DNA of 64,000 nt from Anadara kagoshimensis (Eukaryota; Mollusca; Bivalvia; Arcoida; Arcidae), in the NCBI GenBank assembly GCA_021292105.1, contig CM037870.1:68799260-68863259 (forward strand). Direction: 5' to 3'. This document shows positions 1 through 64,000 of the stretch, in pieces (position 1 is the first letter of the stretch; each line of letters starts with the position of its first letter). The notes under the pieces were generated by a model that worked only from the letters and a program-made list of their open reading frames with translations, was not told the DNA's origin and did no database searches. Made by a program: the position numbers and the translations under genes.

Positions 1-86
1 GGAATAGATATACATATGTATAAAAACTAATAAATGTCGTTGAATCATCTTAATGGCTTAATAGATTAAATCAACGAATGATAAAC

Positions 87-1793
87 TACAGTACAGACCT
101 GGTGAAAGTTTAACACTGAGATAACGACAAGTTGTGAAAAGTCTGCTGAGTCAGAGTGGCCGAGATATGGACAGCTAGTGACTGAGAAACTGTCGAGGGA
201 TAGATGACAGCTACTAACTGGGAAACTGTCGAGGGATAGATGGCAGCTAATGACTGGGAAGCTGTCGAGGGATAGATGGCAGCTAATGACTGGGAAGCTG
301 TCGAGGGATAGATGGCAGCTAATGACTGGGAAGCTGTCGAGGGATAGATGGCAGCTAATGACTGGGAAGCTGTCGAGGGATAGATGGCAGCTAATGACTG
401 GGAAGCTGTCGAGGGATAGATGGCAGCTAATGACTGGGAAGCTGTCGAGGGATAGATGGCAGCTAATGACTGGGAAGCTGTCGAGGGATAGATGGCAGCT
501 AATGACTGGGAAGCTGTCGAGGGATAGATGGCAGCTAATGACTGGGAAGCTGTCGAGGGATAGATGGCAGCTAATGACTGGGAAGCTGTCGAGGGATAGA
601 TGGCAGCTAATGACTGGGAAGCTGTCGAGGGATTGATGGCAGCTAATGACTGGGAAGCTGTCGAGGGATAGATGGCAGCTAGTGACTGGGAAGCTGTCGA
701 GGGATAGATGGCAGCTAATGACTAGGAAGCTGTCGAGGGATAGATGGCAGCTAATGACTGGGAAGCTGTTGTGGGATAGATGGCAGCTAATGACTGGGAA
801 GCTGTCGTGGGATAGATGGCAGATAGTGACTGGGAAGCTGTCGAAGGATAGATGGCAGCTAATGACTGGGAAGCTGTCGTGGGATAGATGGCAGCTAGTG
901 ACTGGAAAGCTGTCGTGTGATAGATGGCAGCTAGTGACTGGGAAGCTGTCGAGGGATAGATGGCAGCTAATGACTGGGAAGCTGTCGAGGGATAGATGGC
1001 AGCTAGTGACTGGGAAGCTGTCGAGGGATAGATGGCAGCTAATGACTGGGAAGCTGTCGAGGGATTGATGGCAGCTAATGACTGGGAAGCTGTCGAGGGA
1101 TAGATGGCAGCTAGTGACTGGGAAGCTGTCGAGGGATAGATGGCAGCTAATGACTAGGAAGCTGTCGAGGGATAGATGGCAGCTAATGACTGGGAAGCTG
1201 TCGTGGGATAGATGGCAGCTAATGACTGGGAAGCTGTCGTGGGATAGATGGCAGATAGTGACTTGGAAGCTGTCGAAGGATAGATGGCAGCTAATGACTG
1301 GGAAGCTGTCGTGGGATAGATGGCAGCTAGTGACTGGGAAGCTGTCGAGGGATAGATGGCAGCTAATGACTGGGAAGCTGTCGAGGGATAGATGGCAGCT
1401 AGTGACTGGGAAGCTGTCGAGGGATAGATGGCAGCTAGTGACTGGGAAGCTGTCGAGGGATAGATGGCAGATAGTGACTGGGAAGCTGTCGAGGGATAGA
1501 TGGCAGATAGTGACTGGGAAGCTGTCGAAGGATAGATGGCAGCTAATGACTGGGAAGCTGTCGAGGGATAGATGGCAGATAGTGACTGAGAAGCTGTCGA
1601 GGGATAGATGGCAGCTAATGACTGGGAAACTGTCGAGGGATAGATGGCAGCTAGTGACTGGGAAGCTGTCGAGGGATAGATGGCAGCTGTCATAAAGTAA
1701 TCAAGAGAATACCTAACAAGGAGTTGAAATGAGCTGTGGATTCGGCATTAATCCGTTTACTTAGTGTGAAACTTTCGACATTTCTGTGTTGTA
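87..1793. mobile_element. TIR element copy 1 of the CAGTACAGACC family, holding a 36-bp array
   Basis: The left end TACAGTACAGACCTGGTGAA begins at 87. The right end (1756-1793) is its degenerate inverse, with GTGAAACTTTCGACA. Between them lies a 36-bp array. No coding sequence is present, so the copy is non-autonomous. The termini flanked by TA suggest Tc1/mariner- or pogo-type mobilisation, which is inference. Confidence 0.7.
171..1688. repeat. 36-bp minisatellite, about 42 copies
   Basis: The unit contains GGCAGCTAATGACTGGGAAG and CTGTCGAGGGATAGAT. Because 36 is a multiple of three, long frames stay open on both strands (12-residue repeat MTGKLSRDRWQL). The 5' half is nearly pure; the second half alternates AATGACT/AGTGACT and CGAGG/CGTGG variants. 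The unit is similar to the reverse complement of the 32-bp unit at 15995-26745. Confidence 0.97.
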
Positions 1794-2250
1794 TATATAT
1801 ATATATAAACTCGTCTTTTTCAAAAATAGTTTGCCTATTTTTATAACGTTTTATTGGCCTCATTATTTGGTTTCTATAAACATTAATATAAAATTTTGAT
1901 TACTTTGGATTTTCCTATCTGAAAATCAGAAAATTTATTTGTATATGCTTAAATGTTGGAAAGCGGGTGCTTCATGACCATTTAAGCTCTCATCATCACC
2001 TGGTTTCGAATCCCACTTGGTGGAGGTTATAGTGCGTGAAATTTCGCTTGTTATAGGTGGGTGTATTTCTCTAGGTACTCCGGTTTCCTCTCCTTCACCA
2101 TTCAAAATTGTCCTATTAAATAAAATTGTTGTTGACTGGGGAATTTATTCAACCCCACTACCATGAATTAGAGATGAAAGAGCAAACCGGAGTGTCCGAA
2201 GACAATCATCTACCTTTGGCAAGCGAGCTGACAAACTTTCTCGCTACTTC
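1794..2250. repeat. AT-rich spacer with a degenerate SINE-like stretch
   Basis: GGTTTCGAATCCC at 2002-2014 matches a tRNA B-box. The following text (tactccggtttcctc, and later gaagacaatcatct plus aagcgagctgacaaac) resembles molluscan dispersed repeats, and a similar block occurs near 49130-49190. There is no convincing A-box. No gene is seen. Confidence 0.4.
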
Positions 2251-3443
2251 TAGTATCCACCCCTGTGGGATTCGTTATGATTCGCTACTACTAGTATCCA
2301 CCCCTGTGGGATTCGTTATGATTCGCTACTACTAGTATCCACCACTGTGGGATTCGTTATGATTCGCTACTACTAGTATCCACCCCTGTGGGATTCGTTA
2401 TGATTCGCTACTACTAGTATCCACCCCTGTGGGATTCATTATGATTCGCTACTACTAGTATCCACCCCTGTGGGATTCGTTATGATTCGCTACTACTAGT
2501 ATCCACCCCTGTGGGATTCGTTATGATTCGCTACTACTAGTATCCACCCCTGTGGGATTCGGTATGATTCGCTACTACTAGTATCCACCCCTGTGGGAAT
2601 TGTTATGATTCGCTACTACTAGTATCCACCCCTGTGGGATTCGTTATGATTCTCTACTACTAGTATCCACCCCTGTGGGATTCGTTATGATTCGCTACTA
2701 CTAGTATCCACCCCTGTGGGATTCGGTATGATTCGCTACTACTAGTATCCACCCCTGTGGAATTCGTTATGATTCGCTACTACTAGTATCCACCCCTGTG
2801 AGATTCGTTATGATTCACTACAACCGGTACTAGTATCCACCCCTGTGGGATTCGTAATGATTCGCTACTATTTGTATCCACCCCTGTGGGATTCGTTATG
2901 ATTCGCTACTACTAGTATCCACCCCTGTGGGATTCGTAATGATTCGCTACTACTAGTATCCACCCCTGTGGGATTCGTTATGATTCGCTACTACTAGTAT
3001 CCACCCCTGTGGGATTCGGTATGATTCGCTACTACTAGTATCCACCCCTGTGGAATTCGTTATGATTCGCTACTACTAGTATCCACCCCTGTGAGATTCG
3101 TTATGATTCACTACTACCGGTACTAGTATCCACCCCTGTGGGATTCGGTATGATTCGCTACTACTAGTATCCACCCCTGTGGAATTCGTTATGATTCGCT
3201 ACTACTAGTATCCACCCCTGTGAGATTCGTTATGATTCACTACTACCGGTACTAGTATCCACCCCTGTGGGATTCGTAATGATTCGCTACTATTTGTATC
3301 CACCCCTGTGGGATTCGTTATGATTCGCTACTACTAGTATCCACCCCTGTGGGATTCGTAATGATTCGCTACTACTAGTATCCACCCCTGTGGGATTCGT
3401 TATGATTCGCTACTACTAGTATTCACCCTGTGGGATTCGTAAT
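2250..3443. repeat. 41-bp minisatellite, about 29 copies, with 422-bp higher-order repeat
   Basis: The unit contains TAGTATCCACCCCTGTGGGA and TTCGTTATGATTCGCTACTAC. Some units carry an extra ACCGGTACTAG-like insertion. A rare TATTTGTATCC variant recurs at 2871 and 3293, a lag of 422 bp, which shows block duplication. No terminal inverted repeat was found around this array, unlike its neighbours. Confidence 0.95.
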
Positions 3444-3788
3444 GATCGTAAACGTGTAAACGTGCCTATTATCATTTGGTTTTGGAGCCATCGACAATTT
3501 GAAATTGCAAAGCAATACTGAAAATTAGAATGTTTAAAAATAATCTTCAGTTGAATAATTGACGTTTGACATTGCATGAAAAATGGCTGATATCTAGAGT
3601 ACAGCCAAAAAAATCCTAATGCTTTCTGATTTTAACTGAAATAAATTACACTGCTAAAAAACAAGGATTACTTGAAACTGACACAATTTAACATAAACCA
3701 TACAAAAGTCGGAAGAAAAAATAAACACCTTTAAACGAAGTTGTATTAAAACAAGTTGTTTATCTATGTGAATCTGACAGGTGATATA
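3444..3788. other. AT-rich spacer
   Basis: There is no open frame of note, no repeat and no recognisable exon in this stretch. Confidence 0.6.
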
Positions 3789-4176
3789 TACAGTAAGGAC
3801 CTGTCGAAAATTTAACACTGAGATAATGAATAGGAGTCGAAGCTCGGATGTCGAGTGGACATGGATAGCTAGTGGTTGTCGAGTGGACATGGATAGCTAG
3901 TGGTCGTTGAGTGGACATGGATAGCTAGTGGTTGTCGAGTGGACATGGATAGCTAGTGGTCGTTGAGTGGACCTGGATAGCTAGTGGTCGTCGAGTGGAC
4001 ATGGATAGCTAGTGGTCGTTGAGTGGACATGGATAGCTAGTGGTCGTCGAGTGGACATGGATAGCTAGCTAGTGGTTGTTCGTAAAGCTACCTTAAGGTA
4101 GATAGAAGCTGAACAAAATCACTAATCAGTTGGATTAGTAAGCTTAGTGTTAAACTTTCGACAGGTCTGTACTACA
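3789..4176. mobile_element. TIR element copy 2, with a 28-bp array of about eight units
   Basis: The left end is TACAGTAAGGACCTGTCGAA at 3789. The right end is GTGTTAAACTTTCGACAGGT running to about 4176. Inside, GTCGAGTGGACATGGATAGC recurs every 28 bp from 3850 to about 4075. The sub-terminal GAAGCTCGGATGTCGAGTGG also occurs in near-identical form at the start of copy 8. Confidence 0.85.
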
Positions 4177-4341
4177 TAATTTAAAACAGATAACTACATT
4201 GGATCTGAACATAAATTGTACAACCAAAAAAGTTCTATGAAAACAAAATGTGATGTTTGAGAGTGCCACAATTATCCTTCAGTTTAAAAGTAAGTGTCTG
4301 TTCACAACAATTTATGACACAATAGACGCATTATATAGATG

Positions 4342-4700
4342 CACAGTACAGACCGAAAGTGATAACGAAGTAGTGCCGGATCAACATCTTCTTACGGCCC
4401 CTAGTAATTAGTGCCGGATCAACATCTTCTTACGGCCCCTAGTAATTAGTGCCGGATCAACATCTTCTTACGGCCCCTAGTAATTAGTGCCGGATCAACA
4501 TCTTCTTACGGTCCCTAGTAATTAGTGCCGGATCAACATCTTCTTACGGCCCCTAGTTAGCTATATGTCGTCAACTTTTCTGCTATCTCTCGGGTAGCGT
4601 TTTGACGACCCATTACCTATCCATATCTCGGCTACAGTGCAGCCAAGCTTGGACTCTTTTCGTTGGGCGCATGATAAACTTTTGACAGATCCGTACTGTA
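4342..4700. mobile_element. TIR element copy 3, with five 38-bp units
   Basis: The left end is CACAGTACAGACCGAAAGTG at 4342. The right end is ATAAACTTTTGACAGATCCG then TACTGTA, ending at 4700. Five copies of a 38-bp unit (AGTGCCGGATCAACATCTTC, TTACGGCCCC) lie at 4371-4557. The right sub-terminal part resembles the same region of copy 4. Confidence 0.8.
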
Positions 4701-4722
4701 AGTTAAATACTTCTATATATTG

Positions 4723-4933
4723 TACTGTACAGACCTGTCGAAAGTTTAACACTAAGCTAACGAATGGGTTTCGAATCGGATTCTTATCTCAGCCATTTCA
4801 GTTTTTCGGCAGCTTGTATCTAGTTCTCGGCAGTTTTTCGGTCATTACCTATCCATATCTTAGTTACTCACCAATCCAGCTTCGATTTCTTTTCGTTACC
4901 CCAGTGTTAAACCTTCGACAAGTCTCTTCTATA
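4723..4933. mobile_element. TIR element copy 4, short unexpanded form (211 bp)
   Basis: The left end TACTGTACAGACCTGTCGAA begins at 4723; the right end runs from GTGTTAAACCTTCGACAAGT to 4933. There is no array. The interior holds single imperfect versions of motifs that are amplified in other copies (CGGCAGCTTGTATCTAG, CGGCAGTTTTTCGG, CTATCCATATCT). It looks like the founder state. Confidence 0.8.
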
Positions 4934-5049
4934 TCCATTAATTCTATAATTTATAATTTCTACATTGTAAAATACTTGCAAGTGTATGTAATTGCCAAAA
5001 CATGAAATAATGTGATCTGTTAAATACATGCATTGTGAAATCATTTATG

Positions 5050-5385
5050 CAGTGTTTAATTTTCGTGGTTTTAAGAAAAAATACCATTGCATTGGGTATC
5101 AAATTCGTTATGAAAAGTTAATGTTATTAACTATAATTATATAAAAGGACATGTTTGTATGTTTATTAAGTAAACTATCTCTTTAATGTTTGCATTTAGA
5201 AACTATAAATTTTCGCTGTGTCCAATTTTCATGGTTATAAGAAAAAACACTATTGCATGGGGCGGCAAATTCGTTGTGAAAAGGTTATGTAACAATATGC
5301 ATTATATGTATATTAAGTTAACGGTCTCTTAAATGCATGCACTTCAAAACTATCAATATTCGCGCTGTGCGGTTTGCCAGGTTAC
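5050..5385. repeat. Two direct copies of a ~166-bp dispersed repeat
   Basis: TTTTCGTGGTTTTAAGAAAA near 5060 recurs as TTTTCATGGTTATAAGAAAA near 5226. Both are followed by AAATTCGTT(A/G)TGAAAAG. Positions 5386-5800 show nothing recognisable apart from the splice acceptor before 5801. Confidence 0.6.
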
Positions 5386-5800
5386 CGTTCAAGGTCAGTT
5401 TGTAATATTTACTACATGTATTTTGTAGACTTGTACATTTGTGGGCCTGGGTGTTCTTGAAAACATAAAAATTGCGAAACTAGGATTTAATAATTTTGAA
5501 AAAGCAAACACTTTGAGATCACCCAAACAATTTGGTTTTTTAGTCCAGTAAAGTCGGCCTCTAAAAAAAAACTAAAATAAAAACTGAAACTTTAAACATT
5601 TTGAGCAGTATGATTTCGTTATATTATTACTCGCCAAAGAAAATCCATTTTTTGCGATAAACATAACACGAAGCAAGTAATACTAGTATTACATATGGTA
5701 TCACAACTGATATTAGTTTGGTATATTTTTTCGAAAAAAGGAATCAAATAATTTAAGTGATTAGTATGTATACATTTATGTAACATTCTTCTATTTATAG

Positions 5801-6018
5801 GGAATGACTGGGAGAAAATGGCACAAGACAGGCTGCTCAAAGCAGAAAAGGTTCGCCAAAATACAAACATAGCGAAAAATGTCATCCTTTTTGTTGGAGA
5901 TGGAATGGGATTATCCACGGTGGCTGGTGCTCGAATACTCAAAGGGCAGCTTAATGGAAAGTCGGGAGAAGAAACTGTTCTGACCTTTGAAGAATTTCCA
6001 TATGTTGCCCTTTCCAAG
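5801..6018 (+). CDS. ALP: Alkaline phosphatase, first visible exon
   Basis: The acceptor is CTATTTATAG at 5791-5800 and the donor GT is at 6019. The reading frame enters with two bases of a split codon, then [15 protein letters not shown], followed by [15 protein letters not shown], the family's first metal-binding loop. The ATG at 5818 is internal, because homology continues upstream of it to the splice acceptor. The exon ends on a codon boundary after VALSK. Confidence 0.93.
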
Positions 6019-9000
6019 GTATTAACAACTCCAGCTTTACAGTCAGTCGGGCAAATTGGGGGGTCTTTAATTTAATATAGAGTACCTGTGTATAAAGACC
6101 CCACATGGGACTTAAAATATAGACGCCAAGGACAAACGGTCCATATGGTTAACTGGGAAGACACCGGTTAAATATATGGGGCAATTTAGTTTAAACATTG
6201 ATCTTAATGAGCACAGTTGGTATAGGTCCCTTTGGTTACATAAGCTTAAAACTTTGGTATTAATAGACAAGTTAATGTTGCCAATTCAAACAATATATCT
6301 TTTATTTATCACTTTACGATATTTTTGGGGTTTGTTTTCTTACGGCCGTCGAAAGTGAACCAATTTTTTCAAATACGTTCAAATGTCCTTATTACATCTG
6401 GTGACCAATTTACATTTTGTGATTTAGAGAATTGTTAGACCTCTGAATAAATGGGGAAAGTATAATCAATAGAGTCATACATCCAATAGAACTGATTTCA
6501 ATTTGGCTTCTTTAAATGCGTTATACTTTTACATCATGTATACATGCATTATTGACAAGCGTTTTAAGATTTGATTTACAGTAAACACTTATATAATGAT
6601 CCCATATATGCTAAGAAATATGGACGTTACAGACAGGTGGGTTATATACAGCTTATTTTAGGCAGCAATATGAAGTAATAGAACCTTAAACACTGGTATT
6701 AATGAACATGTTATCTTATGGACAACCAAAAATACTTTAACACACTGGACAGAATTTATATAGATGTTTTGATAAATGAAACAATCGCTGAAACGTAAAA
6801 CAGTGGTAGTCTGTATCTAGAGAAATGAAGGGAATAGACATTATAACATTGGTCACAATGAACAAATAGTCTTTAATTGATACCGAAGTTTGGTTTGGTT
6901 GAAATAAACAAGGGGACTTTACAGCACTAATTTTAATGGACAGGTGTTTTTATATAGATGTTCTACCTGGTTGAAAATTGAGGCAAAGAGAGATTAAGAC
7001 AATAATCTTAATGGACAAATGGTCAATAAAGAATGGAACAATCTAGAGGATTAGTTCCGAATTCATTCGGAACATCCTCTGGATGTGAAATGATAAAGGC
7101 GACAACTTTCCCCTTTTTAGCCGCATATTCTTGCATCTTGGGAACCTTGAAAACTACTGCATAGATTTTGCTAAAAATTTCTGAGGTTGTGGAGTCTAAT
7201 GCGATCTAGCTATCTAACTTGGTGAATTTTATGGGAAAATTCGGTATCATACTTAATTTTTGGATCAAACATGCAAAAAATGAATTTTTCCAAAAAACAG
7301 TTACGTTTAACGCACTCCTGTTCAATAACCGTTCATTGTACGAAAAAGTCGTCCATTGACCGAAAAAAGTTTAAGATCTGACGGAAAAGACGGTATTTTT
7401 ATATTTTTTCTATCTTGCACATAAAATCCACAATAACTGTTTAAAGTCGGTCCGGCCCTATCATCCAAAATAAATTTAACGTACCGTTTTTAATTTGTAC
7501 CCATAATAAAGTAACCAATTCTTTACCAAATTATTGGTAGGTTAGGCACTTATCCGTTAGGTCTGTGTTAAACTTTTGATTGGCAAGTCCTGTGGATGAG
7601 CTCTACTAATTGAAATCCTCTAGATTGTTCCATTCTTTCCCGCGAAACCCCTAAAGGTGTCGCCACACTAGTAAATGGAGGGCTGACCGTAAAAAATTAA
7701 ACAGATTGTAGTTTTATAAAGACGGTCAGTATATAGCCGGTTTATTATGTACAATTTGTGTTTCAGACATACGGCAGTGATACTCAAGTAGCAGATTCCT
7801 CACAAACTGCAACAGCGCTCCTAGCGGGTGTTAAGGCAAACTGGGAGACAATAGGGGTAGATGATGCTGTAATCCCCCGAAACTGTACTTCTTCACACGG
7901 ACATGAAGTCAATACCATACTCCATTATTCCAAAATGGAAGGTAATGTGTGCCATTCTAGTTCAATCTTTAGTCTTTTAAACTAATGAAACACATACTGT
8001 AAAATCATCCATTACCAAGGTATCTAATTATAGTGGATCTAAAACTTAATACTATTTCCACGGGGTAACCAATTTGTGATTTGTACTGAATGTCTAGGGT
8101 AGGTTTGTGAAATACAGTATATTTTTTCGTTGATATTTATAATTCAACGGAAAGAGCAAAAAATTAGAGCACCAAGAAAATGAATGATTTCACAGTATTT
8201 CTATTTAATCATATTTTAACATATCTAGGACATCTCGAACACAGATACACCATATATATCCACCAGCAATATTGTGATTACGACCATAAAACATTAATTA
8301 TTGCACTTTAATTTAAAACAGTTATATATATAATTGTTTCCCCATTACGACTACATAAACAATATGTTTATCTGAAAAAGATATTAAGAAAATATATTTT
8401 AAAAAGACTTTTTTTTAAATTCTCTGTTCTTAACTTTGTGTCTTTGGTCTCTATATACAGTAAATCCAAAGTTTCAATGCCCCTGAATAACTTTGTCACC
8501 TCCGCTTTTCGCTACAAAGTTTGAAGCTCCAAATTTTATTTTTATGTTTTTCCCTGCGAATTATGACCACATTCTCCTTAAATAAGGCCAGTATTCGAAT
8601 AAATAAATGGTGAAAATGAAACTAGTCTGCACTGTACAGAACTTTGTACAATTCAGGTATTTACGCTTAATATAAGACATCGGCCACTCAGTAAATATCA
8701 TTTTTTTAATTATCAAGGAAAGTCAGTTGGAGTTGTCACAAACACGCGTGCGACACATGCAACACCAGGAGCAGCATACGCACATAGCGCTTACCGATAC
8801 TGGGAGAGCGATACAGACATGTGGAATATCACCGGAAATTGTACAGATGTGGCGTGGCAGTTGATAATGGACAATGATGTCGATGTAAGTATTTGTGTGA
8901 CGTGGAATATCACCGGAAATTGTACAGATGTGACGTGGCAGTTGATAATGGACAATGATGTCGATGTAAGTATTTGTGTGACGTGGAATATCACCGGAAA

Positions 9001-12000
9001 TTGTACAGATGTGGCGTGGCAGTTGATAATGGACAATGATGTCGATGTAAGTATTTGTGTGACGTGGAATATCACCGGAAATTGTACAGATGTGGCGTGG
9101 CAGTTGATAATGGACAATGATGTCGATGTAAGTATTTGTGTGACGTGGAATATCACCGGAAACTGTACTGATGTGGCGTGGCAGTTGATAATGGACAATG
9201 ATGTCGATGGTAGTATTTGTATGACGTGGAATATCACCGGAAATTGTACAGACGTGGCGTGGCAGTTGATAATAGACAATGATGTCGATGGTAGTATTTG
9301 TGTGACGTGGAATATCACCGGAAATTGTACAGATGTGACGTGGCAGTTGATAATGTTTAATGATGTCGATGGTAGTATTTGTGTGACGTGGAATATCACC
9401 GGAAATTGTACAGACGTGGCGTGGCAGTTGATAATGGACAATGATGTCGATGGTAGTATTTGTGTGACGTGGAATATCACCGAAGATTGTACAGACGTGG
9501 CGTGGCAGTTGATAATTGACAATGATGTCGATGTAAGTATTTGTGTGACGTGGAATATCACCGGAAATTGTACAGACGTGGCGTGGCAGTTGATAATGGA
9601 CAATGATGTCGATAGTAGTATTTGTGTGACGTGGAATATCACCGGAGATTGTACAGACGTGGCGTGGCAGTTGATAATTGACAATGGTGTCGATGTAAGT
9701 ATTTGTGTGACGTGGAATATCACCGGAAATTGTACAGACGTGGCGTGGCAGTTGATAATGGACAATGATGTCGATGTAGTATTTGTGTGACGTGGAATAT
9801 CACCGGAAATTGTACAGACGTGGCGTGGCAGTTGATAATGGACAATGATGTCGATGGTAGTATTTGTGTGACGTGGAATATCACCGGAAATTGTACAGAC
9901 GTGGCGTGGCAGTTGATAATGGACAATGATGTCGATGGTAGTATTTGTGTGACGTGGAATATCACCGGAAATTGTACAGACGTGGCGTGGCAGTAGATAA
10001 TGGACAATGATGTCGATAGTAGTATTTGTGTGACGTGGAATATCACCGGAAATTGTACAGACGTGGCGTGGCAGTTGATAATGGACAATGATGTCGATGG
10101 TAGTATTTGTGTGACGTGGAATATCACCGGAAATTGTACAGACGTGGCGTGGCAGTAGATAATGGACAATGATGTCGATAGTAGTATTTGTGTGACGTGG
10201 AATATCACCGGAAATTGTACAGATGTGGCGTGGCAGTTGATAATGTTTAATGATGTCGATAGTAGTATTTGTGTGACGTGGAATATCACCGGAAATTGTA
10301 CAGATGTGGCGTGGCAGTTGATAATGTTTAATGATGTCGATGGTAGTATTTGTGTGACGTGGAATATCACCGGAAATTGTACAGACGTGGCGTGGCAGTT
10401 GATAATGGACAATGATGTCGATGGTAGTATTTGTGTGACGTGGAATATCACCGGAAATTGTACAGACGTGGCGTGGCAGTAGATAATGGACAATGATGTC
10501 GATGGTAGTATTTGTGTGACGTGGAATATCACCGGAAATTGTACAGATGTGGCGTGGCAGTTGATAATGTTTAATGATGTCGATGGTAGTATTTGTGTGA
10601 CGTGGAATATCACCGGAATTGTACAGACGTGGCGTGGCAGTTGATAATGGACAATGATGTCGATGGTAGTATTTGTGTGACGTGGAATATCACCGGAAAT
10701 TGTACAGACGTGGCGTGGCAGTTGATAATTGACAATGATGTCGATGTAAGTATTTGTGTGACGTGGACTAGCAGCGGATATTGTACAGATGTGCGTGGCA
10801 GTTGTTAATGGACAATGATGTCGATGTAAGTATTTGTGTGATGTGGAATATCACCGGAAATTGTACAGATGTTGCGTGGCAGTTGATAATGGACAATGAT
10901 GTCGATGGTAGTATTTGTGTGACGTGGAATATCACCGGAGATTGTACAGACGTGGCGTGGCAGTTGATAATTGACAATGGTGTCGATGTAAGTATTTGTG
11001 TGACGTGGACTATCACCGGAAATTGTACAGATGTTGCGTGGCAGTTGATTATGGACACTGATGTCGATGTAAGTATTTGTGTGACGTGGAATATCACCGG
11101 AAATTGTACAGACGTGGCGTGGCAGTTGATAATGGACAATGATGTCGATGTAAGTATTTGTGTGACGTGGACTATCACCGGAAATTGTACAAATGTTGCG
11201 TGGCAGTTGATAATTGACAATGATGTCGATGTAAGTATTTGTGTGACGTGGAATATCACCGGAAATTGTACAGACGTGGCGTGGCAGTTGATAATGGACA
11301 ATGATGTCGATGTAAGTATTTGTGTGACGTGGACTATCACCGGAAATTGTACAAATGTTGCGTGGCAGTTGATAATGGACAATGATGTCGATGTAAGCAT
11401 TTGTCTGACATGGAATATAATTGGAAATCCCCGATATGAAATTAATTATAACATACAAGTGGAATTATAACTTGGTGCTCCGGAAGAGTTATCATCAGTC
11501 AAGCTTGCTACAATGGTATTTTATCAAATCAAAATTTAGACTTAAATAATCACATAAACCAAAGCGTTATTACATGTACACTAGTGGATTATAAATGCAT
11601 TTCACTTTAGGAAAGATTTTACTTTTAAAATTATCAAACAGTTATAGACATTTTGAACCGTGGGTGTATATGCTCTGATATTAACTGGGTGGCTATCGCC
11701 TCGGTCAATATTTATTTTACCCAATGGATAGACCACAGAGCCACTAGATATCTAGTAACAAATTCTTGTTTACTTATTTCCAGGTAACTTTGGGAGGAGG
11801 TAGATCGCCTTTCCTACCTGCGGGATATGCTGATCCAGAGTTAAATGGGAAAGCATCTCCGAAACAAAGGATTGATGGACTTAACTTGATAGAGGTTAGA
11901 TATTCTACTTCTATTTGACTTTATCTCATATCTTATAACTTCTGTATCAAGACCATCTATGGCCAGGTGACCTAAAATATTGATTTCATAGACATGTGGT

Positions 12001-15000
12001 TTTTAAATAAGGAAATATGAAGCAAACATATGTTTAAACGGAGATCTTAATGGACAAGCGGTAGTCTTTATATATAAACTGTTGTTGTTTTAAATATGGA
12101 GTGGAGCAAAGAGATGTGTAAACACTGGTCTTAATGGACAGGTAGTCTTTTAATAACAATAAAATCTGTGTATCAAGACCAGTCATGGAACCTAAAACAT
12201 TCGCTTGGTAGGCAGGTGTTCTTTGATAGGGATTCTTTTTTGTTAAAAATTAAGGGAATATACGTGTATTTTTAAACACAAATCTCAATGAACAGATGGC
12301 CTTTAAAAAGAGGGGTTTTATTAGACTATTAAACTTCGCCCTTAATGGACAGGTGACTTTAATATTAAGATTCTTCATGTTTGAAATACAAAACGGAGAC
12401 GTTTTAAAGGACTTTATATAGAGGCGGTCACTGGAATGCACATGTATTTCTTACATGTATTAGTTAGCCACTTAACCGATATACAGTATATCGCGAACTT
12501 CTCCAATATAGTGAGGGAGTAGTAATTATTTTTTCGCTGTTTCGGTATGTATTCAGTAATTATATAAGACAGTTTTTGATTATAAGTTAATTAAGGTTTT
12601 AAATCTCGTTAAGTCATTGACTTCAGAAAACCGCCAAGGATACAGTACAGAATTTTCAAAAGCTTAACACAGAGTTAACCAAATGCAATCGACTTTGACT
12701 GCCTATATTGGCCAATATTTTGATAGCTAGCGACATAAAAACTGTCGAGAGATTCATAGGCATAGCAGCTAGCGAAAATCTGTCGTAATATAGTTAGTGA
12801 GGGGAAAAGATGACCTGTATTAATTCGTTAGGTTGGTCTTAAACGTTCGACAGACCTGTACTGTACTGTATATTTCGTTTCGTTTTTTTTTTATATTTTT
12901 ATAACAGTCCGGTATGTTATCAATATTTAGTTTTACCCCTCTCAGCTTCTATCAGTTATAACACAAAAATATCAGTACAGGCACTTGTTTTACTTGGCAA
13001 AGAACTGCATATCATAACACAGTCATATGACGTTGTTGGAGTTATTCTTCTTCTTATTATTATTATTATATTATTTTAAAAAATCAAAATTATGCGAAAA
13101 TATAATAAAAGTTACAAAAATAATATAACCGCATCACCAGACACTCACTTTAGTACCCGTCTAAAATCGAGCCTTGTAACTGTTTGTCAAAATATATGGT
13201 CGATTATTATTTTAATGTAGAGTGGCTTTAAGGAGTCAAGATACTTTAACTTATATCGAGGAGGTTAGTTCAGAGATAGCAAAGGACACCCGAGAACTAA
13301 AAGAAAACGCTGACATTTGAAAAGCGAATCGACACACTTTCTTAAATATTTTCCAGAGTTGGATTCGAACTTAACCAGGCTGATATCCGTAAACGCACTC
13401 GTCAACCGTAGCAAACCTTTATCGGCTATGAGTATTAAAGTATTATAAAGTTGAAAAACTACGTTAAATCAAAGAAAGGAATGTGTGAGACCCCTGTGGG
13501 ACCCCTATATGTAGTAACTACCACAAATGTAGTAACGGTCACAATTGTAATAAAAAAAAGTGTCACATATGTAGTAACGAATCACAAATGTAGTGAGGTT
13601 TGTCACAAATGTAGTTAATGTTGGTCACATATGTAGTAAAATTTTACCACAAATGTAGCAACAAAATTTTACCACAAATGTAACAACTCAATTTTACCAC
13701 AAATGTAGTAATATTTAAAAAATGATAAAATATAATATTTTTCACAAAGGATAATATCTCGGCTAGTTTTTAATGACAGAATTGTGATTTCTCTATTAGG
13801 TAATTTTAAGGAATGTCTGAAACCCCCAACCCCCGGTTTCACTCGGCGATTTCAAACATGTCCAGTTTGAGTGTAAGCGTCAAATGCAAGTCTATTTTAG
13901 TCAGTCAAAGCTACCCATAAAGATGCGAAATGTCACGGTTCATGTCCATGTGAACAGTCATTTTCAGCTATAATCACTGATGACAATGCTACTACAAGGC
14001 AGTCCCGAGATGAATTACACATCTCGACATTTATGAGTGATATAATTTTTTGATTGTTATTGGTGACACCCCCATCTTCGATTGGTTGAATTTTATTTAT
14101 TTGTTATGGTTTGTTTATTATTCCACATTCTGCAGACATAACAGGAACCCTCAAAGAATTATTCACACAATGATCTGTCCCTAGTGGATTGTGTACGTAC
14201 CCAGACTGTGAGAAGCGCACCTAGATCACTAAATTGCTACGGTACAAGAAATATTATATGATTACAGACGTTCTATTTTACAGACTGAAGAAAATAACTA
14301 ATCTTACACACATCTATATATCATAAAAATCAGCAAATATTAAAAAAAACAACTTTGTGAGCGACACATATTGGACCAAGTCAAGTGCTTCCATAACCGT
14401 AAACACGTACATTTAATACGTGAACAGTTGAAAGCATTTAGGAAAGAAGTGCGAAAAACTGTTCTTGCAGTCGAATTATAAAATATCAAGAGTCGTAATT
14501 TTTATAGAAGCAACAAAGAGGAACGATCGTTCTGTAAGTCATTGTGGCCAGTGGACTTGCATACCAAATATCATGATCCGTGTAATATCCACAAGCGTTT
14601 AGAAAATAAAGAATTGCAGAAAACTGTTATTTCAGCGAAATTATCAAAGACAAAGGGTCTGAATCGTAAAAAAATGCGGAGCTGGTTCCAACACGTAAAT
14701 TGATCTGCAACTCATTGTGATTGACTTGCATTCAAAATATCGGCCTCAATCTTTAAGCATTCAGGAAAAACTGCAGAAAACTTATGACAGACTGATGACC
14801 AGCCTTAGGGACGGGCATACAACATTATACCTCCTGCAACATGAATTGCGTGAAGTATAATAATAACTACCCTACTTTAATCTGCCAAAATACAGTGTAC
14901 ACCTAAAACTGAACGCACTTTACAAACCAAAGTATAGTGAAAACAAGAGTCCAATGGGCCGTATCGCTCATCACATAATAGATATGAAAGTCGCTTTATC

Positions 15001-18000
15001 GAAATGAGTCACTTCTATCGGGTAAAAATCCCCTGTATCAGGTTAAATGTCAATTCTAACGCGTTAAGAAATAAGAGTCACTTCTATTGAACTAAAATTC
15101 ACTTTTAACGGGTTAAAAGTCACTTCTCACACATTAAAAGTCACTTCTATCGGGGTAAAATTCACTTCTATCGGGTTAGAACGTACCTTAAATGTTGGTT
15201 TCTAACGCTTAAGTTTCAAGAATTTCGTTACTACATATAACGGTTTTCATTTTCTACATTTGTGGTAACAAAAATTGTTACTACATTTGTGGTAACGGTC
15301 GTTACTAGATTTGTGATTCGATACTACATATGTGACACTATTTATTACATTTGTGACTGTTACTACATTTGTGGTAGTTACTACATATAGGGGTCCCACA
15401 ACCCCTGATTCCCTGAATGTAGTAAGTGTCACATATGTAGTGTAGTACGCTTGGTCACAAATGTAGCAACAAAACTTTACCACAAATGTAACAACTGAAT
15501 TTTACTACAAAAGTATTAAATTTAAAAAAATGATAAAATATAATATTTTTCACAATGGGTATTTATCTTGGGTAGTGTTATTTAATGACAACCATCATGT
15601 TCATGTGTACAGTCATTTTCAGCTATGACAAAGCTATCACAAGGGCGTCCTGAGTTGAATTTCACTTCCCCGGGACATTTATTAGTCGCCGCTTCGAAGA
15701 TATAATTTTTGATTTTTTTTTGTTGGTCACGCTCCTATCTTCGATGGGTTGGATTTTATTTATTTGTTATGGTTTGTTTATTATTCCATTTTTTGTAATG
15801 CCTGTGGAAGTTCGCAGGTTCGAACCCTGACAGGGTTTGACCAAGACTTAAAATGGTATTTTGAAATGAAAGCAATTAGTTATTTGGATAAGACCTTAAA
15901 ACCGATGCCTCATGTCGAAGCAGGTGTGGTACAATACAGGCCTGTCGAAAGTTTAACACTTAGCTAACAGATTATCTTATCTCGAGCCAAAGTTAGCTAT
16001 ATCTCGACAGCTTCTCGGTAGCTGTTATCTATATCTCGACAGCTTCTCGGTAGCTGTTATCTATATCTCGACAGCTTCTCGGTAGCTGTTATCTATATCT
16101 CGACAGCTTCTCGGTAGCTGTTATCTATATCTCGACAGCTTCTCGGTAGTTGTTATCTATATCTCGACAGCTTCTCGGTAGCTGTTATCTATATCTCGAC
16201 AGCTTCTCGGTAGCTGTTATCTATATCTTGACAGCTTCTCGGTAGTTGTTATCTATATCTCGACAGCTTCTCGGTAGTTGTTATCTATATCTCGACAGCT
16301 TCTCGGTAGCTGTTATCTATATCCCGACAGCTTCTCGGTAGTTGTTATCTATATCTCGACAGCTTCTCGGTTGTTGTTATCTATATCTCGACAGCTTCTC
16401 GGTAGCTGTTATCTATATCTTGACAGCTTCTCGGTAGTTGTTATCTATATCTCGACAGCTTCTCGGTAGTTGTTATCTATATCCCGACAGCTTCTCGGTA
16501 GCTGTTATCTATATCTTGACAGCTTCTCGGTAGTTGTTATCTATATCTCGACAGCTTCTCGGTAGCTGTTATCTATATCTCGACAGCTTCTCGGTAGTTG
16601 TTATCTATATCTTGACAGCTTCTCGGTAGCTGTTATCTATATCTCGACAACTTCTCGGTAGCTGTTATCTATATCTTGACAGCTTCTCGGTAGTTGTTAT
16701 CTATATCTCGACAGCTTCTCGGTAGCTGTTATCTATATCTCGACAGCTTCTCGGTTGTTGTTATCTATATCTCGACAGCTTCTCGGTAGCTGTTATCTAT
16801 ATCTTGACAGCTTCTCGGTAGTTGTTATCTATATCTCGACAGCTTCTCGGTAGTTGTTATCTATATCCCGACAGCTTCTCGGTAGCTGTTATCTATATCT
16901 CGACAGCTTCTCGGTAGCTGTTATCTATATCCCGACAGCTTCTCGGTAGTTGTTATCTATATCTCGACAGCTTCTCGGTAGCTGTTATCTATATCCCGAC
17001 AGCTTCTCGGTAGTTGTTATCTATATCCCGACAGCTTCTCGGTAGTTGTTATCTATATCTCGACAGCTTCTCGGTAGCTGTTATCTATATCTTGACAGCT
17101 TCTCGGTAGTTGTTATCTATATCTCGACAACTTCTCGGTAGTTGTTATCTATATCTCGACAGCTTCTCGGTAGTTGTTATCTATATCTTGACAGCTTCTC
17201 GGTAGTTGTTATCTATATCTCGACAACTTCTCGGTAGTTGTTATCTATATCTTGACAGCTTCTCGGTAGTTGTTATCTATATCTCGACAACTTCTCGGTA
17301 GTTGTTATCTATATCTTGACAGCTTCTCGGTAGTTGTTATCTATCTTGACAACTTCTCGGTAGTTGTTATCTATATCTTGACAGCTTCTCGGTAGTTGTT
17401 ATCTATATCTTGACAACTTCTCGGTAGTTGTTATCTATATCTTGACAGCTTCTCGGTAGTTGTTATCTATATCTCGACAACTTCTCGGTAGTTGTTATCT
17501 ATATCTTGACAGCTTCTCGGTAGTTGTTATCTATATCTTGACAGCTTCTCGGTAGTTGTTATCTATATCTCGACAACTCTCGGTAGTTGTTATCTATATC
17601 TTGACAGCTTCTCGGTAGTTGTTATCTATATCTTGACAGCTTCTCGGTAGTTGTTATCTATATCTTGACAGCTTCTCGGTAGTTGTTATCTATATCTCGA
17701 CAACTTCTCGGTAGTTGTTATCTATATCTTGACAACTTCTCGGTAGTTGTTATCTATATCTTGACAGCTTCTCGGTAGTTGTTATCTATATCTTGACAAC
17801 TTCTCGGTAGTTGTTATCTATATCTTGACAGCTTCTCGGTAGTTGTTATCTATATCTCGACAACTTCTCGGTAGTTGTTATCTATATCTTGACAGCTTCT
17901 CGGTAGTTGTTATCTATATCCCGACAGCTTCTCGGTAGTTGTTATCTATATCTTGACAGCTTCTCGGTAGTTGTTATCTATATCTCGACAACTTCTCGGT

Positions 18001-21000
18001 AGTTGTTATCTATATCTCGACAGCTTCTCGGTAGTTGTTATCTATATCTCGACAGCTTCTCGGTAGTTGTTATCTATATCTCGACAGCTTCTCGGTAGCT
18101 GTTATCTATATCTCGATAGCTTCTCGGTACTTGTTATCTATATCTCGACAGCTTCTCGGTAGCTGTTATCTATATCTCGACAACTTCTCGGTAGCTGTTA
18201 TCTATATCTCGACAGGTTCTCGGTAGCTGTTATCTATATCCCGACAGGTTCTCGGTAGCTGTTATCTATATCCCGACAGGTTCTCGGTAGCTGTTATCTA
18301 TATCTCGACAGGTTCTCGGTAGCTGTTATCTATATCTCGACAGGTTCTCGGTAGCTGTTATCTATATCCCGACAGGTTCTCGGTAGCTGTTATCTATATC
18401 TCGACAGCTTCTCGGTAGTTGTTATCTATATCTCGACAACTTCTCGGTACTTGTTATCTATATCTCGACAGCTTCTCGGTAGCTGTTATCTATATCTCGA
18501 CAACTTCTCGGTAGCTGTTATCTATATCTCGACAGCTTCTCGGTAGCTGTTATCTATATCTCGACAGCTTCTCGGTAGTTGTTATCTATATCTCGACAAC
18601 TTCTCGGTACTTGTTATCTATATCTCGACAGCTTCTCGGTAGCTGTTATCTATATCTCGACAACTTCTCGGTAGCTGTTATCTATATCTCGACAGCTTCT
18701 CGGTAGTTGTTATCTATATCTCGACAACTTCTCGGTAGCTGTTATCTATATCTCGACAACTTCTCGGTAGCTGTTATCTATATCTCGACAGCTTCTCGGT
18801 AGCTGTTATCTATATCTCGACAGCTTCTCGGTAGTTGTTATCTATATCTCGACAACTTCTCGGTAGCTGTTATCTATATCTCGACAGCTTCTCGGTAGCT
18901 GCTATCTATATCTCGACAGCTTCTCGGTAGCTGTTATCTATATCTCGACAACTTCTCGGTACTTGTTATCTATATCTCGACAGCTTCTCGGTAACTGTTA
19001 TCTATATCTCGACAGCTTCTCGGTAGCTGTTATCTATATCCCGACAGGTTCTCGGTAGCTGTTATCTATATCTCGACAGCTTCTCGGTAGCTGTTATCTA
19101 TATCTCGACAGCTTCTCGGTAGTTGTTATCTATATCTCGACAGCTTCTCGGTAGCTGTTATCTATATCTCGACAGCTTCTCGGTAGTTGTTATCTATATC
19201 TTGACAGCTTCTCGGTAGCTGTTATCTATATCTCGACAGCTTCTCGGTAGCTGTTATCTATATCTCGACAGCTTCTCGGTAGTTGTTATCTATATCTGAC
19301 AGCTTCTCGGTAGCTGTTATCTATATCTCGACAGCTTCTCGGTAGTTGTTATCTATATCTCGACAGCTTCTCGGTAGTTGTTATCTATATCTCGACAGCT
19401 TCTCGGTAGTTGTTATCTATATCTGACAGTTTCTCGGTAGTTGTTATCTATATCTCGACAGTTTCTCGGTTGTGTTATCTATATCTCGACAGCTTCTCGG
19501 TAGTTGTTATCTATATCTTGACAGCTTCTCGGTAGTTGTTATCTATATCCCGACAGCTTCTCGGTAGTTGTTATCTATATCTCGACAGCTTCTCGGTAGT
19601 TGTTATCTATATCTTGACAGTTTCTCGGTAGTTGTTATCTATATCTTGACAGCTTCTCGGTAGTTGTTATCTATATCTCGACAGCTTCTCGGTAGTTGTT
19701 ATCTATATCCCGACAGCTTCTCGGTACTTGTTATCTATATCTTGACAGCTTCTCGGTAGTTGTTATCTATATTCGACAGCTTCTCGGTACTTGTTATCTA
19801 TATCCCGACAGCTTCTCGGTAGTTGTTATCTATATCTCGACAGCTTCTCGGTAGTTGTTATCTATATCCCGACAGCTTCTCGGTACTGTTATCTATATTG
19901 ACAGCTTCTCGGTAGTTGTTATCTATATCTCGACAGCTTCTCGGTACTTGTTATCTATATCCCGACAGCTTCTCGGTAGTTGTTATCTATATCTCGACAG
20001 CTTCTCGGTAGTTGTTATCTATATCCCGACAGCTTCTCGGTACTTGTTATCTATATCTTGACAGCTTCTCGGTAGTTGTTATCTATATCTCGACAGCTTC
20101 TCGGTAGTTGTTATCTATATCTTGACAGCTTCTCGGTAGCTGTTATCTATATCTTGACAGCTTCTCGGTTGTTGTTATCTATATCTCGACAGCTTCTCGG
20201 TAGTTGTTATCTATATCTTGACAGCTTCTCGGTAGTTGTTATCTATATCTCGACAACTTCTCGTAGCTGTTATAGATCTATATCTCGACAGCTTCTCGGT
20301 AGCTGTTATCTATATCTCGACAGCTTCTCGGTAGTTGTTATCTATATCTCGACAGCTTCTCGGTTGTTGTTATCTATATCTCGACAACTTCTCGTAGCTG
20401 TTATAGATCTATATCTCGACAGCTTCTCGGTAGCTGTTATCTATATCTCGACAGCTTCTCGGTAGTTGTTATCTATATCTCGACAACTTCTCGGTAGCTG
20501 TTATCTATATCTTGACAGCTTCTCGGTTGTTGTTATCTATATCTCGACAGCTTCTCGGTAGCTGTTATCTATATCTCGACAACTTCTCGGTAGCTGTTAT
20601 CTATATCTTGACAGCTTCTCGGTAGTTGTTATCTATATCTCGACAGCTTCTCGGTAACTGTTATCTATATCTTGACAGCTTCTCGGTTGTTGTTATCTAT
20701 ATCTCGACAGCTTCTCGTAGCTGTTATAGATCTATATCTCGACAGCTTCTCGGTAGCTGTTATCTATATCTCGACAGCTTCTCGGTAGCTGTTATCTATC
20801 TCTCGACAGTTTCTCGGTTGTTGTTATCTATATCTCGACAGCTTCTCGGTAGCTGTTATCTATATCTTGACAGCTTCTCGGTAGTTGTTATCTATATCTC
20901 GACAGCTTCTCGGTAGTTGTTATCTATATCTCGACAGCTTCTCCGTTGTTGTTATCTATATCTCGACAGCTTCTCGGTAGCTGTTATCTATATCTCGACA

Positions 21001-24000
21001 GCTTCTCGGTACTTGTTATCTATATCTCGACAGCTTCTCGGTAGCTGTTATCTATATCTCGACAGCTTCTCCGTTGTTGTTATCTATATCTCGACAGCTT
21101 CTCCGTTGTTGTTATCTATATCTCGACAGCTTCTCGGTACTTGTTATCTATATCTCGACAGCTTCTCGGTAGCTGTTATCTATATCTCGACAGCTTCTCG
21201 GTACTTGTTATCTATATCTCGACAGCTTCTCGGTAGCTGTTATCTATATCTCGACAGCTTCTCGGTACTTGTTATCTATATCTCGACAGCTTCTCGGTAC
21301 TTGTTATCTATATCTTGACAGCTTCTCGGTAGCTGTTATCTATATCTCGACAGCTTCTCGGTAGCTGTTATCTATATCTCGACAGCTTCTCGGTACTTGT
21401 TATCTATATCTCGACAGCTTCTCGGTAGCTGTTATCTATATCTCGACAGCTTCTCGGTACTTGTTATCTATATCTCGACAGCTTCTCGGTACTTGTTATC
21501 TATATCTCGACAGCTTCTCGGTACTTGTTATCTATATCTCGACAGCTTCTCGGTAGCTGTTATCTATATCTCGACAGCTTCTCGGTACTTGTTATCTATA
21601 TCTCGACAGCTTCTCGGTACTTGTTATCTATATCTCGACAGCTTCTCGGTACTTGTTATCTATATCTCGACAGCTTCTCGGTAGCTTGTTATCTATATCT
21701 CGACAGCTTCTCGGTACTGTTATCTATATCTCGACAGCTTCTCGGTACTTGTTATCTATATCTCGACAGCTTCTCGGTACTTGTTATCTATATCTCGACA
21801 GCTTCTCGGTACTGTTATCTATATCTCGACAGCTTCTCGGTACTGTTATCTATATCTCGACAGCTTCTCGGTACTTGTTATCTATATCTCGACAGCTTCT
21901 CGGTAGCTGTTATCTATATCTCGACAGCTTCTCGGTACTGTTATCTATATCTCGACAGCTTCTCGGTACTTGTTATCTATATCTGACAGCTTCTCGGTAG
22001 CTGTTATCTATATCTCGACAGCTTCTCGGTAGCTGTTATCTATATCTCGACAGCTTCTCGGTACTTGTTATCTATATCTCGACAGCTTCTCGGTACTTGT
22101 TATCTATATCTCGACAGCTTCTCGGTAGCTGTTATCTATATCTCGACAGCTTCTCGGTAGCTGTTATCTATATCTCGACAGCTTCTCGGTACTGTTATCT
22201 ATATCTCGACAGCTTCTCGGTAGCTGTTATCTATATCTCGACAGCTTCTCGGTACTTGTTATCTATATCTCGACAGCTTCTCGGTAGCTGTTATCTATAT
22301 CTCGACAGCTTCTCGGTACTGTTATCTATATCTCGACAGCTTCTCGGTAGCTGTTATCTATATCTCGACAGCTTCTCGGTACTTGTTATCTATATCTCGA
22401 CAGCTTCTCGGTAGCTGTTATCTATATCTCGACAGCTTCTCGGTAGCTGTTATCTATATCTCGACAGCTTCTCGGTGCTGTATCTATATCTCGACAGCTT
22501 CTCGGTACTGTTATCTATATCTCGACAGCTTCTCGGTAGCTGTTATCTATATCTCGACAGCTTCTCGGTAGCTGTTATCTATATCTCGACAGCTTCTCGT
22601 GTTGTTATCTATATCTCGACAGCTTCTCGGTAGCTGTTATCTATATCTCGACAGCTTCTCGGTACTGTTATCTATATCTCGACAGCTTCTCGGTAGTTGT
22701 TATCTATATCTCGACAGCTTCTCGGTAGTTGTATCTATATCTCGACAGCTTCTCGGTACTTGTTATCTATATCTCGACAGCTTCTCGGTAGTTGTTATCT
22801 ATATCTTGACAGCTTCTCGGTAGTTGTTATCTATATCTCGACAGCTTCTCGGTAGTTGTTATCTATATCTCGACAGCTTCTCGGTTGTGTTATCTATATC
22901 TTGACAGCTTCTCGGTAGCTGTTATCTATATCTCGACAGCTTCTCGGTAGTTGTTATCTATATCTCGACAGCTTCTCGGTAACTGTTATCTATATCTCGA
23001 CAACTTCTCGGTAGCTGTTATCTATATCTCGACAGCTTCTCGGTAGTTGTTATCTATATCTCGACAGCTTCTCGGTAACTGTTATCTATATCTCGACAAC
23101 TTCTCGGTAACTGTTATCTATATCTCGACAGCTTCTCGGTAGCTGTTATCTATATCTCGACAGCTTCTCGGTAGTTGTTATCTATATCTCGACAACTTCT
23201 CGGTAACTGTTATCTATATCTCGACAACTTCTCGGTAGCTGTTATCTATATCTCGACAGCTTCTCGGTAGTTGTTATCTATATCTCGACAGCTTCTCGGT
23301 ACTGTTATCTATATCTCGACACTTCTCGGTACTGTTATCTATATCTCGACAGCTTCTCGGTAGCTGTTATCTATATCTCGACAGCTTCTCGGTAGTTGTT
23401 ATCTATATCTCGACAACTTCTCGGTAGCTGTTATCTATATCTCGACAGCTTCTCCGTTGTTGTTATCTATCTCTCGACAGCTTCTCGGTAGCTGTTATCT
23501 ATATCTCGACAGCTTCTCGGTACTTGTTATCTATATCTCGACAGCTTCTCGGTAGCTGTTTCTCGACAACTTCTCGGTAGCTGTTATCTATCTCGACAGT
23601 TTCTCGGCAGCAGTTATCTATATCTTGACAACTTCTCGGTAGCTGTTATCTATCTCTCGACAGTTTCTCGGCAGCAGTTATCTATATCTTGACAACTTCT
23701 CGGTAGCTGTTATCTATCTCTCGACAGTTTCTCGGCAGCAGTTATCTATATCTTGACAACTTCTCGGTAGTTGTTATCTATATCTCGACAGTTTCTCGGT
23801 AGCTGTTATCTATATCTCGACAGCTTCTCGGTAGCTGTTATCTATATCTCGACAGCTTCTCGGTAGCTGTTATCTATATCTTGACAGCTTCTCGGTTGCT
23901 GTTATCTATATCTTGACAGCTTCTCGTAGCTGTTATCTATCTCTCGACAGTTTCTCGGTAGCTGTGATCTATATCTCGACAGCTTCTCGGTAGCTGTTAT

Positions 24001-27000
24001 CTATATCTCGACAGCTTCTCGGTAGCTGTTATCTATATCTTGACAGCTTCTCGGTAGCTGTTATCTATATCTTGACAGCTTCTCGGTAGCTGTTATCTAT
24101 ACCTTGACAGCTTCTCGGTAGCTGTTATCTATATCTCGACAGCTTCTCGGTAGCTGTTATAGATCTATATCTTGACAGCTTCTCGGTAGCTGTTATCTAT
24201 ATCTCGACAGCTTCTCGGTAGCTGTTATCTATACCTTGACAGCTTCTCGGTAGCTGTTATCTATATCTCGACAGCTTCTCGGTAGCTGTTATCTATATCT
24301 TGACAGCTTCTCGGTAGCTGTTATCTATATCTCGACAGCTTCTCGGTAGCTGTTATCTATACCTTGACAGCTTCTCGGCAGCAGTTATCTATATCTTGAC
24401 AGCTTCTCGGTAGCTGTTATCTATCTCTCGACAGTTTCTCGGTAGCTGTGATCTATATCTTGACAGCTTCTCGGTAGCTGTTATCTATATCTTGACAGCT
24501 TCTCGGTAGCTGTTATCTATATCTCGACAGCTTCTCGGTAGCTGTTATCTATATCTCGACAGCTTCTCGGTAGCTGTTATAGATCTATATCTCGACAGCT
24601 TCTCGGTAGTTGTTATCTATATCTCGACAGCTTCTCGGTAGCTGTTATCTATATCTCGACAGCTTCTCGGTAGCTGTTATCTATATCTCGACAGCTTCTC
24701 GGTAGCTGTTATCTATATCTTGACAGCTTCTCGGTAGCTGTTATCTATATCTCGACAGCTTCTCGGTAGCTGTTATCTATATCTCGACAGCTTCTCGGTA
24801 GCTGTTATCTATATCTCGACAGCTTCTCGGTAGCTGTTATCTATATCTTGACAGCTTCTCGGTAGCTGTTATCTATATCTCGACAGCTTCTCGGTAGCTG
24901 TTATCTATATCTCGACAGCTTCTCGGTAGCTGTTATAGATCTATATCTCGACAGCTTCTCGGTAGCTGTTATCTATATCTTGACAGCTTCTCGGTAGCTG
25001 TTATCTATATCTCGACAGCTTCTCGGTAGTTGTTATCTATATCTCGACAGCTTCTCGGTAGTTGTTATCTATATCTCGACAACTTCTCGTAGCTGTTATA
25101 GATCTATATCTCGACAGCTTCTCGGTAGCTGTTATCTATATCTCGACAGCTTCTCGGTAGTTGTTATCTATATCTTGACAGCTTCTCGGTAGCTGTTATC
25201 TATATCTCGACAGCTTCTCGGTAGTTGTTATCTATATCTCGACAGCTTCTCGGTAGCTGTTATCTATATCTCGACAACTTCTCGGTAGTTGTTATCTATA
25301 TCTCGACAGCTTCTCGGTAGTTGTTTTCTCGACAGCTTCTCGGTAGCTGTTATCTATATCTTGACAGCTTCTCGGTTGCTGTTATCTATCTCTCGACAGC
25401 TTCTCGGTAGCTGTTATAGATCTATATCTTGACAACTTCTCGGTAGCTGTTATCTATATCTCGACAGCTTCTCGGTAGCTGTTATCTATCTCTCGACAGC
25501 TTCTCGGTAGCTGTTATCTATATCTTGACAGCTTCTCGGTAGCTGTTATCTATATCTCGACAGCTTCTCGGTAGCTGTTATCTATATCTTGACAGCTTCT
25601 CGGTAGCTGTTATCTATATCTCGATAGCTTCTCGGTAACTGTTATCTATCTCTCGACAGCTTCTCGGTAGTTGTTATCTATATCTTGACAGCTTCTCGGT
25701 AGTTGTTATCTATATCTTGACAGCTTCTCGGTAGTTGTTATCTATATCTCGACAGCTTCTCGGTAGTTGTTATCTATATCCCGACAGCTTCTCGGTAGTT
25801 GTTATCTATATCTCGACAGCTTCTCGGTAGTTGTTATCTATATCTCGACAGCTTCTCGGTAGTTGTTATCTATATCTCGACAGCTTCTCGGTAGTTGTTA
25901 TCTATATCTCGACAGCTTCTCGGTAGTTGTTATCTATATCCCGACAGCTTCTCGGTAGTTGTTATCTATATCTTGACAGCTTCTCGGTAGTTGTTATCTA
26001 TATCTTGACAGCTTCTCGGTAGTTGTTATCTATATCTCGACAGCTTCTCGGTAGTTGTTATCTATATCTCGACAGCTTCTCGGTAGTTGTTATCTATATC
26101 TTGACAGCTTCTCGGTAGTTGTTATCTATATCTTGACAGCTTCTCGGTAGTTGTTATCTATATCTCGACAGCTTCTCGGTAGTTGTTATCTATATCTCGA
26201 CAGCTCTCGGTAGTTGTTATCTATATCCCGACAGCTTCTCGGTAGCTGTTATCTATATCTCGACAGCTTCTCGGTAGCTGTTATCTATATCCCGACAGGT
26301 TCTCGGTAGCTGTTATCTATATCTCGACAGCTTCTCGGTAGCTGTTATCTATATCCCGACAGGTTCTCGGTAGTTGTTATCTATATCTTGACAGCTTCTC
26401 GGTAGTTGTTATCTATATCTCGACAGCTTCTCGGTAGCTGTTATCTATATCTCGACAGCTTCTCGGTAGCTGTTATCTATATCTTGACAGCTTCTCGGTA
26501 GTTGTTATCTATATCTTGACAGCTTCTCGGTAGTTGTTATCTATATCTCGACAGCTTCTCGTAGCTGTTATCTATATCTCGACAGCTTCTCGGTAGCTGT
26601 TATCTATATCCCGACAGGTTCTCGTAGCTGTTATCTATATCTCGACAGCTTCTCGTTGTTGTTATCTATATCTCGACAGCTTCTCGTAGCTGTTATCTAT
26701 ATCTCGACAGCTTCTCGGTTGCTGTTATCATTATTTCTCTCGACAGGTTTCAGGCACTACCTATCCATATCTTGGCTACTGGCCAGTTTCGAGTTTCGAC
26801 TTCCGGCCAAGTTTCGTTAGCTCGGTGTAACACTTTCAACAGGCCTGTATTATACGTTAAAGAATCCCAAATTCGGTGTTCTTCGTGGGTCAAACTTTCT
26901 GTATCTTTGCATATAGCTAGTGAAGTCTTTATATAAGTGGAACATTCATCCAATAACCGGACCTATACTCTCGCAAGTTACATATGACGTGGAGATCATA

Positions 27001-29128
27001 TGATGTATGTTTATCAAAAATCTTAAAAAATGTAGCCCGTTTGTATAAATCAAAATGGACAGTTTGTAGTGACACAATGCAGACTGATCAGATGACTTCG
27101 TCAATGTGCAGAGAGACAATAACAAAACAAAACAAAATGGCTAATAATTAAGACATGGTATTTAAAGGGGTAATGCAAGATATATAGTGTGGCACGTGCC
27201 AAATTCGATGAAGGCGAACGTGCGTGCCACTATCTTGCATTACCTTGAAATACCATGAGCAGAAATGTCATTTCTCATTTTACAGTTCTTTCTTTTAATA
27301 ATTTTTTGTACCTTGGTGCTATTTCTTCCATATCTGTTCGTGTGATATAGGGTTTTCATCCATGCAAGATCGGTGTATCTCACATGATCATGTGACCCCC
27401 TTGTGGGAAAATTGATACATATCAAGGGTCATTACCCCTATTGTCTTTCAACGGGAATTGCAATACAATTGCTTCTGTGTGTTCCATCGAAGAGAGATAC
27501 AGTCATATTGTAAATATATGAGAATATGAGAACCACCTCTTAAAAATTTGGAAAACGCCAATTGTTTATCATATCCGGTTTTCTTTTAATTGTTCATCTG
27601 GTCAGTCAATTGCTATTCAATCAGCACCTATAAGTGCATTTCACAGCAGGCAATTGGACACCCATAGCTATACAAGTTAATCATAATAATAAGCTTAGGA
27701 TTAGAACATATTAAAACTGTCTTGAATCGTTTTGAACATTTCCATATAATAAACTGCAAAACCTTAAGGAATCACACTTTGATCTGTCTCTAGCTAGTGG
27801 ATAAGGTACGCACCTAGGCTGTGAGAAGAGCAGCTAGACCACTAAATAGGGTACAAGAAATAGCATATATGATTATAGGCGTTCTATTTTATAGAATGAA
27901 GAAAATAAATTTCATAAAATGCAGTTCATTGACTTTAATAACGATATTTATACATCTATCTTAAAAATCAGCAAATATTGAAGAAAAAAATTTGTGAGCG
28001 ACCTCGCATACCCAACGCTCCAACATATTGGACCAAGTAAAAAACTCAAATATCAGCAGAATGAAACGTGAGTTTGATCTGTAGCACATTGTGGTAGACG
28101 GTGTCTTCACATAAATCCAACATTTGATATTTTGATATAGGAAAAGGTAAATTTTATGTTGGATAGATGACATCAAAGGAAAATGGAAACAATAGGTTGG
28201 CTTGGGTACTGTGAACATGGAAATTCATACCTTTACCTTTTTCCTGGCTCCGGTTTCACAATGATTTGACTTTACTTAAATCTAGCAAATTTAATACGTA
28301 TGTTAATGATTTTGGTAACATTTAAAATATCCTGGAATTAATGTGTGATTTTGAAGATCACATACATTGTAAAACATATCTAGTTTTGTCAAAAATGTTT
28401 ACTTTAAGTTCCAAAGATTGCCAAAATTTAATTTGTTAAGGCAAATCTTGGTTAAGGAATAATTTGAAACTGGGGACCTGGGAAAATGAAAACTGAGGTT
28501 TTATTTTGAATTCTCAAATTGCTTTTGCTTGTTTTTGAGAATTTTGAAATTCCAATCAAATTTTAAAAAATCCAACATACTTATTTTGGAAAAAATATAA
28601 AAATTATAATGGAAAAAATTCCAAAACAAATTTTATTTTAAAAAATTTCCAAAATAGACTCGTATGCTAAAAATCAGCTAAATAGCTGCAAGCAAAAAGA
28701 AAAAAAGTGTGGAAAACTTGTTGCAGTCTTATTATCAAATACCAAGGGCCGTTATTTCCCTAAAAGCAACAAATTAAACTCATTGCGTTAGACTCGCACA
28801 CCAAATACTAGTGTCAGTGTAATATCTGCAATTGTTTAGAAAAAAACTGCGAAAAACTGTTATTTCAATCAAATTAACGAAGACAGTTTAAGTTGCGTCA
28901 AGAATAATAATAAATACCTTACTTGAATCTGCCAAAATACAGAGTATCCATCAAAACTTAAATTTACCAACCAAAGTATAATGAAAACAAGTCAGAGGCC
29001 AATGGACACTATTACTCATTGTATAATACATTACAGGGGTAACACCCCACACAGGGATTATCATACATGTAAATTACATGCAAATGATATTATATACAAA
29101 ACTGGTATCTTGATTAGATGTTGATCAG

Positions 29129-29161
<33 letters not shown>

Positions 29162-32100
29162 TGTATGTATGTACCGGTATTTGTTTCTTTGGTAGTTTGG
29201 TATTGATGACAGTCACTTCTATCGGAATCAGAGCCACTTCTATTGGGCTTAAAGTCCCTTTTATCGGGATAGAACTAACTTCTTGTGCCTTTAAAGTCAC
29301 TTCTATCTCTATCGGAATAAAAGCCACTTCTATTGGGCTAAAATTATCTTCTATCGGGCTTAAAGTCACTTGCAACGTGTTAAAAAGTCACTTCCATCGG
29401 AATAAGAGTCGCTTCTATTTACTGAGCCAGAACCAAACTTTGTCACAGTAGTCCTTAGATGGTACCTTCTGAAACCGGTGTTTTTTTAAGTCTCCACTAA
29501 TCCAAGATGGCGGCTAGCGGGGAACATAGGTTAACATTGTACCCTATGGGAACAATATCAAAGATCTTTTTCTCTAAAACCCTTTAGCCAATGGGAACCA
29601 AACTTGGCCACAATAGTTTTTGGATGCCCCCCTACAACATTGGGGTTTTTGAGGGCCACACCAAATCCAAGATGGACGCCAGCGGACGTCAGCGTTTCTC
29701 TGAAACTAGTGAGCCAATTGGAACCAAACTTGGTCACAGTAGTCCTTAGATAGTACCTTCTGAAACCGGTGTTTTTCTAAGTCTGCACCTAATCCAAGAT
29801 GGCGGCCAGCGGGGAACATAGGTTAACATTGGACCCTATGGAAACAATATCAAAGATCTTTTTCTCCAAAATCCTTTAGCCAATGGGAACCAAACTTGGT
29901 CACAGTAGTCCTTAGATGGTACCTTCTGAAACCGGTGTTTTTTAAGTCTCCACTAATCCAAGATGGACGCCAGCGGAGAACATATTTTAACATTGGACCT
30001 TATGGGAAAATACGTTCAAAGATATTTTTCTCTGAAACTAGTGAGCCAATTGCAACCAAACTTGGTCACCATAGTCCTTAGATGGTACCATCTGAAACCG
30101 GTGTTTTTCTAAGTCTGCACCTAATCCAAAATGGCGGCCAGCGGGGAACATAGGTTAACATTGGACCCTATGGGAACAATATCAAAGATCTTTTTCTCTG
30201 AAACCCTTTAGCCAATGGGAACCAAACTTGGCCACAATAGTCTTTGGGTGGCCCTCTACAACATTGGTGTTTTTTAGGGCCGCACCAAATCCAAGATGGT
30301 CGCCAGCGGAGAACATATTTTAACATTGGACCTTATGGGAAAATACGTTCAAAGATATTTTTCTCTGAAACTACTGAGCCAATTGGAACCAAACTTGGTC
30401 ATAGTAGTCCTTAGATGGTACCTTCTGAAACCGGTGTTTTTTTAAGTCTGCACTAGATCCAACATGACCGCCAACAGGGAACATAGGTTAACATTGGACC
30501 CTATGGGAACAATATCAAAGATCTTTTTCTCTGAAACCCTTTAGCCAATGGGAACCAAACTTGGCCACAATAGTCTTTGGGTGGCCCTCTACAACATTGG
30601 TGTTTTTGAGGGCCACACAAAATCCAAGATGGCCGTGAGTGGAGAACATATTTTAACATTGGACCCTATGGGAAAATAAGTTCAAACATATTTTTCTCTG
30701 AAACTACCGAGTCAATTGGAACCAAACGTGGCCACAATAGTCATTGAGTCTTTACATTTGGTATGTTAAAATAACATCTGCATTTAAAAATCAACTCCTG
30801 TGAAACCACTTGGCCAATTGCAATGCTATTTGGTATGTATCTTAGTCTTGGAGAGTACATGTCAGTCTGCCATATGCCTTTTGTCTTTGACCTAAACTTA
30901 ACCCTCCAGTGACTATGTTGAACTTTTTGGATTAGGTCAGTTTCTCTAAATCTTGAATACTACAATGGTAGGTCAATGATATTCGGTATATAGCTTGATC
31001 TTGGATAGTACATCAGTCAAACTGCCTTATGGCTTTTGTCCTTGACCTTAATTTCATGGTCCATTGACCAGTATTTGGATAAGGAAAATTTCTCAGGTAT
31101 TATACATGACAAGTTGATGATACTTGGTATGTATTGTCTCAAAATTTTGAAATATGGTTTAGTTTTGAAAGGAAATAATATTGAAATTTTATGATAGAAA
31201 TAAATATTGTGTAATAAATTTCAAGCATTTATTTAAACATTAGACAATCTGTTGATTTTCATTCTGCAACAACTCTACCTAGGTGAGCTATACAGGCTCC
31301 TGGGAGCCTCTAGTATTACATCTGTGACAGTCACTACATTTGTGGTTGTTACTACATATAGGGGTCCCACAGGATGTTAAATCACAATCCAAAAGTAAAG
31401 TAAAACCTTTGGAAACGGGCAACTGTATATAAGTAATATCCACAAGCAAGTGAGACTGGATGTTTCGGATTACAGTATATCTGCCACGTTTCATAACATA
31501 ATTGAGAATAAAAATAAGATGGAATTATGCGACTACAAATATATTCCGGACAACTTTGGATACAAATTTGTTAAGTAAGATTACATTATTAATCAAGAAA
31601 ATCCAATTTATTTCCAGGTATGGAAGGAGAAACAAGAAACAAAGGGAAGACGACATCAGTATGTATGGAACAATACAGATTTTAACAGTATAGACCCTAA
31701 AACTACAGACTCTCTATTAGGTATGATGTTACCGTCTCTTGTTATTTATATGGACGGATATGGCCGAGTGGTACTGTCACTGGCTTCCGAAGTCGAGAGT
31801 CGTGGGTTCAAACCTCACTCAGGACTTGGACATTTTCTGAGATGATTTTTATCTTATGGGCCCATACTAGAGCCGTAAAAAATCATTACCAGAACAGTCT
31901 TTCGGATGAGATTCAAAACGAGGCACCGTGTCTCGGTGCACACTAAATACGCCTCTGTAGAGTTCGAAAAAAGTAGGCCATCTGTGGCCGCTATAGAGGG
32001 TGCTTACAACTAGAAGCGAATGAAACAGACTGGGCAAGAAGATAGATAAGATAAAACACCTCAATTATATATATATATATAATCACACAGAGATCACATT

Positions 32101-35100
32101 GTATATCCAAATTGTTTCTCCATGACTCAAATTAAATTCAGATTTCGATTCATTCGTATGTCTGAATGTTTAAACACACGATAAATTAAAACTCTGGTTT
32201 ATACATTACCGTATAACATTCTGGATTTTTATTTTATATGTATGTATATGAGGGCGATCGAAGTTAAGTTGTTACTTGATCAAGTGATTTATACACAAGC
32301 AGTTCCCTCCCCTTGAATGCTTACTACCACTCTTACGTGCTCTATACTGCAGCAATTTGTTCTTGAAGTTAAACGTCTACATGTTGCGTGTTCGGCCAAT
32401 GTGCAGATGGTTGATTTAGTTTCTTGAAGTCGTGTGCTTGTCGTGGTTAGAAAATATCAGATGGTCATTATACTAATATTTTACTCGTAGGACACTATTC
32501 AGAGTCCTTTATAACATCGCCCATTTAAAGAAAAGTAAAATTCCAGAGTAAAAGACCAGATAAAATTATGCTCACTTCGAGTATTTAAGAATTTCTTGTA
32601 ATACATGTTATATAATTAATATGTAATTTTTTCGCACATCACTTGTTCGAGAAATCCTATCACCTAAATGTAGTTTTAAAGACACTTGTAATTTTGTAAT
32701 TATATTCATTGAATGAATATTGTTTAAACTAATATATGTATATGTCTAGTGTCATATATAATTTAACCATCGTGAATTTCTATTTAAAGGTCTGTTTGCA
32801 GCTGATCATTTAGCATTTGAAGCTGATAGAAACAAAGGACCAAGTGGTGAACCTTCACTAGCTGAAATGACTGCTAAAGCTATTAAAATACTGCAGAAAA
32901 ATCCAAAAGGATATTTTCTTATGGTTGAAGGTATATTTTTATAATTTTAAAATGAAGATGTTTGTTAAGCATTCTTATTGGCCAACAGTAGTATCATTAC
33001 TGTCCCTGTAGGGAGTTATTCCAACGGTAGTATCATTACTGTCCCTGTAGGGAGTTATTCCAACGGTAGTATCATTACTGTCCCTGTAGGGAGTTATTCC
33101 AACGGTAGTATCATTACTGTCCCTGTAGGGAGTTATTCCAACGGTAGTATCATTACTGTCCCTGTAGGGAGTTATTCCAACGGTAGTATCATTACTGTCC
33201 CTGTAGGGAGTTATTCCAACGGTAGTATCATTACTGTCCCTGTAGGGAGTTATTCCAACGGTAGTATCATTACTGTCCCTGTAGGGAGTTATTCCAACGG
33301 TAGTATCATTACTGTCCCTGTAGGGAGTTATTCCAACGGTAGTATCATTACTGTCCCTGTAGGGAGTTATTCCAACGGTAGTATCATTACTGTCCCTGTA
33401 GGGAGTTATTCCAACGGTAGTATCATTACTGTCCCTGTAGGGAGTTATTCCAACGGTAGTATCATTACTGTCCCTGTATGGAGTTATTCCAACGGTAGTA
33501 TCATTACTGTCCCTGTAGGGAGTCATTCCAACGGTAGTATCATTACTGTCCCTGTAGGGATTTATTCCAACGGTAGTATCATTACTGTCCCTGTAGGGAG
33601 TTATTCCAACGGTAGTATCATTACTGTCCCTGTAGGGAGTCATTCCAACGGTAGTATCATTACTGTCCCTGTAGGGAGTTATTCCAACGGTAGTATCATT
33701 ACTGTCCCTGTAGGGAGTTATTCCAACAGTAGTATCATTACTGTCCCTGTAGGGAGTTATTCCAACGGTAGTATCATTACTGTCCCTGTAGGGAGTTATT
33801 CCAACAGTAGTATCATTACTGTCCCTGTAGGGAGTTATTCCAACGGTAGTATCATTACTGTCCCTGTAGGGAGTTATTCCAACGGTAGTATCATTACTGT
33901 CCCTGTAGGGAGTTATTCCAACGGTAGTATCATTACTGTCCCTGTAGGGAGTTATTCCAACGGTAGTATCATTACTGTCCCTGTAGGGAGTTATTCCAAC
34001 AGTAGTATCATTACTGTCCCTGTAGGGAGTTATTCCAACGGTAGTATCATTACTGTCCCTGTAGGGAGTTATTCCAACAGTAGTATCATTACTGTCCCTG
34101 TAGGGAGTTATTCCAACGGTAGTATCATTACTGTCCCTGTAGGGAGTTATTCCAACGGTAGTATCATTACTGTCCCTGTAGGGAGTTATTCCAACAGTAG
34201 TATTATTACTGTCCCTGTAGGGAGTTATTCCAACGGTAGTATCATTACTGTCCCTGTAGGGAGTTATTCCAACGGTAGTATCATTACTGTCCCTGTAGTC
34301 CCTGTAGGGAGTTATTCCAACGGTAGTATCATTACTGTCCCTGTAGGGAGTTATTCCAACGGTAGTATCATTACTGTCCTTGTAGGGAGTTATTCCAACG
34401 GTAGTATCATTACTGTCCCTCTAGTCCCTGTAGGGAGTTATTCCAACGGTAGTATCATTACTGTTCCTGTAAGGATTTATTCTCACATTAATTCGGGACC
34501 TGGTGGAAGTTCACGTGTTTAACCTAACTTGTCAGTTACGAAGTTTTTACTTTACTTCTAGATTGTGATTCGAGTATGGATTAGTATGTTTGTTATTGAT
34601 TTATAACATTCATTTATATGCATTTGCTGTTGGTTTTCTTTTTCATTATTTAGGTGGTAAAATAGATCGCGCTCACCATAAAAGTAATGGAAAGTTGGCT
34701 CTTCTTGAGACTATTGTTTTTGATGACGCTGTGAGGGAAGCTGCCACACTGACCTCGGAGTCTGATACCTTGATAGTGGTCACTGCTGACCATTCACATG
34801 TCTTCAATATAGGTGGATATCCAAAACGAGGAAACAATATACTAGGTAAGTTATATACAGATTTGTAGAAAGTTTTACACTAAGCCAATAAAGTAATTAA
34901 TTTAAATAAATGTTGAATGAGCGGCTTATCTGGACCCCTAGTCGAATATATCGCGACAGGCTATCGATCTCTCAGCAGTTTTTCAGTGTGTCGGTCACTC
35001 AATCGGTAGTCGAACTTCCACATGCTATAGATCAGTGTTACATTTTTACAGGTCTGTGTGCATTTTATGTGTACACATGATAATCACTTTATGTGTACAC

Positions 35101-38100
35101 ATGATAATCACTTTATATGTACCACATGATAATCACTTTATGTGAACACATGATAATCACTTTATAATCACTTTATGTGTACACATGATAATCACTTTAT
35201 ATGTACCACATGATAATCACTTTATGTGAACACATGATAATCACTTTATAATCACTTTATGTGTACCACATGATAATCACTTTATGTGTACCACATGATA
35301 ATCACTTTATGTGTACACATGATAATCACTTTATGTGTACACATGATAGTTTAATTTAATTCCAGAAGAATTAGACTTCCTTCACAGACTTATTTTACTT
35401 TTGGATTTAGAAATTTAAGACTCTTCACTTGAACTATCCACTATTTCAGAAACATTCAATGTTACATTTTGTACTACATCATTTACTGACACATTAGAAG
35501 ATTCACATAGAAAAATATTTCATACATTTATAAAACCATTTGTTTATTTAAACCTTTATCTAAACATTTACTTGCTGTTGTTGTGCACAGTAATAAGTAT
35601 AAAACCCTTGAATCCAGCATTTTCACAAACATTTGAAACAGAACATCTTTCTGAATGATTATTATCTTATAGGCACGCAAATCAGACCCAGTAAAATGTG
35701 CCTTAACTATTTGATGACATTTTTAAAATGATCTGAGCAGATGAAATATTTAGTCACCTTGTAAGTACAACTCACAAAAATCATGATTTTTACCTCACCC
35801 TGTATGACGAATACTCTTCACTAAACAGTTTTAAGTTACCTACTATCCACTGAATTGTGATCCCCATTGACCTATTGACAAACACCATTTTTACCTACAA
35901 CTGTCCATTATTTAATGAATGGCGATTTAAAGCTGTATTTTATTTACACAAAGAAGTGCAATGTTTTAAGTTAGAGAATAACGCGCCTCTATTAATTCTT
36001 TCTCTCACAGAATGAACAGTTTGAGGCTTCTCTCTATAAATTAGTTTAAAATCCAACGTGGGCAGATGTATTATGTGAACAAATGTCGATTCGCATGTAC
36101 AAGATTAGTTTTTTTTAGGTACTGTGGCTGCCTTCACCATAACTAAACTAACATCCTAAATATTTGTGAAAGAATCTTATTTTAAACTTGTAACAAGTTA
36201 CTCCATTCCACTAGTTTACACACCTGCACTTGGATGATAAGCAGAATTATATGCAAAAACATAATAACCAACATTTCTAACCTGTATATAAAAATGTTAG
36301 TAAATCCCATACATTCTGTGTATGTTTAAAGTATTGCCAAAATAGTTTAAGAAGCGGAATATAATGTCTTCATTTCACCGAGGCGTTGTTAGAAACGACG
36401 TTGATGTCGCTGTACAATGAGGTTCGTCGCTGCAGATGTCCCAAGCGTTTTTAAAAACGGACCATTTCCATTGGATATGGAATCAGATCACTTTTTGCTG
36501 TAAGACGGCGTTATTCTGGCAATATCGACAAAAACATTTTCCAAAACCCCCTGCATAAACGTTAAGGGATGTTGGTCACCTAGTACAATATGTGGGAGGG
36601 GATATTTTATCCTTGTGTCATGTGCTACTTTTGATTTTTTTGAAATAATACATTCAAAAGTAGCACATGACAAATTGGATCAAAAATCAAAAACAAAACT
36701 TCAGGACCTATATATGCTTGTTTAACTGACATTATGTCTACATTTATTTGTTTTGATATTTTTAGCTTTCTTTTAACATGGAATGCTGACAACTATAAGC
36801 CATGATGTTTTTGTTTCAGGTTTAGTTGATCCTTGGGGGTTCAGTCAGCAACCAGAGAAGAACGGGTTACCTTACACAACACTGACATACGGAAATGGAC
36901 CTGGTTACAAGTATGGTAGAAGACCAAATCTTTCAACTGTAGATACAAGTACGTATTCACGAACAATTTTGTAGAGCATCGGACTTCAGATCTAACAATC
37001 GTGGATTCGAATCCCGACATTGGGCATGCTGTGTCCTAAAGAAAGTTACTTCATTTCACATTGATGTTGACTTACCTGGTGTCAGAATATATGGCCGGTG
37101 CGACAGCAACCTCTGCAACTGCTGCCTCGGTAAGGTAGCACCTAAAGGTCGCCTTGAGTGGGCGCAAAAAAACCAGAAAAGAAATTTGCATAATAGATAC
37201 TGCCAGTCATGGCTTTACATTTGCACATATGTAGGGCCGAGTGGTTTCATATCTCAGCGGCCTCCAATTGCTTACCTGCATTGAATCTTACCCAGGACAG
37301 AATCAAGTGTGAAAACAAGTTTATCACTTCTCTTGCCAACGACTTCTTGTTAGCTATACAATTTTTACTTTGTACAGTGCTTACGGCATTAGCGGATCTC
37401 AGTCAGTAGCGGATCATTTTTTAGAATAAAGTTAATTTTTTCCATATCATTACGAGAGACCAATAAAAATCGGATATATTTCTGTAAAGCTGGTATTTTT
37501 ACTTAATTCTACGTTTCATTTGTGTTGATAAACGTCCTATTTTTTAAATTCTCGGCTTTTTAATGCGAATGTCACAAGCGTCTCAGCGACATGGATGTGA
37601 TTTCAGAAACCTAACTTTCGATTTGACCAACGTGTTCAATACTTTCATAGGTAATTTGAAATGATTACAATAGCTCTTTACACTCGTTAACATGTCTTCT
37701 TTCACGATATAAACCTTTATTAATCTTTACAGTTCATGACAATAAAAAATGAACCAGTTTATGCAGGGTGCAATTACGGCAATAACGGATCAGCTGCTGT
37801 CTACAGGGGGGCTTTCGAAAGGCTAAGAAAAATATGGCATGTACACATGGGTTGTATGGTGCTTTCAGAAAAATTATAGATTCTGGTGGGTTCAGTTATG
37901 CAGAGGCTATCGGAGAACCAGTTCCTAGCTTCCATCCATGGCCAGTACCCCATGAGAAAGATGGGGCATTGTCATGCCATGCCACTATCTTATTTATCAT
38001 ATGATAAGACCAGATCAATGGGTGTTTTAAAGAAGTCATAATTGTCATGCTTGAAGGATAATCTGCATGAGATTAGAATATATTGAATAAATACATTAAT

Positions 38101-41100
38101 ATCCAACCCTATATTTTGTGTTTCAGACAATTAAAGTTTTATTCCGTTCTATATTTTTGTCTGGTAACAATTTTGGACCTATGATGTACAGTGTACAATA
38201 CCAATAAGTATCATTGTATGCATATACTGTTCTTGTCAAAATAAAATCTTCATGGACAAGAGTATGTCATAATATTGATAACTTACAAGGTACAATTATT
38301 TTATTTTATTTCCTTCGCCATTTACTCCTTTTATAATTCAGTATTCAAGACAATGTTGATTGACTTAATTTATCAGGGACATTGCGATGATTTTTTTTGT
38401 TATTTATTTCAATCATGACATTTGTTGATATTACGATTAAAACTCTTTAATATTGTTTCATGATTACTAGTAGTATTTTTGCAATTGAATGGTGGAAACT
38501 CAAACTAATCATGTTTTGAGTTAATCGCCTATCGTTTTCTTGACACTAGGTGGCGTGATCCGCTACTCACAAATTGATTCGTTACTGACGTAAATACATG
38601 GGGTACAAAACGCGTGGATTGACCATACTTATAGTCGGACGATTTTTATCATCTAATGATAAATTGAAAGAGTGGAGAAATGTCAATTGATAGTACCAAA
38701 AAAATACAATCGGCAGCGATGTTTTTCTCGGAGAGCAGTGAATATTGCACTAATGATCCGCTACTGCCGTAAGCACTGTATCCATGGACTTTGTCTATTT
38801 TAAGTTGATCTTGATCAGACATGTATTTAATTTGTTTATATATATTCTAATTTTGGATAATACCTAGACGCATATATACATATGAACTGTCTATTAAAAC
38901 GCCGCGTCATTGAGAAGACACGCTCCATAAAATTACGTTCTTTATATTCTGTATAGATCTATGTTAAGATCGAATTAAAGATGCAAGTTTTACCTACTTT
39001 TATAGGGTCTGGTCCTCTATACAGTACAGACCTGTCAAAACTTTTTACACTGAGCTAACGAAAAGGATTTGAAGCTCGACTGTCGAGTAGTCGAGACACG
39101 GGTAGGCAGTGTCTGTAAACATGCTGTCATGATATGGATGTCGAGTGGTCGAGACACAGATAGCCAGTGTCTGTAAACAGGCTGTCATAATATGGCTGTC
39201 GAGTGGTCGAGACACGGGTAGGCAGTGTCTGTAAACATGCTGTCATGATATGGATGTCGAGTGGTCGAGACACAGATAGCCAGTGTCTGTAAACAGGCTG
39301 TCATAATATGGCTGTCGAGTGGTCGAGACACGGGTAGGCAGTGTCTGTAAACATGCTGTCATGATATGGATGTCGAGTGGTCGAGACACAGATAGCCAGT
39401 GTCTGTAAACAGGCTGTCATAATATGGCTGTCGAGTGGTCGAGACACGGGTAGGCAGTGTCTGTAAACAGGCTGTCATAATATGGCTGTCGAGTGGTCGA
39501 GACACGGTAACCCAATGTCTGTAAACAGGCTGTCATAATATGGCTGTCGAGTGGTCGAGACACAGATAGCCAGTGTCTGTAAACATGCTGTCATGATATG
39601 GATGTCGAGTGGTCGAGACACGGTAACCCAGTGTCTGTAAACATGCTGTCATGATATGGCTGTCGAGTGGTCGAGACACAGATAGCCAGTGTCTGTAAAT
39701 ATGCTGTCATGATATGGATGTCGAGTGGTCGAGACACGGTAACCCAGTGTCTGTAAACATGCTGTCATGATATGGCTGTCGAGTGGTCGAGACACAGATA
39801 GCCAGTGTCTGTAAACATGCTGTCATGATATGGATGTCGAGTGGTCGAGACACGGTAACCCAGTGTCTGTAAACATGCTGTCATGATATGGCTGCCGAGT
39901 GGTCGAGACACGGTAACCCAGTGTCTGTAAACATGATGTCATGATATGGCTGTCGAGTGGTCGAGACACGGTAAACCAGTGTCTGTAAACATGCTGTCAT
40001 GATATGATTGTCGAGTGGTCGAGACACGGTAACCCAGTGTCTGTAAACATGCTGTCATGATATGGCTGTCGAGTGGTCGAGACACAGATAGCCAGTGTCT
40101 GTAAACATGCTGTCATGATATGGATGTCGAGTGGTCGAGACACGGTAACCCAGTGTCTGTAAACATGCTGTCATGATATGGCTGCCGAGTGGTCGAGACA
40201 CGGTAACCCAGTGTCTGTAAACATGATGTCATGATATGGCTGTCGAGTGGTCGAGACACGGTAAACCAGTGTCTGTAAACATGCTGTCATGATATGGCTG
40301 TCGAGTGGTCGAGACACAGATAGCCAGTGTCTGTAAACATGCTGTCATGATATGGCTGTCGAGTGGTCAAGACACAGATTGCTAGTGTCTGTAAACATGT
40401 TGTCATGATATGGCTGTCGAGTGGTCGAGACACAGATAGCCAGTGTCTGTAAACATGCTGTTATGATATGGATGTCGAGTGGTCGAGACACGGTAACCCA
40501 GTGTCTGTAAACATGCTGTCATGATATCGATGTCGAGTGGTCGAGACACGGTAACCCAGTGTCTGTAAACATGCTGTCATGATATGACTGTCGAGTGGTC
40601 GAGACACGGTAACCCAGTGTCTGTAAACATGCTGTTATGATATGGCTGTCGAGTGGTCGAGATACAGATAGGCAGTGTCTGTAAACATGCTGTTATGATA
40701 TGGCTGTCGAGTGGTCGAGACACGGTAACCCAGTGTCTGTAAACATGCTGTCATGATATGGCTGTCGAGTGGTCAAGACACAGATTGCTAGTGTCTGTAA
40801 ACATGCTGTCATGATATGGCTCTCGAGTGGTCGAGACACAGATAGCCAGTGTCTGTAAACATGCTGTCATGATATGGCTGTCGAGTGGTCGAGACACGGG
40901 TAGCCAGTGTCTGTAAACATGCTGTCATGATATGGCTGTCGAGTGGTCGAGACACGGGTAGCCAGTGTCTGTAAACATGTTGTCATGATATGGATGTCGA
41001 GTGGTCGAGACACAGATAGCCAGTGTCTGTAAACATGTTGTCATCATATTGATGTCGAGTGGTCGAGACACGGGTAGCCAGTGTCTGTAAACATGCTGTC

Positions 41101-44100
41101 ATGATATGGCTGTCGAGTGGTCGAGACACGTGTAGCCAGTGTCTGTAAACATGTTGTCATGATATGGATGTCGAGTGGTCGAGACACGGTAAACCAGTGT
41201 CTGTAAACATGCTGTCATGATATGGCTGTCGAGTGGTCGAGACACGGTAACCCAGTGTCTGTAAACATGCTGTCATGATATGGCTGTCGAGTGGTCGAGA
41301 CACAGATAGCCAGTGTCTGTAAACATACTGTTATGATATGGCTGTCGAGTGGTCGAGACACGGTAAACCAGTGTCTGTAAACATGCTGTCATAATATGGA
41401 TGTCGAGTGGTCGAGACACAGATAGCCATTATCTGTAAACATGCTGTCATGATATGGATGTCGAGTGGTCGAGACACGGTAACCCAGTGTCTGTAAACAT
41501 GCTCTCATAATATGGCTGTCGAGTGGTCGAGACACAGATAGCCAGTGTCTGTAAACATGCTGTCATGATATGGATGTCGAGTGGTCGAGACACGGTAACC
41601 CAGTGTCTGTAAACATGCTGTCATGATATGGCTGCCGAGTGGTCGAGACACGGTAACCCAGTGTCTGTAAACATGCTGTCATGATATGGCTGTCGAGTGG
41701 TCGAGACACGGTAAACCAGTGTCTGTAAACATGATGTCATGATATGATTGTTGAGTGGTCGAGACACGGTAACCCAGTGTCTGTAAACATGCTGTCATGA
41801 TATGGCTGTCGAGTGGTCAAGACACAGATTGCTAGTGTCTGTAAACATGTTGTCATGATATGGCTGTCGAGTGGTCGAGACACAGATAGCCAGTGTCTGT
41901 AAACATGTTGTTATGATATGGATGTCGAGTGGTCGAGACACGGTAACCCAGTGTCTGTAAACATGCTGTCATGATATCGATGTCGAGTGGTCGAGACACG
42001 GTAACCCAGTGTCTGTAAACATGCTGTCATGATATGACTGTCGAGTGGTCGAGACACGGTAACCCAGTGTCTGTAAACATGCTGTTATGATATGGCTGTC
42101 GAGTGGTCGAGATACAGATAGGCAGTGTCTGTAAACATGCTGTTATGATATGGCTGTCGAGTGGTCGAGACACGGTAACCCAGTGTCTGTAAACATGCTG
42201 TCATGATATGGCTGTCGAGTGGTCAAGACACAGATTGCTAGTGTCTGTAAACATGCTGTCATGATATGGCTCTCGAGTGGTCGAGACACAGATAGCCAGT
42301 GTCTGTAAACATGCTGTCATGATATGGCTGTCGAGTGGTCGAGACACGGGTAGCCAGTGTCTGTAAACATGCTGTCATGATATGGCTGTCGAGTGGTCGA
42401 GACACGGGTAGCCAGTGTCTGTAAACATGTTGTCATGATATGGATGTCGAGTGGTCGAGACACAGATAGCCAGTGTCTGTAAACATGTTGTCATCATATT
42501 GATGTCGAGTGGTCGAGACACGGGTAGCCAGTGTCTGTAAACATGCTGTCATGATATGGCTGTCGAGTGGTCGAGACACGTGTAGCCAGTGTCTGTAAAC
42601 ATGTTGTCATGATATGGATGTCGAGTGGTCGAGACACGGTAAACCAGTGTCTGTAAACATGCTGTCATGATATGGCTGTCGAGTGGTCGAGACACGGTAA
42701 CACAGTGTCTATAAACATGCTGTCATGATATGGCTGTCGAGTGGTCGAGACACAGATAGCCAGTGTCTGTAAACATACTGTTATGATATGGCTGTCGAGT
42801 GGTCGAGACACGGTAAACCAGTGTCTGTAAACATGCTGTCATAATATGGATGTCGAGTGGTCGAGACACAAATAGCCATTATCTGTAAACATGCTGTCAT
42901 GATATGGATGTCGAGTGGTCGAGACACGGTAACCCAGTGTCTGTAAACATGCTGTCATGATATGGCTGTCGAGTGGTCGAGACACGGTAAACCAGTGTCT
43001 GTAAACATGCTGTCATGATATGGATGTCGAGTGGTGGAGACACGGTAACCCAGTGTCTGTAAACATGTTGTCATGAAATGGATGTCGAGTGGTCGAGACA
43101 CAGATAGCCAGTGTCTGTAAACATGCTGTCATGATATGGCTGTCGAGTGGTCGAGACACGGTAACCCAGTGTCTGTAAACATGCTGTTATGATATGGCTG
43201 TCGAGAGGTCGAGACACAGATAGCCAGTGTCTGTAAACATGCTGTTATGATATGGCTGTCGAGAGGTCGAGACACAGATAGCCCGTGTCTATAAACATGC
43301 TGTCATGATATGGCTATCGAGTGGTCGAGACACAAATAGCCAGTGTCTGTAAACATGCTGTCGTGATATGGCTGTCGAGTGGTCAAGACACGGTAACCCA
43401 GTGTCTGTAAACATGCTGTCATGATATAGATGTCGAGTGGTCGAGACAAAGTAACCCAGTGTCTGTAAAACATGCTGTCATGATATGGCTGTCGAGTGGT
43501 CGAGACACGGTAACCCAATGTCTGTAAACATGCTGTCACGATATGGCTGTCGAGTGGTCAAGACACAGATAGCCAGTGTCTGTAAACATGCTGTCATGAT
43601 ATGGATGTCGAGTGGTCGAGACACGGTAACCCAGTGTCTGTAAACATGCTGTCATGATATGGATGTCGAGTGGTCGAGACACGGTAACCCAGTGTCTGTA
43701 AACATGCTGTCATGATATGGCTGTCGAGTGGTCCAGACACAGATAGCCATTATCTGTAAACATTCTGTCATGATATGAATGTCGAGTGGTCGAGACACGG
43801 TAACCCAGTGTATGTAAATATGCTGTCATGATATGGATGTCGAGTGGTCGAGACACGGTAACCCAGTGTCTGTAAACATGCTGTCATGATATGGATGTCG
43901 AGTGGTCGAGACACAGATAGCCAGTGTCTGTAAACATGCTGTCATGATATGGATGTCGAGTGGTCGAGACACAGATAGCCAGTGTCTGTAAACATGCTGT
44001 CATGATATGGATGTCGAGTGGTCGAGACACGGTAACCCAGTGTCTGTAAACATGCTGTCATGATATGGATGTCGAGTGGTCGAAACACGGTAACCCAGTA

Positions 44101-45689
44101 TCTCTAAACATGCTGTCATGATATGGCTTTCGAGTGGTCGAGACACGGTAACCCAGTGTCTGTAAACATGCTGTCATGATATGGCTGTCGAGTGGTCGAG
44201 ACACAGATAGCCAGTGTCTGTAAACATGCTGTCATGATATGGCTGTCGAGTGGTCAAGACACAGATTGCTAGTGTCTGTAAACATGCTGTCATGATATGG
44301 ATGTCGAGTGGTCGAGACACGGTAACCCAGTGTCTGTAAACATGCTGTCATGATATGGCTGTCGAGTGGTCGAGACACAGATTGCCAGTGTCTGTAAACA
44401 TGCTGTCATGATATGGCTGTCGAGTGGTCGAGACACAGATAGCCATTATCTGTAAACATGCTGTCATGATATGGCTGTCGAGTGGTCGAGACACGGTAAC
44501 CCAGTGTCTGTAAACATGCTGTCATGATATGGATGTCGAGTGGTCGAGATACAGATTGCCAGTGTCTGTAAACATGCTGTCATGATATGGATGTCGAGTG
44601 GTCGCGATCGAGACACAGATAGCCAGTGTCTGTAAACATGCTGTCAAGATATGGATGTCGAGGGTTCGAGACACGGTAACCCAGTGTCTGTAAACATGCT
44701 GTCATGATATGGATGTGGAGGGTTCGAGATGATCTGTTTCTTTTGCAATAAATCGCTGCATTCGTGTTAAACTTTCGACAGGTCTATACTGCATATTTTT
44801 GAAAAAGCACACGGTCTGAGTAATGTCAATAGGTATTTGATATGCCGACGTTTTTTTCTTCTAAAATTGACGACATCTGAATTCGTTTACTAGTAAAATG
44901 GTGTTTTTTTTTTTAAATAGTGAAATCTGATATCGGAAAATTTATAAACTTGGGCGATGACTACCCATCAGTATTAGGAAAACAAAAAATAATTTGTTTT
45001 GGAAAGAATTACTTAGTTCAGAGGATCAGAATTCGGCATTACAATTTCCAATTTTGCAAAATAAAAATAAATAGAAAAACAGTTTTATACGAGGCATGGT
45101 ATAGACAAGGTGTTTTACAATACAAAATCTATTAAATGAAAAGGGCAGATTCTTTACTTATTATATGATTATAATGAGATATATATGAAAGGTTATTTGA
45201 AACATAAATGAGTGAGTGAGTAATGGTGTTTAACGTCCCAGTCAAGAATATTTCACTTATATCGAGACGTCGCCAGCTATAGGCGAAAGTGCAGAAATTT
45301 TGCCTGTGCGTTGCGCTTATGGCATTAAATATACAGCAGGGTTCTTTAGCGTGCCAAGCCCAACGTGACACGGGACCACGTTTATTTTAAGTTCCCATCC
45401 GAAAGAACCGTGACTTTCATTTCGTAATGTCGAGTGCTTGGCAAAAGAACAGTCACTACCCACTTTCAAGTCTTGGGTCAGACCCGGCCGGGGTTCGAAC
45501 CCACGACCTTCCACTTACGGAGCAAGCACTCTACCAACTGAGCTACCGCAGTGGTTCAAAAACATAAATGAAAAGTGTTCTGTAAATAATAACGTGTTAA
45601 CTACGGTAGTAAGGTTTATTTTTCGATTAAGTAGAATGTAGAGACTTCGTAGCTTTGTCTTGTATTATGATATATGGTTGACACACCGA

Positions 45690-45733
<44 letters not shown>

Positions 45734-48072
45734 GTCATTGTTATATATTGTATGTTTAATTTTTTAAAATTAAAAAGTGTGGATTTAGGACAAGTTCATC
45801 TAAATTAAAAAAAATATGGGGTCATATTTATGTAGTGTCATGTACCTGTTGAAAGTGACGTAAGGTTATGGGTAGCAGCTGCAAAAAACACAGCTGAGAT
45901 ATGGATGAGAGGGTTTGTTTGAGGCGATACTTTGTAAGCGTAGTGTTAAACTTTGATCTCGGTATGTCATTATAAGTCATAAATTATACACAGATATTTT
46001 AAGGCCAAGCTAAAATAATATACTGCTCACACATTTCATACTAGGGAAATTCAAAACCCTATGTATAAATTACATTGCTTCCTCCAAAGTTTGAAGACTT
46101 CTGCATGAAATATATATATATAGCAGTAAGGGCAATTGTTTCTTACCTATTAATCAAGTCAGGGACTAATTTTAGCTTCAACCAACCAGAATAACAGAAC
46201 GCATGTTTTTAAGATAAAATAATTATATTATACAATTCAGCTAAATAAAGTATGTGTGTACTGTTTATAACGAATAACATATTATCCAATACACAAGGGA
46301 CCTTTAATGCCTAGTGTTGTGAATCGGTGGCGTGCGGATCACATCGACTCTCAATAACTGTGTTCCCTTTTAAGAAGAGCTTAATGTCGGAAAGTTTGTC
46401 TGTGCGTTTTCCGAAGGTAAGATGTTTGTCCAGAGCATTCGATTGCTTCCCTCTGACATCGCAGTGAAAAGAATCTAAAGTATAAACAGAAATGGATTAC
46501 ACTCAGTTATTTGTCTCTAAAAAGTTTATTACTGAAAATATTTTATTTTTTCTTAATAAAATATATTTATAATCAACCGGCCTAATATGCACTTTAGGTT
46601 TCCATAATGTATAGTTTGCTATAATCCAGCTTTACTGAGAAAAATTTCACAATTTCTGCAATGATGAAAAATTAACAAAGTCTGTTTACTCCGCCTTTTT
46701 CCCATGTAAGGCATAATGATAGTTCATGACCTTTTTTCATCATATAACCAGTTTATTATGCAAGAAAGACTAATCAACCATTTTCCTGCCCTGTATTAAG
46801 GCCAAACCAAATCAAGTTCTGTTTAATGTTATTTTACCATAATACATTCTAAAGAAATTTCCGCTATGATTCAGATGGGAAAATGCTTATATGAGCAAGT
46901 AGACGGAAGTTAGGTATGTATCTGGAATTCTTTTTTTTTAATTCTCAGAAATATACAGAGATGTAAATTTATATATGTACATCTCAAACCTAATACTACC
47001 TTTTTACCAGTAGCTTAATAAAGCAATGGATTAAAGAACAATTAGTGATACGCTTATGCTTTTGTAAACAGTTAAAAATAAACATGTATAAATTGCATTC
47101 ACTTCAAGTGCAAGTCATTTTGCAATTTACTTGACAGTTGTTGGATCTGTTACTCTCTCCATAACCTTATACACAGGTATTTATTTTTCTTTGGCCTCAT
47201 TTTGGTGTCATCAAGCTGTTGTCCAGTCTATAAGTCAATCACCTGTGACACCTTTTAAACTTTGAATGACACTCATAGTAAAAAGGGTTTGGTTTGTCAT
47301 AAGAGGTGGAGTCAAATACTTAGATTTTTTCAGCTTGAACATTTTTGGCAAAAATTTACACTATACAGAGGCAAAGTCTCAAGCGATAAAAAATTCAAAC
47401 CATTATGATAAATTAGGCCGAGTCATGTTATATACACAGCCAAATTTCTGTTTCTCATCTTCAACTGATTTTTGAGAAAAATCCGTAAAACTGAGTGTAA
47501 TCCATTTCTGATTATACTTTAGACTGGTGCATAACACCATTTCCCTACTCTAGTGCATAAAATTTGTCTGTTCGCTTTCAAAGACTAGCATTCCGGTTTC
47601 CCCCAACATGCCAGAACAGATTGTGTTGATGTACACGTTACAGAATGTAGACTGATACACAACACCTTTTCTTTTGTACATAAGATACCTCTTATCAACA
47701 TCGGACAAAACAAACATTATGACTGGTGATTTGGACAAAAATATCATCACTGATGTGTTTTCTTTATTCTATTTTACAGCAGCCAACAATTACGTCCAGG
47801 AATCGCCGGTTCCTTTAAGACTGGAAACACATTCTGGAGAGGACGTCGGGATATATTCCAGAGGACCGCTATCCCATCTGTTACACGGTGTCCAGGAACA
47901 ACATTATATAGCACATGTGATGATGTATGCTTCCTGTGTGGGTAAAAATAAAAAACATTGTGAGAGAAGCGCACCTGTTTCACCAAACAACGCCTCTCTA
48001 TCAAAGTGTCATTATTTGTCATTTGTAGCAATCGCTATCATATTATTCATTATAACAATTATGTATATATAA
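5801..48072 (+). CDS. ALP: Alkaline phosphatase, GPI-anchored type, nine exons (5' end missing)
   Basis: Joined exons: 5801-6018, 7767-7941, 8718-8884, 11784-11894, 31618-31720, 32790-32930, 34654-34845, 36820-36948, 47780-48072. All introns are GT/AG, all phases match, and 508 codons precede TAA at 48070. Family knowledge: a secreted or membrane-tethered zinc/magnesium phosphomonoesterase that works through a phosphoserine. Seen here: VGDGMG (Zn2 Asp), ADSSQTATA (catalytic Ser after Asp), THATP (metal-site His and Thr), the arginine in AYRYW that binds phosphate, [11 protein letters not shown] (Glu, Asp, His ligands), TADHSH (Asp, His) and ETHSGEDV (last His). All expected catalytic positions are present, so the enzyme looks functional. 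The C-terminus has two Cys, a polar stretch and a hydrophobic end ([17 protein letters not shown]), as in GPI-anchor signals. The first visible exon begins at residues NDWEKMAQ, so the signal-peptide exon lies upstream and was not recognised. The paralogue type (bone/liver versus intestinal) cannot be told. Confidence 0.95.
6070..7027. repeat. Degenerate dispersed repeats in intron 1
   Basis: The motif 'tcttaatggacaggt', and variants such as 'attaatgaacatgtt' and 'cttaatggacaaatgg', recurs at irregular 70-120 bp spacing. The same motif family reappears at 11930-12450. No coding potential is seen. Confidence 0.45.
7028..7638. mobile_element. Small inverted-repeat element with perfect 25-bp termini
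   Basis: Positions 7028-7052 and 7614-7638 are exact reverse complements (AAAGAATGGAACAATCTAGA at the start). The left end also holds a local hairpin, TTCCGAA/TTCGGAA. Near the right end, TTAGGTCTGTGTTAAACTTT resembles the inner end of the CAGTACAGACC family. No target duplication was identified. Confidence 0.7.
7767..7941 (+). CDS. ALP: Alkaline phosphatase exon with the catalytic serine
   Basis: Acceptor TTTCAG ends at 7766; donor GT at 7942. It encodes [26 protein letters not shown] and on to LHYSKMEG. The serine directly after Asp in ADSSQTATA is the expected phosphorylated nucleophile. Many family members have Ala-Gly or Ala-Ala where this one has Ser-Gln. The exon enters in phase 0 and leaves one base of a glycine codon, matching the next exon. 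Confidence 0.93.
7942..8717. other. Intron 2, AT-rich
   Basis: No repeat, ORF or RNA gene was recognised between the two exons. Confidence 0.6.
8718..8884 (+). CDS. ALP: Alkaline phosphatase exon whose 3' end seeds an 81-bp array
   Basis: The acceptor AG ends at 8717. The exon completes the glycine codon and then encodes [20 protein letters not shown] to the end, DNDVD. The first consensus donor, GTAAGT at 8885, gives 55 full codons, about the length expected for the family before the next exon (VTLGGG). Part of the exon ([21 protein letters not shown]) is repeated downstream about 31 more times, each copy carrying a donor-like site. Later donors could therefore be used in frame, at least up to about 9777. 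Two N-glycosylation sequons (NIT, NCT) lie in the repeated part. Confidence 0.9.
8821..11408. repeat. 81-bp array made of alkaline phosphatase exon 3 end plus its splice donor, ~32 copies
   Basis: The unit is the last ~64 bases of the exon (from GTGGAATATCACCGG to GATGTCGAT) plus the donor and the first ~17 intron bases. Units 1-4 and most units after 10746 keep GTAAGT after GAT. Most middle units have GGTAGT or AGTAGT instead. From about 10990, units alternate between GACTATCACC and GAATATCACC, a 162-bp dimer. Single-base deletions (near 9776, 10612, 10790) and CAGTAG stops (9992, 10154, 10480) interrupt the frame. Confidence 0.97.
11409..11783. other. Intron 3 tail
   Basis: Unique AT-rich sequence lies between the 81-bp array and the acceptor at 11783. 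Nothing else is recognised. Confidence 0.6.
11784..11894 (+). CDS. ALP: Alkaline phosphatase exon (VTLGGGR region)
   Basis: The acceptor is TTTCCAG ending at 11783 and the donor GT is at 11895. The exon is 37 codons in phase 0: [20 protein letters not shown] through [10 protein letters not shown]. The Gly-rich VTLGGGR strand is well conserved in alkaline phosphatases and joins directly to the end of the preceding exon. Confidence 0.92.
11930..12450. repeat. Degenerate dispersed repeats in intron 4
   Basis: 'Cttaatggacagg(t)' recurs with 'tctttat' and 'aacac' neighbours at 12048, 12133, 12290 and 12350. This matches the degenerate repeats of 6070-7027. Confidence 0.45.
12641..12865. mobile_element. 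TIR element copy 5, short form with two subunits (225 bp)
   Basis: The left end TACAGTACAG begins at 12641. The right end GTTCGACAGACCTGTACTGT ends at 12865, giving TA at both ends. Inside are two imperfect subunits, GATAGCTAGCGACATAAAAA then CTGTCGAG, and GCAGCTAGCGAAAATCTGTCG. They look like the amplified unit of copy 1 at the two-copy stage. Confidence 0.8.
12866..13494. other. Intron 4 spacer
   Basis: AT-rich sequence with a short TTA-rich tract near 13055. No gene or clear element. Confidence 0.55.
13495..15400. mobile_element. Second MITE family, copy A, with perfect 42-bp termini
   Basis: Positions 13495-13536 and 15359-15400 are exact reverse complements (TGTGGGACCCCTATATGTAG outermost). 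The similarity continues inward through sub-repeats of CACAAATGTAGTAAC. ACCCC flanks both ends and may be a 5-bp target duplication. The interior has a 'cacttctatcgg' sub-repeat at 15001-15185 and no coding frame. Confidence 0.8.
15410..15795. mobile_element. Truncated direct copy of the left part of the second MITE family
   Basis: The sequence matches 13551-14130 in order: GTGTCACATATGTAGT, TTTACCACAAATGTA(G/A), ATGATAAAATATAATATTTT and GGTTTGTTTATTATTCCA. It has internal deletions and lies right beside copy A. Confidence 0.7.
15796..15929. repeat. Short tRNA-like SINE remnant
   Basis: GCAGGTTCGAACCCTGAC near 15821 is a good tRNA B-box. No A-box was found, so it is a fragment rather than a tRNA gene. 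Confidence 0.35.
15930..26854. mobile_element. TIR element copy 6, 10.9 kb, carrying a giant 32-bp array
   Basis: The left end is TACAATACAGGCCTGTCGAA at 15930. The right end is TTTCAACAGGCCTGTATTAT up to 26854, the reverse complement of the left end with a few changes. GTTAGCT lies inside each end. The sub-terminal sequence next to the right end (CACTACCTATCCATATCTTG) matches copy 4. Everything between is the minisatellite, with no protein. Confidence 0.85.
15995..26745. repeat. 32-bp minisatellite, about 335 copies
   Basis: The unit contains TAGCTGTTATCTATATCTCG and ACAGCTTCTCGG. Variant domains are visible: GTAGTTG/TTGACA mixed units at 17100-18000, ACAGGTTCTCGG at 18206-18375, GTACTTG units at 21000-22400, and GGCAGCAGTTA units at 23600-23760. 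A six-base AGATCT-type insertion gives TATAGATCTATA at about 20272, 20404, 20726, 24150, 24580, 24935, 25100 and 25410. Since 32 is not a multiple of three, open frames here are three-unit coincidences. Confidence 0.98.
26855..27769. other. Intron 4 spacer with one foldback
   Basis: AT-rich sequence. The only structure seen is the inverted repeat listed separately at 27154-27257. Confidence 0.55.
27154..27257. repeat. 104-bp foldback palindrome
   Basis: CATGGTATTTAAAGGGGTAA, then TGCAAGAT and GTGGCACG, pair with CGTGCCACTATCTTGCATTA and CCTTGAAATACCATG. The arms have a few bulges and a loop of about 25 bases. It may be a tiny MITE or the stem of one. Confidence 0.65.
29131..29173. repeat. 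(ATGT)n microsatellite
   Basis: About ten pure ATGT units in copy B of the second MITE family. Confidence 0.97.
29415..31313. mobile_element. Helitron-like element with ~330-bp internal repeats
   Basis: The 3' end has a perfect 7-bp hairpin, AGGCTCC-TG-GGAGCCT (31294-31309), followed by CTAG (31310-31313) and then host T. This is the signature of a Helitron terminus. Upstream, a block with 'gccaatgggaaccaaacttg', 'ccttagatggtaccttctg' and 'aatccaagatgg' repeats four to five times at roughly 290-340 bp. The 5' terminus is not defined, and no Rep/helicase is present. The class is inferred from the end structure only. Confidence 0.55.
31618..31720 (+). CDS. ALP: Alkaline phosphatase exon (HQYVWN region)
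   Basis: Acceptor TTTCCAG ends at 31617; donor GT at 31721. It encodes [18 protein letters not shown] and ends TTDSLL plus one base of glycine. It follows a 19.7-kb intron packed with repeats. The match to the family lies in the HxYVWN and SLLGLF stretches. Confidence 0.88.
31753..32082 (+). mobile_element. tRNA-derived SINE in intron 5
   Basis: ATGGCCGAGTGGTACTG (A-box region) and GTGGGTTCAAACCTC (B-box) sit about 35-45 bases apart, as in a Ser/Leu-type tRNA. About 250 bases of non-tRNA body follow, ending in a TATATA tract at 32068-32082. The rest of intron 5 (32083-32789) shows nothing. Confidence 0.7.
32790..32930 (+). CDS. ALP: Alkaline phosphatase exon ([15 protein letters not shown])
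   Basis: Acceptor TTTAAAG ends at 32789; donor GT at 32931. It encodes [15 protein letters not shown], then [14 protein letters not shown] and [10 protein letters not shown]. The Glu of MVEG is the expected magnesium-site ligand. Read-through into the intron would stop after five codons. A 39-bp tandem array begins about 55 bases downstream of the donor. Confidence 0.92.
32985..34480. repeat. 39-bp minisatellite in intron 6, about 38 copies
   Basis: The unit contains TTATTCCAACGGTAGTATCA and TTACTGTCCCTGTAGGGAG. It is very pure, with a few CAACAGTAG units and two short CCCTGTAGTCC or CCTCTAGTCC insertions near 34300 and 34420. Since 39 is a multiple of three, a 514-codon frame is open on + ([13 protein letters not shown] repeat) and 222 codons on minus. 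Neither has the features of a gene. Confidence 0.97.
34654..34845 (+). CDS. ALP: Alkaline phosphatase exon with metal ligands ([14 protein letters not shown])
   Basis: Acceptor ATTTAG ends at 34653; donor GTAAGT begins at 34846. It encodes [19 protein letters not shown] and on to [19 protein letters not shown]. Asp and His of IDRAHH and Asp-His of TADHSH are zinc ligands in the family. The more usual motif is IDHGHH; here Arg-Ala replaces His-Gly between the ligands. A TIR element starts only about six bases past the exon end. Confidence 0.93.
34852..35063. mobile_element. TIR element copy 7, short form, against the exon 7 donor
   Basis: The left end TATACAGATTTGTAGAAAGT begins about six bases after the exon 7 end. 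The right end is GTGTTACATTTTTACAGGTC to about 35063. The interior has single motifs (CGCGACAGGCTATCG, CTCTCAGCAGTTTTTCAG) comparable to copy 4. There is no array inside. Confidence 0.65.
35063..35350. repeat. 24-25-bp minisatellite, about 12 copies
   Basis: The unit is TTTATGTGTACACATGATAA plus TCAC, with ATGTACCACATG and GTGAACAC variants and partial units. It starts right at the right end of TIR copy 7. The remainder of intron 7 (35351-36819) is AT-rich and holds only the hairpin listed separately. Confidence 0.93.
36616..36672. repeat. 57-bp perfect hairpin in intron 7
   Basis: TGTCATGTGCTACTTTTGA (36616-36634) and TCAAAAGTAGCACATGACA (36654-36672) are exact reverse complements of 19 bases with a 19-base loop. 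Pairing continues imperfectly outward (TATCC against GGATC). The size is like a small-RNA precursor stem, but there is no evidence of expression. Confidence 0.75.
36820..36948 (+). CDS. ALP: Alkaline phosphatase exon ([10 protein letters not shown])
   Basis: Acceptor TTGTTTCAG ends at 36819; donor GTACGT begins at 36949. It encodes [16 protein letters not shown], then [18 protein letters not shown] and [14 protein letters not shown] is a hallmark of the family. The donor was chosen because the last base (a) joins the next exon's CA to give a Thr codon and an unbroken DTTANNY. Confidence 0.9.
36966..37190 (+). mobile_element. tRNA-derived SINE in intron 8
   Basis: TAGAGCATCGGACTTCAGAT resembles a tRNA A-box and anticodon arm. 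GTGGATTCGAATCCCGAC is a clear B-box. A non-tRNA body follows, ending near an A-rich run at 37168-37190. It begins about 20 bases after the exon 8 donor. Confidence 0.7.
37373..38780. mobile_element. Third TIR element, 1.4 kb, TA-flanked
   Basis: The left end TACAGTGCTTACGGCATTAG then CGGATC (37373-37398) is matched by the reverse complement at 38755-38780 with one mismatch. If TA is the target duplication, the terminus begins CAGTGC, as in Tc1/mariner/pogo-type MITEs. No transposase frame is seen. Confidence 0.75.
39020..44793. mobile_element. TIR element copy 8, 5.8 kb, carrying a 58-bp array
   Basis: The left end is TACAGTACAGACCTGTCAAA at 39020; the right end is GTGTTAAACTTTCGACAGGT, then CTATACTGCA, to 44793. 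The sub-terminal GAAGCTCGACTGTCGAGTAG is close to that of copy 2. The interior is all minisatellite. Confidence 0.87.
39080..44735. repeat. 58-bp minisatellite, about 97 copies, with 1,450-bp higher-order repeat
   Basis: The unit contains GTCGAGTGGTCGAGACAC, then GGTAACCCAG or AGATAGCCAG, then TGTCTGTAAACATGCTGTCA. Rare variants recur exactly 1,450 bp (25 units) apart: GGTCAAGACACAG at 40367 and 41817, TCATCATATT at 41041 and 42491, GACACGTGTAGCC near 41126 and 42576. About 1.2 kb is therefore block-duplicated. Confidence 0.97.
44794..45204. other. Intron 8 spacer
   Basis: AT-rich. A 71-codon ORF at 44920-45135 lacks any recognisable similarity, and nothing else is seen. Confidence 0.55.
45205..45556 (-). 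mobile_element. tRNA-derived SINE, minus strand, molluscan type
   Basis: Read on the minus strand, the head (45481-45556) gives GCGGTAGCTCAGTTGGTAGA (A-box) and GTGGGTTCGAACCCC (B-box). The two ends of the head do not pair as an acceptor stem, so it is a SINE head rather than a tRNA gene. The tail end on the plus strand is GAGTGAGTGAGTAATGGTGT and TTAACGTCCCAGTC, typical of molluscan SINE 3' regions. Confidence 0.85.
45692..45729. repeat. (GT)n microsatellite
   Basis: Nineteen uninterrupted GT dinucleotides. Confidence 0.98.
45841..45966. mobile_element. TIR element copy 9, degenerate short form
   Basis: TGTACCTGTTGAAAGTGACG at the left and AGTGTTAAACTTTGATCTCG at the right echo the family termini over about 125 bp. 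CACAGCTGAGATATGGATGA lies inside. It is weaker than the other copies. Confidence 0.5.
45967..47779. other. End of intron 8, AT-rich, with a distant inverted repeat
   Basis: No exon or RNA was recognised. Positions 46474-46508 and 47489-47523 are inverted repeats of 35 bases with one mismatch (TCTAAAGTATAAACAGAAAT against its complement). They may bound an element of 1,050 bp. Confidence 0.55.
47780..48072 (+). CDS. ALP: Alkaline phosphatase terminal exon with GPI signal
   Basis: Acceptor ATTTTACAG ends at 47779. It encodes [20 protein letters not shown], then [20 protein letters not shown] and a hydrophobic C-terminus, with TAA at 48070-48072. The His of ETHSGED is a zinc ligand. Ser and Asn residues before the final hydrophobic 17 residues are plausible GPI attachment sites, but the exact one cannot be told. 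AATAAA at 48105-48110 is the first possible poly(A) signal. Confidence 0.94.
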
Positions 48073-48400
48073 GGTAAATATCATAACTTAATATTTAATA
48101 CATAAATAAACCAATTGTAAAATATTAAATAGCTCATTTGTTTGTCATGTGTTTATATTTAAATCCCGATTAAAATGGTCAGCCAGACTTGGGCATTACT
48201 GTTGGGTTTGGTGGTACCACAAAAAAACCCGGTTCATTGTCATTATTTGTTCAGTCAGATTTTGGCGTTACAAAAGGATGTGGTGATCAATCGATGGAAA
48301 TTTGTAAGGAACAACGGTATACCTGCAAGACACTTCTCTGAAGTATTTTATGATCCATAAAATGTCATAGCCTCACCAAACATAATAAATAAAGCATAAC
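48073..48400 (+). promoter_or_regulatory. Probable 3' UTR and poly(A) signals of the alkaline phosphatase gene
   Basis: AATAAA lies at 48105-48110, 33 bases after the stop codon. Overlapping AATAAA motifs lie at 48384-48393. No transcript end can be seen directly. The 61-codon ORF at 48175-48360 lies between the two signals and shows no recognisable family. Confidence 0.5.
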
Positions 48401-49829
48401 CGCTCAATAAAAGAACTAGAAGATACACGTACATGTATCCCATTATTTAATCAAACACAAACATCCGGTCCTTCTTCAAAACGTAATCGCAATAGCAAAG
48501 CAAAAACTTTGAAATTTGGCAAATAAAGTGAAAAACATGAGCTTTCACCAGAAAAGTGAGACTGGTGCCCTGGAAAGGTAAGCTTATTTCGTTTAGTTAG
48601 CTTCACTAGCATAAAATTATTCCTCTGCATTGAACGAGTTTCTACATGTATATACTCGTAGATAGCGAAAAATAAGTAGACAATGGTTAACACTTTTTGC
48701 CCATTGGTATACCGACGTTTTATTGGAAAATTCGACTTTTAAACACAATAATTATGTTGTCTATCAAAACCTCTAACGTTTTTTGATGGTATCGGTTTAT
48801 TTATGTTTGCAGTCCATATGGTCCTTCCAGAATCCCTGTTCTGCATTACATATTTATATCTCGGCTTACTGTTTTTGTAAGCTGAATAAATTGTTTTAGA
48901 CATTCAAATTATCATAATGAAAAATGAATATAACTTGCTTTTTGGAAAATTCCTTTCAACAGCAAAGTAATTAAAATCGTGGCAACGAAAAAAACCTATT
49001 AAGAACAAAATGAAATAATTACAAGACAAATACATATATAGTACGGTGTGTTGCAATTGATTAATGGTGTTTTACGCCTCAAGATTCTTTCATCCGCATT
49101 GAGAAGGTGAGTTCTTTGATAGTGGAGGAAACCGGAGTATTCGGGGAAAAACTACAGACCTCAGTCAAGCGAACGGACAAACTGCCTCTCCCTATGATTT
49201 ATTCCATTAAGCCAAATCTGAGGCAGTTACATGTAGGGAACATATGGAAATCTGAATAAAGATGTGTTGCTCCACCAGGACAATGACAAAGTTTGTTATT
49301 GCCGTAAATATTATTAATGATTTTAACTTTGAATTGACTGATCATCCTCCTTGTTTAACTCATCTCTCTCCATCAGTTACATTTTTTGTAACCCGACAAT
49401 CGACATTTCCAGTGACTACTGTCATTCAGATGATGTCATCATGTATTCAATGAAAGGTCAAAATAGGACTTCATAAAAAAACATTGAAGCAATAGCTTTT
49501 ATATTTAACTATTTCTCACGAAAGTGTACAAATACCGACGACGTGGATTGTGTTAAAAATAATGCAATATTTCTGCAGAATCAAAGCCCTTACAAATGAG
49601 GCTCACAAATTCTTAATCTGCCCTTCAAGTGTATATATGTGTTTAACAAGATCTAAACAACACTTAAGCATAGTTTTTTTAAAGCACTTGTTTTTATTAT
49701 GGCTATATAATATCGCAAATTGGGATTGGTAGGTTTTTGTCAACTGCCACATTTAGACACATGTGCACACATTTTGTTATTAATAATACAGCGCGCATTA
49801 TTTGGCATAATACTTATTACTGTGTGTTT
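48401..49829. other. Intergenic spacer between the phosphatase gene and the LINE
   Basis: Mostly AT-rich. Positions 49040-49215 hold a degenerate molluscan dispersed repeat (AATGGTGTTTTACGCCTCAA, GAGGAAACCGGAGTATTCGG, CAAGCGAACGGACAAACTGC) related to the one near 2090-2240. No gene was found. Confidence 0.55.
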
Positions 49830-49916
49830 CGTTTCTAATTCGACAATTTTGAAAATAAAGTTACTGAGAAAGACAATAATGAAAAACTCCTATCACAAAA
49901 AATAACCTCTCTACAA

Positions 49917-51095
49917 ATGGACACTGACAATATCAAACTCATGTTAGAGAGGCATATAGCCGAAGTGTCACCAAAGTTGTTGCGACTGGAGAGTTTTCAG
50001 CGTCGTGTTGATCAAACTATTTCACATTTTGGCGAGTTTGACTATTTGGTGTATAAATCAGAAATAGAAAAATTGACAGCAGATAGCAAACGAGTGTTAA
50101 ACAGTGTGAATATTTTACAAAGAAATATTCGCGAATTGAATAACAATAAATCCTATTCCGACGTCCTAAAGTCTCCTGTGGGTAGCCCCAGTAATCTCGG
50201 AAAGAATATAGAGTCTACACGTGAAATATCAGCTCAATCTACCGTTAAAAAGTCTAGTTGTGCGCGCCGGAGTGAATCGGACTGTAACGATGTACACAAT
50301 ACAAATAATCAATCGCCAACGTCAAATATGTGTATCACAGACAGACGGATCACTCAATTGTTATACATTCAAGTTATCAAGACGAACCGTCAGTAGCAAC
50401 AACAACTGCCCAGTCCGACTATTCAAAAACTAGTTTCGATAACATACATAGTGAGAATCAAAAAGTCCAAACTCTGTGACACTACGCCCACTGCAGAGGT
50501 GTAATCTCATATTGTGGCTGCCAGTAATGATGTTCATTAATACTGGAAAAATCAGAGGATCACTCAAATACCGCCCAACCTATCCGAACTAAATCAACGC
50601 AAACATTATGCGAACACGACTGCTAATTCGCGTAAAGTACTTTCTGATCGGTATAAACCGTTAGATAACGTAACTTATAACATACCAGTATGTCTTAATA
50701 GAGAGGTTGCACCTCTTAAACCGACTGTTTCCAAAGAGGACATTTTCATTGGTGTCAAACGAAAGAAAATTTCACGCTATTACTTGGCCAATATTGATCG
50801 TAGATCAACAAGATCTGGCATAATAAACTATATCGAAGAAAACGGTGTAACAGTTACCCATTTCCAATTTTTTAGAACAAGAAGAGGACGTGTTAGCGCT
50901 AAACTTAATGTTGTAGCTAGTCAGGCTTATAAACTAGAATCACCAGAATTCTGGCCGGAAGAAGTCATCTGCCGACCTTGGCTTCCGAATTCTAAGTGGC
51001 AACAGGGACTTGAAGAGCGTAATGGCCTTAATGAATATTCAAATTTAACTCACAATGTTAGTGTCTCAATTAATAGTATTAATGACAGTGGTTAA
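49917..51095 (+). pseudogene. LINE ORF1 remnant
   Basis: The first piece (49917-50396, 159 codons) is rich in charged heptad-like residues (LERHIAEVSPKLLRLESFQR), as in the coiled-coil part of LINE ORF1 proteins. After frame breaks around 50396-50640, a second piece (50784-51095; frame open further upstream) reads YLANIDRRSTRSGIINYIEE and ends in a region with CRPWLPNSKW, a pattern seen in ORF1-type nucleic-acid binding proteins of jockey/CR1-like elements. No zinc knuckle is seen. Assignment rests on position and composition. Confidence 0.65.
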
Positions 51096-54000
51096 TGTTC
51101 TGACCTGGAATGTTAGAGGTGCAATGTCTTCATCATTGTGCCTAGCAAAACTACTAAAACAATATAATTGTGACATTGCCTTGATTAGTGAGCATAAACT
51201 CAAAACAGAGACTAAAATGTTTTTAGACAGTATTGATTATCAATATAAATCTGTGGTACATATAGAAACTGATGGTGATAGCAATTACCACTGTGGTAAG
51301 GGTGGTGTTGCTATAGTTTACAAAAAGTCATTACAGTGTCCAATAGGATTATAGGTATAGAACTTAAACAGTCTAATCTCCCTTCATTCTATTTATTTTC
51401 AATATATATGCCATCTGATCAATCTATAGATCATTACAGACAGAACTAACGGTAGTTAATGATTTATATAATTATTACTCTCAATATGGTAGAGTGCTTC
51501 TCGCTGGTGACTTTAATGCAAGTTGCAGAAGTGTTGATATAGGCAGAAGCAATGCTTCTAAATCAAATATTTTTAAAAATTTTCTTCAGTCAAACAATAT
51601 AGTACCCCTTAACACACTCCCTTCGTGTAAAGGTGAACGTTTTTCCTACTGTACATGTCAAACTATGCTTGATTATGTGTTATGTAACGAAGCAGTGGTA
51701 GCTCAATCTGTGTGTGAAATCCTTGCTGAGGGTTCTATCAGTAGTACTTCGGATCATTTACCGATACTTACAAGTTTTAAAATATCCAGGATGAACAGAC
51801 TGAATAATTCACCCTGTAAGCATCCAGCATGGCACCGCGCTACAGATCAAATAAAGATAACTATAGAACGGTTCTTAGTTCTGCGTTATATGAACTTTCT
51901 GATGAATGTGATATGGCTAACATAGATGTGTTTAATGATAAATTGGTAGAGGTTATACTTCTATCAGCTAAAAAGACTGTTCCATACTCAAAATATAATC
52001 CTCATACCAAACCGTTTTGGACATCAGATGTCAAACTTGCACATAAAGAGGAGCGACAGAAACGACACTGTGGATGGCTGAGGGTAGACCAAGGGGAATG
52101 ACCCATGAATCATTTGCGGAGTATAAGCGAGCTAAGCGCCATTTTCGCAAAACATTGGACAACGCAGCGGCTCAATATTTTGAGAGTACATACCATGATA
52201 TACAGCATGCTGCAGAATGTGATATTAGTCTATTTTGGCGTATGGTTAAACGTTTGAAGCCGCGTAAATCCAAGATTTACCCAGAAATAATACATAACGG
52301 TAAACTGTGCTCTGATCCAAACAGCATTGCCAATGCTTTCGCTGACTATTACAGTGAGATATACACTCCATCAAATGAGGCAACCGAATCTCAACAAGAA
52401 TCTAACGCTTCAATAATCAGCGAATATAAAAACGTTTCTAGCGAGGTATTAACTTCAAATGAGACATTACCAGGCGGCGAGATTACAACACTGGAGGTGC
52501 ATAAAATTATTAAAGGTCTCAAAGTAAGAAAAGCCCCTGGATACGATAGAGTACAAGCGGAACACTTAAAATTCGGTGGTAATGTTCTGACGTTACTTAT
52601 TACACAGTTCTTCAATATTATCGTGCAACAAGGCAGAGTTCCATCTGGATGGAAAAACGGTCTTATAGTGCCCATTTACAAAGAAGGAGGAAAATCAAAA
52701 TCATCTCCTGACAATTATAGACCCGTGGCATTACTCTCTACCTTAGAAAAAGTTTTTGAAAAAATTTTGATTGGACGTATTGAACAAACTAAATTCATCA
52801 GTGCCTTTCCTAGTAGCCATCAGCATGCATTTCAACGCGGATTGAGTTGCCTAACTGCTTCTTTTTGTTTACAAGAAACCATATATAGTAATCTGGAACT
52901 AGGATCCAAGGTGTATGTAGCGTTCTTGGATACAAAAAAGGCCTTCGATACGGTCTGGCGTAAAGGTCTCATGGTTAAACTTTCTCGTATAGGCGTCAAA
53001 GGAAAACTCTGGCGTCTTATTGACGACCTTCATACAGACACCATGAGTGCTGTTGTTGTTAATTCAGTACAATCTGAATGGTTTAAAGTACTTCAAGGTG
53101 TTAGGCAGGGAGGGGTTTTGTCAACCTTTTTATATCTAGTCTTTATAGATGGCCTCCTTCGTGAGCTCCAAATGTGTCACTACGCCGGCAAATTAGGTAA
53201 TATTATGTGTTCTAATCCCTGCTTTGCAGATGATTTATCATGTATAAATACCACTCCTGTTGGGTTGCAAGCCATGTTAAATGTTGCATATAACTATTCA
53301 CGTAAGTGGCAGTACCACTATAACGTATCTAAGTCATGTGTTCTTGTTTATGGCTATAACTCAGTCAAATCATACGATAATATTTGTTATAATTGGTTAC
53401 TTGGCTCAGATGTTGTCCCAATTTCAAAACGTGTACACATTTAGGTAGATTTAAATGTATTTTTCCAAAATAATCAAAGGACTCGCAAAAGATGCGAAAA
53501 ATGTCGCAATGGGTATTTTAGTATAGCTGGTATTAGTGCTAACAACTTAAATCCAGTAGTGCTAGTTAACTTATATAAAAAGGCCGTTCTTCCATCTGTT
53601 ACATATGGATGTGAATTGTGGACTAATTTAAAACAAACGGACCTTACTATACTTAATACTTTTCAGCATTTTATTGCCAAGCACATGCAGAACCTACCAC
53701 AAAGAACACGTTCTGATATGTGCGAAAGCATGGTGGGGTTGTATCGTATACAAACTGAAATAGACAGGAAAAAGTTGTTATTCTTGTATAAATTATGCTC
53801 TTTGGAAAATATAACCAAAACAAAACAGGTTTTCTTACAGCGGTTATACAGTTACTGTGTTGATCCACTCAGGAATCAATTAGGTTTTATACCAGATATA
53901 TGGAAAGTGTTACATAAGTATGGCTTGTCATACTTATTGTGTCAGTACGTTACAGATCATTCACTGCCGGACAGACAAGAATGGAAAACAATGGTTGACA

Positions 54001-54515
54001 GTGCTATTGCGACATATGAAGATCATCAGTTTAATCTTAGAATACAAAACAGTGACTTTCAAACTTTCAGAACTTTACATTCATCCATAAACGTAGCTTC
54101 GATTTGGAAATACCCAGTTATTACTTCTCAACTGAACCTTGCCAAATTTATTGCAAAATTATGGATTATACCACCTGGAAAAACGATAAATACTTGTGAA
54201 ATTTGTGAAAGAAACTACCGTGATTTCTATATTCATCTATGTTGTGTTTGTCCAGCATTAAACCACATCAGAGAAATGTTTTGGGAAGCTATTATAGACA
54301 AATTTGATCTATCTTTATATACTGAACTTCAGGATTACAGTGATGAACAACTTTATTACAGATTCATCGGCGTTTTACCAGATGTACTTGCTAACAGTGA
54401 CAGTGAAACAAACACCGCTTACTATGACTTATCATTCCGTTTCATACAAAAGGCATCCGCTTATTTTTACAGACTCCTGAGTGGATCAACACAGTCATGT
54501 ACAGTGAGAGTGTAA
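51070..54515 (+). pseudogene. LINE ORF2 remnant: endonuclease and reverse transcriptase
   Basis: Pieces lie at 51070-51354, 51494-51925, 51829-52101, 52074-53444 and 53559-54515, in shifting frames. The endonuclease shows LTWNVRGA, LISEHKL, AGDFNA and SDHLPI, so its catalytic residues are present. Reverse transcriptase motifs are RKAPGYDRVQAEHLK, NYRPVALLS, AFLDTKKAFDTVW (catalytic Asp), GVRQGGVLS and CFADDL (catalytic Asp pair). The last piece ends with a Cys/His cluster, CEICERNY...CCVCP. At least three frameshifts and a stop near 53444 mean no full protein can be made. Confidence 0.9.
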
Positions 54516-54721
54516 CCGCTGTATTAAAACTATATAACTTAATTATCTAGTGTATACATATTATTATGTAAATATGTTTGTATTTGTTATTGTGTTCTTT
54601 TTCGCTAATGTTGCTGTTATTATTGTTTGTATTGTCATTTACTATTTGATGTTATAATCTAAAAATCATGTCATTTATCTCCATCAAGGAGGAAATAAAG
54701 AAATGAATGAATGAATGAATG

Positions 54722-57274
54722 ATAATTTTGTTAAAACGAGGTATAAAAAGTGTTATTTCAGATTCAAATATCAAGATTATATTGTGTATTGGTTAATATG
54801 ACCCATAGTCTCAGTACTCGTTCGTATCGGCTTACGTATTAATTCAGTTATTTATTCGTGATCTATTTCATTTTTCTTATACTTCAAAGTTTAATTTTTA
54901 AAAACATATTGTTTTAAATTTTTTGCAAAAAAAAAAAAAAAAAAACCACAAAGTTGCACGCAAAACATAAATTACTCAGCAATCATTTGTAGAATGGATT
55001 GATGGTTTACTGATTATTTCATATGTTGTTTTTCTGCGTTCACAAAAGCACGCAACATTATCTAATTCACAATTGTTTTAAAAATTGTTGCACTCAAAAT
55101 TTTATTGTGATTCGCTTTTTCTTAATATAGTTCATGTGTTTATTTTTTCAAATATGATTTTTCTTAAACAATAACTGGACCCGGATGTCTTATACAGCTT
55201 GTTAATTTTTGTTTTGTTCTGGGATGGCAAAAAAAAGAAGATATATTAAAAGCGATATTTAATTTTCCATCTTCAATCAAAAGCGAATATACAAATCCAT
55301 GTTCAAATTCCAATTCCTGAGCAAAGTAAACACTATGAAAACTGGCGAATTACAGAAAACAAATTGCATAAATTTGCATCGCCTAATACAAATATAAAAG
55401 TAGGTCTAAATAGAATTTTAAAGTATCTTCCAGGCTTTTTTCCATTCTAAACTGTTTTTATGAGATTCAAATGAAATTACGTGAATTAAATATTAATACA
55501 TCCATGTATATTATTTGTGTCGATATTACATTGTACTGAAACTAAAACAATCTATTGATCGATACAGGAAATGAATACATTTTAAAAAGTACAGTAAACA
55601 GTTTAATTTATATCCATAATAATTAAATGTCACTTAACAATTTACTTATGTAAGATATTTTTGCTTCATGAAAATATAACTGTTGAAATAGTTTTTTTCA
55701 ATACCTGTGTGTACCACTGTAGATGACTTACGGTGTAAGGGAGAAAAAAAACGAAACAAAACTAGCCAAAATGTGGGAGCAGTAAGCATAACAGATGTGA
55801 TGGTTACCATTCATTGTTGACATTGTTGCAGAAAGAGTGAAGAGTGTGTCTTTTCTTCCTTCCTTATACTCTTGTAACACCACCCGCTTATCTCTGTATC
55901 GCCATGTGGGCCCTTTGCAACTTTGATGTTGTGAATATAACCGTCTTTGTAATAAGATTTACGGCGTATGAGTATGTCATTAAAAATTCTTTGAAGTTAC
56001 GGTATTAAGCTACAGTCGTTTAATGTGGTCGTTGGTGTGGAAGAATGAATCAAATTTTCTTCAATAAAATATCACGTAGCTACGTTAAATGAGACAGACA
56101 AGTGCGAAAATTACACATCTACTGACTGTTGATTATATTATACAGTATTACTGAGAGATTTTGATTCTATTAAAATGGTAAGTGTTTTTTAGTTCTAAAA
56201 TAATAGGAAAAAGATGTGATATTTAGTATTTATCAATGTGTCTGCAAATCAAAAACCAAAATCATCGGAAGATTGATTGTGGGAAGGTTTATTTGACAGG
56301 CACATTGCTTACAACACCATTTTGATTTTTAGAGAAATAGTTAGTTGTACTTCCAGTATATGTTTTATTCTTGGTGGGTACACAAAATCAGTCTTGTTGT
56401 TTTAATTGGAAATTTAAATATCTTCTTTTCTAACCCTTTTCCATTTCATAATTTTAAAATATAACTGTTCCTCAGCCCACTGGTTTTGTTATGTGTACCG
56501 AAAGATTAGTTATTTTTCAATCACTGTACATATACCATCCTTTAACTGTATGTAAATTCTGAGCATTGCATGAAAGGTAATTATTATATATACATATTCA
56601 TTTTGTCTGAATAAAACCTGAAATGCACACCTGAAAACCACCGTGGTAATATAATTAGTGTCACAGGTCATTCAGGTGTGATTTACACTTATCCCAGGAC
56701 CATTTAGTTACAACGCGTTGATTTTTCTGTATGTTATGAAAAAAGACAAAAGTTTTAACAGATACCTGTTGTCTAATAAAATTTCAAGACTGCCAATCTC
56801 AAAGGTTTGGTAGGTGATATGATTTTATTTATAGCGATATCAAATATTACAATACTTGTTTTTTCATAGTTTTAGCTTTGCTCCTGGATTGTGATTCGGA
56901 CATGGTTGTATTTAAGATTTTTTCTGACATCGTAATAAGTAATCAAGCACATATTAAAATAAACAAACACCGATCAGTGTCAAACATCTCAATACAATAC
57001 AACATGTTAAAACACAAACATATTATTTTTTTATATTTGTATAGCAAACATGAAATATCATACTTCGACGTAATTCTAATATCAATTCATAATACAATAT
57101 ATACAACATACAAATTTTCTGCATGGTTATTCAGCACATAACTTCTCTTTTTGTATATTTAAAGAAAATTAATAATGGACGGGAATAAAAGCAATCTAGA
57201 AGTTATATATGTGTTATGACTCAGGGTATAATTGATTTAAGCATGTATTCTACGATTTCAAATTATTAATACTA
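54722..57274. other. AT-rich intergenic spacer
   Basis: Contains an A-run at about 54928-54946. An ATG followed by GTAAGT at 56175 was considered as a tiny first exon but cannot be supported. The 87-codon ORF at 56878-57141 shows no family. Nothing else was recognised. Confidence 0.55.
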
Positions 57275-57760
57275 TGCTGCCCTGGAATCCGGAACAGGGT
57301 CCGCCCCGTTACCTTCGAGGTTTTTAGAAAAAATATTGTGTTTCCGCCGAGGGAGTTGAAGCAGCCGCATGGTCCACAGCGGACAAAAAGATCAAGTCAA
57401 GGACTTAAAACAAGACTATGTTACACCACAGTGTATGTTCAATTACATCTAGCCAGTACTTGTATATTGCATGCGTTCACATTATCACTTATATCTATCC
57501 GGTGCATGTATGTTGCATGTATCTGGTCAGTACTTGTATATTGCATGTGTTTATTTTTATCTAGTCAGTGTTCACTTATATCTAGTGCCAGTTTCACTGT
57601 TATAATTTCACTTATATCTGGTAATTTAATACATATATTTCTGTGCTGCTTTCTTATATACAGCTTGCACATTCATACATTGTGTATGCTTATACTGCGT
57701 AGTCACTCAACCTGCTTTTATTTCTTGTAGCATTTACCGCTGCGCTCATGTTGTGTCATA
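57275..57760 (+). repeat. Left LTR of the BEL/Pao element
   Basis: It starts TGCTGCCCTGGAATCCGG and matches 63453-64000. Internal variable repeats contain AGTACTTGTATATTGCATG and TTCACTTATATCTAG. Similarity to the right LTR can be followed to about 57730 (window end); the true end beyond that is a guess. Confidence 0.8.
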
Positions 57761-57914
57761 ATACATCTCTTGTGGAAGATAAAAAAGATATCACATCTCA
57801 TCGTCTTAAGAATTCAATAGTTTTGATATTACATGGCCAAGGTTATACATCTGTATCGTAGACAGAATAGTAAATGACTGTGAATAGGAATTCAGCCAAT
57901 TAAAGCATTTAACA

Positions 57915-59131
57915 ATGTCACATCTAAATCTAAGGTCAGACAGGAGGTCAGACAAAGGTTCAGTTGCATCACAAAATGCGTCAGTCTCGTCTAAATCATC
58001 AAATTCCTCATAATCATCAATTATTGCTAGGAAACGAGCCAAAGCACAAGCTGAAAAGGCTAAACTGCAGTATGTTCAGAGGGTGTCACAAAAGGAAGCC
58101 GAACTCGCGCTTATTAAGCAAAAGCAAGAAGTCGCAGCTGCGGAAGCTGAGCTTGAAGCTCTTGAAATGTATAATGACGTAACCGGTAGTTTATTGACGT
58201 TGATGTAGTGTCTTCATCAAAATCTGCAAGAGACCATGATCGTAATGTTGAAGAATTTGTTAGAGATCAATCTAAATATTTTCCACGCTCAGAGCCAGGG
58301 TTAAATGTTAATGCAGAGACATTTGTTCCCACACATGTTGACAACCATAATATAACAAACAATGATGTAAGTCCAGTCTCTGATTTGACTAAATTCCTTT
58401 TGAAAAAAGATTTGATGCTTGCAAGTCTAGTGAAATTCAATGATCAACTTCAATCTTTTCCCTGTTGGAAAACTGGCTTTAAAACAGTAGTGCAAGACTT
58501 AAATGTTACTCCATCTGAGGAGATTGATCTTATTAAATGGCTTAGCCCTGAGTCTGCGAGTCAAGCATTAAGCATTAAAGTTTCGAATGTTGTCAATCCG
58601 GTGATTGGCCTGCGACGTATATGGGAGCAATTAGATGAAAGATATATTGCAGCCCTGAGATGATTGAACTAGCTTTGAAGACTAAACTCGATAATTTTCC
58701 GAGAATCACAAACAAAAACATGTTAAACTTTACGAGTTGTACGACATATTATCCGAAATTGAGTCGATAAAACAAAATGAAAGCTATGGTTCAATTTTGT
58801 CGTATTATGATTCGTCTTCAACAGTCAAGCTTATTGTTGATAAATTACCATACAACCTTCAAGAGAAGTGGATTACACGGGCCGCGAAATACAAACAAGA
58901 CTTTAGAGTTTCCTTCCCTCCATTCTCAGTTTTAAATAATTTCATCAAAGAGATGAGTAGGATTCGCAACGATCCAAGTTTTGGTTTGAATACATATGGC
59001 AGTACATGTAATCAAAATGCGCAGCCTTTATAAAATCCAAGATTTCTGCAAAAGCCACGACAGGAGGTTACAGCGAGGAAAACAGAAATCGAAGTTCCAT
59101 TAATTGGAAATCAATCCAATCTCAAGAAATA
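57915..59131 (+). pseudogene. BEL/Pao gag remnant
   Basis: ATG at 57915 opens a frame stopped in frame by TAA at 58011. The same frame resumes with IARKRAKAQAEKAKLQYVQR, an Ala/Lys/Glu-rich coiled coil usual near the N-terminus of BEL gag. After a frame change near 58200 it continues (58208-58663) through FNDQLQSFPCWKTGFK and LRRIWEQLDERY. Another frame (58737-59033) has ELYDILSEIES-like and DKLPYNLQEKWITRAAKY. These are conserved gag features of the group. At least one stop and two frameshifts are present. Confidence 0.85.
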
Positions 59132-59569
59132 TTGCCATTTCATAAAAGAGACCATGGCTTTAACGAATGTCGAGGTTTTCGTACAAAGTCAATTACCGAG
59201 AGGAAACAGTTTGTCAAAAACAACGGTATTTGTTTTAAATGTTGTGAACTTTCAGATCATAAGTTTAGTCAATGTAAACAATCGATACCATGCTCTGTCT
59301 GTAGACGTAGCTTACACCCGTCTGCATTACATGTTGAACCTAAGTCACATTCACCAGTCAATGCAGTCATATCGGACAAATCTGGACCTATTAAGCCATC
59401 ACAAATTGGAGAGACATCGCAAGGTGGGGAGACAAAGATAAACTCGACATACACAGAAATATGTGGTAACTCGATTCGTTATTCTGGAAAATCTTGTGCA
59501 AAACTAGTTAAGGTTGACATTTTTCATAAAGGTCACTCAACAATGTTATTAAAGCATACGCAATATTAG
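59132..59569 (+). pseudogene. BEL/Pao zinc-knuckle and protease start
   Basis: HKRDHGFNECRGF, then FVKNNGICFKCCELSDHKFS and CSVCRRSLHPSALH form the linked Cys/His clusters at the gag-pol border. The frame then runs into the protease domain and is lost by a frameshift near 59545. The Asp-Asp-Gln-Ser active-site stretch lies just past this break, in another frame. Confidence 0.85.
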
Positions 59570-61270
59570 ATGACCAGAGTAATTGCTCCTTAGGATGTTC
59601 CGAATTATTTGATAAACTTGGTTTGAATGGTAACTATTTCACTTACACTTTGACGTCATGTTTAGGGAAGTTTGAGACTCAAGGCCGTCAAGCAAAAAGT
59701 TGTGTTATACGTCATGAAGATGGAAACACTGAACTGGAAATTCCAATTCTGATCGAATGCAATAGTATTCCGGACATACGAGATGAAATACCTACTCCCG
59801 AGATTGCACGGCAATATGCACACTTCAACGATATAGCAGATTTCATTCCTGAAATTGACAATGATCGTGATATACTCATTCTTATAGGTCGCGATATACC
59901 ACAAGCACATCATGTTTTAGATCAAAGGATAGGTCCCATGATGGACTCACCATATGCACAGAAACTAACATTAGGTTGGGTGATTATTGGAGAAACCTGT
60001 CTGGACAAGGTACACAACGTCATTCATGTAAATGCAAACAAAATTGCTTTGAACGTCAGACAAAGTGACACACTCTTTACACCATGTGAGAATATTCTGA
60101 TTCATTCAGAACTATCTGTTCCTGATGAATGCAACGACAAATCTTTTTTTACAAAAACGCCGCATGATGAAAAAGTAGGATTATCAATAGAGGACAAGGA
60201 ATTTCTAGAGGTAATGGACAAGGGGTTTAAGAAAGGTACCTTTGGCAATTGGGTAGCCCAATTACCGTTCCGTTCTTCTAGGCCAGTATTGCCAAACAAC
60301 AAAGTACAAGCAATAAGAAGAGCTAATTTGCTAGACACAAGCTTACGTAAAAATCCATTAAAACAAGAAGACATGTTAAATTTCATGAAAGGGATTCTTG
60401 ATAATCATCATGCCAGTACAGCACCTCCATTGGAACCGCACGTCGAACAGTGGTACCTTCCTATCTTTGGGATATATCATCCGAAGAAGCCGGAAAGATA
60501 AGAGGAGTATTTGACTCGTCAGCTAAATTTGAAGGCATATCATTGAATGATGTATTGCTTACAGGTCCGAACCTCACAAATGATCTTCTAGGTATACTGC
60601 TGAGATTCAGGAAAGAGCCAGTAGCTGTAATATGTGACATAGAACAAATGTTTTACAATTTCTATGTTCAAGAAGATATCGTAGATACTTGCGTTTTCTT
60701 TGGTATGAGAACAATGATATGAACAATCCATTGATAGACTATCAGATGGATGTACACGTATTTGGTAATCGACCGTCACCAGCAGTAGCAAATTACGGAT
60801 TACATAAGATTGCACAAATCAGCGAACATGAGTTTGGTACAGATGTCAAACGTTTTATTAAAGAAAACTTCTACGTTGATGATGGTTTAGTTTCAGTCAA
60901 GGATGCTGCTGATGCTGTGAATTTGATCAAGAAAACTCAAAAGGCATTACTCTCAGGAGGAAATGTACGACTGCACAAAATAGCTTCAAATTCTATTAAA
61001 GTAATGCAAGTGTTCCCAGCTGAAGATTTGGCTAAGGATATACGGGATATTGGATCAAATACTGATGATACTCTCATACAATAAAGTTTGGGCTTGTCTT
61101 GGAACTTGCAATCAGATTCGTTTACATTTCGTGTTTCAAATTATTTACGTCCATTCACACGTAGGGGAGTGTTATCAACGGTCAATAGCCTTTATGATCC
61201 AATAGGCTTTGTAGCACCAGTTACTATAAACGGTAAAATTCTCTTGAGAGAAATGACATCAGAAACCTAG
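59570..61270 (+). pseudogene. BEL/Pao protease and reverse transcriptase remnant
   Basis: The protease active site (DDQSN) is near 59569-59583. The frame 59623-60501 carries the rest of the protease domain and the linker, including LILIGRDIP and LTLGWVIIGE. Reverse transcriptase follows in two further frames: [20 protein letters not shown] (60450-60722), and HVFGNRPSPAVANYGLHK with ENFYVDDGL (60689-61084), whose YVDD is catalytic. An in-frame stop at 61082 precedes VLSTVNSLYDPIGFVAP. Two frameshifts and a stop break the domain. Confidence 0.88.
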
Positions 61271-61680
61271 GATTAGGATGAAGAAATTCCCAACGACAAA
61301 TTGCAGGAATGGGAAATATGGCGCAACTCATTGAAAATATTGGAACACCGTAACATCTCCCGAACATATGCGCCATGTTCTTTATTCTTGTATCGGCAAA
61401 GATTCATACATTTACAGTGATGCATCAGAATTAGCGATTGCAGCGGCAGCGTATATGGTGATCAAGTTAACTTCAAAGAGGACTTCAACAAAATCAAGTT
61501 TCATTGCGACAGCAAATTGGTGTTAGGATATATCAACAATCGAAAGCGCAGGTTTTACACATATGTTACTAATAGAGTAGAGAGAATTCTCAGATCGTCA
61601 GAAGCTGCACAATGGTTCTATGTCAGTTCAGATAAAAATCCTGCTGATTCAGCGACAAGACTCTCTGGAGATTTAGAACA
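61271..61680 (+). pseudogene. BEL/Pao RNase H remnant with internal deletion
   Basis: YSDASELAIAAAAYM near 61410-61455 is the start of the RNase H domain. It is followed almost at once by the end part, HCDSKLVLGYINN, then FYTYVTNRVERI and SSDKNPADSATR. The middle of the domain, which normally separates these blocks by well over a hundred residues, is missing. Confidence 0.75.
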
Positions 61681-63225
61681 TAAAGTGGACAAATGGGTAC
61701 AAGGACACACAGTAGTGCTAAACAATGAGGAGGTACATGAAGGATTTCCATTGTTTGAACCAGATAATGATTCTGAGATTCGCAAAGAAGTAGAAATATT
61801 AAAAACAAATACACCAAGGAAAGAACTTTTGCATTTACGTTACATTGAGAAATTCTCATCGTGGTTTCATCTTGTTAGCGCAGTTGGTCAGCTTAAAAGG
61901 TTTGCGAAAGCGATCAAAAACAAAAACAAGCAATGTTTGGGTACTCATCTTTCTACTGAGGAGCGACAACAAACTGAATTATTTCTACTAAAGAATGCTC
62001 AACACGAGGTGTATCAATCAAGTCTTAGTTTTGATCATAAACATTCTATTATCATTCCAAAAAGCCATCACATTGCAACACTCTTAGTGCGCAAATATCA
62101 TCAAAAAGTGAATCATCAAGGCCGCCATTTCACAGAAGGTTCGCTTCGTTCAGCCGGTTTGTGGATTGTTGGATGCAAGAACTTAGTTTCATCAGTTATT
62201 AAGGGCTGTGTAAATTGTCGCAAATTTCGTGGTAGTACAGTTACGCAAATAATGTCAGATCTTCCGGAGGATAGACAAACTCCTTCTCCGCCCTTTACTT
62301 GTGTAGGAGTCGACACGTTCTGACCATGGACTATTGTGACTAGACGTACACGAGGAGCAGTAATCAATAATAAACGTTGGGCTGTACTATTCACCTGCTT
62401 GTCATCTCGAGCTATACACATTGAAGTTGTAGAAAGCTTAAGTTCTGAGGCATTCATTAATGCTTTGCGAAGATTTATCGCCATAAGAGGTCCAGTTAAA
62501 CAATTTTGTTCTGATCGAGGGCAAATTTCGTAAGTGCGACAACAGATCTAGGCATCAAGTCAGTCAACGTTGAAGATGGACCAATAAAGAATTTCTTAGA
62601 CAGCCACCAAACGACTTGGTTATTTAATGCGCCTCATAGTTCACATATGGGTGGTTCATGGGAACGCATGATAGGGGTGACACGGAGAATATTAGATCAA
62701 GTGCTCTCTGATGTTCACGCAAATAACTTGACTCATGATGTGTTAGTTACACTTATGGCAGAGATTGTTGGTATAGGTAATGCTCGTCCACTTGTGCCTT
62801 TGTCTAGTGATCCGGCCTTGCCTGAAGTGTTATCACCAGATATGCTTTTAACTCAAACGACAGAACCCATGGTATCGCCTCCTATGGATTCGGTCAACTT
62901 AAAGGTTCAATGGCAACAAGTGCAAAAGTTAGCAGACTTATTTTGGTCACGTTGGCGAACAGAATACCTTCAGAATTTACAACACCGACGTAAGTGGCAA
63001 TATCCTGAACGAGATCTAAAGGAAGGAGATATTGTTCTTCTAAAAGATAAACAGTTATCCAGAGGAGAATGGCCAACAGGCATTATCATGAAAACATATC
63101 CGAGTGTAGACGGAAAAATTAGAAAGGTTTTAGTTCGTGTTGTGAAGGACGGAAAAGGCTTAGAAGACGTTCGACCAATTTCTGAAGTTATTCTTCTGGT
63201 ACATCATGCTGACACAGAGTGTTAA
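61681..63225 (+). pseudogene. BEL/Pao integrase remnant
   Basis: The zinc-binding H-H-C-C region is in KYHQKVNHQGRHFTEGSLRS and KGCVNCRKFRG. The core follows with CVGVDTF (first Asp, then a TGA stop at 62321), FCSDRG (second Asp, then a frameshift) and GGSWERMIG (catalytic Glu). The C-terminal part (62647-63225) ends with LKEGDIVLLKD, GEWPTGII and RPISEVILLV, typical of the group. All three catalytic acids are present but in separated frames. Confidence 0.9.
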
Positions 63226-63440
63226 ATCAAGGTGTTTGATAAGTGTTATATCTGAGTTGGTGCTGAGGTCCTACGGTGCATTACCTACTAGTAATGCCAT
63301 CATAATGTTATCATAATTTGTAGTTTTTCCTTTAGTTCAGTTGTTATTACGACAAGGATTATATGTCGAAATTCAAGAATGATTTATTTATATTATAATT
63401 GTGTATTTTGATATGTCATAGTAGTGATACCAAGGGTATC

Positions 63441-63452
63441 AGGTGGGGAGTA
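63441..63452 (+). other. Polypurine tract before the right LTR
   Basis: AGGTGGGGAG lies directly before TATGCTGCC of the right LTR, the expected place for plus-strand priming. Confidence 0.6.
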
Positions 63453-64000
63453 TGCTGCCTGGAATCCGAACAGGGTCCGCCCCGTTACCTTCGAGGGTTT
63501 TAGAAAAAATATTGTGTTTCCGCCGAAGTTGAAGAAACCGCATGGTCCACAGCGGACAAAAAGATCAAGTCAAGGACTTAAAACAAGACTATGTTACACC
63601 ACAGTTATGTTCACTACATCTATAGCCAGTACTTGTATATTGCATGTGTTCACAATCTACTCAGTGTTCACTTATATCTAGCCGGTGCATGTATGTTACA
63701 TGTATCTAGTCAATACTTGTATATTGCATGTGTTCACTTATATCTAGCCAGTGCATGTATGTTGCATGCATCTAGTCAGTACTTGTATATTGCATGTGTT
63801 CACTTATATCTAGTCAGTGTTCACTTATATCTAGTCAGTACATGTGTTCACTTATACTAGTGCCAGTTTCACTGTTATAATTTCACTTATATCTGGTAAT
63901 TTAATACATATATTTCTGTGCTGCTTTCTTATATACAGCTTGCACTCCATACATTGTGTATGCTTATACTGCGTATTCACTCAACCTGCTTTTATTTCTT
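63453..64000 (+). repeat. Right LTR of the BEL/Pao element, truncated by window end
   Basis: It begins TGCTGCCTGGAATCCGAACA and repeats the left LTR. It holds more copies of the AGTACTTGTATATTGCATG / TTCACTTATATCTAG sub-repeat than the left LTR. It runs off the window at CTGCTTTTATTTCTT. Confidence 0.88.

Follow-up and report, generated by a model that had tools for sequence, protein, structure and literature searches.

A TA-inserting MITE of Anadara kagoshimensis as a probable seed of minisatellites through amplification in place and self-insertion

Satellites can derive from DNA transposons, either from their terminal inverted repeats (TIRs) or from their central portions, and also from arrays inside miniature inverted-repeat transposable elements (MITEs) such as Xstir and miDNA4 (PMC12628747, PMC9659126). 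The latter two, Tc1/mariner-type MITEs of Xenopus, are short elements bounded by TIRs that carry tandem repeats internally, those of Xstir being thought to derive from MITE internal sequence, and the passages cited describe one repeat type for each (PMC12628747, PMC9659126). Internal repeats are also found in the pearl-type MITEs of bivalves; the pearl family and DTC84 are MITE-like mollusc elements with internal tandem repeats, and in the passage cited the repeats of pearl (CvA) are related to the monomers of the BIV160 satellite (PMC5139131). Tetris of Drosophila virilis is a non-autonomous foldback DNA transposon, with a helper given as unknown in the text cited, and its TIR repeats, of one 220-bp type already present within the TIR, have expanded to satellite arrays (PMC4079207). 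According to the section cited, minisatellites may start by slippage or unequal exchange at short repeats (PMC6947457).

The element analyzed here resembles these systems but differs from miDNA4 and Xstir in that different segments of it, ends included, form arrays with many periods, and from Tetris in having no fixed repeat domain. It is also unlike a tandem-repeat MITE with one resident repeat, since most of its arm pairs are array-free and the array units come from different segments. The monomers of BIV160 are about 160 bp long; the central repeats of about 160 bp that characterize pearl, CvA and DTC84 were not found in 13 arrays of the present element, which have periods of 25-107 bp, and its TIRs of about 40 bp are located at TA targets. 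MITE self-insertion occurs in plants. McGurk and Barbash are said to have described in 2018 how double insertion of transposable elements provides a substrate for satellites, a copy inserted into or beside another copy forming a dimer that is then amplified. Compared to this, insertion at internal TAs of a 227-bp MITE would yield units smaller than the element, with predicted periods. Each of the ingredients is known, including tandem-repeat MITEs and nested insertion, and what differs here is their combination in one precursor, nearly all parts of which give arrays, with end-containing arrays whose periods are set by internal target sites. A literature search on MITE self-insertion and nesting returned reviews and relatives and no description of the present case, by which we do not claim absence from print, and the 13-base end of the element gave no match in literature text. 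Altogether, we consider it probable that a non-autonomous, TA-inserting MITE of about 227 bp seeds minisatellites in two ways, by amplification in place and by self-insertion at internal TAs.

The window, the whole stretch of 64,000 nucleotides analyzed, corresponds to C14:68,799,260-68,863,259 of an assembly of 1.115 Gb. The terminus of the element was matched 67,926 times genome-wide with at most two mismatches, a count inflated by array units that themselves carry the terminus, while the reversed pattern used as control was matched four times. On C1, 40 stretches around exact termini were read together with L001, giving 41 loci; four terminus arrays and two isolated terminus matches are kept apart from these, and the array adjoining the match of L030 is uncounted. 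The window and the C1 loci together contained 56 arm pairs, 41 of which span 160-270 bp with a mode near 220 bp. These short, array-free copies are the majority among the loci read and gave a non-coding consensus of 227 bp, to which they are 78-91% identical and whose TIRs, about 40 bp long, start with TACAGTACAGACCTGTCGAAAG. At this length the copies could not code for a transposase. All 44 rows that we tried to orient, the 41 short copies and trimmed E2, E6, and E8, could be oriented. Among 30 hand-picked isolated copies, TA was found at 23 left ends and 23 right ends, and at both ends in 16. Flanking sequence is shared by several of the C1 loci, which resemble duplications of longer segments. 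In 20 evenly spaced 10-kb stretches of C14 (200 kb) we found 12 element pieces, by our reading about 11 elements, covering 1.06% of the bases; arrays of the element were absent from these stretches.

CAGT ends are usual in the Tc1/mariner superfamily. With its short length and TIRs, its high copy number and its repeated target-site duplication, the element appears to be a very abundant non-autonomous DNA transposon of the MITE type, Tc1/mariner-like by its TA target duplication and CAGT-type ends. Transposase matches of the DDE_3 (Tc1/mariner) type with open frames are many in the genome (150 scored among 1,547 candidates). The ends of the element were absent from the flanks of the two of these 150 that were inspected, where no autonomous relative was found, and one DDE_3-type copy on C17 has ends of its own beginning TACAGTGAC. 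As neither of the two inspected copies carries the ends of the element, the superfamily assignment rests on target and end type. The exact 24-base terminus gave no match in viral contigs, in a search that possibly did not cover the records of the window's own genome.

The preliminary description placed nine loci of one TIR family in the window. Using a terminus profile of the terminal 50 bases (threshold E<0.001), which is partly circular as it was built from seven of the window's elements, we recovered 15 of the 18 arms expected for these loci. Both arms were recovered for E1, E2, and E4 to E8, while E3 had one clear arm and a left arm that carries deletions (E 2.5). The plain 20-mer end was matched nine times in the window with at most three mismatches, compared to no match in 100 shuffles. 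Eight of the nine loci are copies of one TA-flanked inverted-repeat element, and the one at 45841 is weak. The five arrays of 36, 28, 38, 32, and 58 bp were found as described. When E3 was viewed in context, positions 4520-4700, the last unit included, aligned to consensus positions 1-187. At 35064-35348 there is an array of 24/84 bp, unrelated to the element, that starts only a few bases away from the right edge of E7.

Copies of the element in the window, with positions in the window, strand and basis of assignment
Copy	Positions	Strand	Description	Basis
E1	87..1793	+	Both arms; 36-bp array at 167-1688 (42 copies)	Terminus profile; unit matches consensus 84-144, E 8e-6
E2	3789..4176	+	Both arms; 28-bp array at 3850-4068 (7.8 copies)	Unit weakly matches consensus 75-98, E 0.08; 1/500 shuffles
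E3	4342..4700	-	One arm damaged; 38-bp array at 4371-4557 (4.9 copies)	Unit weakly matches consensus 149-187, E 0.02
E4	4723..4933	-	Short array-free copy, 211 bp	Full-length profile, E 2.7e-48
	7545..7593		Single arm, absent from the preliminary description	Terminus profile, E 6.4e-7; full-length profile
E5	12641..12865	+	Short array-free copy, 225 bp	Terminus and full-length profiles
E6	15930..26854	-	10.7-kb array of 32 bp at 15992-26729 (336 copies)	Unit matches consensus 60-151, E 1.3e-14
E7	34852..35060	-	Short copy, about 209 bp	Terminus and full-length profiles
E8	39020..44793	+	58-bp array at 39080-44729 (97 copies)	Unit matches consensus 58-106, E 2.3e-6
E10	45841..45966	+	Doubtful copy, short and decayed	Arms E 0.18 and 2.9; absent from full-length profile matches at E<0.001

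The loci had been taken to lie in a single gene, which the exon matches support only in part. Exons of an alkaline phosphatase (PF00245) were identified at about 5.9, 7.8, 8.7, 34.7, and 47.8 kb, but four of the nine loci precede the first matched exon. The window contains further repeats. In an 81-bp array at 8821-11418 (32 copies), the unit combines the 3' end of one of the alkaline phosphatase exons with the presumed splice donor of that exon; it corresponds to 27 codons and is open over long stretches, and the array still has 13 GTAAGT motifs that are intact. At 32982-34482 there is a 39-bp array with 38 copies; it is located between two exons of the alkaline phosphatase, inside an open frame of 517 codons that encodes 13-residue repeats. 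A second inverted-repeat element at 13495-15400 has 60-bp arms that are 97% complementary and 18-25-bp repeats near its ends; its 21/42-bp repeat AAAGTCACTTCTATCGG is found again at 29211-29418. Finally, a 1.4-kb element at 37373-38780 has 26-bp inverted ends starting TACAGTGCTTACGG, and two reading frames, one inside and one just before it, gave no Pfam match.

The element makes up 4.2% of the window's non-array sequence and contains five of its ten larger arrays (binomial P 2.9e-5). The count of ten leaves out smaller clusters (at about 13.5-13.7, 15.1-15.5, 29.1-29.4, and 63.7 kb), and P becomes 0.0003 when five smaller clusters outside the element are added. In a minisatellite-rich genome the overlap of arrays with the element might be coincidental, since as many of the window's larger arrays lie outside it as inside it and the evenly spaced stretches of C14 contain many unrelated arrays. 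We regard this as extremely improbable in view of the enrichment and of unit sequences that derive from the element, and for the five window arrays taken jointly coincidence was ruled out on these two grounds; the case against it is weakest for the 38-bp array. The proportion of array-bearing loci was 5 of 10 in the window compared to 5 of 41 on C1 (Fisher p 0.017; 5 of 37 and p 0.024 when recomputed on 37 loci) and none of about 11 on C14, with sampling favoured for two of the five C1 array loci, L044 and L057, that have the terminus in their unit. The window is therefore atypically rich in element-borne arrays.

We compared the units of 13 element-linked arrays, five from the window and eight from C1, to a profile of short copies only. 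Ten of them matched the element at E<0.01, two matched weakly (E2 and E3) and one did not match (L059), whereas none of 18 unrelated control arrays, chosen by hand, matched at this threshold (best E 0.03). Arrays of 86, 103, and 51 bp were mapped separately, outside the 13. Besides the segments given for E1, E6, and E8 in the table, the amplified parts of the consensus were found to be 24-49 and 88-154 (25-bp units), 97-150 (46 bp), 125-226 (107 bp), 133-179 (43 bp), 1-40 (43 bp), and 1-68 (72 bp). In the sense orientation, the likeness of the window units to array-free interiors was equalled or exceeded by 0/500 shuffles for 36, 32, and 58 bp, by 1/500 for 28 bp and by 34/500 for 38 bp. In reverse orientation, the units of 36 and 58 bp likewise scored above most shuffles (10/500 and 11/500), and for the five other window arrays, in either orientation, the best result was 61/500. 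The proposed kinship of the units with short-copy interiors thus holds for the 36-, 32-, and 58-bp arrays, but the 28- and 38-bp units are related weakly. Across the 13 arrays, with ten units mapping back to the element, units unrelated to the interiors are not the rule.

The preliminary description named termini that come only with arrays, or units unrelated to the short copies, as observations that would speak against it, and neither was observed. In the known tandem-repeat MITEs an array is a constant part of the element. It is quite improbable that this holds here, with the short copies as contractions and the periods as drift of one unit. The consensus interior does contain imperfect 32-bp repeats, and the units of E1 and E6 represent one segment with a 4-bp difference; however, other units come from non-overlapping segments with both ends included (e.g., 1-40 versus 133-179), 41 of the 56 paired copies are short with a common interior, and the array-bearing copies are scattered on the tree. 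On this tree, which leaves out four short copies resembling duplicated loci and is built from sequences so short that they resolve little, seven changes were required for nine array-bearing rows among 46 (shuffle mean 8.4; 125/1000 as low). An array-prone sublineage was rejected, as the array-bearing copies do not cluster on the 46-row tree, and one shared ancestral unit was rejected, as the array units map to different element segments. From these comparisons, the element appears to turn different pieces of itself, its ends included, into tandem repeats.

Exact copies of the 36-bp unit of E1 were found 16 times in the genome, 15 of them in the window and one on the minus strand of C14 (67,128,858-67,128,893), 1.7 Mb from the window. 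For the 32-bp unit of E6 there were at least 24 exact matches, all in the E6 array among the matches listed, where the nearest match outside E6 has one mismatch and lies on C9; the window alone holds 75 exact matches and 302 with at most three mismatches, and exact copies elsewhere may be missed. A 32-base piece of the E8 unit consensus, i.e., a consensus piece and not a real unit, had no exact match genome-wide, the window included, and so says nothing on where the E8 array grew. Within the five window arrays the units were 90-98% matched, compared to the 78-91% identity of copies to the consensus. This fits with recent array growth inside old insertions, and homogenisation would look alike. 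Growth in place appears to be supported for two of the window arrays, the 36-bp array of E1 and, with an incomplete list of matches, the 32-bp array of E6. The idea of a mobile seed that first spreads and afterwards expands in place is in agreement with the dominance of short copies, with the ten of 13 units that map back, with the lack of clustering of array-bearing copies on the tree and with the restriction of 15 of 16 exact 36-bp units to the window, with the qualification that the 28- and 38-bp units are weakly related to the element.

Amplification in place would start with the duplication of a stretch of an inserted copy, followed by its amplification there. The interior of the element is made of imperfect direct repeats, and slippage or unequal exchange would therefore find ready seeds. 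The strongest self-lag of the consensus is 32 bp (0/1000 shuffles as good), equal to the period of E6, and the motif GCTGYCGA is found five times (positions 59, 100, 121, 132, and 167). The periods of the interior arrays are 36, 28, 38, 32, 58, 25, 25, 46, and 43 bp; among these, 32 bp agrees with the strongest self-lag and 46 bp with a weak one, and the other seven follow no rule found. As most interior periods match no clear self-lag, we infer slippage or unequal exchange at these repeats rather than observe it, and slippage at the consensus's own repeats may be regarded as only partly supported. We also infer that the five arrays of the window, with units lacking element ends, arose by such amplification in place.

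That expansion concerns the interior alone, as first proposed, proved wrong genome-wide, since ends are amplified too, after self-insertion. Several of the terminus matches on C1 were found to be arrays with a unit that contains the element end. In L071 an outer copy (consensus 4-117) is followed by a complete inner copy (1-226), located at approximately TA116 of the outer copy, and then by the outer remainder (133-226); this remainder and the end form a 103-bp unit present in five copies. A nested outer/inner/outer structure was also found in L036, L061, and L070, with the inner copy of L070 reversed. Six further loci with a single match to the joint predicted for TA87 (L075-L080) were chosen for that joint, and only the sequence after it counts as independent evidence. 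L080 consists of outer 3-88, inner 1-226, and outer 96-226, and L076 of outer 3-88, inner 1-220, and outer 116-172. L077 reads 1-88, 1-84, 1-222, and then 83-186, corresponding to serial insertion, while L075 and L079 were without outer remainder and L078 without a clear outer match. At C1:823-828 kb (L002 and L073), 43-bp arrays of both ends lie in opposite orientation around a remnant, with about 50 and about 20 copies, forming a very large inverted repeat; the number 50 was estimated from coordinates, with 0.4 kb unread between the loci.

These structures suggest how end-containing arrays could form. A copy would insert at an internal TA of another copy, and the first part of the outer copy followed by the complete inner copy would give head-to-tail repeats that begin at the element end. 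Serial insertion, or unequal exchange between the direct repeats, would then lead to arrays with a period equal to the length between the element end and that TA. The nesting is seen directly in the sequence, and the amplification would be a subsequent step. The periods predicted for TA87 (86 bp) and TA183 (43 bp) both recur genome-wide.

We searched the genome for the predicted joints. The TA87 joint, interior position 86 joined to the end, gave 670 matches with at most three mismatches. The best 100 of these (0-1 mismatch) were grouped by hand into 28 loci, comprising nine arrays with spacings of 84-90 or 45 bp, two pairs, and 17 loci with one listed match. A non-TA control joint was matched 34 times, at 10 loci; one 97-bp array on C13 accounts for 25 of these matches and is the only locus matched with 0-1 mismatch. 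A second control joint gave 1,243 matches, none exact and 16 with one mismatch at six loci (11 in one C1 array); this control is poor, as its matches within three mismatches include the joints predicted for TA77, TA142, and TA183, and it gives no support. The TA183 joint was matched 1,928 times when one mismatch was allowed; the best 100, all exact, represented eight loci, five with spacings of 42-43 bp, one of 46 bp, one of 48 bp, and one single match. The TA183 joint is one letter apart from a joint at left-end position 43 and has the same period; it is therefore the letter and not the period that favours TA183. Loci with a common joint may be copies of one event.

In a blind alignment of 11 joints, a set that leaves out L061 and was classified by our own reading, five were located just before a consensus TA, one was tied, two were off by one base, and three lay elsewhere, compared to 9 of 150 interior positions (6%) that precede a TA. 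Joints away from a consensus TA were those of the 97-bp array on C13 and of an array on C1 at 8.636 Mb. Targeting of TA thus appears well supported from the joints read, and it does not appear to be universal. Replication slippage or template switching, with breakpoints at random, is an unlikely origin for all arrays, the end-containing ones included, with self-insertion as an incidental finding. Transposition is unnecessary for interior arrays and some joints are off the consensus TA; however, the units of end-containing arrays begin at the element end, or only a few bases from it, and not in flanking DNA, nested outer/inner/outer structures are present, and TA87 joints far outnumber the one non-TA joint, the other control being poor.

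We also consider, tentatively, that the interior of the element contains preferred TA targets for its own transposase, and that repeated self-insertion alone builds arrays with quantised periods. Under this reading, periods of 43 bp would come from TA183, those of 86 bp from TA87, and others from TA77, TA83, TA116, and TA144. As every unit would carry a transposon end, such arrays might themselves stay mobile. Since the 18 control arrays were unrelated to the element, it may account for part, and not most, of the minisatellites in the genome.

How the first two copies of a tandem repeat arise has long been asked, and the answer has mostly been deduced from arrays that are already complete. In the present genome a single precursor, its sequence known, is found in tens of thousands of copies, some of them untouched, some nested in pairs, some in a serial triple (L077), and some grown into long arrays. 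The periods of its arrays would be predictable from the TA positions of the precursor and can be checked, so that transposition and slippage become separable by joint counts. If self-insertion at preferred internal targets alone does build arrays, the birth of a tandem repeat would be a transposition process, and not a matter of replication error alone.
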